Positions 1 through 64,000 of a stretch of 64,000 bases of DNA are shown one piece after another. A model generated the notes under the pieces. That model worked only from the letters and a program-made list of their open reading frames with translations. It searched no databases and was not told the DNA's origin. Source of the stretch: Heterotrichella gracilis (taxonomy: Eukaryota; Sar; Xanthophyceae; Tribonematales; Xanthonemataceae); NCBI GenBank assembly GCA_032358255.1, contig JAULBX010008662.1:50409-114408 (forward strand). The letters run 5' to 3'. The position numbers were made by a program, and so were the translations under genes. The stretch's first letter is position 1. Every line of letters starts with the position of its first letter.

Positions 1-1732
1 CTTTGATGCAGTGCCTGAGGAGGGTGCAACTGTCAAGGTAGGGGTTGGGGTGGGTGCACCATAATACAATGCTGGGCATGGCCTAAATGGTAGGTAGGGC
101 TACTTGTATGTACGGGTGCTTGCTGATCCGGAGATACATCTTAAAGGCATGCCTGCAGGTACACTTGGTACCCGCATTGCCTACCCTCCAACATTGCGAC
201 CCCCTTTTTGCAGGAAATCCTGGATTTCCTCCTGTCCCCAGAGGCCCGCGACCTACGCCCGCTGCTAGTGGCGGAAGTCACCTCCGGCTTGGATCTATTC
301 ACGCGGGACCGCCTGCGCCGCGCCGCCGCATCGCTGCCCACCCTCACCCCCCGCCTGCCGTTCATCGGCGCCCTCCCTGCACCCCCGCCACCCCCGGTCC
401 TGGTCCCTGGGATTGGGCTGATGGCGCTTGGGGATTTTGTGGACCGCGTGGCACCCCCGCTGAGCCAGCAGGAGGGCGTGTACTTGCAGACCCTTGTGGA
501 GCTGGCGTCTGGCCTGCTAGGTAGGAGCAAGTTCAACGCGTGAATAGTATGAGCTATGAGGAAACAAAAATCACCACCTACATCATTAATATTAATGTTC
601 TACGTGTCCTTGTGTAATGGTTTGATTACGAGTCTACAGGGTGCTCCATTTGGGTTGCTGTGGAGCGCACCATGTCCAGCTGCTGTGGAGCGCACCATGT
701 CTACACGTGTGTGATGCACGATGTGCCTGTCTGATAACTGTGATACTTTGTGTAGGGATTGACAAGGGCGAGCTTAAAAACCCTAGCCTCGGCAGCCTGA
801 TTGGACTCCTCACCAACCCTAGCCAGCAGCTGCGCCAGGTGCAGCAGGCAGTGCAGCAGGGCCTGACCAGCACAAGCAGGGGATCCTCGCAAGGTGAGCA
901 CAGCAAATACGCCATTTTAGCCTGGTTTGGGTCGTGGTGTATGGGTGCGCAGCATGGTGAGCGTTGGGTTGAGGAGCTGCGTGGTTAATGATATAAGCTA
1001 GTGCGCTGCCTGATTACTGTTGCCACTGGTTGGTGTTGAAGGTGAAATACCAACCTTCTGCCAATTGATGCATGCTGTGCCTGGACATACCGCAAGTAGG
1101 GCCCTCTACACAGACACCCGATTGGCAACCTGCTAGAATTTCTGTGAGACAGTAGCAAGCCCCTGATCCCCGCACAAACTCAGTTCCTAGGTGCATCATA
1201 TCACAAACACAAAAGCTCCAACTTTGGCTCAAATCTCGTTTTCGTGTGTCCAGTTGCGCAACAGCTGGCAGTGGAGGTGGTTGAGCGGGTCATGGAGCGC
1301 CAGGCGGAGCGGCTTTCAGTCCCCGTGGATACTCTCTTCCCTGGGGCTCGGTCCCTCCTACGCGCATCCATCAACGCGCCCCCCCCCGCCGCCACCCATG
1401 GCGTTCCAACAGTCAGGGGCGGCAACGGGGTGGGCACCAGTGGTTTGGGCGGTGCCAGGCACGGGGTAGTGACTGGAAGGAGCGGGAAACAGGGGGGCAG
1501 CGACGTGGGTATGGTCCAGCTGGCAAGCAGGGAGGCAAAGGGAACGGTGAGCAGTCCTGCGAGGGTGGGGAATGGGAATGGGAATGGCCAGCGTGTGGTG
1601 CCTGCGGGGAGGTACCAGGGGTTGAATGGCAAGCAGGCCAATGGGAGTGGGCTTAACCCTGGGGGCGCCAATGGCACGCAGCCCATCCGTATGGTGTACA
1701 TGGGGGTGAAGGAGGGGGCTGTGGCCAGCTGA
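1..1732 (+). CDS. Possible ABC1/UbiB-like atypical kinase, C-terminal part (5' truncated by window)
   Basis: Four exons join in consistent phase: 1-37, 214-520, 756-893 and 1254-1732, ending in TGA. Introns are GT-AG and both split codons rejoin cleanly (glycine at 520/756, valine at 893/1254). The second exon reads EILDFLLSPEARDLRPLL and later MALGDFVDRVAPPLSQQE. This resembles the region after the kinase core in plastid/mitochondrial ABC1K (ADCK/UbiB) proteins, which regulate prenylquinone metabolism. The catalytic core lies outside the window, so the family call is inference from the tail only. The last exon begins with an amphipathic helix, then becomes a low-complexity Gly/Asn/Val-rich tail without recognisable domain. 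It could instead be an unrelated algal protein. The exon structure is well supported; the function is not. Confidence 0.42.
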
Positions 1733-4192
1733 AGGATGGCGCTGTCTGGGCTGGCCCTGAGTGGGCTGGCGCTGAGTGGGCATGAGTTGGAGCTACCTTG
1801 GGGAGTTGGTGGGGTTGCAGGCTGGAGATGGGATGCGAGCGGAGTTTGTAGTGGAGTTTGGGGATGGGGATTGATTACTTTCAATTTTGCAGCAGCTCAA
1901 GTGGAATTCAGGATTTATTGTTTAAAGCCTTATAGGCGGAAATTTTATTCATTTTTGGTCACTTGCCAGCAACGCGCAATGGCCGTCTGTTTTGTGTGGG
2001 ACCTTGTGTCATGGGGGATGAGGGGGTTAGGTAGGGAGTGCACCGCTAGGTGCAGCCAATATTTGAAGAGTGCATCGGGACAAACGCCAGGGTTTGTGTT
2101 GTTGCCTGCTTGCATTTGCTATGCTCGCATATTTTTTGGTGGAAAATTTCAGTGGGAAATGATTGTTCACAGGCAAAAAAGAAATATTGCCTATGTTTGG
2201 CATTCAGTCAGGACATTAACACGTGCGCTGCTGGTAGTGGCAGCTGCTGGTTTGGCCGTTTATTGTCACCTTTATTGCTTGGAAATGTGCTGCACAAAGC
2301 GTTGGCACTAGGCCTATGGTAGGCCTGGACTTCATGTTTTGTTTATCATTATCACAGTGTGTATATTAGCAGCTGTAAGTCTATGCTCAAAGCAGCCTGA
2401 AATGCACACCAACGTCAACCGTAGTACTTACCCAGTGTGGAGGGCAGCAGCTGTAGGAATGGGGGGGGGGCCGAGTGGGCCCCGTGTCAGGAAGGAACTG
2501 CATCTTGAATCACCTTTCTACCGCCTCAGTTCAACAAGTTATAAGGCCAGCTAGGACTCTTTCACAAGATGCCTGACCTCACCCAGCCTTTTTGAACCCT
2601 CAGCTGCTCAACCCAAGTGTTTTTGAACCCTCAGCTGTGGCTGGGACTAGACCACTAGTCACTTCAATGGATTGTTACTATACCGCAGCGGAGTATAGAC
2701 CACCCAGGACCACACCTGTGGGCTTTCGGTCGTGCGTCTACCGTGCGCAGCTATACTTCCAGGTGGCTTGACTTTTCAGTTGGCCAAAAGTGCGCTAAAA
2801 GCACTTTCAGTTGGCCAAAAGTGGGGGGAAGAATTCACGTGGCGCATGCCGAGTGCAAAGAGCTCAACTGCAAGTCTCATATGTGACAGCTTGGAAGCCC
2901 CATGTTCCAACATTGTGTCCCCAATGCTCTCAGCGGGCACGTTGAGTGGCTGCTTGCAATGCCCCATGCATGCCATGTCGTGTGCATGCATGCATGCATG
3001 CGTTGCTCCGGGGTGGCTGGCACTCTTGCGGCTGCTCTCTTTTTACGGTTTCATCGATGGAGTGGCGGGCACGTTCAATCGCACACGAAAACTGCGGCCG
3101 CTGTCAAGGCATGCATGCATGTGGGCACTGGGTGGTCCTGACTATCATCCCCGGGGTCCCGGTGCAGACACCGCGTGAAAGCCTGGTCCACAGCAGCATA
3201 CATAAGCCGCGCTGCCAGCAACCAGCGTCAACAGTTTGCTTGTCCACCGTCGTTTCAAAGTTATTTTACGCGCGAGGTTCATAGCCGGTGTAGCAGTACT
3301 CTAGTGTGCGGGTGTAGACCCATTTGAACAAACAATCTCCACTCTCAGCGGTCGAAGACAGGTATAGAGTCCGAGCAAGAGCCCGATAAAGGACAGAAGT
3401 AAGATAAAGAGTGAAAGCAAGAGCAAGAACAAGAGCGGTTTGGCACGAGCTTGAGCCAGAGCAAGGAAATTGGGCGCCCGGCTCGAGCAACTGCAACACC
3501 CCTGCGCGAGATGGGTTCTCCACCCATGTGTCCAGAAGACGCACTCGCGCACGCGCTCTTCAACTTTGTTAAAGGTAACAGGTTGCACGTATCTTCGAGG
3601 CGTGCAGCTCTGGTGTTACTGAGCCACGAAGCGTGCCATTGCATGTGTAGTGCGGGCGGAGTTGTGTCACAGTGACACACGACACGTTGTTGCACAGGTT
3701 TGCGCACAGCTTCGTATCTCACCTGTACACATCGGCTCTATCTTGATCAGCTCGCCTAGTTGCATGAGGAATGTGGGTTCTCCAACATTTCATGTCGGCC
3801 CATCCCACGGGCACACGCTTTGCACCCAGGCCCACCTTCCACTTCGGTCCACTGACGGCAGCTTGCTACCATGTGTGCCCTTTACAACCCAAGCAGCCTT
3901 TCCTTGCTTCGATGCGTATCGGCTGTGTTATGCATCTGTTTTGGAACGCAACGTTCGACTGCGCAATCGCAAACAGGACCCATTCTGCACCTATCACCCA
4001 TCACCCACCACCCTTGTTGGTAGACACACAGAACAGCTATCAATAGTGGCTACACAACTAGGACTGAAACGAACCCATTTCCCTCCTTCCTTGCCAAGCA
4101 ACTCCTAGATCAGATCTCCAAACCTGAATGCCAACCTGAAAACGTGCGATGCCCTGGCCTGACAAGTAGTTGTGTGTCGACGTCCCTTGCAG
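1733..4192. other. Intergenic region, no supported gene
   Basis: Open frames here are short, overlap on both strands and lack recognisable domains. Just after the upstream stop (1736-1780) is a short imperfect repeat built on GGGCTGGC / CTGAGTGGGC. A purine-rich tract with repeated AGCAAGAGC-like units lies at about 3367-3465. TGCATGCATG runs occur near 2980-3000 and 3108-3120. It probably holds the 3' UTR of the upstream gene and the promoter or 5' UTR of the kinase gene, but no element was identified. Confidence 0.4.
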
Positions 4193-4773
4193 TCACTACC
4201 AGAAGGGTGGGGAGGTTCGTGCGGCGGCGCTACCGACACTGGACTATGGTGAAGACCAAGACGCAGCTAATCAACGTCAACGTGTTCAATGTGGTGGCCA
4301 CCAGCACCATCACCCATGGCTTCGAAGAGTTCCAGGTGGCAGCCCCCTACCTACCTGTACACCGGTTGAGGCTGAGTACCGGCTGCAGGGAGGATGGTTC
4401 TGAGGAGGAACCCAGCCTGCAGGAGTCACACGGTGAGGCGCACCTAGAATGCACAGACACCGGGGCATGCGCATTGGGGTCCAACCCCCCCAAAAAAAAA
4501 CGTTTAGAAGGAGGTTGATATGGGGTTCTGTGATGCCTGCTGGACGGTCTAGGTCACTGTTGACAATGGCACACGGCTGGATATGCAACTGCAACCCAAT
4601 TCAATGATAAAACGCCTCTGTGTGTGCCGCCGCGCATTGAGTGCTGAGGTGCAGCAGCCTTCTGTGCACATGCAAGTATCATGCAAGTATCATGCACGTG
4701 CAAGGGCAGCTGGGGGAGGGGTTGCAATTGGCACTGGCCGAGCGGGAGGGTGGTGACATCAATGCAGTTAACT
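4193..4773 (+). CDS. Possible 5' exons of the kinase gene (uncertain)
   Basis: Two splice-bounded segments precede the better supported kinase-gene exons. The first is 4193-4432 (acceptor CTTGCAG, donor CGGTGAGG), open in the frame reading RRVGRFVRRRYRHWT and ending in an acidic Glu/Ser stretch. The second is roughly 4705-4773 (donor CTGTGAGT), reading LGEGLQLALAEREGGD. Both are acidic toward their ends, like the later N-terminal exons of the kinase gene, so they may be its upstream exons. No start codon was identified and no domain was recognised. They could be a separate small gene or chance open frames. Confidence 0.25.
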
Positions 4774-4908
4774 GTGAGTATGGTTCTTCTGGGTATACTA
4801 CAGCACTGTCCACCATTCTGTCTCTCGTGCGCTGCTCGGCACTGCCTGACTTTGTGGTGTGTGTTGGACCTGATGTGACACGTTGTTCGCTTGGAGGTCT
4901 GAACCGTG

Positions 4909-4936
4909 AACCCTAAACCCTAAACCTTAAACCCTA
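4909..4936. repeat. Interstitial telomere-like repeat (CCCTAAA)
   Basis: Consecutive CCCTAAA units with one variant (CCTTAAA). They match the Arabidopsis-type telomere unit found in many green plants and algae. It lies between putative exons of the kinase gene. Confidence 0.85.
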
Positions 4937-5188
4937 GAGCCTAGCCTGCCATTCAGATTGGGCCTGCCTTCTCAGCGTCCTCTGCTGCCACCACTTCATA
5001 GAGAGCACAAGTGTAGAGCACATCGAAAGTTCCTTGAACTGCGTATCAAACCATGAGCCCCCATTGCAAAGTTACTTTAGTTGCTACTGTTTGATAACGC
5101 CTGTCCGCACCTCATGGCACTATGCAACACAGCCAGTAGTTTACCTGGAGCTTTCAAGCCTTCAATCCCCGACCCTAATCCCATAAAG

Positions 5189-5209
5189 CCTAAACCCCTA
5201 AACCCTAAC
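5189..5209. repeat. Interstitial telomere-like repeat (CCCTAAA)
   Basis: Short run of CCTAAAC units including a full CCCTAAACCCTAA, in non-coding DNA upstream of the acidic exons of the kinase gene. Confidence 0.8.
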
Positions 5210-5507
5210 ATGTTTTTCAGGTGAAAAAACCTTGCCGAGATGCATCCCGTAATTTTACCCATGTTTTCCCCACAGATAGCTGCTTACTCTTGGTCTCCAA
5301 TTGGTGATGCATTGATGCAGCTCCTTGTCTCAGTCACTCATTGCACACTGTCACTTCTTGCAATCACAGTCACTCCCTTGCAGGTGGACCTCCTGATAGC
5401 CCCCATTACCGTTTCTTGTAATGTACGCTACTACACATGTGAGATGGTACCAGTCGCACGTGCTGCGCAACTTCTACTGACCCGTGCGACTGCCTGTGTG
5501 TGTGCAG

Positions 5508-8500
5508 TGCGCTCCATTGAGGCGCACATCGACGCCACGATGGAGGAGGTGGGCATGGCCCTGAGGCCAGTGCATTTTGAGGAGCAGGTGGAACTGCACC
5601 AGCAGGATGAAGCTGATGTGGTGGAGGGTGAGCAGTGTTTTATTCTACTTGAATGAGCATTCTGGACCAGTGGATGCGTATGAAGGCATCACTTGTGTCA
5701 TGTTGTGTTCCTGACAGGACAGTGCCTTGAAAGGTGCAACCAGGCGCAGCATACAGTGTACAGGGGCATTCTGTGGTTATATTTTATTGTTCTGCTCACT
5801 TCAAAATTCCCACCTGTTGCTTTTGAGCAACATCAAATTAATATAATATACCTAGGTTAAACCTCAAACTTTAGTCTAAGCCTGCCTCCCTCCCCCTTTG
5901 CTTGTCACGTTAGACGAGGGCAGTACTGCTGCTTGCATGAACTTTGCAGTGATCACTGACCTGTGCAAATATGTGCACCTATCTGTGTCTGTGCAATGGA
6001 GACAGGCTGCGTAGGTATTTTATTCATTTACTTTCCTACTATCCATGCGTTTTGTTTGTACCTGTGCAGTGGAGGCAGACATTGCTGGCACAGTGGAAGG
6101 GGGGGCTGGATCAGTTGAGGAGATAGTGCCCTGCCAAGTGCTGATTGAAGAGCAGGTGGCACTGGGCCATCAGGAGGCCCTGGAGGTTGTTGTGGATGCT
6201 GGCGGTGAGCTCACATTACATGACCTGCAGTATCCTATGGGTGGTGGTATCAGTGTGCACATTGCTGTACTACTGTTGCTTGTCTGCAAGTGACTCGTGA
6301 TGGGCGCAGCCCTCCATCAATTCTGCTTTGCCAGGTACACAAAGGTGGCTGTTGCGGCACCTATATTTTCGAGTCACTGGGAATGCTCCATGGCACTGTG
6401 TACAGTATAAAGCACCACGACTTATTCAATCATAACAGCAAGGCATGCTCCCCCTGGCACATCTCTAATTCAGTACTGTTTGATGGACCATGCGCACGGA
6501 AATAACGTTTGATGGACCATGCGCACGGGCTTGTTATGCGCTCACTGTGATGAAATTCAATTTGTTATCAATGCAAAATCCATCTTTATATCGCCAGCTG
6601 CTGGCCACAACCAAAATTGCAATGCAGTGACATAACGCTCAACTCACTCTTCTCTGTGTTTGCAGCTGCGGTGGCGCAGGCAGTGGAGGTGGTGCCATGT
6701 GCTGAGTCTGAACCCTACCCCAACTTTCCTTCACTTGACAACCTGGTGAGCAAGGCATTGGACAGCATCCAATGTCAGGATACCTGGGTCCCGAATGTCC
6801 TCAACACAGGTAAGTACAAAATCACACTTTCGCAGCTGTGGCATTTCATGCCCAATATAATTACAAAAAGGGACCATATTTATTATGCGGTATGTAGAAA
6901 TTAGTACGGCTTCCAAGGATGCCAAATACGGCACCTGATGTCATATACGGATGATTCTGCATTGTAACTATAATCTCCCTACGCCAGTGGCTGACCATGA
7001 CTGGCGTCATTGTCAGGATGCACCATGCATCACGTGATGGGTCCCCAGCCTGTGCTTGACTTTCTTCCCCCCTCTATGTGCAGCAGTGGAGCAGGAAACG
7101 GAGGAGGCGGTTCTGGCAGCGCCTGTCTCCATGAGGGAAGCGCCATCATCCTCTATCCTCAGCCAGGCAAGGGATGCACCCAGCCCCACCCACGCCAGGG
7201 AGTCCTTGGACCCCAAGGCATCATGCACATCACAGGAAGTGGGCTCGGGGTCTGTGGTGTCAGTGGCCAAGTCAATCAGCACAGTGCCCTCAACCTCACG
7301 CAGCTCAACCAAGGTGTCTTCGGGCTCAGTTAGCTCAGTCATTTTGAGCTGGGATGTGCCAAGCCCATCACAGAAGGGCTCACCGCAGGAGGCAATGGGG
7401 AGCATGCCTCTGCCACTGGCAGAGAAGAAGGCGCAGGAGGTAGGGACACACCAGGGAATGACCAGCCTTGGGGGCTGGAGCTCTCATTAAGTCTCTTCCC
7501 CAACCAGCGCCCCCTCATAATTGTGCTAAATCCATGAAACGTGAAATTAAAAAATAACAAGAACATTGTATTTGGAATTTAGAAAAGATGCTTGTAAATA
7601 ACAACTTTGGAATGAATACTATAATGTATTGTTGCAGCAGGTGAAGCCGCTGAGCCCCAACGTGGGGGCTCGCTGCAAGGTGAAGGCGGCAGGCATGGCC
7701 AAATGCAAGAGTGCGGGGCTTGTTTTCCCCTTGCGTCACAACACTTCACTGATGATCACAGAGGAAGAGCAGAAGTGCCTTGCACGCGGATACAGCTCAT
7801 CTGACCGCGTGCAGAAAGAGGTCCAGCGTCAGGTGGTGCTGAATGTGCTCAAGCGCATCCAAGGCCTGGCACCTCAGTCGGCCAGGTTCATTGTCGGTGC
7901 CCCGGGAGAGTTTGATGTCTTGAAGCGCCTGGGAGCTGGGGCATTTGGTCAGGTGGACCTGGTGCGGGGCGGGGGCTTTGAGGGCGAGGTGGCACTGAAG
8001 AGCTTCCGAGGGGGCAAGGCATGCGAGAATGCGGCCTACGAGGCGCTGATGAGCAGCCTGGTCAGCGGGTGCTCCTACGTGGTGGGGTGCATGGGCGTGG
8101 TCCAGGTATGCCTGAAAGGTGGATGGAGTGGAATGGAGGTGTTGCTTTACATATTGACAACTACCCTCAGCCAGTGTAGTGTGGAAAACTAATTAGTATG
8201 CGTGCAGATAGATTCACTCTGTGACTGTGTCCCTTAGGCTAAGGGCCTTAGCACTATCTTTATTTTCGTTGACCATCTTACATATGATCTCCTACCTTGT
8301 TTCATAACCAATATATAAAGGCATCTCTATGTTTGCCCATCTCTCTATTCATCCAAGTGTTTTTGGTGTTTCAGGACGACGCGGGGCAAGTGAGTCACAC
8401 AGTGATGCAGCAGTATGAGGGGTCCCTGGACAAGAAGTTCAGGTGCGTGCATTTTCCTGCTGCTGGTTGCCTGACACATGAAACGCACATGTCTGGACCA

Positions 8501-11078
8501 TTCACAGCGCACGTGCCTCCTGGCGTGGCCACTCCCACCATCCAGGTTCGTATGCAATGGTGACATATTTTTGTGTCATTGGTACCAGCTGCGTCGTTTC
8601 ACACATGCACTGTCTACCTACCATGCAAAGTCTTGTCACTTTCAATTTTGCACAGCATATACTTGGACCCGCTCCCTTTGCACATGGCGCTTGATCACCC
8701 CTTCCCATTCTTTGCGCTCTGCATGATACATACAAAGTATCTGTCTCAAGATCTTCACCACGTGCTGACCCAATGCCTGCACCGCACATGCACGCTCTTG
8801 CCCCTGCCTGAGCGGCAGTATACAATGGTGCAGGAGGGAGGTGGATGTCTGCATGGCTGCCTGTGACCCATGCTCCCTGGGACCAGCCTGCGGGACGGTG
8901 GCCGGAGTCATGCTGCGGTGCGCACACGACATCCTGGCGGGGCTGCGGGAGATGGTGGGGCTGGGGATGGCGCACGGGGACATCAAACCCCAGAACATCA
9001 TGTGGGCCGCCTCCAACCCTAGCCCGGGGTCTACGGGGCCAAAGCAGTGGCATGTTCATTTGGGTGACCTGGGAGGCGCCTGCGTGAGGATCCCAGCTAA
9101 CAAGGATCCCAACAGCAGGATGTTCAGCCCCCGCGCGTAAGTGTGAACCCTAAACCCTGCATAGTAAACCCTCAATCCCCTAAACATGAATCTTGTAAAT
9201 GCCTAAACTGTGTGTATTTAAAAAGCAAACTGCCCATCACCTGGCCAGGTTCCATGGCCCCGCTACAGGTGTGTGGCGCATGTGGGTTAGGCTGTTTTAT
9301 GTATTTTTGCATGTATAGGGCCTCCTGGTCCTCATGGTCTACAGCCCAGCTCCTTCAAAACCACGCGCCTCTGATTCTCCTTGCCATACACTGACCCCCT
9401 CCCTTGCCGCAGGTTCACCTCTGGCTATTGCGGCCCAGAGGCGGAGCAACACAGGAGCTTTGACGGCTGGGCCTCGGACATGCATGCGGTGGGGATGACC
9501 TTTGCATGGATGGCAAAGGTAGCGGATCAGCTGCTGGTGCACTCCCCCTCCTTCCAGGGGTGGTGGATGCAGCTGGTGGGGGACTGCATCAAGACCAGGC
9601 CTGAGGATCGGCTGACCGTGGCGGATGCGCTGGAGAGGGTCAAGGAGGTGGCACTGGAGTTTGGTGTTGAGCTGGATATCCAAGAGCGGGCAGTGGAGGT
9701 GGCTCCCCAGGCTGGCGTGGATGCAGAGGAGCAGGTGGGGATGGTGGGGGGCAGGAGGTGGGGAGTGGAGTGGAGGGTGGTTCAACTGAGATACATGTAT
9801 CCATTTCCTATCAAAACTATTTCTGCCAAACCCTTAACCCTTAATTCATTCAAGCCCAGATGGGACTGGAGAACGAGAAACTCTAAACTCCCATAAATCC
9901 TAGCACCTGCCTTGCATTATGCAGCTGACGTTGTACGCCTTTCTCATTTAATTCACCAGCTTCACTGATATCTGACTCATTCTACCTGGTACCCTGCCCA
10001 GGAGCCTGCCCACTCAAGCACACCCTCTGGCTGCGCCTGTAAGCGCCCAGCATCAGAAACGCCCTCAGGCAATGCCCTGAAGCGCTGCCGCTATGCCCTA
10101 TCCCCTGCCGCCGCCGCTGTCGCCGCCGCACACCCCTGCCAATGCGCCGTGCCCATCAGCTCCCACTCCACCGCCCACCTGGTGTGGTACCACATCGTCC
10201 AGATGGGGCGCTTCTGTGGGGTGTGTGGGGGCTGTGGGGGCGCACCCACCCACAAGGCGCTGCTGCTGCTGCGGGTGAAAGGGTGGATGGAGGGGGTGGC
10301 ACACAGGCTGCAGGAGCTGATGGGGTGGACGTGCCAGGTGAGTGATAAGAGGATCAGGTTTAGGGTGTAGGGTTCAGGGTTCAGGATTTAGGTGGAGGAA
10401 GGGGGACTGTGTAATGTGCAGGCGCTGAGGTAATTTACCCATCTGTCACACGCACAAGGTACTGTCATCTTGTGGTTGCAGTTCCTTCCTGTCACATTGC
10501 CCCCTTGCCATCCATGGCTTTATGCACTCCCAGCGTCACCACCTGGCAGACATTGCAACCTCAGCCTCCCCTCCCCGCCATCCCCCCCTCCACCCCCAGT
10601 GGCACGTCCCTGCAAGTCCCTGACACTGTCACCTTCCTTGGTGATCCAAAACGCTACGCTGTGACCCTCACCCCTTGTTTCCCCTTTCCCCTCCCCGTAG
10701 GTGTCCGACTCCATCATCGACCTGGCCATCTCGCTGTTCACCCGCGCATGGCTGCAGCGCCAGGTGGCAGCCGGCATGGTGCCATCTACCGCAGCCATTG
10801 TGTGGGATGAAGCTGTGATGCAGCTGGACATGGCGGCCTGCTTGTGGCTGGCCATGTACACAAAGTGCCTGGTGTTGGGGGTGCGGGTTGGCGCAGGAGT
10901 GATGGCGGATGCGGCTGGTGTGGATCCGAATAAATTGGAGAGGAAAACAAACCAGGTGGGATGGCCAGACAATGCAATGGGAGATAAGTCAATAAATCAG
11001 TATTATAGCTATGAAGGAAAGGTTTATACTTTTTTAATTGAACCCAATAAGTACATGCATTTAATGCTTCTTTTCTAA
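5508..11078 (+). CDS. Protein kinase with C-terminal cyclin-box-like region
   Basis: Exons: 5508-5627, 6070-6204, 6666-6809, about 7084-7439, 7641-8105, 8375-8442, 8834-9136, 9413-9733, 10002-10337, 10701-10955 (or reading on to the stop at 11078). The first exons encode an acidic, repeat-like N-terminus. The kinase domain shows the glycine loop GAGAFGQV, lysine motif VALKSF, hinge-like MQQYEGSLDKKF, catalytic loop HGDIKPQNIM, a DLG in place of DFG, and activation-segment end SGYCGPE. All required catalytic residues seem present. The 10002-10955 exons read VKGWMEGVAHRLQ, then SLFTRAWL, then MAACLWLAMYTKC. That spacing resembles the first cyclin fold (MRxxLxxW...LAxxxxDRxL...AxxCLxxAxK), but the usual Lys-Glu pair is not obvious. 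The kinase call is firm; the cyclin call is inference. Whether one transcript spans all exons is untested. Confidence 0.72.
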
Positions 11079-13850
11079 TTCTGCAGTGAATAAGTATGTA
11101 AATGAATTAAATATATTTATATGTATACATATATGTATACATACCCTATATGAAGTTGTAAGTATATCCATTCCTAAACCCGTATGTATGTATGAATGGG
11201 ACATGTACCTAAAACCAAACAAGGAGTGACAGGAGGTCCGTGCCTATCACTCCTGTACCTTGACCAACGTGCCAGGTCGAGAACAGGCTGGTCACTTACT
11301 TCTCGCGGTGCATTGCATGGATGTGCAGTGGCTAGGTAAGGTACTGCAATTTAGGTCAGCCCATGCTGCAAGCAATACTTATTAGCTTGTGGATGGTCAC
11401 CATCCAGCGGCGCTGCACCGCATAACCACCGCTCCCATTCATGGGTTTTGGCGCATGAGTTTCAGCTCTGGCAGGCACCCTTGCTGGCACTAGGCAACTG
11501 GAAACGTGTGCAGTGTGGTTGATAACGGTGTGTTCCCAGAAACTTTGCTAGAGAATATCAGTCAATGTGATATTTATCATGACACTTGGTCAGGCGCAGT
11601 GGGCGCGGTGGAAAAAGTACTCCGGTCCATATTTTGGTGGTGTGCGCAAAGGGTGCCACCTTCCCGTTTGACATGCCTCCTGCATGCTCATATACGCCTT
11701 TCTTCCCTCTCTCAACGGCAGGTGATGATGCTGCTGACGCCATGAATCAGCAATCACCAAGCGCCTGGAGGAGCGCTAGACAACGTTGGTACCAAGGGGG
11801 AAAGGGGTTCCTAGAGGGTTTTCCTGGACGGAAGGGCGCAGGGCTGCAATTGTGCCTGCAAATTTCAACCTTAAGACAGTGATGGATTCTTCCAGTTCAT
11901 GGGTCGCACAGGGGTCCCACGGGAGTCCCTGATTCCAAAACCCAATGGTGTGGAATCGGGGAGGAATTTCCTGTGCACACATGAACCTGGGGGCATCCAT
12001 TCCTTGATGGGGGTAGAACCTGTGTGATGGCAAGACCTGTCCCTTAGATAGATGGTGACGGCTTTACCTTGCTGGCAAGCAGTTTATTAGCAAGATTTGC
12101 ATTTACGCAAATTATGCAGGTGACAACTTTATTCAGCTTTGCAACACGATAGTTGCAGCTGTGGCCATCGAAAATTCTGTTTGTTTTTTATCCATCATAT
12201 CCACCACGCTGTACATGAGTGAATTTGGTGCCGCTGCGGCAGCCTCCAGATTTTATATCGTAGTGCAACACACGCATCCGTAGCCACGGCTAACGCGATT
12301 GACCCTTGACCGTACCTGCATCCGATTGAATTCCACTGTGTTTGCAAGCCATGCAGTGCATCCATATTTGTTGCATGGATAACCCGTATCCATTAATTTT
12401 GAAGCCTTCAGACGTTTTTTGAGCATCAGGGTGATGTTGAGCCTTCTGCCACTAAAAAAATATTATACTTGCTTTTGTTTATTTCCCCCAGACTGAGCTG
12501 TTGGCTGTCCTACCTGTCACAGACTCATCATCGGTACCCCCATTGTATCATATCCAGCCATTGTCTCTCCTCGTATGTAACATGCAACAGCCCGGCAACA
12601 TCTTGTTGATCCCTGGTTGTAGGGTTAACCCTTCCTAAGGGTATTGTTATTACCCTTGACTAGGGTATCATAATGCTAGCAGCTGATGGGAATGCACATG
12701 CTGGAGCATTAGTAATGCACATCAGATGCAGATTCTGCAGACGTTAGGGTACCCTACAAATTTTAAAATCCTTTGGACAAGTCATGTCATGAGTGGTCAT
12801 CACAGAACGCTGTCAACAGCGTTTAGTTTATTTCTTTCTGCGGTTAAACGCAGCGGCGCCGCCCAAAAATTAAAAGTTTTCGTTGACCCGCTTGATATAT
12901 ATCAACTGTAATATTGAGTCTAGTATTAATATCAATATCGTGCAATGGTCCCCACCGTGGTGCCACCATGATGCAATGTGGTGGCCACAGTGCTCATTCT
13001 GGATGACTGGGCAGTCAGTTAGACCATTGGCAGTCAGTTAGACTAGTGCACCGGCCCGGGGTGGAAGTAATTTCGAAGTCCAGAGTGCCAAACTATCTAC
13101 AGAAAGATTGCAAGTATTGTATACTAAAATGATGACATTATGATTGGCAGTACAGCAATCCCATTGGGTGCATTGCATTGATATTATGGTTATTATGGCA
13201 TGATTGCAATGGGGGTGCGCATCAATGCCGCATCAAGTTTGCTTGCAACGATTCATTCAGAAGGTAGTTGTTCAGTGTAATAAGAGTTGCGTTCCCTTCT
13301 ATGACAATGCATGTTGTCATCATGATGGGCAGGCTGGCACTATGATGCTGATGTTGAGACCGGCGTATAATATGAAACGGCATGGACCACTAGGTGGGAT
13401 ACTTGAAGATGGAAATAAAATGCTCACAACAGGCACCTCAATCTAACAGGATGGCAGAAGCGTCTGCATACTCAATTAGAAAATTTCTTACTCAAACTGC
13501 TGTAATGCTTCTGATCCTTTCGATGATGTAAAAGAGTACTCTGGCACTAGTATGCATCACTCATTGATGAAATAACTATTGGGATAACAGTAATGTGGTG
13601 ATTGATGTACAATGTAATTTGTACAAATGAAGATGATAATGATGAGATTTCAATGGCTTTGCAGCATATTGCCCCTAGCCTAGTACAGTTACCAATGTGC
13701 CGCTGTGTAATGCTTTTTGGGGAAGTCATGACGCCAAGGTATGCATTCTCAGTCCCACTGACCATATCTGGAACGCATGCCCCCAATTAGCGTTGCTTGG
13801 AAGTAATTTGGTGCAGTCTTTTCATCGCACACTGATCATTCATCGGAATT
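11079..13850. other. Long non-coding stretch, nothing recognised
   Basis: About 2.8 kb more AT-rich than its surroundings. It includes ATGTATACATAT-like runs near 11110-11150, and pieces such as 12600-12680 with GGGTAT / ATACCCT inverted words. Open frames are short and unlike any family known to me. No transposase, reverse transcriptase, tRNA or long terminal repeat was seen. It separates the kinase gene from the tail of SWIM-family copy A. Confidence 0.4.
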
Positions 13851-13882
13851 ATATCTTTCAACTTCAGAAGGTAGGCTTGAAC

Positions 13883-16800
13883 CTGCAGCTTTGGTGGGCA
13901 CGCATCATCTGCTGCCAGCTTCAGAACCCGCTTGAAACTGTTGTTTGACGCAATGTAGGCAGCACAGTGAGGAGCCAGCAGCAGCAGGAGGCGCAGGGCA
14001 GAACGGGTCATGGTATCTCGGATGCGCCTGTTGCCAAGAGGGGTGGAGGATGGTGAAAGGATAAGGTGCATGGACGTTTGCCCTGTTTACATTGGGTTGT
14101 ACATTATTTTGTGGCTAGGCTTGTACGAGTCACTTCAGTGTTGAGCTTGATGTGCTTCACATCATGCTTGCGATGGGCAGTATGAAGCTTCATCGATGTT
14201 TCATCGATCTTCTTTGATCAACCTTCTACCGATGAAAAGTACAGTTGCAAGGACTCCATGCATATCATTTTTGATGAGTCAAGAGTACCAGCTTACAGTG
14301 TGAGCAAGGCCAGGCACATGTCCACATATCCTGGTCTTGAGAGTGCTTGGCCAGCGAAGCTGCGGGTTTTGGTCATGGTGGATGCGGCCTCCATCTGCTG
14401 CTGCAGGTGCTGTGTGCCAGGCCCCTGCATAGCCTTCAGCCATGTACTTTGAGAAGGACATCCATCTAGCTCAAGCTCTACTGCCAGCACAACCAGGTGT
14501 AGCCACAGCTGTAGCGTGTCCAACCTGCAGTGAAAGAAGGGGCCAGATATGCTCTTGGATTAAAGAAATTATGGAAGTCAAGAGTAACATGTAGGAAAGG
14601 AATGTGCTACACAAACTCAAAAATATAAAGCGAGGCCCAAAGCAACCTGTGTCCTAGGCTTGTACCATCCAATGCAGACACCCAGCATGCAGCAATGGAA
14701 TAAAGGCACTCATCCCATGCACAACAGTGCTAACTATGGTTGAGCTGCATAGATGCATACATGCACAGCAGCTCCAAGGCATCCCTATTATAGGCATTTT
14801 TTACTGGAAAAAAATTAAAAAAAAAGCAGCTCCAAGTTTGTATTTACCCCCAAATTTTGGCATCCTAAATGGAAACACGTACTGATCGCAAAAGTCTGCA
14901 TCGATTGCATAGTCCCTCCGCTTTGGCAGCTTTGGCAACCTCTTTGCCAACTTTGCTACCCATCCTGAAGGCAGCGTTTCCAGCAGTGTGTCCCAGAGCG
15001 CGTACTTCCACCCCCCCTCGCGCGTGTCATCTTGCACCCCCAGGCCTTGATAAAATTGCCGCAGGATTGCAACAGCAATGCGGGGAATTTGGCTGAAGCC
15101 TCCGCTGGCGCTGCTAAGCAAAAGCTCTGTCTTGAAATAGCTGCTGATTGTCGTGATCAGCCACGCCATGCATGTCTTGGAGCAGCAGATGGCAGTGCAA
15201 GAGCCATCTGATTGTGCAATCAGGCTGCAACTGTACACTGTGAAATTCCCCATACAAGCCTTGGCCCTGACAATGCAGCCCATCACAGTCTCAGACTGGA
15301 GGCAGGTCGAACACAGCTGCTCCAGCAAAGCCAAAGACCCCAGAAATGACACCAGATTTCCAAACCCAGGCACCGCTGCCAGCTTGGAGTCCCTCTGCCA
15401 GATGTCGCACAGCTCCTCCACCTGTGCCAGCAAGTCCTCCGCGGCACTCCAGAACAGCGCCTGGGGGTGCATACTGGGGGAGGGCGAGGTGCGGTGGGTG
15501 GCGCCTGAGAGGAGCACTGGCTTGTGGTACTCCCGGGTCAGCTGCACCAGTTGGGTAACAATCTGCATGACAGCCTGGAGGGCTCCAGGCAGGAGTCCTG
15601 GCAGGGCATGCGCCTCCTGCACAGGTGGGCTGCTGTTCATGATGCACAGTGCTGCGCTGGCTGCAAGAAGCGCCGCAGCATGGGCGCTTGCCAGGCTGCT
15701 GGGTGGTGATTGGCTGTTGGTGCTGCTGAGCTGGCACGGGCGCTGGGATGATGGGTGAGCGCCAGTACTGCCACCTCCCACACCTCCCTACCAAGAACTT
15801 GCTGCCTTTCCACACTGACAAACCGCGCCAGTACCTTCATGGCCAAGGCCAAATGCATGTCTGGCAGCTGTGCAGCATACGGCTCGCCACTGCCGCAGCC
15901 TAGCCACAGCTGCCGCATGTTTGCAAGCATGCTTTGACCTGCTTGGATGATCTGACCTTTAGCAATTGTCTCTGACGGCTGGTAAGACAATATCGATAGC
16001 CAAGTCAACGTTGGAGTTGACCGGGGATCATGGCTCTGCAGTTGTCGTGCCGCTGTTCCCGGGTGGTCCCCATCAGGTTCTATATCACTGTAGTCAGTCT
16101 CCGCCCACCACTCACTCCATGCACCCAGTGCACAACCTGCCATGCTTGCAGCCACCTCCTGCAAAGCAGCGGTGACGGACAGGGGGATAGGACTTCTACA
16201 AATCTACCTCAGGGGAAACGAACCTGCCATGTATTTGGGGGTTTCAGTTTATAATATAAGACTAAAGCCTAAAATCTCAAGCCTAAACCCTACATATGCA
16301 TTTTGCTACACTTGTGTGGACGCCACCCGCCCATCTGATGATTCATGGTAGTACCAGCGTCTCAATAGGGGCTCCAAAAGCTGTAATGCTGTGCCGGCAG
16401 CCTGAAGTGGGCCCTCCTTGCAATCACAAGATGCAGCATTCTACAAATGCATCATGAATTATTCGAGTGACAACTTTGTGAGTTGATTCCGTAAAATGAA
16501 TTTCATAGTGGACATATGTGTGCATTGTTTTCCCTTGACCCGCTACTAAACAACCCCCCTCCCACACCTCTACCCATATCCTACCTGTACCAGATCCCCA
16601 CATATGCCTCTCACTTGCGCGGTGTACTTCTGGAACGGTGCATCCAGCAGCTGGAGTGCCATCTGGCGAGCTGCCAGTGAAAGCAGGCTGCCTGGGGCTG
16701 CAATGCCCTCCTCCGCAACTGCCTTAACCCTTCTGAGCACATCCTTAACTTGCGGCGTATCCATTACGTACTCCTCATCAGTCATGCCCAGCCATGGGGA

Positions 16801-18410
16801 TGCTTCAGATTGCAGAGTGGTTTTTACCATGGACATCAGCAGGTCAATAGCCATGCCATGTGTGCAAGCCTGCAGGTGGGCTCGAAGTGCTGCCACAGAA
16901 AAATAAGCCCCTGCAATCAGGCGATGCGCTTGCTGGAATGATTGCTGTTGGCAACATGATGTGCTGTAGAGTTTGCGCCAAAATCAAGGCATTATGGCTG
17001 AAATCTCCCATACCCTCCCAAATTGGAGGGTGTAGTGATGGGTGCACTCTAGATGGGGCGTGATGACAGGTAAAATGCTGTGCAGACACCTGTATGTTAG
17101 CTTACTGCATGGTTGCAATACATCGATGATAATGTCAGTTTTACACCTGTGGCGTCCAAAATCAGCATCCCGGCACTGTTCGTGTTCACAGTCCTGTATA
17201 GCATGAAGCGGGTGTGCACTGTTATAAACGTCATACATCACATTTGCATAGCCAACCCCCACTCACCTCGTTCTGGCCCCACAAGCTCTGTCAGCAGATT
17301 CAGGAAGGCCACATGCGTTGCAGCGCACAGCGTACCCCTGGCCGGCCACAGGTCAGCGCCTCCTCAAGCGCAGCCACCCTCACCCCCCTCTCGGAGTAGC
17401 ACACTCCCCACAGCCCCACCAGGTGGTCTTGCAGAGGGCTTGCTTGGCATCTGGTCACCCAGTCCGCCCACACCAGGGGGTGTGACAGCACGCATGTGAT
17501 GCATAGGAGGAGTTCGTGGGCTTGGTGCTGGTGGCCATCATGGTACAGCATGTGCACCTTGTGGAGCAGCGCATGGGGTGTTATCTGGAACTGTATTGGC
17601 CGGATGGACACGTAGGAGATTGTCTCGGGAAGACCTGCGGGATAAGCAAGCGTCAAATGACTTGTGCAAACAGGAAAACAGCATTGCGTAATCAGCCAGG
17701 CTTGGGTGAAGCATCGCGTTCCATGCCCCTACGCTGATATAGCCAAGGTGCTTATACTACATAACTTCCTGGTATACATAAACCATCCTGATATAAACAC
17801 AGTGCACAATGTACACACAGTGCACACACATCATGCAGCGCAATGCAGGCATGATGGGTGGTGCAATGCTACCGGCAACTGCCGTAGCACGGGCATAAGA
17901 TGACGCATTGCAGCGTGTGGAGCTTGGCCAGGCCAGCATGCAAATCCCCGTACAGCTCATGCGATACTGACAGGTACATAAGAAATGAGTATGCGCCCTT
18001 GATGTCCAGGCTCCTGAGTTGACGTCTAATGGGAACATCTGACAATTGAGTTAGTACACACTAACTCATATGAGCGGATTTCCCCTTTGCCATTTCTCTC
18101 CTCCTTTACCGTGTGCAAGGTTTTAGCTTGGCTTCCCATGCTCACCTTTGAAGTGGAGTGCTGGTACCACGTAGCATGACGAGAGCAGTGGAGAAGACCT
18201 GGTGCAGCAGCCTGGCTCTGCTTTTGCTGGGAGGTAGTGGTGTTTCTGGCACGACTGGCAAGCAGGAAGCTGTGGAGAGTGACTGCCAGGGAAGACAAAG
18301 TCTTGGCCGTGAAGCAGCACCAGGTTGAGTGTCAGGTTGTGAAGGGCTTGCTGAGGCTGCTCACACAAACAAGCCTCGAAGGCATCGTTGTTGGTGTCTG
18401 CTGTAGACAT
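13883..18410 (-). pseudogene. SWIM-family copy A: zinc finger deleted, two frameshifts
   Basis: Exons on the minus strand: 18410-18146, 17634-17267, 16910-16585, 16158-14848, 14524-14297, 14027-about 13883. Each aligns with an exon of copy B (20.1-25.6 kb). The product starts MSTADTNNDAFEACL and shares PHALL, LSHPLVW, EEGIAAPGSLLSL and the REYHKPVL region. Two things mark decay. Exon 1 stops at HFK, and everything up to the end of copy B exon 2, including the CxCx9CxH finger, is missing. Relative to copies B and C there are single-base deletions near 17340 (CGPGRGT becomes CGRPGVR, then a stop) and near 15750 (shifting out of LSSTNSQSPPSS). The exon equivalent to B5+B6 is continuous, with no intron. 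Either this is a recent pseudogene or the two indels are assembly errors in a finger-less paralog. Confidence 0.72.
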
Positions 18411-19263
18411 GGTGCTGGGGCTGCTCCTCGCGTGGTTGCTCCCAGCCTCGTCTTGCTAGCAACCTTCGAGGCTGCTAGACTATTCAACACCTTTTGATAT
18501 GAGGCATGGGGAGCTTTCTTTCACGATTTCCTCAACTAGCCCCCCTAGATTCACAAAGGGGGTGACATGTCCACAAGAACTACTGCCAAACCTGAGGCAC
18601 AATATTACGCCCGTATGGCGTGAAACTCTAGACACAATGAAAGGAAGAATAAGCAAGGCTGCTTTTTGGTGCACGTATTAACTTCGCGTGCAGATATACC
18701 TGCCAGGCAATATGCCACTGATGCATGCACCGCATATGCATGCATTGGCGTGGCACACGAAGAACTGTAAACGTGCCTCCGCACCACTCTCCAAAACACT
18801 GTCGACTATTTAAAGTGGTCAACGCCAATCAAACCCTTATTTAGGGTTATGGATATTAGCAGGAAGTATCTATCACGCCTGATACTCGCGCACTCAGCAG
18901 TCACCAATAAATTTTGTTTACAGCATAAACGGTTACCGTGGTGGAATCCCGGGACCCTTGTGTCATATATTCATGAGCGAAAAGGTGCAGTGCGTAGCAG
19001 TGTGCGTTTGTCAATTACAATGTGCAAGCCTGCAGTTTGTGGTCAAACTCTTGGATGCCAGGTCATGCCGAATTCTCACTCATTAGCCTGCAGGCTGGTT
19101 GGAACCATCTTAACTGTCCCAAATGAATTTGATGCCAAGCTGCTCACTTGAGCGAGTACTGCGGCACTGGATGCATCCAATGATTCATCCCAATAAGACC
19201 TTTTTCAGGTTGGAGTCTTAATCCCAAAATGCCCTGCCCCTACCACTGGCAAGCGGCAGGTGT
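18411..19263. other. Intergenic, no supported gene
   Basis: This lies upstream of copy A and downstream of copy B. A TTATTTAGGGTTAT motif is present near 18838. Short open frames here have no paralogous counterpart. It probably holds the promoter of copy A, but no element was identified. Confidence 0.35.
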
Positions 19264-19452
19264 CTAGTCTATTTCACCTTCGGAATCTTCCATATCGTGC
19301 TCAGAGTGTTCCAAGAACCATGCTGCCTCATCTTGCTCCACGCCTGGATCTGAGCCTGGGTCCGAGCTTGTGTCTGTGCCAGCAAGCCAGCGGTTAGTGC
19401 ATGTGCAGCATTGCCCGCCATGTACCCCAACACCCACTCTAATTTGCAGGGA
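19264..19452 (-). CDS. Possible acidic C-terminal exon of SWIM copy B
   Basis: A minus-strand open frame reads TSSDPGSDPGVEQDEAAW and ends HSEHDMEDSEGEID then a stop. The composition is typical of an acidic protein tail. It lies about 0.7 kb downstream of the last paralog-supported exon of copy B, in the same orientation. No copy A or C equivalent is available, and the acceptor (around a TGGCACAG or AAATTAG) is not resolved. It could equally be a chance frame. Confidence 0.25.
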   Translation of the reverse strand, partial: SLQIRVGVGVHGGQCCTCTNRWLAGTDTSSDPGSDPGVEQDEAAWFLEHSEHDMEDSEGEID

Positions 19453-20122
19453 AACTGTATGCGCAGAGATGGTCATCTGAGCCTTGTCACCTGAGCCTTG
19501 TAACACAACGACATGGCGTTACCATCGGTCACTACGTTGAAGATTGGTCACCACATTGACATTCACAGGCATGTGCCATCTCCGCACCTGTGTCTGTATC
19601 ATCAAGCATTCCCCGCGGCCCTAGCAACAGGACTCTTGTGTGATGCACAACCTGCAGGGAACAGGGATGGTGCAGTGTATCAGATTTGCCATTTTTATTC
19701 TCTTCAATTTAAAGTAAATGTAACTGTTTCTGGATATCGTATATAAAAGGTGAGCCAGACACCACCGTGAATCTCACCTGCAGCAAAGCGGAGGCAAGTC
19801 AGGCAAGCGCTTTGCCTCAAGTCCGATCCATGCTGTGTTCAGAAGCGATGCAAGAGCAGCAACCATTTCTACTTACAATGTCATGAAAGGCTGTACTTAA
19901 CAATCCAGCCACTTGAACGCTCAGCAAGCCTTGGCAGAAGATTTAACATCCCACCAGATGGTTAGCTACGACCGTCGCACTTGGCAACGCCACACAGAAT
20001 CTCAGCCTTCGGCTAATTGGCTTGTCCTGCCTTGTTGACCTTCCTTTTGCGCATCCATTTCTGCTAATAACCCCCTTCCCAGCATGTATTACCCCATGCT
20101 TGCACATTCCCACCCAGCAGCA

Positions 20123-20152
20123 TAAACCCTAAACCCTAAATCCTAAACCCTA
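20123..20152. repeat. Interstitial telomere-like repeat (CCCTAAA)
   Basis: Four consecutive CCCTAAA-type units (one TCCTAAA variant), about 24 nt beyond the likely donor of the last recognised exon of SWIM copy B. Confidence 0.88.
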
Positions 20153-23100
20153 GACAGCCCAGCCCGCCACGCACCTGCTCATGCCAGGACCCGTCAAGGT
20201 GTGGGTCCAGCTCAATCTCACCATTGCTCCCCAACCCCATCATCGCCCCGTACTCTGCAGCGTACGGCAGCTGCGCAATAACATCACTCATGAGATGGGC
20301 ATACACTTGGATCACTGGTTGGTACGCCTCATGCTCTGCCAGCACCACGATGCGCTTGAACCGCTTGTGCGCCGCGATGAAGGCGGCATGTGCAGGGGCC
20401 AGCAGCAGCAGCAGGCGGAGCGCACAGCGGTGTATGGTCTCTGGGAGGCACCTGTTGCCAAGGGGGGTGGAGCAGGGTTAACCTGTGTGTAAAGGCATCC
20501 TGGTGGCCTTGAGTGAAAAGAGAAAGGCATTCCAGCCGCCATCGGCTTATTGCCTCGCCTGGCATTGAATGGCATGCGCAGAATGCGGTACATATCGCTA
20601 GTGCTCGGAGCCTTTTGCCATGGACTTTGACCACTTGTAAATTCTTTGCAGTGCAAACAAAAAGTTCGTCCCATCAGTTCACATTAATGTCATTTTGCTT
20701 CAGGGCAGTTGCAAGAAAAGGACTATAAGGAAAATAACGGCATAGTCGTGTCAAGCTGGGCGAGGCAAGTATAGTGCTGCTTACCTTGTGAGCAAGATGA
20801 AGCACATGTCCACGCATTCTTGCGCTGAGAGTGCACTACCAGTGGGACTGTGAGTTTCGGTCACAGTGGGTGCACCCTCCATGCGCTGCTGTGAGGAATG
20901 TGTGTCAGCCCCACGCGTGGCCTCACTGCCTGTGCCCTGAGAAGATCCTTCCTCCATGTGCTGCTGCGGGGGTTGCGAGTCATCGCCCTGCATGGCCTCC
21001 AGGCCTGTGCGTTGAGAAGACTCTTCCTTCAGCTGGATCTCCAGTGCCAGGCTGATCACATGTAGACACAGCAGCAGCGTGCCCTCCCTGCAGCCATGAA
21101 GGAAGAAACCCTGTTCAGGGGTGTAGGGTCTAGGAATCGCAGGCACAGCAGCAGCGTGAGACCACACGTAGATGTGTAGTTTATAAGACTGGTCCCTTTA
21201 CATTTTTCTAAAATCTGAAACACTTACTCGTAGCAAGTGCCTTGTTTGCCCTTGGGGGTGAGCCTTGGCGCACTCTTTGCCAGCTCCACCACCCTGGTCA
21301 AAGACACAGCTTGGAGCAGGCTCTCCCAGAGCGTGTGTTTCCACCTCCCCTGATGTGTGTCATCTTGTACTCCCAGGCCCTGGTGGAAGTGGCGCAGGAT
21401 GGTGGCAGCCGTGTTCGGCAGTCCCTGGGAGGCCCCTGGGGGATCGCTGGGCAGCAGGGCTGTCTGAAAAAAGCTGCTGATTGTCTTGACCAGCCACGTC
21501 ATTACGATTTTGGAGTCACAGATGGCAGTGCAGGGGGCTTCTGATGAGGCAGCCAGGCTGCAGCCGTAGGTAATGAACCTCTCCACTTCAACCTGCACCA
21601 TGACAAGCGGATTTAAATGTGCGAGGCAAATATTTGATTATTTTATAAGTACGCGCCTCACCTCAAATGCAAGGGCGTACTGCTAATCAGACTGTGTTTC
21701 TGCAATGCATGCAATTAGCTGACTAGCCAAAGTGACTTCCGATTTATCTTTCACTGCATGCACTGAGGGTGAGGGGGGTGGGGCTGTATGCTCATATGTG
21801 AACAGAAATAACAGTAATCATGACAATAATATACCTGTGCCGTGACATTGCGCCCCGCTACCCCAGAGTGCAGGCTGATCCAGCACAGCTGCTCCAGCAC
21901 AGGAAGCGACCCAATGAGGCACAACAAATCCCCAAAGCCAGCCACCGCTGCCAGCTTGGCATCACTCTGCCAGGTGTCACACAGCACCTGCACCTGCGCC
22001 AGCAGGTCAGCTGCGGTATCCCAAAACAGCGCCAGCGCGTGCATGCTGGGGGAGGGCGAGGCATGGTGGGTGAAGCCCGATGGCAGCACTGGCTTGTGGT
22101 ACCGCCGGGTCAGCTGCACCACATGAGCCAAGATCTGTGTGGCTGCCTGGATGGCTCCTGGCAGGGGTCCAGTCGTCGTGTCAGCCTCGTGCACAGGTGG
22201 GGTGCTGGCCAAGATGCACAGTGCTGCGCTAGTTGCATGCATTGCCGCAGCGTGGGTGCTTGCCAAGCTGGCCAGGCTGCTGGGTGGTGACTGGCTGTTG
22301 CCGCTGCTGAGCTGGCGCAGGCACTGGGACCAATGCGGGAGCGACAGAACCGCCGCCTCCCACACGCACGCCTCTCTACCCAGGCCTTGCTGCGCCCCAC
22401 CCCTGACCAGATGGGCGAGCACCCGTATGGCGGTGGCATGGTGCAGGTCTGGCAGCGGGGCAACGTGGGGATCCCCACTGTCGCTCAGAAATTGGTGCAG
22501 CAGTATGTGTGCTACCATGCTCTGGCTTTGTTGGGGGCCAGGCGGTTTCAAAAGCCCTGCCAAGGTCATGAGTGAGCGCGGATCACTGGGCTCCTGTTGT
22601 AGCGCTGCCGCTCCCGGGTTGCCCCCATCTGGTTCTCTATCTCTATACCTCGTCTCCGCCCACCACTGCCTCCAAGCATCCAGCGCACAACCTGCCAGGC
22701 TTGCAGTCACCTCCTGCAATGCAGCGGTACAAGAAAGGGGGTTAAGACCCCAACAATTTCTACCTCCTGGCGATCACAAGGATGCAACATTCTACAGATG
22801 CAAATGATTAACTCAATTGAAGTATGGAGATCAATTTTTGTAGCGCGAATTTCACCATGGACTCAAGTGCATTTGCTATCTCAAACCTACTACTGCATTA
22901 CCACTGGCTCCCTCCCCCACCTCTAACCCATCTTCCCACCTGTGCCAGATCCCCACACATGCCTCCCACTCGCGCGGTGTACTCCTGGAACGGTGCATCC
23001 AGCAGCTGAATTGCCACCTGGCAAGCTGTCAGAGATAGCAGGCTGCCTGGGGCTGCAATGCCCTCCTCCGCAACTGCCACCACCCTCCCGAGCACATCCT

Positions 23101-25583
23101 CAACATGCGGCTTTTCCATCAAGCACTCTTCAACAGTCATGTCCATCCAGGGGCACGGGTGGTGCCGTAGAGTGGTGTCTACCATCAGCATCAGCAGGTC
23201 AATAGCCATGTCATGTGCGCATGCCCGCTGGTGGGCTCGAAGCGCTGCCACATAAAAGTACGCCCCTGCAACCAGGCAAATGCCCTCGGCTTGGGTGCTT
23301 GTTCTTGCCAATGCGCTCGGTTTGAGCAGCGGTGGTTGGCAAGAAGTGGTGCTGTAGGGTTTGGGGTTGCTTAGTGGACAGAGGTTTTAGGGTCTTTACC
23401 ACCTACTCGTGCCACAACCCACTCCGTGGTTGGGTGGGTTCAGGATTGGTTTTAAAGAGGTATGTTCACATGAGTGGGCTGATGTTGCAGATAGATTGAG
23501 AACTACACTAGGGGCATTAAAGCCTGCAGCTATGCTATTTCCCTTCACACGGAGGTATAGATGATAAGTAAGACATATACCTATATACACTCCCCCACCA
23601 CGATGTAATACAACACAAAGTTCTTGACACCACAGCCAACCCCCATCTCCCTTGCCACCCACCTCGCTCCGGCCCCAGCAGCTCTGTCATCACATCCAGG
23701 AAGGCCACATGCGTTGCGGAGCACAGCGTACCCCTGCCAGGCCCGCAGGTCAGCACCTCCTCAAGCACAGCAACCCTTTTTCCTCTTTCCGGGTAGCACA
23801 AAACCCACAGCCCCACCAGGCTGTTTTGCAGAGGACTTGATGAGCATCCGTCCGCCCAGTCCCCCCACACCAGGGGGTGTGACAGCGCGCATGTGATGCT
23901 TAGGAGGAGGGCACGCGCCTGCTGCCGCTGACCGTCCTGGTACAGTATGTGAGCCTTCAGGAGCGCCTTGGTGAGCAGCGCATGGGGGTCCATCTGGGCT
24001 TGATTCGGCCGGCTGGCCACAAAGGGGACTGCCTCGGGAAGGCCTGTGGGATAAGCAAGCGTGAAAATGACGCACTCGAGCAGACAAACAACAAGGAATA
24101 ATCAAGCAGGTGAACAGCCATCCAGGCAAGCGCGTGAGTGCTGCGCCCGCACATGAAGACAGTGCACACATACCATGCGGCGCAATGCAGGCAAGCGATG
24201 ATAGCTGGTGCACAGTGCACAATTGTGAGATGGTGCAGGTCGAATAAACATTAAATACTGTCAGATTTGACAGATTTGATAACGATGGCTACAAGCCGCA
24301 GGCTCTGACATTACCCTAATACTGTACAAAATATTGTTGTATTATTATTACTATTGTTCAATTCACTTTACAGGATTATATTTGCACTCCCATGCTCACC
24401 TTGACCACCGACGCTCACCCCATACGCATCCCACACCGACACCACCGTCTTGGGCACAGTGCTTTCCATCAGGAGGTCAACCACCTCCCCATCACAAGCC
24501 TGCGCCCTCTCAAGCCTGTTGGTGGGTTCGGATCGGCTGACATCGTTACCCCATTGCCCTTCTTGTTGCCACCAAGGGGGGAAGGCGAGCGAGCGATTGC
24601 CGGGTACCTCACAGGATGACAGTGCTCGCCACATGGCCAGCTGGGCATTGTTGATGGAAGCTGCAAGTGGGCAAATGAGAAAATGAGGCAGCGACGTTGC
24701 ATATGCAGGGGGATGGTCAGGGAAATTTGTGTGCATCGCTGCTTTTGGCGATGGAATTTCAATTCATTTCATTTCACCGGTGATTGACAGAAATACAAAT
24801 CCTCAAGTTTCCTGTATTGAAAATTTAAGGAAACGAAATGGTATTACCCAGGGTTTAAAGAAAGTGCAGGCCGGGGTTTGGATTACGCTTACCTGTGTCC
24901 CGCAGGAAGGAGATGAGGTCTGTATCGCTGTATTCTGAACCAGCTTTGATACTGCCCCAGTTGGCCACCTTGCGCCTGAGCTGTGCATAGTCCAGCACGT
25001 GCAGGGGAGGCCCGGTAAGGAGCGCAGCCACGGCTGTGATGTGGGCGCACCACAGCACTGGGAAGGGCACCTCATGGCACTGGCAGGAGGCTGATACCAG
25101 CTGGCCTGAAGCATCCAGCCGCAGCACAACACCATACATGGCGGGTTCAGGTGAATGGTCGGTGGTCACTTCACGGGAGTCATGTACCACGGCCACCAGC
25201 TTATCGTCATTCTGAACCAGCCCGAGAACAATGCAGTGGTCAACTGTTGGGCAGCACTGGGAGTCTGAAGGGGTGGGTTTGAAGCTGGAGTCTGCACTGA
25301 ACGCTGCCAGTTGAGCGGGTGTAAAGTGGACTGCTGGTACCACGTAGCACGGCGAGGGCGATGGAGAAGACCTAGTGCTGCAGCCTGACTCTGTTATTGC
25401 TGGGAGGTAGTGGTGCTTCTGGCACGAATGGCAAGCAGGGTCCTCTGGCGAGTGGCTGCCAGGGAAGGCAAAGTCTTGACCATGCAGCAGCACCAGGTTG
25501 AGTGTCAGGTTGTGAAGCGCTTGCTGAGGCTGCTCATGCAAGCAAGCCTCGAAGGGGTCGAGATGGGTGCCAGCTGTATACAT
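20136..25583 (-). CDS. SWIM-type zinc-finger protein, ZSWIM-like (copy B, most intact)
   Basis: Exons: 25583-24893, 24660-24400, 24043-23663, 23265-22940, 22713-21835, 21592-21228, 21087-20785, 20451-about 20176 (or to the stop at 20136). All junctions keep frame. Exon 1 (start MYTAGTHLDPFEACL) carries a CxCx9CxH finger, CQCHEVPFPVLWCAH, at C167, C169, C179 and H181, followed by ITAVAALL. This is the SWIM signature. The order afterwards recalls animal ZSWIM4/5/6/8: a GVSVWDAYGVS-like segment, a helical stretch around ALSHPLVWGDW, and a long alpha-helical repeat region. ZSWIM8 is a cullin-RING substrate receptor. Whether this protein has such a role is unknown; no BC or cullin box was identified. 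It sits tandem to copy A. The intron at 21593-21834 is absent from copies A and C. The C-terminus is unresolved. Confidence 0.72.
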
Positions 25584-26830
25584 TGTGCTGGGGTTGCCCT
25601 GCTGCTGACTGTGTGTTGGAAAGCCAGGTGGCGCTCCCCGCTTCCTGTGCAGCTGTGTGCTTGCTACAAATCGAGATATAAAGAACGTTGTAGCCTACAG
25701 TGTTTTGAGGCACAGCTGATAGACTATTCTGAACAACACTAGTCCATACTGGAGACAGACAGTGGGCGCGAGTGCCAAAACTATCAAGAGGCAGAAGCTC
25801 TAAAGTTTGGAGCGCAAAAAATACAAAAGGGTCTAGGTTATGCTACAGAGGTAACTGCAGTTACTCTCCATCGCCTCGCTCAAGATAGACAAACGATACA
25901 TGATGGGTTGGCCCACTAGACAATACGACAGGTAAGCAGGTGCCCACATGGGCAATAGTATACTACGCGTGCCTACTCTCTATGCTTGCCTACTCTCTGT
26001 GCTTGTCTCAGAACATCTTCCATTCAGGCTCTGTAATCCAGTGCAGCACGTGCAGTGAGAACTTTACTGAAAGGCTGCTTATAACCGTGCAAGTCGCGGA
26101 CCTCCCGGTGTGCCGGAACAGCAAGCTTGCACTCTGACTGCTGCCGTGTGTGCCGTGTGCCGTGTGCATCTGTATAGCATACACGATGGCAGATATTATC
26201 TCCACTACACTGGCCAGATCCGGCTACATGCCACCAGTGCAAGTGACATGCATGACACATATGCATGCATGCATGTGCACCTCGATTCACATGCATGCAT
26301 ATGCAACGCAATGCATGGCGCGATGGATTGCTGACATGCACAGTGCCCGGTGGGAGAGGGTACTGTAAAAAACGTCTCAGAGCCTTGCGGGTTCCTAGGT
26401 GGATATATGAGCAAGGCCAACATATTCCTGGCCAGCACAGGCACAAAGACAACACTATTGTAACAAACGACCAACTGCAAAGCCAAGGGATAGGGCTCTG
26501 TCGTCGCATTGTCGGGGTGTTTGTTACAAGAGTGCCCACAAACGGTGTGGTCGTAAAGCTAGGGTGGTGCTAAAGTTAAACCACCCGCACCAGTGCCCCA
26601 TGCCACCTAAAAACATCAAAACATGACCCACTGTTTGTTCAACCACAAGCACGCTCCAGACATACGGCAGCTACAGAAGCAGCAAACTTGCAAATGACCC
26701 ATACCACTGGTAATACATACAGCACTGACTCCAAACACAGCCCATCTTGCTACCAACAGCACAGGGGGAAAACCAGTTCAAGAGGTGGGTAGGCACCACT
26801 GACCCACCCCGACAACCTCCCATTCCAGCA
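25584..26830. other. Intergenic between SWIM copy B and LUC7
   Basis: It holds the presumed promoter of copy B and the 3' flank of the LUC7 gene. A cluster of ATGCATGC words lies at 26250-26315. No gene or RNA was recognised. Confidence 0.4.
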
Positions 26831-29742
26831 TCAATACCGGCGGTTATCCCTCCCGCGGCTGCCTCCCCCCCGGTAATCGTCATACCCCCTCCTGTCGCGG
26901 TCATACCCGCGTTCATACCGGCCCCCGCCCCCACCGCGGTACAGGTCGGCGGGGGGCGCAATCTCCGCCCCCCGGTAGTCGCGCCTGCTGCCGTCCCGGT
27001 CCCGCTCACGCTCGCGATCTCTGCACGACCACCAACAAATGTGATCAAGTCAGTTACCCCATGTATTCTGCGGTACAGCCTGCGCCAACCAATATGTCAT
27101 CTGCTTGATACCACCCAGATGCTACCCATCTAGGTTAGTTACAGTTAGTTAGTTAGTTAGTTGCACCAGGATATATGGCCATGAGGGGGGGCACACCCTT
27201 CTATCAACTACTTGTTCAGACAGCAACTGTGACCGACAATTCAAGGTCCAACGCGGGACATATTCAGACCCTAAACCCTACACCCAAACCCTACCTTTCC
27301 CTGGACCTGGAGCGCTCCCTGACCCTCTCCCTCTCCCTCGGCCGCTCTCTCTCCCTGTCCCTGTCCCTCTCACGGTCGCGTTCCCTGCACCATGCCGCCA
27401 TCAGCAACGGTTGCAGCTGCAATGCAAGGTATTCCAAGCCCGCCAACCGCTCATGAGCAGGTAAGCACACAATTGGAGGGCAGACAGGAGTGCACAGCAT
27501 GCATGCTGTGCTGCTTGCAACTTTACTTATCTGATCATTTACTGACAGGTCTATGTGAGGTTTTTCACTTGATATACCGTGCATTTCCCAAGAGTTTATA
27601 ACCCTACAGCCCGCCTGCTTCATTTAAGAATGACCGACAAAATTACACCAGCCCTCACCTGGGCCGCTCCCGTTCCCTCTCCCTGTCCCTCCCCTCTCGC
27701 TCCGCCTCCCGTGGCTCCTTTGGCTCCAGCGGCACCACCCCCCTGGTCCGCGTGCTCATCTTCTCCTGCAGTTCCGCCTGCTTGTCGCGGATGGCCTTCC
27801 AGCCAAGGAACTGCTTGCCAGACAGGTGGTCCTGTGGCAGGCCGAGGGAAAGCTGTAGCGATTTATGCAAGGGTTTGGGAACAGGTATTTAAGGGTGGGC
27901 GTGCACCAGAGCAGAGCGCAGGATGCAGGTATGATCATGTTCACATGAATCATGATCAATGATATCATGTGGTTTGGCATCCAGCTCCTGCTGATGGCGA
28001 CAAGCGGCCCTGCTCCTACCGACGTAGCCCCCGGGCCCCACGAAAGTGAGTCCACATCAGCAGCATATGAACATAATCTCCTTCCTCCAGCCATGACTAG
28101 ATGCCACATGCAATACGCGCCAGTGCATCCACCGCTTCTCCCCTTCATTTCGCACCCCCCTCCAATTCCCCTCCTGTGTCGCACCTTTCTCCGCTGGTCG
28201 TTGTCCGTGCTGTTGATGAACACGCCGCACACATCGCACACAGTCATGCTCCTGTCGGTGGCAGACAGCTGCTTGACGATGCTCTCGTAGCTGCGCTTCA
28301 GGTTCTCCGCTTGCTGCGCCAGGGCAAGGGATGCGTCCACATCCCCGCTCTCAGCAGCAGCCTCAGACTGCTCGAGGGCCTCTGCGGGGGCGAGGGTTTA
28401 GGGTTTAGGGTGGCGGTGGGGTTATGGAGTACTGGTCAGGAAGTGCCGTGGGGCTGTGTTGGGCTCGAAGGCTGTTGGGGCACCAGCCTACGTTCAGCCC
28501 TTGTTGAGGGTTTAGGATTTATTGTGGTTGCTTCGTGGTTTGGAAGGGGCGCAACAGTGACAAGTGACAAGAAGTGGACAAGGCACATGGCGACCTACAC
28601 CTCACATCCAAGCTGCCACAGGCAACCCACGCAAGCCCAGGCTGCAAACTAGGTGCTATTACAAACGCTGCCAACCTTTCTGCTGCTGTTGCAAGGCGTC
28701 CATCCTCGCCTTTTCTTCGAGGGTGGGCTCCCGCGGAGCACTCTCGTTGTTGGCGCGCTCCTTCTGCCGCTCAATCTTTCGGTCCATGTCTCGAATCAGC
28801 TGGTTGAGCAGTGCCAGGAGGTCATGCTCGTAGCCATACCTGCACGCGGGAGAAGTGCAGGGTTGGCAATGAGGGTGTGCAATGAGGGTGCGAATATGCG
28901 CAGCTGGGAAGGTAGCGGTGCACAGAACACTTGTGGCATACGAAAACAAGGCCGTCAGATATTCAAGGGAGCAGTGCAGTGCGCACGGGTGTTTATGGCT
29001 CCAGGTGTACACTGCAATTTATAGGCATGCAGGATGCATAGATAATACCACATGGCCACGCGCCGTGCACTTGTGCCTTTCACAAGTGTCAGTCCCACGC
29101 ACTAACCTGTCTCTTTCCCGCTCTTCCAGTGCATCCCACTCAGTCTGCAGCTCATCCCACCCCAACTCGTCTTCATGCATCTCGAACGTGCACACACCTG
29201 CAAGCCACACCACAGCTGGCACCTCGAAACAGCGCCATGCAGGGCAGAGCAGCAAGGGGGCCCAAACACGTGGCGGGAAAGTGCTGAGATACTGGGAGTG
29301 AACCCTAATAGACAAGGAAAAAACTACGAGAGTTGCAAGGGTGCGCATGCGAGGCAATGACAGGGGTACAGCGAGGGAAAGTAAAGGACTGTACCACACA
29401 GGGAGCTTCATATGAGCATCTACAGCTTGCAGCGAGCTGTACAGCACGGCCCCACACAATGCTTGGCAGTTGCCCTATCACGCAGAAAACCAAGGTGTTG
29501 GAAGGCGAGTGGCTGGTTGGTCTGGGGGCCCCTTGCATATGCATGCATAGCATTGTTGTTCAAAACGTACCTAAGTCGCTCTTCGTGTTTTTGAATAAAC
29601 CGTACGGACAGAGTCCTGCAAGAGCATGTTTGCAGACCTCAGGATCGGAGAAGTGCCTCCCCTTGTTGGTGCGTTTGTCCAGCGGGACATCCCTCTCCTT
29701 GCCCATCAGCTCATCCAACATTTGCCGCATTGCGTCCACCAT
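26831..29742 (-). CDS. LUC7-like U1 snRNP-associated splicing factor
   Basis: Seven exons: 29742-29571, 29197-29107, 28839-28676, 28381-28185, 27831-27659, 27384-27295, 27020-26831 (TGA). The start MVDAMRQMLDELMGKERD is the canonical LUC7 N-terminus; an in-frame TTG lies just upstream but this ATG is preferred. Two CCCH/CCHH-type zinc fingers are visible: CKHALAGLCPYGLF in exon 1, and VCDVCGVFIN (exon 4) with HLSGKQFLGW (exon 5). A Glu/Arg-rich coiled coil lies between them. The tail is rich in RE/RD/RS dipeptides, then RG-rich (YRGGGGGRYERGY), and ends RGRDNRRY. The spacing NTKSDLG and QLIRDMDRKIERQ favours the LUC7L3 type. LUC7 proteins help U1 snRNP choose 5' splice sites in the nucleus. 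Confidence 0.93.
27269..27294. repeat. Telomere-like repeat abutting a LUC7 donor
   Basis: On the minus strand the intron starts GTAGGGTTTGGG and continues into TAGGGTTTAGGG, so the repeat begins inside the 5' splice site of the 27384-27295 exon. Confidence 0.85.
28394..28410. repeat. Telomere-like repeat beside a LUC7 acceptor
   Basis: Two TTTAGGG units on the plus strand. On the coding strand, CCCTAAACCCTAAACCCT occupies the pyrimidine-tract position about 12 nt before the acceptor of the 28381-28185 exon. Confidence 0.85.
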
Positions 29743-29751
29743 TGTGCTCAA

Positions 29752-30697
29752 CTGTTGCGCTCTGCAGGTGAAAGACCCTACGCAGTTTCAGAAACTACGT
29801 TTAAGACAACAGTACTCGGGTATAATAGAGGTGCGTCATGGAGGCAGCCGCGCTATCCAAAACGACTGTTGGTGACCCACAAGGGTTCCACGGGCTTAGC
29901 ACCGTGATGCAGCAAGACAATACACAAACGAAAGTCACAATATCGACAGGTATGTTGACCACGTAGTGCACACGGTTGTTTGGCTGTTGTTACAGTAGCG
30001 AACGTGCAGTAGGGAACAAGGGTGTTCACCATGTCACCACCATCATCATGCCAGCCACAAAGGCGCAACTCACCAACAGCTCAAGAGACGAGCTGGCCTC
30101 GCGGCTCAAAGCATCAGAACTACCGGCCGCCTTGGGCGTTGTTCCTCAAACCAGTCTTGCTGTACTGCGCGCCCGGTCCGAACACTTGCCCAGTGCCACT
30201 GGCAGTGGTCCACAGCGCCACGGATTAGAGCAAGGCGTGGCTCTTAACAACCAGTCTTGAGTGTAGCCACTGCCGAGCAAGCGTGTTGTCCAGACGTGCA
30301 CCGTGGATATCACATCCATCCACCGATTAAGGGCGTTTGCAGAACTGGTATAATATGACGAGTTTATCGGGGTGGAAAAGGTTGGCATAAAACAAATAGT
30401 TTTTAATATCTTTTTTGCAGAAACTCAGTTCCTTCACATGGATGGGGGGGGATGTGCATGCACTCCTGCATTTGCACTACACACAAGAACCAGGTATTGT
30501 GGGTATTGGGTATTGTGGCCATGAAACCTGGCTCGAATGCCGCACTTCAACGAGTTTGTCTGGCTTGATTAGCAAGTTGTACGCTGCTGTGTCGATACCG
30601 CCCGCATTTGTAAAGAGCCTATCTCCAAACCACCCCAAGGCTACCTGCTCAAATCACACATCACTCCCATCAAGCCCCATTAGTTGTACTGCTGTTG
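29752..30697. other. Intergenic between LUC7 and dTMP kinase
   Basis: It contains the 5' flank of LUC7 and the 3' flank of dTMP kinase. There are several short open frames, none conserved or domain-bearing. No RNA gene was recognised. Confidence 0.4.
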
Positions 30698-32746
30698 CTA
30701 TTGCTGCACGTTCCCATTCTCAGGGGCATCCCAGAAGGAGCGCAGCCGCAATCTGCCCTCTGCACAGTCTGCAATAACTCCCTTCGCAATGCCCAGCACC
30801 TGAGGTTGAATCTCCTCCATTGCTTGCGTGGCATCAAGAACTCTCCAGCTGGAGTCCTTGAGAGACTTGAATTCTTGCTGCACCTGCAAAAATAACACGC
30901 ACATGCGGGCTTTCCATACCGATCATGCACCATAACTGCAGTGTGCAACCATGCGAGTTGATACTTACAATTCTGCCATGTGCAGTACACTTATACAAAG
31001 GGATGTGGGCTGCAGAGGATGATACAGGCCACGCAACAAATCCAAATCTCCTTTCATGCCCATCACCATTTCTATTACCCTCATTAAAATGGTTTTAAAA
31101 CACACTGCCAATGCGGGCGGGATACATCGCACACACCCATGCACCCCCACATCGACCGCACAGCATGTCCCCTTGTACCCACCTCCCGTTGGAACTGCTC
31201 CTTCTCGTATCGCTCCTCTCCGAATCCCCCCCTTGCAGCCGCCTGCTCAATGGTCAGGTCGAGGTAGATGACGACGTCAGGGCAGGGCAGGCCTACCTCC
31301 GGAGCCATGCACCATTGCCTGCACCCATGCAAGAACAAATCACAATGGCTCCTTTGCATATAGCAGTCTGTAGTTAGCTACATGGCTTCAACAGTCACCC
31401 CAATTCTATATTGCAAGTAACGGGTGGCGGGTGTTTGCGGTGCAAGCAAACCCAGAAACCACTACCCCTAGACCGATGATTAGGCGGCACAGCTGCGCGA
31501 AATTGCCGCTGTGTGACTGTACATATGCAAGTATAGAGCGATCTATTGCTCATGCAAAATTATCCAGGCCTGGGCACACAGCCTCCAGCAATTAGCCTCG
31601 TACTTTCAAGCAACATAAGCCGCATGGGAGGCGGTGTGATCGAGCATGCACTTGCCTCTCCAGCCCTGGCGCGTGCTTGGCGGCGGTAAAGGCAACACCA
31701 GAGAAGGAATAGCGGTCCACCACCAGGGTGGTTCCGGCTGAAAGCTTTGCAAGCATGCTGTCCCTGCACGCCAGCAATTGCCATTGCTTTTCACGCGCAC
31801 AAGATCAGTCAGACGAAGGGTTTGCTCCACAAAGAGGCAGTAAGCAGCGAGGGACTGTAACTCCCTAGGGGAGTGAAGCGGGAGTGACGTGCAACTGACA
31901 GCATACCCTTGACAAGGGCATTGCCTGTTGTTACCGACATTACCGAGCAGAATCATGCGTTGGTGGCTGGTTGCACCCGCCTTGATGCAAGCCTCCTCGC
32001 ACCGTTTCTCCCACCGGTTGGCTGCAAACAGCAGGTGGATTGCCGCGTCGTCGATGTTCTTTGCATTAGCCAAGTATGCATTGATCATCTGCCCAATCTC
32101 GGTGGTGCGGTCTGGAAACCGCCAGAGCTCGGCGTCGACCTGTGTGCATGTGTTGCGCGATGGGTGGTGGTGGGCAAGCGCTGCTGCTCTGCAGTGCATA
32201 ACCCCAAGCTAGGGTTGGGGTGTGCAGCTTGCAGTGATGGGGTGTGGAAACATGCGCTGTAAAAACCATATGCATGCATGCAGCGAAAGATCCTTCTTTG
32301 TTGCAGAATCATCTCTGCAACAGTGCACACGGTATTCCATTTTACGATGAGCTGCAAATCGCTAGTTTAAGGGCCCTTGCGCGGACCATCTTGTACTGTT
32401 GTTTCCTGCTCATGTTCAATGTCCTTACCCCTTCAGCCTTCAAGTTATCCACCAACTTCGCTGCCTGGGTGCTTTTGCCACATCTGTCGATGCCTTCAAA
32501 GAGTATGAAGGCTCCCCGGGGAGCTAGCTCTGCCATGTGTGCCCTTGTTGCTTGGCACCGAGTTGTGCTGGCACAGAGAGGGGAGACTCGAGCTGGTTGA
32601 ACGGTGTTGACGAAACCCTTCGGGACCGATAGTGATAGGAAGCTAGAGTTGAAGCTTGTGCTGCTGCAACCCGGCTTGGAAGCAAACGTTTTGAAAGCCT
32701 TGGCAGCGGAGCTACCTGTCAAGGACGAGCAGCATATTCGAAGCAT
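30698..32746 (-). CDS. Thymidylate (dTMP) kinase with organelle-type presequence
   Basis: Five exons: 32746-32429, 32139-32003, 31763-31656, 31318-31183, 30883-30698. The enzyme phosphorylates dTMP to dTDP using ATP for DNA synthesis. Motifs in order: P-loop [33 protein letters not shown], the DRY motif [26 protein letters not shown], and lid-region GFGEERYE, ending NVQQ. The eukaryotic DTYMK/CDC8 order is complete. About 70 residues precede the core ([16 protein letters not shown]...), Ser/Ala/Lys-rich with few acids, consistent with plastid or mitochondrial import. An internal Met (MAELAPRG) could serve a cytosolic form. The 31656/31318 junction needs a GC donor (AG|GCAAGT), which restores [12 protein letters not shown] in perfect phase. 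Confidence 0.95.
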
Positions 32747-33602
32747 GTGCAAAGTCTACGATGAACGATGGCAGGGGGAATACCTCAACGTTGGGCACCA
32801 GCGATCACTTTGAGAAGCGACTATGCGTGGTAAAATAGTGCAACAACAAGCCTTGATGGGTTCAAAACCCATCAAACTGTTTGAATTCAATGGCATGGGT
32901 GTGCACCGGGTGGACAGCCGAGTTGACAGGTGGCACCTGTAGAATAATCTGGACAATTTCCATTTTACAAACTACCCGTACTGTTTCTAACCTGAAACGA
33001 ACAAGCTTTATGTGGGTTCGTCCCAAAGGATTCCTTAGAATGGGAGCCAGAAATCAGGGTAACAACAAGGCGCTTAAGATAACAGAGGGGGTGGGGGTGG
33101 TTGTGGAAGCCTAGGGAAAGCTGATGAACTAAAACCAGGACCGGCACACCCAGCAGTTAAAATGAGTGGGATATGCCTATACAAAATCTGACAGGTGCGA
33201 GGAATCATTTTGAAACTCAGAGGGAAGGAAAGGCTATCGCAGATGACGTTCACACTGGTACATGGGCAAAGTTTTTCCACAATCTTCCTTGCGAACCAAT
33301 TCTGATGACATGTATTATTGTGTGACAGCTGACAAAGTGAACTGGTGAATGGAATGCTACAAATCACACAGTACAAAAAGCCAATGAACAACACAACACG
33401 ATATCACGCCAACCGGCAAAGGAATCATCCACCATGTGGCCCAAACTTGCTGCCAGTGCATTACACAATGCAGCATAGTGCAGTCCTGTTGTGCCTTGAT
33501 ATGTCCCATTGGTGTCTGCCTCCCTCCCATAATAAGACACCAGAGGACTACCCCTGCAGGCCAGTCAGCTCCGGTGTTCATCGCCATGCGAAACAGCCTG
33601 GC
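32747..33602. other. Intergenic between dTMP kinase and MATE gene
   Basis: 5' flank of dTMP kinase and 3' flank of the MATE gene. Short open frames only, with no feature recognised. Confidence 0.4.
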
Positions 33603-36600
33603 TCACGGCTCCTGGTACAGCTGCTGCGCCGAATCCTCAGAGTGCAGCCCTGAAGCGGTCCGGGAGGCTGCGTTGGGGCCACATGCCGCCGTGGCGATGC
33701 GGATGGTGATCTCGCCGTCTGCGCTGACCTCGGTCGTCGAGGTGGCGGCCGCGCCGAAGCCGCCGACCAATGCCGCGGCGCGGCGGGCCTCCTTGTGCCA
33801 ATCAGTGAGCAGCACCGCTGTGACGATGCATGCGGCCTGTGGGCAGACAGGGGAGGGCAGGATTTAGGGTTTAGGGCATGTGTGCAGACAGGGTGTAGGG
33901 TTTAGCGCCGGTACTGCGTACTGCGGGGTCGAATAGGTGACGTTGAGAGCTAGGGTTGCTTTGTATGCATGCGCCCCAAAAGTGCAGCCAACGAGGCACA
34001 TGCAACAACCAAGTACAGCACATGGCATGTGTGCAGGTAGTGGCCCAACGGTGCCAGTACAGAGCACTTCACCGCGCAGGAAAGTACTGCCAGCAATTCC
34101 GCAGCCTACCTGTAGGGTTGTGGTCACTGCCAGGCTGGTCCACAGCCCGACCAGGCCCCACTTTAGGGTAAACGCCAGGAACAGCGCCAGGGGCATACCC
34201 ACCGCCCAGTACACGGGGATGGTGATGGCCACACCCAAGCTAGGCCGACCAGACCCCCGCAGGACCCCTGCACAGGCGTCAGAGTGTGAGAGGTTGTGCA
34301 AGGCGTCCATTCGCTTAGACCACCACGTATGTCACGGGAATTCTTTCTAGGATATGAATCACATATCATATTTATCGTCTAGTTTTCATGCAACTATCAT
34401 GAAGACCATGTCCAATTGCAGTATTGGAATCATGGCGATCAGTTCAATCAATGCTCTTTCGGACATTGGCCTAGAATGGATGGCGTTAACCAAATGGACG
34501 GGATTTCCATCCACCATACATGAGTACATTTCCTTGTGCTGTCCAAGGTGCAAGCTATTGCCCCCCTGACCTCCCACCAACTTGGCACAATGCCTTCCCT
34601 GCCTTCCCCTCCCCTCCCCTCACACTCCACCCCCAGGTGCCCGCCCTCAATGCGGCTACCCCCTTCTCACCTGACATCGCCCCATTCATGCCATCCCCCA
34701 CCAGTGCCAGCGCCATGATGGGGATCATGTCACCCACCATTTTAATCACCTGCACAGCCACCATACCCGTGTCAACCTATCGATACATGCAAGTACATAG
34801 GCACAAGCATTCACCCACACACACGCTGCCACACGACAGGAGCTGCAACGTGCACCAACAGCGAATTAGTTCACAGCCAATCTGCAGGCCACTGGGATGT
34901 ATGCCCCCAACCCAGGGCCAGGATAAAACTGCCTGGCGCTCTTACAAGGCCGTATCCCTTGATTCCCCCATTCACCCTCATTGGTGCAAGTATATTGCAT
35001 GTACTATCGCATTGTTGCAAGCTTCATATGTAAGTTTACACAACCACAGCAAAATGGCATAAGCTGGTGGTTGTTTGGCTACAGCAATTCCTTGTCGTTA
35101 AACTTTATATCGCACCGACCTGTGGATCGCTTGTGAACAGGCGGCCCCAGTGGTAGCGCACTGCAATGATGGCGATCACGGCCACAACCTCAACAATGAC
35201 AGCCAATGAGAGCGCGGCATGGGCCGTACGCCGCGCAGCCCTCGGCCGTCCAGCACCCAGCGCGTTTGAGATGCGCGTGCTGGCGCCACCTGGCAACAGC
35301 AAACAAGGGGATGAGCAGCTAGTGATAATGTAGCAGGGGTAAGGGCAGCAGTGGCGTAGCTTTGCTACTGGGGCTGCATTTGACACTTGCTGAGCAACAG
35401 TGCATATATACAAGAATGCCTGTATGACTACCGGCACGCAGCCATGCCCATGCGAGTAAGTCACATGCCCGCGGCATTTCTGTTACTCTTGGATTAGCAG
35501 AGCTCAAATCCCCACCTGAAATCCCCATAGGCACCATGTAGATCAGCCCCACGGCAGACACCAGCAGCCCCGTTACCGACACATTCAGCTGCGCGGGCGC
35601 AATGCGCCCCGCCAACAAGATCATCACCTCCCAGAACCACCACTCCATGCACATCATGCCGGAGGAGGGCAGTGCCAGGCGCAGGTACTGGCCCCACCCT
35701 CGCAGGGAATCCTGGGACCTGCAGCGGGTACGGGGAACAGGAAATGATGATACCAAAAAGTGATCAATTCACAACGACAATTACAATGACAATTACAATG
35801 TATAGTCAATGAACAGCGATTATGATACTCACATTGATTAGGATGAAGGAGATGATAAGGATAAGGATAAGGATGATGGTATGAATAGGGATAAAGACAA
35901 TCCTGGGACCTGGCAACGATGGGACAAAGGGAGGAGTGGTCGTGTAGTGTATGCACATGCAGGTGGCAGGGAAGTTAGCGATGACTTTCAAGCACACCCA
36001 ATGTCTCATCATAAGACAAAGCCCATGACATGGGCCCCACATGGCGTCGGTGATGCCAGCGCATGCCACTTACCACCCATGCCACGTCTGGAACACCTGC
36101 CCCTTGATCGACGCCTCCCGAAACATGATGTACACCCACATGCCCACCGCATATGTCAGCTGGGCCAGTCCATTGGCCAGCGCAGCTCCAAACAGGTCCA
36201 ACTTGAGCACCGCGATCAACACATAATTGTACATGGGGGTGAGCAATACATTAATGATGGAGATGATGGTGCCGGGGCGCACGATGCTCTGACTCTGGAG
36301 GTAGATTGACAGGCAGGAGGATATTGCAGAGAAGAAGAGGGCAGGGACGGAGTACAGCAGGTATTTTGCACAGGCGGCTGCGATTTGGGGGTCCTGGCCT
36401 GTAGCAGGGGAGAAGAAGGTCACATGTCTGGGAACGAGGTGTCATTTCTGTGCGCATGGAGGGTACATCTCCTTACTTACCGACAAAGACCAATAGCCAC
36501 TGTATTTGGCTCCACAGCAGGCAGATAGCCACAAACACCGTGCCGCAGATGACCAGGCCGGTCTGCAGTATAGTGCCCAGAGACTTGTACTGCCTAGCGC

Positions 36601-37704
36601 CGAATGCCTGCATAGCAGATTAGGGTATGGCATGTGAGTTTGGCAGGGCTGCCTAAGTGCCATGCAAGTGGGTTACGGACTAGTGGCGATTAATCAGGTC
36701 AAATACCATGCACCATGCCTGCATGGTGTATGGTAGTACATCATACCACTGCAGCACCACATCCAATGTAGTACGGCACAACGTTTCTCTCGCAAGACAG
36801 ACTACTGCGCATTCTGCCATAGCGCTGTGCTGTCTTGTTTGGTACTAATCCCAGCATGCACGCACTCAGCACATCCACCCATGCCTGGTCAGCGCAGTCG
36901 ATATTGTCAACATGCATACCCACCTGGCCACACAGGGTCTCCATTGCCGACGCAACGCCCATAAGGATCGACTTGCCCGTTACATTGAACAGGCTTATCC
37001 CCAGGATGACTGTGCTCAGCTCAAAGGTTCCCAAGTAGTGGCCCACGAAGGAGGTGCCGATCACGGGGAGCAAGTAGGAGCACAGGTAGGAGAGCACGAG
37101 GGGGATGGCGAGCTTGATGACACTGCACAGTGAAGGGGGATTAGTAAAATCAGGGTAGGAGTCGCCAGGCAGTGTTGAGCGGCCGGGCAAGGGCGTAATG
37201 TCAATCATGTGCCAGACTTGCCAGTCAGCGCAGCACTGGTCAATCAAGCAAGTGCAGCAGGGTAAGCTGACAGGATTCAGAGCCAACTTGGCTTTTGCTG
37301 GGTGAAAGAAAGGTGGGGTCTTGCTGCCTGGCACAACCCCCGGGTGCAAACTCTGAAACCATACCCGTTAGCTATCATAGATTATGCGCTAGGTGCAGAC
37401 GCAAGCCTACAGTTTCTGCAAGGCTATCATGTCCACAATCAGGTGCAATTCACGTGCCTGCGTGCCTCCGCCACCATCGGTACCAGCCATCCCTTCCCCT
37501 CCTCCTCATCCTGCGCTTCCCCCTTGCTTGTCGCTCTGTCAAGCAGTGGCCTTGTCAGACTGGCAGCTGAGTCATCTTCCACAAGCACCACTGGAGCTGC
37601 CGGCATTGGCTTTTGCGTGCTGCTGATGTCTTCCTGGGTGCTAGCTGCTGCTTCAGTGGGAGAAGAGCCCTCACCTTCCTCAGGCGCGCTGCCGGCACCT
37701 GGCA
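33603..37704 (-). CDS. MATE-family efflux transporter
   Basis: Exons: first exon ending near 37450, then 37122-36924, 36607-36481, 36398-36074, 35718-35516, 35289-35120, 34776-34671, 34267-34110, 33836-33603 (stop). MATE proteins are 12-helix H+ or Na+ antiporters that export organic cations, metabolites or citrate. Family landmarks: KLAIPLVLSYL in the first helix, ASAMETLCGQAFGARQY (eukaryotic signature), CLSIYLQSQ, MEWWFWEVMILLAG, GASTRISNALGAG, ALVGDGMNGAMSGVLRGSG and IPVYWAVGMPLAL. The cytosolic N-terminus is acidic/Ser-rich (SLTRPLLD). Its start is uncertain: MPGAGSAPEEGE near 37704 is used here, but the frame stays open upstream to about 37900. The first donor is also unclear; phase favours a GC donor (CGCAG|GCACGT). 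All other junctions keep frame. Confidence 0.92.
33862..33877. repeat. Telomere-like repeat near the last MATE acceptor
   Basis: ATTTAGGGTTTAGGG on the plus strand, about 26 nt upstream (coding sense) of the acceptor of the last MATE exon. A second GTAGGGTTTAG lies near 33895. Confidence 0.82.
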
Positions 37705-37904
37705 TGCTGGTGGGGTCCTGTCCTTGGGAAGCAGGCCGTGCCAGCTTGCGCCCCTTCAAGCGCGGTCCTTGCGCATGGCTGCCCAGCAACTTGTGACTAG
37801 TGCCTATGGGAACCTGCACAGGTGGAACACTCACCACCGCATGACTAACAATCCAGCCATGTGATCTGGCTGCCGTAGGTTGCACACATACATACTTGCT
37901 CAAT

Positions 37905-39600
37905 CAGGAGTGATAAGCAGGCGATCCAAGCCCGGGACACCAAGTGCATTGCAACAGGGTTGCAGCATTTTCAGAACCATGCTTCACCCAGGGCTGCCCA
38001 CCTGTACAGTGCACATGTGGGCCACAAGCTGCCGTACAATTCAATCCCAAACTGCAAGTGAGAGTATTTGGAAAATATAGTAGCTGGAGTAGCTGCTGGC
38101 CTGTAGTTTGAACAAGGGTCTGCTTCGGAGTCCACCGCCCACAGTTGGCTTCCTGCCTCGAGGGCATGCCTTGGCCGCAGTGGGTTTAAACAGATCTACT
38201 AACAGCTAACAGTTGCCTTCAATAAAGCGGTGACGTTCACCCCTTTCGGTGCAGTCCACAGAGCTGCTGGGCACGTAGCTATTGCAGGGCCCTCGGGGGG
38301 GAGCGTGTCATACCTTGCAATTGAACGAGCGTTCCCCTCCAATAAACCTTGACACACCAGTAACTGCTGTTACCGCCAACTTCCCAAAACTCACCCGGCT
38401 GTTTGTACCTTGCGCACTCGATCTTGACGACCGCCCAGTGATGCTATTGGGCGTGAGGGCGCCTAGTGCATGCATATGCCCAAAACGATTTGTCCACCAC
38501 CCACTGTCACAGGGTGCCAATCACACAGACGTAACGAGCGGTTTTCCCCACCTTTTTTTTACGGGTTTGTTTGCAGTTCTATAGAGGACATGCTCGATTT
38601 TTACATAGGAAGTTCACACAAGGGGTGAACCTCAATCCATTGTCAGTGTCAACCTAGGTACCTGGCAGGGTCCTGGCCCAGCTTTACTAATGCCCAAGTT
38701 GACCCTGCAGGACCTGTCCAGGTTAAGACAAGCAGTGGGTCCCAAATTTGGCAGGTATGCAGGGCAGGTTTGTCAGGAAAGCACCGCTGTTGCAGGTTTT
38801 GCTATGCTGGGCACTGTTTCAGGTGACATTGCAACTCTGCACGCACAAAATCGCTTCTTGGTGGCAGTGGAAGGCCCATCTGCAAAGCACGTTTCAATTA
38901 CCCGCGGTTGAGTGCGTGATTTGCAGCGCAAAATTTTAACAAAGGTGGGTTACAGTAGACCACTACAGACAAGAATAACACACACAAGACGGTACGCAAA
39001 GAGTCACAATCGTGCGAAATAGAAACAACAGCAGGGTAACGCCCCATTCAACTCACTAGAGTTGCAAAACTGTCGCCACTGAAAAGGGAACACCTGGCAG
39101 CCACCCCAAAAGCCCCCCTCTGCAGACCACTAACAGTGTCAACAAAAAGACCAAAGCTGTTCTCAACCTTTAACGCAATGGTTGAAATTGGATATACCAT
39201 GGATAAAATTGCCTATCAGTTGTTCCCACACCCACAGCCCACTGTTACCCTTGATACATTAGCCCATGGCCTGAGGCAGCAGCAGCTCATCGCAAACTAC
39301 GGTGGCCCCCTACCACAATCCCCATTTCACTGCCATACACATGCAAACACAGTATCACAAAGATGGCAGTTCCACACCCAAGAGGCTGCTTCATAGTTCA
39401 CCCAGTACAGGCGCATGCTGCGGCTAACGCGGCATACAGCCAGCAGGCAGGCCGCACAATCAAGTTGGTTTGGGAAAAGAAGCATGAACCCCATCTCCCC
39501 AAGCTACTGTTCCTGCACTAGCTAGCGCTGATGGTGGCTGTACTGTAAATCCCACGGCGCTGAGCTCTCGTGGCGGGTTTGTCATTGATGGAGTTTTCAC
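37905..39600. other. Intergenic between MATE and PP2C genes
   Basis: About 1.7 kb with only short frames and no recognisable domain. A hydrophobic minus-strand frame at 39610-39870 lies in the PP2C 3' flank and is discussed among the rejected items. No RNA gene or transposon feature was seen. Confidence 0.35.
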
Positions 39601-39890
39601 CAGGTGTTGTCACCGGTAGCAGGTGGAGCCCTTGAGATGCTGCAAAATGCTGAGTATGGCCACTATGGGTGCATAGCCGATGCACTGCACGCCTTGGCAA
39701 ACTTGCTCCCGAGTCAAAGCGCCAGTTACCAGAATGCTTGCCAGGGGAGCTGCCACAACTGCCCATATCCAGATGGCATTCAACCAGTCCGCACCCAAGC
39801 GCATGATCAATATCCCCTGGGCTGTGAGCACAGTTCCTATGATATTTGCTGGCAGCGGAGATTGCTCCATCAGCAGCGCGCCGGAGGTTG

Positions 39891-41485
39891 CTAGAAGTTG
39901 AAACGTAGCACAATGCAGCCTATGTTGTCGGGGCTTCCTCTGTTGTATGCTGTGTCTGTCAAATGAATGGCTGCCCGCTCAGGATCCTTGAAGTCTTTGA
40001 TAAGGCTGACGGCCTCCTGGTTTGAGATCACGTCCCAGAGTCCATCTGACGCCAGGATCAGCCACTCATCATCCGCTTTCAACGGCCGCACATCCACCTC
40101 CGGAGTTGCCACCACATACTGCTTCAGCAGGCGATCCCCAAACGCACGTGACACCGCCAGTACTCCGCCCACCCGCCAGGTGCCAGCCCACACAACCACT
40201 CCACCAGCGTTCTCAATGCGCTCACGCTCATCTGGTCTGCTTGGTTTATGATCCGAAGATAAGGCTTTGGCTGCAGGCAGGAAGGCGTGATTATAGGTTT
40301 GCAAATATGGCATGTTGATAAAACCACGCAGGCGAACACGCCCAGACATCAACAGGGTATGTCCTATTAAGGGTGCGTACCTTCCCCTCGGCTGGACAGC
40401 ACTGCCCGCGAGTCCCCCACGTGAGCAACCCACAGCTTGTTGCCTGCTATGCACGCAATGACAGCCGTACACCCATCATCTGTGTTTGTTGTTTTCTGCT
40501 CCTCCAAGTATGCAGCATCAGTGAGTGTGAAGGACTCCTCTGCACACACACACGCAAAAAATGTCAGCTCTCCACAAGGCCAGCACCATGATAACAGGAC
40601 TAACAGAAGGAAGACTGCAGTGAACATAATAACTCGCACCAATTGCTTTGCGGAGGCCTTCCGCGTCCTGCTCAGGGTTTGCAGGATAGTGAGGGCTCTT
40701 CAGCAAGTTGTCAAAAAGGTGCTTCTTGACAAAGGTTGCAGCATGAACACCACCATGGCCTGCGCAAGAAGCATCGCAATTTCAGCACTGGGGTGAGTGT
40801 CCAGCCAGTGTTTCAGATTCCTTGTGATATCTCTCACGAGGACATACACACAACTGGTACTGAAAGTATGGATGCAGGTACACAATACAGCCGTGACTCT
40901 GACTCAGGTAAGGACAGAGAAACAACCCACTTCAAACGGTGATAGCAGCCTCGAACAGGAAATGCCGTTCGGGAATGCGGTGGCAAGCTCTGAGTGCACT
41001 GCCCCCATGCCTGTCCTTACCGTCGAAGACACCAAACAGAGCGAGGAGGTTCCCGTACTTGTCCTTTGTGAACTGCAAAACACAGATGCACGGATACATC
41101 ACACGACAGCGCCAACAGTTCACGGCGCTTGCAGCAAGATCCTGCCATGCACGTGGCAATATGGGTACGAGGGCATCAGCAGCGTGGCAGCACAGCAAAA
41201 CAACTACCGCACCTCGCCAAAGTGGACGTCTTCCATACTGGACCTCTTGCCCCTCAGCAAAGAATAGCCATACAAGACCTTGTTATCCGACCTGCAACCA
41301 GCAGCATTTTGTTGGGTACCTGTTCACCCGCAGATGCAATGGACTAGTAGCCGTGGTAGGGATAGGAAAGCAGGTACTGCTGACCTGTGTTCTTTCCCTG
41401 AGATGTGTCCAAAGTGTTTCTGGGGCTCCTTGTTGGAGTCCTTGGACTCCTTTCCGCCACCCAGGAACGAGAACAACGACTTCAT
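39891..41485 (-). CDS. Protein phosphatase 2C (PPM family)
   Basis: Six exons: 41485-41381 (approximately), 41291-41213, 41072-41021, 40759-40639, 40539-40381, 40271-39891. Start [16 protein letters not shown]2C enzymes are metal-dependent Ser/Thr phosphatases. Motifs in order: RGKRSSMED (metal ligands), LFGVFDGHGG with the DG split between exons, DDGCTAV where most relatives have [52 protein letters not shown] and [12 protein letters not shown] at the C-terminus. All metal-binding Asp/Glu/Gly positions appear present, so it should be active. It is a single compact catalytic domain resembling small plant PP2Cs, without a transmembrane segment or regulatory domain. Exon phases agree at each junction. 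The only variation noted is Cys in the GSTA motif. Confidence 0.94.
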
Positions 41486-42250
41486 AAAATCAGTGAGGTC
41501 GGGTAGCCAGGGACAAGTAGTCCTCCTCAGTTGCTGCCCCGAGGTTGGCGTTGGTGTACCCAGTGTGGCGATTGTGAAGCACCCCTTAACACGGAATCTG
41601 GGCCTAGGCCGACACCGCCCGAGCGGGTGAATCACTTGACTTGGCTGATTTTATGCAATTGCCGGCTATGGTTGGGGCGTGTGTTGAGGGTATAGCATTG
41701 AGCAGAAGAGGAGGGCACTTGCACATCACCTGGGACAAAGCTGATAACGGCATAACGTTGACAAGCACAGGAACTGGAATGCAGCAGCGCAAACTGTCTC
41801 TAGCCTTTCAAGTATGGCACGACTTTGCCAATAACCCAGCTCAGTTTCGAGCTATTTGACAAAATAGCATGGTTTTCCCCCTTGAACTTCCCGCCAATTT
41901 TGGGGCCCTCCCTTTTCGCAACGTCCTCCTTGCAGTCAGACTCATAAACAAGGGTTTGGGCTAACGCACAAGGATATTCTTGCGTTGGATACAGCAACTC
42001 CGTGCGAGTGACTGAGCCCACCATTACCTCCTATCTGTTTGTCGCAATCGAGGCTGACTAGGCATGGCTCATGTGCCAAAGGGTTTGGTGTCACAAGGCC
42101 ATAGTTTACCCACTGCGTTAACCTAGTGTGTCTGCTTTGAGTTATCAGTCCATCTGCCAAAGTGTATACCGCCCCAACGTGTCAGCAGCGTTCACCAGTG
42201 TGCCAATGCAACCACACAACTTTGCAACCTAGGGTGTAGACCCCATATTG
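41486..42250. other. Divergent promoter region between PP2C and lipase genes
   Basis: About 0.76 kb separates the starts of the PP2C (-) and lipase (+) genes, so both promoters should lie here. No TATA-like or other regulatory element was convincingly recognised. Confidence 0.45.
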
Positions 42251-45155
42251 ATGACACACTGGAAAGCGTCAGTTGTTGGGCCCGTGGTGGTGCTGCTCAG
42301 CATATGGAGAACCGTGCACGGCTTTGTAATCCCAGACTACACATCAATAGCAGGTAATTTGCTGCACAACTGTTTGGGTATGGCCCTTTGTGGGCACTTC
42401 ACGTGTTATTATAGCTGTGGTGTGGAAGTAGTAGGTGGACTTGCCAGCCTAAGACACTTACTCACTGGCATCATGGTGCACCTAAGTGGGCTGTTGCTAT
42501 GTGGAAAGTGCTATTCATGCTTGCAGCCTGTAGCGGCAGGCGAGTGTGCTGGCAGAGCAATACCCCCCCCACACGGTTCGTGGTTGTGGTGTTTAACCGT
42601 TTGTTGGCTGTGCTGCTCCAGACCTTGTGCTTCCAGAGGGCTATCCACTTGAAGAGCATGCAGTGACCACCCAAGACGGATACATCCTCACTGTCTATCG
42701 TCTACCACATGGCAAAGGCACAACGGTCGCCGCGCACGCACCTAGGTACACAAGTGCCTCTCAGTTACAAAATAACCAGCATGCATGCATTTTCACAGAC
42801 AGACCATACCTGCGGTTGTACGCTCGCACATGGTCCCTTGGCTTGACCCTGCAGGGAGGAACTTGGCGTTGGAAGGAACTGCTAGAACCCTTTAGGGTTT
42901 TATAACTGTTTAGGGTTTATGTTGCATAGCAGATATACGATATATCCCCGCCGATCATTGGAAATTACTGGCGGTTCTGCGGGTCACAGGAGGCCAGCAG
43001 TGCTTCTCCAGCACGGCTTACTTGACAGCTGCGCAGCCTGGCTGTTCAACGGGCCGAACCACAGCCTAGGGTTCATCCTAGCGGACGCAGGGTACGATGT
43101 GTGGTTGGGCAACAGCCGGGGGAACACCTTCAGCAGCAAGCACACCACGCTTTCAACGGAGGACGTGGCATTTTGGCAGTTCAGCTACGATGAAATGGCC
43201 GCCTATGATCTGCCGGCTATGGTGGGATACATTCGGGGCCACACAGGGGTGGACACAATCTCCTATGTTGGTACGTTGAACTTTACACCTTTTATATTTG
43301 GGCAGATGCCATGGCATGCAAGGCTAGCGGTGCTGTATGAGCCACATGTGCCGCACCACTCACCATCTTTGCAGCTGCATCCGATACGCCCAGCTGGAGG
43401 ACTTTGATGCATCACGATCACAGTGGGGAAATTCCTACATCTACAAATCCTGCTGCGCACAGACCTGAATTTTATGCTTAGAAGACCACTGATGTCCACC
43501 GGTGCAGGGCACTCCCAGGGGAGCACCAGCGCACTTGCAGCCCTGAGCTCCAATGCTGACTTTAGCAGCCACATCAGCATCGGCATCATGCTGGGCCCCG
43601 TTGCGTTTGCCAGCCACATTACAAACCCCTTCATGGGGTCCCTGGCGCGCTTGGACACCGATCAGGTGCGGTTAGGGGGTTGAGGCACGGACAGGAACGA
43701 TTTATTGCAATGCATACCTTACGGCATGTGTCTGGCAAACTTTGCACAATGGGAATTTGCCATTGACTGCAAGGACGGCACACACATTTCCCCCACACTT
43801 CCCGTCGGTTTGCTGCTCTTCATGATCAAGCACATGGTGGCCAGGGAGCTGCACGCCATGTGGGCACATAGTAGTGCCTCACCCGCACCCTCACTGCGTA
43901 ATTTGCATGGTCTTTTACGCTCACAGCTCCCCCCTGCGCCTAAAGGTGCTTGACCTGCTGGGTGTGCGCCAGTTCCTCCCCAACAACCGCACCGTATCGC
44001 GCGCCCTGTCCCGCCTCTGCACCACCCAGCCCCAGTACTGCGGCAGCATCATGAAGGGCATCTGCGGGTACAATGAGGCGAATGTGGACACCAAGCACCT
44101 GCCGGTCGTCATCATGTATGAGCCAGCAGGTGGGGCGGGTGGTGAAACCCTAGTCGAGGGTTGCGTGGGTGGGGGATTGCTTGCATGGAAAGGGTGGTAT
44201 GGCTGTTGTTTGCTGGCGGTCACTTTGTGCGCTCCACAGATTGTTGCACAAGCTATGTGTTTATGTTACAGGTGGACGAAGTGATGCACAATCATGTATT
44301 GCCATTGGCGGTATGGCAATTGACCTGCGGTGCCCAGTGAGCTAGCATCCACGTTGCATCTGCACAAAAGAATTTTTTGTCAAGATTTCCTCGTCTTAAC
44401 CTCCCTTTCACTCGCTGCAGGCACTAGCGTCCAGAATGTGGCACATTGGGCGCAAGGGGTGCGCCAAACCCTCCCTGTGTTCCAAAAATTCGACTACGGC
44501 AGCAAGTGCACAACCACCCTCGGCCAACCCCAGCTGTGTAACCAGCGCATCTACGGCTCAGAATCCCCTCCACCCTACAACCTGGGCGCCATTTCCATCC
44601 CCATTGCGCTGTTCACAGGGGGGTTGGACCAGCTGGCTGACGAGGCGGATGCAGTGCTGCTGGTACAGGTGGGTAATGCTGAGGACCAGACCTGGTTTAG
44701 GGTTTAGGGTTTAGGTTTGCAGCGCATTCTTCTCCTAGTCATGGGCCATGCATGCACACCAGTGCGGGGTGAAGCAATGCCATGCCACTCGCAGCATTGC
44801 CTCTGTACGTGGCACACCTGCTTGGGTAGTGGGTATTTTGCTGTCCTGGGAGTAACCAATGGGCACCATTGAGGGGATATATTGTAGGATTCTTCGTACA
44901 CTTCCGTTGTCGCCAGGTATTGAACATGCTTTCCTGCAGACCTCCTCACAACTGGCTGCCTGTTTGTCCCAGGCGCTGAAGGAGTCGGTGCTGGTGTTCT
45001 CAGACAACGAGCCCAGCTACGAGCACTTGGACTTTGTGTGGGGCATCAACGCACCCGAGAAGATTTACGGCAAGGTCATGACGCTACTGGAGAAATACAG
45101 CCCACACCCTACTGGAGGGTTTCCGGCCACTGCATCCGCCGCAGCCTCAGCGTAG
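42251..45155 (+). CDS. Acid (lysosomal/gastric-type) lipase, AB-hydrolase family
   Basis: Exons: 42251-42353, 42622-about 42735, about 42950-43270, 43508-43665, 43946-44129, 44421-44668, 44973-45155 (TAG). It hydrolyses triacylglycerol or steryl esters in the secretory or vacuolar lumen. The start [17 protein letters not shown] is a signal peptide. Family motifs: [33 protein letters not shown] (oxyanion-hole HG), [27 protein letters not shown], nucleophile [11 protein letters not shown] (glycine codon split by an intron), [15 protein letters not shown], acid residue in [10 protein letters not shown], and histidine in YEHLDFVWG. The triad is complete. GLDQLAD replaces the usual GHDWLAD. The exon 2/3 junction is uncertain because no donor/acceptor pair stands out. 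The C-terminus ends in an Ala/Ser-rich tail. Confidence 0.93.
42891..42919. repeat. Telomere-like repeat in lipase intron
   Basis: TTTAGGGTTT, a short spacer, then another TTTAGGGTTTAT, in the intron just before the third lipase exon. Confidence 0.8.
44696..44717. repeat. Telomere-like repeat near a lipase donor
   Basis: Three TTTAGGG-type units starting 28 nt after the donor of the 44421-44668 lipase exon. Confidence 0.87.
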
Positions 45156-46098
45156 TGCAGTTTCACGTTGACGTGCAGGGGTGCGTGCACCCTTTCCATT
45201 CCCCAGCTTGTGCGCAATGTACCTGGGCCATCAGCTTGCCAAGGATGCAGTCAGACAGGGAGCTCAGAGGTTGGTCCTCTAGGGCGCGTGGAGGGCAGCT
45301 CCTAGCCCCTACATCCTAGCGTATGGCGCGATATGTGCTGGCAGCGATGCACAATAAATCAGCATCGGTGTTGTCCTCCACCTCTTCAAGATCGTTCTCT
45401 GCAAGCCGGCCAACATTGCATCCTGGATTTTGGGCGAGTTGTGCGGGGCTAATGTTTTTGCTGCCACGGGCGGCATAGTGCACAATGTTGCTGTGCTATT
45501 GTATCATATGAGGGCCTTGTTGTATCATTGGCCAATTTTGTTCAGGGATGTGTGCTTTTTACCCTAGATTGGTGCTGCCAGGCCAACTCAGTGAGATAGC
45601 TGATATTGCTCTGAGACTCACGATGATTGGTTTCATTATTTCCGTTGTTACCTCAAGTCGCGCCATTTACCTTTGAAAGTCTAATGCAGCAAATTTTGAA
45701 TGCGGTTAACTTACGTCATGCAATGGTGGTCCATGTACACACGTGCTACTAGTACTAGTTGGAACTCGTGCGACTGTACAGCGCATGCAGCAACAATTGA
45801 GATCATTTTTATTCAATATTGAAAATGAGCGTCTATTCGATGTACACCACTGTGTGTCATTGACAAGGATATGTGACCATCCAGGCAAGTCAAAAGTCAA
45901 GCCCGGGCAAGTACACGGTAGGCATCTGATCAAACTGATAAGTCATACGCAGGTTTAACTAAAAAAAGTGCCATCTGAAGCAGTGATTAAGGCTCATCCT
46001 CATACCCATCAGACAAAATCCATTTGACAATGTCAGATCTTGCAGCTGCATCCAATGCATTGTCACCTGGAGCCCATCCATGCGCTGGTGCTGCCTAC
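45156..46098. other. Convergent intergenic region (lipase / SET gene)
   Basis: The 3' ends of the lipase (+) and SET (-) genes face each other across 0.9 kb. No further gene or RNA was recognised. Confidence 0.45.
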
Positions 46099-49000
46099 TC
46101 AAGCTGCGCCTCGAGATCGCTTTGTGGGCCGCAGCTGTGGCGCTTCCTCCTCAGACCCCGACCCATCCTCCTCTTCATCCTCGTCGCCATCATCCTCTTC
46201 CTCATCCCCATCTGATGTATCTTCCGATCCCAGGGACTGGCTCCCCTCCTCGTCACCCTCACTGTCATCATCCCCTGACTCGCTGCCATCCTCGTCTCCC
46301 TCCTCCGAACCAGAATCTGCCATCAACCCTAGCAGCACCTGGGTCCCAGCTGACAAGGTCGCCTGCTCTGCAACCCTCACTCGCAATGCATCCGCTAGCC
46401 GATGTAATCGCTGCACCTCAGCCCCACTCATCTCTGCACTATCGTGCTGCCGAATCTGCTTTTCTGTATCTTCCAACAGCACCCGGTCCCCCTCTAGGCT
46501 GGCAGGGTACCGGCGCAGGGCCTGCTTGATGATTCCCATGAGGGTGATCACCACTAACTGGGAGAACTCGCTGCCGTCCAGGTAAGGCTTGCCTAGCAGC
46601 ACTGGTGCTGAGCTGGACGTGGAGGCTGCACCTGATCCACCCATCTCCTGGCGCACCTCCTCAAAATCCTCCTCTCCCATCATCAGCACCTGGATGTGGG
46701 GCACCCACCTTCAGTTGTCACACAAAATTGCACTCGCGCTTGCAAGCGACAAAGAATCAGTGGTACCGACACAACTTATGAGAACCTTTAGATGAGAGGC
46801 AGACACGAGATTGTGCTTCATCCCGTTGACCAGGTCAGCTTTCAGTTTGTGCAGGCATTAGATAATGCCTTACTTGCTCAACGTGGTGTAGGCTACACCA
46901 TACCAGGACAAAATTGTAGCCAACATGCCAGAAGCACCACAACAATTTAAAAGAAAATCTCCCCCATGCATTGCATGCATGGCAATCTCGCACCACCCAC
47001 CTGCACTGTGGTCACCAAGTCATCAGGCAGCGGCTCCCCAGTGGTCAGACCAAAGAAGTCCATTGGTAGTGTGCCGCAGCCCCTCAGGAAGTGAAGCTTG
47101 CTGTCTTTGCCTTCAATAGTGCCCTATGTACAAGGAGGAGATATTGTGGCTGGACCACGGGAAGCAACCAACCAGGGGCTTGGTGGACGAACTGGTTTGT
47201 AATGCATGCATCTGCAGCTCATGGGCCTTGATAACATGTGCAAATTTCAATTTCTTTCACAGGATGCAGCAGCTGGTTAGCAACACTTGGCGATTGCTCA
47301 CCTTGAATACATGCATAATGAGAGAGCAGCATTCTCTTTTGGCCATTTTGCTGTGATTCACCATCCCCTGTGGCATGCACTCACATACCTTCTTTGTCAT
47401 TCTTGCATGTTTGCACAGCCTTAATCCTACACCTCTCAGCCCTTTTGCTAAACCTAAACCCACACACCTCCTCCGCCATCTTTTTGCACATGTCCACCAC
47501 GCTGCCTGCAGGGATGAGCACCATGTTGTGGGGATTGATGAATCCCGGCTGGCAGTCCACAAAGCCATACGTCAGCAGCAGCTGGGCATCGCTGAGGTCA
47601 CCATATGAGTGGAGGACCTGTTGGCCGACTGCAATGGGTTTGCCTGCACGCACAAAAGGGCATGGCTTTATACCAAGAAACTGCTTCATGGTCAACCATG
47701 AACATGCTGACCTATGCAGGATGAGATACCCATGACGTGTTTCTTCTTAATTTTCCATCAACTACCGCACATGGCATAAGTACCTATGCCTGGTTAACAG
47801 GTCACAAGCCATCCACAGTGTGCATCAGTGGCTCTGTTGAACCAAGCCAACCTGCTGCTTCCCATCACAGTGGTTGTTGGTACCTGCTTTCATGATGAAG
47901 TGCGGCTCAAGGGTTTCCTCCGCGGCTTCATTCCCCTCCCGCGCCTCCCTGACCAGCTCCAGTGCGGTGTTGCGCACCTCCGGGTTGCTGGAGTGGTTGA
48001 TCATGTCGATGCCAGGCAGCAGGTACAAATCAGTGCCTGAAATAATGGAATTGCATTATAATAATTTTATACTTACACATCTTGACATCAGCAGAAACCC
48101 AATCGACAAGTACATCCCTGATCCAACTATCACGGCCCGAATGAAGAGAGAGAGCCAGGGAAAGCCTGACAGGGCTAGCAAATCCCTTATACCAGCACAC
48201 TTGGGTGTTCTGTGCCTTTGTACTAAGAGGCATTCTTTAATTCTACAGACTGTACATGCCAAACCCAAGTCCAATGGTACAGGGAGCAGGTACAAATCCG
48301 TGCCTGCAAGGGAGAAATGCTTGGAATCTAATTATCTATTTTATTCATTCACTATTCATTGACAATCTACAGCAACAATTGACAACTACGCCCCTGATCC
48401 GAGTACGGACGCCCAGGGAAAGACTGACAGGGCTAGCAATTCCCTTGCACCAGGTTACTGGGGTGTTCTGTGCCTTACTGTACATGCCCAAATCCAACTT
48501 GGGCAAACTCAATTCCCGTCGGTAACGTTCACTGCCCAGTCCATATGCATTTAGGGTTTAGGGTGTGGTGCATTGGCAGGAAAGCTTACCATGCTGTACG
48601 CTCGCAGTCACCCAGTTCTCCTTAGCCAGGTGGAAGGCACGTGACTGCACCAGCGCCACGCCTGACGCAAAGTCGTCGTAGCTCCTGACCCCCTCGGGCC
48701 ACAGGTCTGGACGCGCCTCCAGCGCTGGCAGTATGGATTGGGTGAACAGGTCTTTGGGATCCTGCCCCCCTTCTGATTCTATGGCCGTGCCTGGAGGAAG
48801 GGGAGGGGTGAGGGTCATTGAGTGGGCTACTAATGGTGTCAGACTTATGTAAAGCAAGAGAGCAAAGCAGGTGCCAGAGAGTAAGCAGTCAGGTTGAGTA
48901 GCTAGCACATGCTGTCCATAATCTAGGCATCCGTCATGTAGTGCTATGCAATCATTGCATTGCAATGTTGGGGGGCAAATACTGCTGTTGTGTTCAAAGC

Positions 49001-50365
49001 AGGAGGCATGCGCTACCGCCAAACATGCATGCACATGTCCATACCACTAGGAGCAATGGACCAGAAACCGCCATAATTCCAAACCTGTCATACGTGCGCT
49101 ATGACACATGCATCATGCAGCACATGCGTGTCAATGGCACATGTGGTAAGGGATCTGGCAAGGGATGCATGCATGGCGATGGCACATGCGTCGAGCGGTG
49201 CAGGAGTGACAAATATACATGTGCAGTGCGGTGCATATGTATTAAGTGCACTTGCTTAGTGCACGTTCTGATTAAGAAGGAGAATGCTTGGGTGTAACAC
49301 CCTATAGGAAGGTTTGGCTACACACCCTTCAGTGCTGCCCGCTCCTCGGGTGTCCACAGGAGGGTGCAGTTGGTTGAGGCAGGGAGGGTTTCCATATACA
49401 TGTGGAAGGGGGAGGATTTGCCCTGCACACACACCCATCACCGCTCAATGGCCAGTCATGGCTCACAACCGCGGTCAACCGGCAGGCAACCGGTCAGAGG
49501 AGAGGAGAGTACATATGGTTATGCAAAGACCTGTGCAAACAGTTTAGTCGTTCAGGCATATGTGAGTCTAGCAACTATCAGCGACTTATGAAGAACAGAG
49601 GTACTGGCATGCAATATACCATGAGATGAACACGGCAGGGCGTGTACGCAACCGGATGTGCAAGGGTACAATATACGCACCTTGGCCTTCTCATGGAGTA
49701 GCAGCAGCACTGTGGCGATGAATGGGCTGATGGTGGTGCCCAGGCCCTGCAGGTACTGTGCCGCCTCACTGGCCTCGGCAGCTTGAGTCTGCACACATGC
49801 AAGGTGCGCAGCTTACAACACGCCGTAAACAGGAATCCTCTCGTGTGCTCTGAGTGTATTGATACTTTTACAGCATCTTCCTTAGCACGAAAACAGTGCT
49901 CTTGCCCAATGCGCAAGATTGAATATGCTGCCCACTGCACGCTATTCACTGATTGACAGCTTGCAGAATGGCTGTGTTAGAAACGAGGCTGCAGCCCAAA
50001 TGCCCTGGCTCCAGTGCCGAGCATCATGCGCGCATAACATATTGGCCTATTCTTAACCCTATACCCTGTCACAGGATGAATGTTTAGGGTATACAGTTTT
50101 TGTTGAGGGTTATGCAGACTAAGGACATGCCATGCACTGGTTGACCACTCACCAGGTCGTCCCCACGGGTGAGTGGGCGCAGCACTAAGGGGAGCGGCAC
50201 CAATATGAGCAGCTCCCCCTCGGCGATGGGCGCGCGCGCCACCACCCCCCGCCCGCTGCCCCCCGTCTCAGCAAACAGGTCCAGCTGGGGGTGCACGAAG
50301 CCCCTGTTGGCCTGGAGCCAGCTGGTGAAGTCGTGTGCCAAGGAGGGCTGTGCTGGGACCGCCAT
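46099..50365 (-). CDS. SET-domain lysine methyltransferase (Rubisco-LSMT / SETD6-like) with acidic tail
   Basis: Exons: 50365-50153, 49788-49681, 49422-49326, 48790-48590, 48036-47884, 47643-47468, 47123-47001, 46689-46099. It transfers methyl from SAM to protein lysines. Seen: GSGRGVVARAPIAEGELL at the start of the SET domain, an insert with KSSPFHMYMETLPAS and LWTPEERAALKGT, RAFHLAKENW, the SAM-site core LLPGIDMINHSSNPE, HSYGDLSDAQLLLTYGFV, then a Rubisco-LSMT substrate-binding-like helical domain from DFFGLTTGEPLP. The tail is a long Glu/Asp/Ser stretch (DGDEDEEEDGSGSEEE) ending in basic PTKRSRGAA, a possible nuclear signal. The start MAVPAQPSLAHDF is chosen; an open frame extends upstream without another ATG. 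Its substrate (Rubisco, ribosomal protein or nuclear factor) cannot be told; the acidic tail and basic end favour a nuclear or nucleolar target. Confidence 0.87.
48003..48515. repeat. Direct imperfect duplication across intron 4 / exon 5 of the SET gene
   Basis: Two units, about 48003-48270 and 48280-48515, share blocks in the same order: GCAGGTACAAATC-GTGCCTG, CCCTGATCC, CCAGGGAAAG-CTGACAGG, GCTAGCAA-TCCCTT, GGGTGTTCTGTGCC and CTGTACATGCC. The exon 5 acceptor and its first ~23 bases (GGCACTGATTTGTACC) are included, so a second acceptor-like copy (CTTGCAG then GCACGG) sits at about 48303. Confidence 0.8.
48550..48564. repeat. Telomere-like repeat near a SET-gene donor
   Basis: TTTAGGGTTTAGGG on the plus strand, beginning about 25 nt into the intron after the 48790-48590 exon. 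Confidence 0.85.
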
Positions 50366-50519
50366 TGGGGTCACGTGTGGGGCGTGAACCGTCGCAGTGG
50401 TGCTGAACAGGTTCTGCGGGTGTGAGGTGGAGGTGGCGTGTGTGAGTGTTCGATGCCGTGCCTCCTGGGGGGTTTTGAGTGGGTAAGGATGCACGGACAA
50501 CGTGAGGCCTTTTTCATTG

Positions 50520-51366
50520 CTGTATATGTGCCGTATTGGCTGTCAAGGAGACTGCAATGTGGGTTCAGGTGTGTGCTTGGATAAGGCATGAGATGGGTTT
50601 CGCCGCCACAGTTTACCACTGCACGGGTACGCCACCAGTGGCACGGAATAGTAGCCGCGATACAAAAGCACTAGTACTAGTTGCAGACCTTGAGCACGTG
50701 GCTGTGCAGGGAGCACGCTGCCTGGTGCCTGCAGTGACCCAGTTCTTGTGCATGCATGCATTCTGCACAAATGCATGCATCTATAATGATGCAGTGCCAG
50801 GGGATCCAAGCAGCCATCAACTCTTACCAAGTTAAGTTTTCGTTAAGAAGTATCGAAACACGTTCAGTGCTGAAAAGTTTGTTGCCGGCAAGCACTGAAG
50901 CGCCAGCTGGCCAAAATTGAGTAGGCTCGATATTGCACTAGAGGGACATAGTTGAAGGAATTGAAGGCTTGCTTCACAAGCGCGAGTAACCACTGGGTTC
51001 GTTTAATGAGCAATACCAACATGGTCTGTTCCTTAGTCGTCTGGGGTCACCCATTGCAATGCATTCCCCCCCGTGAGCATTCAGTAGTGCAGACACCTGC
51101 CCATGATGATGTCACTGACATTATGCACCGAGCCTCGCCCAGAATGCATGCAGAGAGTTTGCATGCCATGCAACTTCAGAGACCGGTAAAACACTGCAAT
51201 TGTGGCTCAACACGCTTTCTAGTTAAGGCCAGCCTGAACATCGACGGCGTCTTTGTTTCTGCCCGTCTGCATGTCATCCACGGCATTCCTCCCGAGTCAG
51301 CTGACCTCGTCAGCGCCCCCCTACCTCTGCGTAACGTGACAAGCTAGGTAGCAAACTTCGTTCAGC
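50520..51366. other. Divergent promoter region between SET and threonine dehydrogenase genes
   Basis: Presumed promoters for both flanking genes. An ATGCATGCATTCTGCACAAATGCATGCAT arrangement lies at about 50750-50781. No defined regulatory site was recognised. Confidence 0.4.
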
Positions 51367-54727
<3,361 letters not shown>

Positions 54728-56166
54728 CAGCAGACACGGAGTTAATGATCTTGATATAATTTTGGTGCCATTGCAGGCGATAACGAAGGAGCCAAGTCAA
54801 GGATTGTGCGATTGGGGGCAGTTCTGCTGCCGCCTGTGGGAGAAGCGTGCTGCTGGTGGATATCACATATTATGGAAGGATGGGGCATTGTTTCCGATTG
54901 TCTGATTAATTGGGGCGGTTTGGGAGGAGAGGTACAACGTGCTAATCACTAGTAGGTGCATTAGAAAATTTCTTGTATGATTTGTGTTTTTTTCCTGGGT
55001 TTTTTGTAAAGAATGTTCTCTTGCATCGGCTTCGGAGAGAGGCATGGAATGGAGGTGTGGTGTGTGCTAGTGGTACTGCAATGTTTACTGTTGGTGATCG
55101 CCAATTAGAGGGATGATTGAAGCATTGGATGAGCGGCCATTTCTTACGCTTTGTTAATGTATGCTCTTGGTCAACCACCCAAAGGTACTTGAATGCACAC
55201 CTGGTTGTGCAAACTCATTTTTCCTCGTACAGGTTTATAGATGATAATGTATATGGAAACAAGGATGGTCCATTATTTCTTTTATACTGCTGCGGTTGGC
55301 AAGTTTGTGTAGGGAGATGTGTGGGCAGTACGGCCTTGGGAGCGCATGCCGGGGTGCAACGAGTGTATTGTATTTTAGCACCTCATTTGAACATGGTGAA
55401 CTGTTAAGAGTGTTCAAACTCTGTATCCTGCACGGTATGCCTGTTGACCGGTCACGTCTCACAAATGTTTGGCCCCATACACTGTTTGCTACCGCGTTGC
55501 CACGCGCCTGCCTTCACCTGTTCTGTGGTTTTGAACTTCATGTCTGACTTCAAGATATCGTTTACCCTGCTTTGCCCATTGGGTAAGTTGCCCTTTTTGT
55601 GTTGCAAAAATTCTCACTGGGTGCGGCAGCCGCCTTTTGTGGGCCCACTAGGCTAGTAGGCCTAGGCTAGTGGGTCTTTTGTAGGCTACTACTGGGTAGG
55701 CCTAGTAGGGCTACTAGCCTAGTGGGTCTTTTGTAGGCTAGACCCACAGTGCTAGTAGCTAGTAGCCCGGGCGTTTCAACACATATTTTCGAAGGCGCAG
55801 CACAGTTTAAGTTCCTTCAACTGCATGTCTTTGTTAGTTGGACGGGTTGCCAAGTTGCCAAGTTGATTGCAGGGGTGAGCGTCCAGTGGACTCTTCTTGC
55901 ATGGGGCCCAGTGCAGGTGGATACCCTAACGTAGGGCAAGGTCCTTATTGTACAGTGTCTGCACCCAAATAAGCAAGCTCTCTTATGCTTGCGAACGTGT
56001 GGGGCATACGGTACACTTGAACTCTGCATGACTGTGACACTGCCAAAGTGTGCGCTTCTACCAGCATGTGTTGCCACGGGGCACAAAGCGTTGTCGTGTA
56101 ACAGGCGAGGCATGTAAGGCTAGGGCACTTTGCTGTTGTGTCTTCCGCCAGCGAGCGACGAAGCAG
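54728..56166. other. Intergenic between threonine dehydrogenase and HPRT
   Basis: About 1.4 kb with no gene recognised, apart from the CTAGTGGG / GTAGGC repeat cluster listed separately. Confidence 0.4.
55640..55765. repeat. Cluster of short direct and inverted repeats (AGGCCTAG / CTAGTGGGTC)
   Basis: The 18-mer CTAGTGGGTCTTTTGTAG occurs twice about 60 nt apart. Between and around the copies are GTAGGCCTAG, CTAGCCTAG and CTAGTAG words that pair with each other, so single-stranded DNA or RNA could fold into several short hairpins. Confidence 0.75.
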
Positions 56167-57962
56167 ATGGCGTTCGCTGCATCGATGGCAACCTGTTGTC
56201 ATGCAAGTGCTAGTTCCAACTTCCCCACTGCAAGACCCCTTGACTGGTGCCGGCCTCGCCCAAATTTGAGACAGCTGTCTGCCCGCCCAACATCAGCCAG
56301 GCTCCGGTGTAGTGCCACCAGCGTCACAGACACGATACTCACTGTAGAGCCCCACATCAGGGAGGACCTGAAGTCTATTCTCATCCAGGAGCAGGAGATT
56401 CGGACGCGGGTGGAGGAGCTGGGGGTGGAAATCGCTGCGGATTATGCGGACAAGCGCCCACTGATTTTGGGGGTATGTTGGCTACCTGTGAAGTGGGTTG
56501 ATCTCCGCTGACTCAAACGTACAGTTTGACACTGTGCGCTGACCCGCAGCTTGCATGTGTCGGCATTCAACGTGGCACTCAACCCTAACCCTAGCCATCA
56601 CTGTGACGCCCGTACTGAGCTGGGACCCTGTCTGCAGACACTGGTGGGCGCCTTCGTGTTCACAGCTGGTGAGTCACGGTTCCATCGCCTTTTGCGCTTG
56701 TATATGAACCGTGGTGCACTCTGAGCGCAAAAGAATCCGTAGGAGTGGAATCACGTTTTATAGTTGCATATGCATGCATATGCAGAGCAGCAATCTTGCA
56801 ATTGGCAACGCACTTAGGGACATGCAAGCCCAATGCATTCTCTTTGGTCGAATGAAACTTGTCAGCACACACTAGTGCGAGGGCTGCGACTGTATGTAAT
56901 GCCGCGGTCTCATTTTTTACGCAGTCGAGTCCAAGCGTAGGGTTTAGGGTTTCTAAATAGCTCAGCCATTGCAATGTAAAACAGTGAAAAGCAGGCTCAC
57001 CAGCTGTACTCGGTCCCTCATAATCAACTGCACAATGAAGTGGAAAGCACTTCTGAGCACCCATCCACTGTTGCTGTGTTCTTGCAGATCTAGTGCGGTT
57101 CATGAAGCCATCCCCACCTGGAATGCAGCTCGATTTTGTGCGTGCCAGCTCCTACGGGCACAGATCAATCTCCACTGGCGAGGTTGAGATCAACAACCAA
57201 ACCAAGGTGCCTGTTCAAGGGAGGCACGTCATTGTGGTAAGCTATGGATGGACTTGGGTCCAAGATAATGTCGTAGTTGACTTGCACCATGCGTGAACCA
57301 TAGTTCATTCACACGTGTTGGACAAGTGCATCATCACTTATCAGAGATTTTGTACTGAGAGGGTGGAGCTGACACCAAGCGCTCTGCATGCGTAACCAAG
57401 TCATCCTGTTACCGTCATCACTGTCTGCACTGTGGATCTATCTTGAGAGGGACTTCGACCATAAACATCTGCATCCCATTACGTTGCGCCACCATGCGCT
57501 TCATGCAATACTGCATTCCAAAGGCCACATCCCTTACCAATGGCTGGCTGGTGGTGAAGGATGGCTGGTGGTGACAGCTGGAGCGGGGCATGGCATGGCA
57601 TTGGATCCACCATCATCCAGCCCTTCCCCACTTCACGCGCCTGTGGTCCCTCTGCCCACCACCCACACCACCCAGTGCATTACCCCCACATGCTCTTGCG
57701 CCATCCACAGGTTGAGGACATTGTCGACACAGGCCACACCGCCAAGGCCCTGCGTGAGCTCCTCCTGGCCGATGGTGCCGCCAGTGTGGCCATGGCATCG
57801 CTGCTCAGCAAGCCCAGCAGGCGCCAGGTGGAGGTGCCCATCGAATATGTGGGCTTTGAGGTACCCAATGATATCGTGGTGGGCTATGGGCTGGATTTTA
57901 ATGAGCAATTCAGGTATCTGCCCTACATCGGGGCGCTCAAGGAGGAAGTCATCAAGGGCTGA
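56167..57962 (+). CDS. Hypoxanthine phosphoribosyltransferase with transit-type presequence
   Basis: Four exons: 56167-56472, 56638-56668 (31 nt), 57088-57236, 57711-57962. It salvages hypoxanthine/guanine with PRPP to IMP/GMP. Motifs: QEQEIRTRVEELGVEIAADY and RPLILGTLVGAFVFTADLVR (N-terminal HPRT block), DFVRASSYGHRSISTGEVE, the PRPP-binding loop VEDIVDTGHTAKAL, and the C-terminal FEVPNDIVVGYGLDFNEQFR with LPYIGALKEEVI. About 55 Ser/Arg/Ala-rich residues precede the enzyme (MAFAASMATCCHASASSN), suggesting plastid or mitochondrial import. All splice phases fit, including the glycine-ended exon 1 and the Asp codon shared by exons 2 and 3. His in DTGHTA, where relatives vary (Lys or Leu), is the only notable change. 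Confidence 0.93.
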
Positions 57963-59290
57963 TCAAAGCATTCTAAGAGTGTCCATTCCGAGCTAGGAGG
58001 GCGATTGGTGGGCGCTGTCCTCATGAGCAGAGTATTGGTTTTAGTTTTCACTTTACAATGTAGATTTTTATCTGGCATCAGTACTGCCCGGTGACGTTTC
58101 TACGCACAGTTTTATTGTCGGAGAATAATGTTCTAAACTAAATTTCCGTTGGTATGCTTTGTTTAGGTTGTGACACTGCCCCAGGTCCTGGGCCAGGACT
58201 GCATGCAGCCTCTTCAGTTGGCTATCCCAGATGCGGTGGGGGTCGCTGGACAGTACACAACACTGTAAAAGCGCACATCGTGGACTGCATGCATGCAGTC
58301 CAGCTCATGGATGCATACCCTGGAGTTGAAGCTAGTCTCAGGACGCTTGTGCTGTGTGTTACGTTGCTCACCGGTACCGCGGTCATCAACACTTTGAACT
58401 GACCACATTTGGCGGTGGCTCACCCCTGCAGCCCAACCTATAGTGACGCGGTTCAACACCAGCAACCTTTGGTGTCAGTGTATCTTTGATGTATCTGCCG
58501 TGTATTGCACGATGCAACACTTCTGATGTGACTCCAAAAGGTGAGGGGAAGAGTGGAAATATCATTTCACTTCATCTTTTCCCTTTTTTATGCATACAGT
58601 CATGCATATAAACATCAGCTTGATTTATTTTGATACACTGCAGCGGTCTTCAGCCACGACGCTATGTTAATTGCTATGAATTGAACCAACAGCTCTTCAA
58701 TTCGCTTGGCAATGGTCATTTACAGGTAGGGCAAGCGGCAACATTAGCTGGCATGCATAACCACATGCATGCATGCAATCGTGGTGTTGCACCGTGCTCA
58801 TCGCAACACGGAACACTCTTCACCTTGCTAACAAACGATTAAACATCAAAGGTACAGGTTCGGCTCAACGTCTTGACTTCTTTTTGCTTGGTTGTTGCCA
58901 AAATACGGTTGCATGCAATAAGCAAGGTCGGTTAGTGGACCAACCAACAACCGACCAGTTTTGCTAGGCCTCGCGCAATGCAACCTACAACCTTTATTTG
59001 TATCTGGAAAACGTTGAAGCATGTGACGTATTTGCAGCAACTTCGCAGCATTGTAGTTTCCTCAAGTTGACCAACTTGTCTGAGGCGCCTTCTCAGGATC
59101 TGGGGATGTTTACAGTTTGTGGTCCCTGATCAAAGCTTGATGGTCACAAGCTTTGCTTCCATCTGGTAGGTTTCTGAGGACGCATGCATTCCTTATTACA
59201 ACCTGCTCCTGTTGACAGTCAATACCCTGACAAGTACTCACATCGTACTTCTCCTGCTCAGGGCCTCGGTTGACAGTTTGTCAAGAAACC
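57963..59290. other. Intergenic between HPRT and SWIM copy C
   Basis: No gene recognised. ACTGCATGCATGCAGT at about 58285-58301 is a perfect palindrome, and another ATGCATGCATGC run lies near 58764. The promoter of copy C should be here. Confidence 0.4.
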
Positions 59291-62200
59291 ATGCTGCCAG
59301 ACGAACGGGACGACTTTGCTTTTGCTGTGGAAAGGCAGCCTCGACAGTCACTGGAGACGCTTGTGCTCAATGTGGTGGTGCTGCATGGCCATGACTACAC
59401 CTTCCCAGCCAGTTCCTCAAACCCTCCTCCTTGCCAAACCTGCCTCCAGCAGCAGTACATTCCATCCTTCACACCAGACTGCGGTGAAGTCGCAAGCTTG
59501 CTCGAGTCATGCTACGTGGTACCAGCAGCCCGCTTCACACCTGCCCAGCTGTCCATCTTCAAGGCCGAAGGAAGTCTCAACATCGCGCCTGTGGCCTCCC
59601 AACCAGGCGCCAGCTCCAGCCCCGCTATTGACCAGTGCATTATATGTGGACTGGTACAGAATGGCGCAGACCTTGTGGCTGTGGTCAAAGACACAGACGT
59701 GTATACACCTGGTCACGCCGCCGAGGGCATGTTTGGTGTGGTGCTGCGCCTGGATGCCACTGACCAGCTCATATCGGCTGCCTGTCAGTGCCACAATGTG
59801 CCTCTGCCAGTACTGTGGTGCAGGCACGCGTTACAGCCATAGCAGCAGCAGGCCCAGGCTGCACGTTTTGGACTACGGAAAGTTGAAACAAAAGATGTTG
59901 AGTGCAGACACCGAAGTCCTTTCTGGCTTCCTAATTCAAACAGGTACGCTCGCTCTTTATGTTCTGGCGGTACGTCTTTTATATGTATCCTCTGATACTA
60001 GGCGCTTATTCCACATGGAATTTAAAACCCTGCCTATATATGTGTAGATGTGATTTGTATGTCCTGCACCGACCAGCTGCTGAAAGCGGCATTCCCTCAA
60101 AACTACCTACCCAGTTGTTTTCCGCTCACTCGTTTAACCACCTCTGTGCAGCTTACAACAACCATGCCCTCCTGCCCATCTGGCGTGCCCTGTCATCCTG
60201 TGTCGGCCCAGGCAAACCCTGGCGCTCCCTGGTCAAACCCCAGTGGCTTGAGGAGTATGAGTCGCCAGTGACCAACAGTAGGGAGGAGAAAATCAGGCTT
60301 GAGAGGGCCCAGGCAAATGCTGTTGAGCTGGTGGAGGTCCTCCAACGCACCGTTCTGCCAAAGACGGGTGTGTCGGTGTGGGATGCGAATGGGGTCAGCA
60401 ACGGTGCACAAGGTAGGCACGGCAATGGGAATAGGGTGGATCTTAGGATTATTGTTGTGACTACATTACCATGCATGTCGACATTCACATACCCTAGCAT
60501 GCACATTAAACTTGCCAAACATTTCTGGTAATATTTAGTTGAAATGACATTGGGTCACACACGGTGTCATTCTAAGTGACCCGAAGTGAAAGGTGGATGA
60601 CACTGTTTTAATTGGCATTCTGCTGCATAATTATGGCCCGGGAGCCAGCATTTTCATCTGCCCTTGATGGGAGTTTTGAAACCCATGTGGCAAACCCGTG
60701 TCAGGGCCTGCAGTCAGCATGTTGTGCTTTTTACATGCTGCACAGTATGGTGTGTGCGTGCATGATGTCAATGCAACCTTCAATTCGCACACATGTCAAT
60801 GCAACATTCGCACACATGCCTGGATTTGTTTTTACAGATGTCAACATGTTTATGCATCCGGCATCGTAAAAAAGTATAGCCATGGTGGCTCATTGTGAAA
60901 ACGTGTACCCATGCTTGCCCTGGGTGCACAGGTCTGCCCGAGACATACCCGGCAGTTCCTAGCCTGTCGGTTCGGTCCCAGATCACCATACAGGCGCTTT
61001 TACACAAGGTGAGCGTCATTTTTTTATGTCTCGGGTGCACAGACTGAATAGTGCCAAGGCGGTACTCGTGCTGTGCTGGTTTGCTTGTTTTGCTTGTCAG
61101 GTATGCTTGTTGTCAAGCTTTGCAGTTTGTGAGAAGACATCAAAATAGTGATAGGTTGCTCAGTGAGGTGACACCGCTGCATGAACTATCTAACATCTCT
61201 GAATCTAATGTCTACACAAACTTGCAAGGTGCGTCTGCTCCACCGGGCCGGCTACCAGCAGCAGGCATGCGACCTCCTCCTCGGCACCACATGTGCGCTG
61301 TCACACCCCCTGGTGTGGGACAATTGGGCTGCACAGCTGGCCCCCATCTCGATGCGGCGCCTCTTGGTGGGGCTGTGGAAGGTGTGCTACCCGGAGGCTG
61401 TGGGCAGGGTGGCTGTGCTGGATGAGGTGCTTATCTGTGGTCCGGACAGGGGCACTATGTGTGCCGCAACGCATGTGGACTTCCTGGACCTGCTCACGGA
61501 TCTGCTGGGAGCTGCATGCGATGGGTAGCTAGGTTGGGTAGCTGACACGTTACTGCAAGCATGAGAAATAGTGGTTTCAGGTGCATGCAGAGTATTTTGA
61601 ACCTTGCAGGTTGGACATTGCACATCCATCAGTAGTCGGGGGCAACATGATGAACACCTATGCTGAGATATGCTTCTCACCCGCCCTAACCTAATGTGTT
61701 AGATGCAATTCATCACAGCAGTATGGGGGGCTTGGTTGTGCAAGCCCATGCTTTGTAAGTGATCCCATTTCACCCACCACTACCTCCTCTCTTGTTACGC
61801 AGGCGTGTACTTCACTGCTGCAGCGCTGCAAGCCCACCAGCAGGCCTGCGCTCGCAATGTGGCTCTGAAACTGCTAGAGGTGCTGTCCTCTCCTATAGCC
61901 TCCTCCCCCATATTGCCAATCAATCCTTTCGACCACATGGACAAGCCCTCGGTGGTATCCCTCAAATCCATGCTGAGCAAAATGTCCGACAAGCGATCAG
62001 CAGCCACAGACAGCCTGCTTGGGATGAGCGCATGGGCGGTAGTGCAAAAGCTCATCGAGGCTCCATCGCAACCTGGAAAAGCAAAGAAACTGGAGCAGTT
62101 TCTGGCATGTGTGAACAGCCTGGGCACGGATCTAGCTCAGGTAAACAAGCCATTCAATTGAATCACTGGCAATTCTGGCATGTTTGCCCCTGCCACCCCG

Positions 62201-64000
62201 CTCTGTTGCAGCACTGCTTAACCCGTGTCTGCGCTTGCGGGCTGACCCCTTCTGCTGCACTAAGAACAGTGTTAGACAAGGACTTTGCTTCTGATCCAAA
62301 GTGAAGATGACTAAACGTGTTACATGGCCTTCCAGCTTGATAACCTAATTTAACATCGTCTCCCTGTCCATACAGGAGCTCTTGTACAACACCGCCTCCT
62401 GTGCGCTGGCCATGAGGAAAGTGCACCTGTCAGATCTTCCAGACGATCCGGCACAACCCAGTCCCCGTGCCAACCAGTGGTCTTACCTTTACCATGGGTT
62501 TGATGACGAAGTGACAACAGCAGCATCAGCAACATTTTGCCTGGACGACAGCGACACTCAGTCAATTTCAGCGCTCTGCACCGCCTGTAATGTGTGTGAG
62601 CACGGCAGCGGACCAACCGCACATGCATGGAGTGCCGCAACTGTGGAGACCACCCGGGAGCACTTGGCTACTGTGTTGCTGCAACGTTTGCCACGGGGCA
62701 ACGGGGAGCCAAATGCCACACCGCTTTCAGAACTGCACCAAGCGGCTGCAGTAGCGGTGCTGGCCCATCTGGACAGGGAGGGAGAGGAGTATGGCATTGA
62801 TGCAGAGCCAGGTGTGTGGGAAGTGGCCGTGTTGTCGCTCACCCATTGGTTCCAGCGCCTGCGCCAGCTCAGCAGCGGCAACAGCCAGTCACCCCCCACC
62901 AGCCTGGCCAGCCTGGCAACCACCCACGCTGCGGCGATCCACGGCACCCGCGCGGCGCTGCTCATCTTGAACTTTGGCGCCCACCATGTAGGAATGCTGC
63001 ACCAGGTGGAGGGGCTGCATGGCGCCATTGTGGCAGCGAAGGAAACCCTCTTGCTGGTGGTGCAGCTGACACGGGAGTACCACAAGCCAGTGCTGGCCTC
63101 GGGCGCCATCCGCCACGCCTCCCCTTCCCCCAGCATGCACACCCAGGTGGTGTTCTGGGATGCCGCAGGGGCGCTGCTGCAGCAGGTGCAGTGGATGTGT
63201 AACACCTGGCAGCGACATGCTGAGCTGGCAGCGGTGAGCAGCTTTGGGGATTTAGTGTCGTCCCTGGGATCGATCCCTGTGCTGGAGCAGCTGTGCCTGG
63301 TCAGCCTGCGGTCAGGGGTGGTGGGCCGTAGCGTCGATGCGCAAAGGCGCTTGGAGCTCTTCCTAGTCTACGGATGCAGTTTGGCTGCACAGTCAGAGTC
63401 CTCCCTGGCAGCGGTTTGCAGCTCCAAGATCGTCATGTCATGGCTGATCAGCACAGTCTGTGGCTTTGAGCTTGCATCCGTCCCTCATCGCCAGTCTTCA
63501 GTGCAGAGCATGTGCACCCATCAGCTGTCAAGCACCGCCGTCACCATCCTGCGCCACTTCCACCAAGGCCTGGGGATGAGGGACAGCATGAGGGAAGGGA
63601 GGTGGGAGTACACGCTGTGGGACAATCTACTGCAAAGCCTCGCCACATGCTTTGATGGGGCCTCAGATGTCGTGGGCTTGCCCAACCACCACAGCTGGCC
63701 GCACCACCATGACGAACATCCGTTTGGTCCCTCGGGGAGCTCAGCTAGAGAGGTCCCCATCCTGCGATGCAGGTGAGTGTACCGTGGCTGCTGGTGTCTA
63801 CATCATGTCATGTCAGGATTGCTGGTCAATTTTCACAATAACTGGGCGACAGGCTGCAATGTCTCCTCTGGGACAGCTACAAGAATGGGTTGCACATTGC
63901 ATTGCACAGGACCACGACAGGGCACTAGGGATAACACTTTAGACGCGGAGATATCACACCGCCTGAGCCGTGCAGGTGGCGCCTTTGCGTCGCTCAGAGG
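59291..64000 (+). CDS. SWIM-type zinc-finger family, copy C (frame broken after the finger; 3' truncated by window)
   Basis: Exons aligned to copy B: 59291-59942, 60152-60412, 60932-61008, 61229-61524, 61803-62140, 62376-63772, with a further exon probably starting near 63976. Exon 1 begins MLPDERDDFAFAVERQ and carries CQCHNVPLPVLWCRH (C165, C167, C177, H179), the SWIM CxCx9CxH. Three codons after the His comes an in-frame TAG at 59840. The conserved LHVLDYGKLK resumes in another frame from about 59862, with no intron-sized gap to explain it. Later exons are clean: GVSVWDANGVS, LSHPLVWDNW, and one long 62376-63772 exon with LSSGNSQSPPTSLASL and REYHKPVLASGA. It has a private intron (61009-61228) splitting copy B's exon 3, and lacks copy B's 21593-21834 intron. 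It is either a pseudogene, a truncated-protein gene, or an assembly error. Confidence 0.7.

Follow-up and report, generated by a model that had tools for sequence, protein, structure and literature searches.

A small, fast-changing and duplicating algal gene family encoding large proteins with a SWIM-like finger

The closest described systems include the SWIM zinc finger (Pfam PF04434), with ligands in the pattern CxCx(n)CxH, and ZSWIM8/EBAX-1/Dora (ZSWIM4/5/6/8; PDB entry 9RWZ), in which the finger lies inside the first 200 residues and is followed by a long region, a layout shared by the proteins described here. Features of ZSWIM4/5/6/8 are a BC box and a cullin box ahead of the SWIM finger and a fold with a dimeric E3 superdomain and HEAT repeats; ZSWIM8 binds Argonaute and brings about its ubiquitylation. 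ZSWIM8 is given as a protein of about 1837 residues that is confined to Bilateria (review, PMC10899785), and the cullin box of ZSWIM proteins as a ZSWIM-specific CUL3-box (PMC13083262). Our literature search found no paper joining ZSWIM8 to green algae or treating SWIM zinc fingers in green algal genomes, and none on SWIM-type finger expansion in Chlamydomonas or on the phylogeny of ZSWIM8 homologues with regard to Bilateria. The window, i.e. the whole stretch of 64,000 nucleotides that was analysed (C88:50409-114408, in a genome of 68.5 Mb on 903 contigs), had been read from its sequence as holding a three-copy, locally expanding SWIM family related to ZSWIM8. Our results reveal a small, fast-changing, duplicating algal family of large proteins (about 1200 residues) with a SWIM-like finger, for which kinship with ZSWIM8 is not supported. 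The copies in the window, with exons (e) numbered as in copy B, are as follows.

13883..18410, minus strand: copy A, a finger-less paralogue; e1 (18146-18410) is in phase with e3 (from 17634)
Copy A, further parts, minus strand: e4 about 16585-16910; e5/e6 from 16158 to about 14860; e7/e8-like pieces to about 13883
20139..25583, minus strand: copy B, an intact eight-exon gene model of 1173 residues
Copy B, exons, minus strand: e1 24893-25583; e2 24400-24660; e3 23663-24043; e4 22940-23265; e5 21835-22713; e6 21228-21592; e7 20785-21087; e8 20139-20451
59291..64000, plus strand: copy C, which ends at the contig end, also the end of the window
Copy C, exons, plus strand: e1 59291-59943; e2 60152-60412; e3 about 60932-61513; e4 61803-62140; e5 and e6 fused, from 62376

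Comparison of translated open reading frames within the window identifies A, B and C as paralogues that correspond exon by exon (E down to 2e-72). A tblastn search of the genome with B gave 28 matches at E<=0.01, 21 of them on contig C88, six on C901 and one on C809; because the best candidates alone are scored, these counts are lower bounds. The 21 matches on C88 are B itself, A and C. The similarity is far above chance. The coordinates and exon-by-exon alignment given by the sequence-only reading are thus borne out, and the paralogy of the three copies supports the duplication that it proposed; its count of three holds for the window and falls short for the genome, in which a fourth copy (D, on C901) and a fifth, fragmentary one lie on other contigs. 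Copy D is known from exon-like pieces, without a whole-gene model: pieces like e1, e2, e3, e5, e6 and e8 occur in the same order as in B, the finger is present, and faint counterparts of e4 (E 0.071) and e7 (E 0.016) lie in between. The fifth copy is an e8-like piece near the start of C809. When three stretches of C901 (20 kb) were compared with the window in search of common neighbours, the stretch that holds D was the only one to match among the matches listed. In all six pairs of A to D, dN/dS over the open parts of e1 to e6 is 0.43-0.50, which points to moderate constraint on the protein level together with fast change. The family is possibly lineage-specific. In the viral and prokaryote sets searched for relatives (viral_contigs and genome_contigs), none of 213 and 66 pattern matches, respectively, was confirmed by tblastn.

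Copy B is, as judged from its sequence, the copy in the window able to encode a whole protein. Its introns are GT-AG with consistent phases, giving a single open frame of 1173 residues; the model was built from sequence alone, with exon boundaries placed by hand under the guidance of paralogue conservation, and its 3' end may be incomplete. The N-terminal part, encoded by e1, carries two cysteine-containing features.

25041..25085, minus strand: SWIM-like finger of B, CQCHEVPFPVLWCAH, with C167, C169, C179 and H181 in the spacing CxCx9CxH
59783..59827, plus strand: SWIM-like finger of C, CQCHNVPLPVLWCRH, also CxCx9CxH, from the ORF translation
25347..25433, minus strand: second cluster of cysteines in B, C51-x2-C54-x13-C68-x10-C79, shared without change by all four copies (A to D)

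The finger that had been described in B and C is present in both translations and absent from A; its four ligands are identical across B, C and D. The four invariant cysteines of the second cluster sit N-terminal to the finger and are kept in A too. In the e1 alignment of B, C and D, the three agree in 69 of the 177 columns free of gaps, and they share eight of the 11 B cysteines located there. The profile evidence for a SWIM finger is mixed: the Pfam SWIM family (PF04434) gave no match to B or C at E<=10, whereas the finger of D aligned with it in register, and with no other Pfam family, at 11.9 bits (E 0.17), under the gathering cut-off of 19.6. This cut-off is a harsh test, since the ZSWIM8 fragment itself scores 20.1 bits; by comparison, L001, which with L002 makes up the genome's two Pfam SWIM matches (on C79 and C101), scores 34.7. 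Profile-profile comparison (hhalign) of the B/C/D finger gave a score of 20.8 against ZSWIM8 (reached by 4 of 200 shuffles; probability about 10 percent), 18.5 against L001 (1 of 200; about 9 percent) and 24.8 against L002 (0 of 200; about 50 percent). Because the shuffles lose the ligand spacing, motif and register are tested together, and the scores imply a finger that is SWIM-like, with no preference for ZSWIM8. An AlphaFold2 model that includes the finger, albeit a poor one (mean pLDDT 31.9), places strands ahead of CxC and helices at CxH and behind it, as in SWIM fingers. The finger is, on these profile comparisons, SWIM-like but weak.

It is conceivable that CxCx9CxH belongs instead to another small cysteine-rich domain, one that includes the N-terminal four-cysteine cluster and is not SWIM, as the four extra invariant cysteines and the lack of a Pfam SWIM match for B and C might suggest. 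We regard this as doubtful given the in-register, if sub-threshold, SWIM match of D, the outcome of the shuffle test and the arrangement of strands and helices that even the poor model retains. A second alternative concerns the source of the finger. SWIM domains occur in MULE/MuDR transposases, and the family finger could have come from such a transposase, or from a different SWIM protein encoded in the genome, and have been fused to an unrelated helical protein. Consistent with this, the highest hhalign score against the three fingers tried is that of L002, from the same genome and likewise CxCx9CxH. L001 and L002 differ from the B/C/D finger in exceeding the Pfam SWIM cut-off, an ORF close to L001 carries cysteines in a RING-like arrangement (by eye), and a tblastn search of their contigs with B gave no match at E<=0.01. 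Pfam finds neither a transposase nor a RING domain in B; in the self-comparison of the window (19 rows), the copies match one another almost exclusively in exons, one 35-bp match being intronic, so that no shared element ends are seen. An origin of this kind appears unlikely.

With respect to ZSWIM8 itself, the likeness is one of layout, and the differences are several. The spacing in ZSWIM8 is CxCx6CxH, compared with CxCx9CxH in the family, which has the extra invariant four-cysteine cluster; B, at 1173 residues, is also shorter than the ZSWIM8 of the cited review. Outside the finger motif no similarity was detectable: the ZSWIM8 chain 9rwz, present in the PDB copy searched, was not matched at E<=10 by B or by profiles of e1 and of e5-e6, and full-length B had no Pfam match at E<=10, hence none to ZSWIM4-8_C or TPR_ZSWIM8. 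Searches of the genome with PF21055 and PF25572 likewise gave no match; the control genomes gave none either. We also considered the motifs through which ZSWIM proteins may engage their ligase partners, for which the following stretch, conserved in all four copies, is relevant.

25479-25520, minus strand (B); 18306-18347, minus strand (A); 59348-59389, plus strand (C); within 8290-9003 of L033, minus strand (D): N-terminal stretch [AS]LxxLxLN[LV]V, then [LV]LHG

Neither a strict BC-box nor a strict cullin-box consensus, the latter of the Cul2 type, was found N-terminal to the finger in A to D, where shuffled sequences give just 0.04-0.12 matches. A loosened BC-box fits the version in D alone (ALRDLALNVV; shuffled mean 0.47), being missed by B (ALHNLTLNLV), C (SLETLVLNVV) and A. 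Over full-length B the strict BC-box occurs zero times (shuffled mean 0.53) and the loosened one twice, both times on the C-terminal side of the finger (shuffled mean 3.53). The absence of such short motifs is weak evidence.

These observations bear on the proposal that the family is a true algal relative of ZSWIM4/5/6/8 and serves as a BC-box/cullin substrate receptor, with Argonaute as a possible target. In its favour are the finger near the N terminus with a long region behind it, the fact that the SWIM finger of ZSWIM8 is also weak against Pfam, the conserved N-terminal stretch whose D version fits the loosened BC-box, and the presence in the genome of four Piwi-domain and five Skp1/Elongin-C-like matches, such that the machinery for a ZSWIM8-type role is not absent. 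Set against these are the lack of any match to the ZSWIM8 chain with B or the two profiles and, in B, to its Pfam families, the lack of strict boxes before the finger in A to D, a finger that resembles that of ZSWIM8 no more than it resembles other SWIM fingers, and the restriction to Bilateria stated in the review (PMC10899785). We judge such a relationship to be most improbable, and the relation to ZSWIM8 that had been drawn from finger position and layout is not supported, although a remote kinship can escape every sequence test used here. The locus gives no support to the tempting claim that a green alga has microRNA-decay receptors of the ZSWIM8 type.

The long helical region described behind the finger in B and C has the standing of a low-confidence prediction, made for e5-e6 of C, where AlphaFold2 places nothing but helices (mean pLDDT 48.1). 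Foldseek searches with this model and with that containing the finger, both poor, returned zero matches each at E<=0.001, and 9rwz was not among the best 50 of 537 and the best 50 of 156 rows, respectively. Of the two results that together would have told against the sequence-only reading, one was obtained, namely the absence of a Pfam SWIM match for B and C; for the other, the fold, the models are too poor (mean pLDDT of 48 and 32) to be a guide. None of Pfam, the PDB sequence search, AlphaFold2 and Foldseek named the family protein. Some Pfam matches well under the cut-off were taken as chance, i.e. PknG_TPR to e1 of B (E 0.21), Ycf4 (E 0.17) and Retinal (E 2.1) to a piece of A, and SlpA_N to a piece of D (E 0.21).

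The explanation that we favour, and consider reasonably probable, is that of a duplicating, possibly lineage-specific algal family that combines a SWIM-like finger with a probably helical scaffold and serves as a binding platform or adaptor, with A and C probably in decay. Each protein has the conserved cysteines near its N terminus and, except for A, the CxCx9CxH finger, and would continue in a long region of mostly helices. With a bound zinc ion the finger would organise the N-terminal domain, and the helices would form a scaffold for a partner, the whole acting as a platform or adaptor. If confirmed, a fast-evolving algal family joins the SWIM-like proteins, and its finger-bearing and finger-less paralogues offer a natural comparison. 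A bolder version, in which the proteins are green-lineage receptors with a SWIM finger and helical scaffold that evolved independently of ZSWIM8 and work alike, as fast-evolving ubiquitin-ligase adaptors with finger-less copies and, in D, a cyclin-like segment, strikes us as very unlikely.

Decay is the probable fate of copies A and C, unless their defects come from the assembly. A has two frameshifts, in e3 (about 17330) and in e5 (about 15770). Its e1 stops at VPALHFK, where the donor resembles that at the end of B e2, and splicing of A e1 to A e3 keeps phase 1; the finger seems to have gone with an in-phase deletion that left e1 running straight into the final bases of e2. In C a net frameshift lies directly 3' of the finger, at about 59828-59858; between WCRH and the conserved LHVLDY there are 31 bases, compared with 36 in B (counted by eye). 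An extra intron appears, by eye, to lie inside e3 of C, and an open stretch of 475 codons spans the counterpart of e5 and e6 of B. In D, a cyclin-like stretch lies between the e4-like and e5-like parts (about 3902-5272 of L033, C901:32001-42000, minus strand); its two pieces, joined by eye, match Cyclin_N at 17.8 bits (E 0.0029), the cut-off being 23. Because the second cyclin-like piece is in one open frame with the e5-like part, D is a possible fusion.

As to the genome setting, 43 light-harvesting-domain matches in the genome support a photosynthetic host. For the best of these, which is CP26-like, the closest PDB chains among the best 60 of 140 matches are 7pi0, 9is4 and 6kac, of which we take 7pi0 to be from Dunaliella and 6kac from Chlamydomonas; we read these matches as good support for a green alga. 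Short TTTAGGG-type telomere-like repeats occur at the modelled 3' end of B (20120-20152), and a 45-column DNA match links them to a stretch near 4.9 kb (4909-4951). A Pfam scan of the neighbours of the family took in 10 ORFs of the window. Protein-kinase-like gene parts lie at 7602-9896 (plus strand), where one ORF matches Pkinase under the cut-off (E 0.026) and a second has no Pfam match, the kinase-like motifs being seen by eye. Four exons score over their Pfam cut-offs, i.e. those of LUC7 (27756-28397, minus strand), thymidylate kinase (31606-32208, minus strand), an alpha/beta hydrolase (42886-43407, plus strand) and an epimerase (51443-52045, plus strand).
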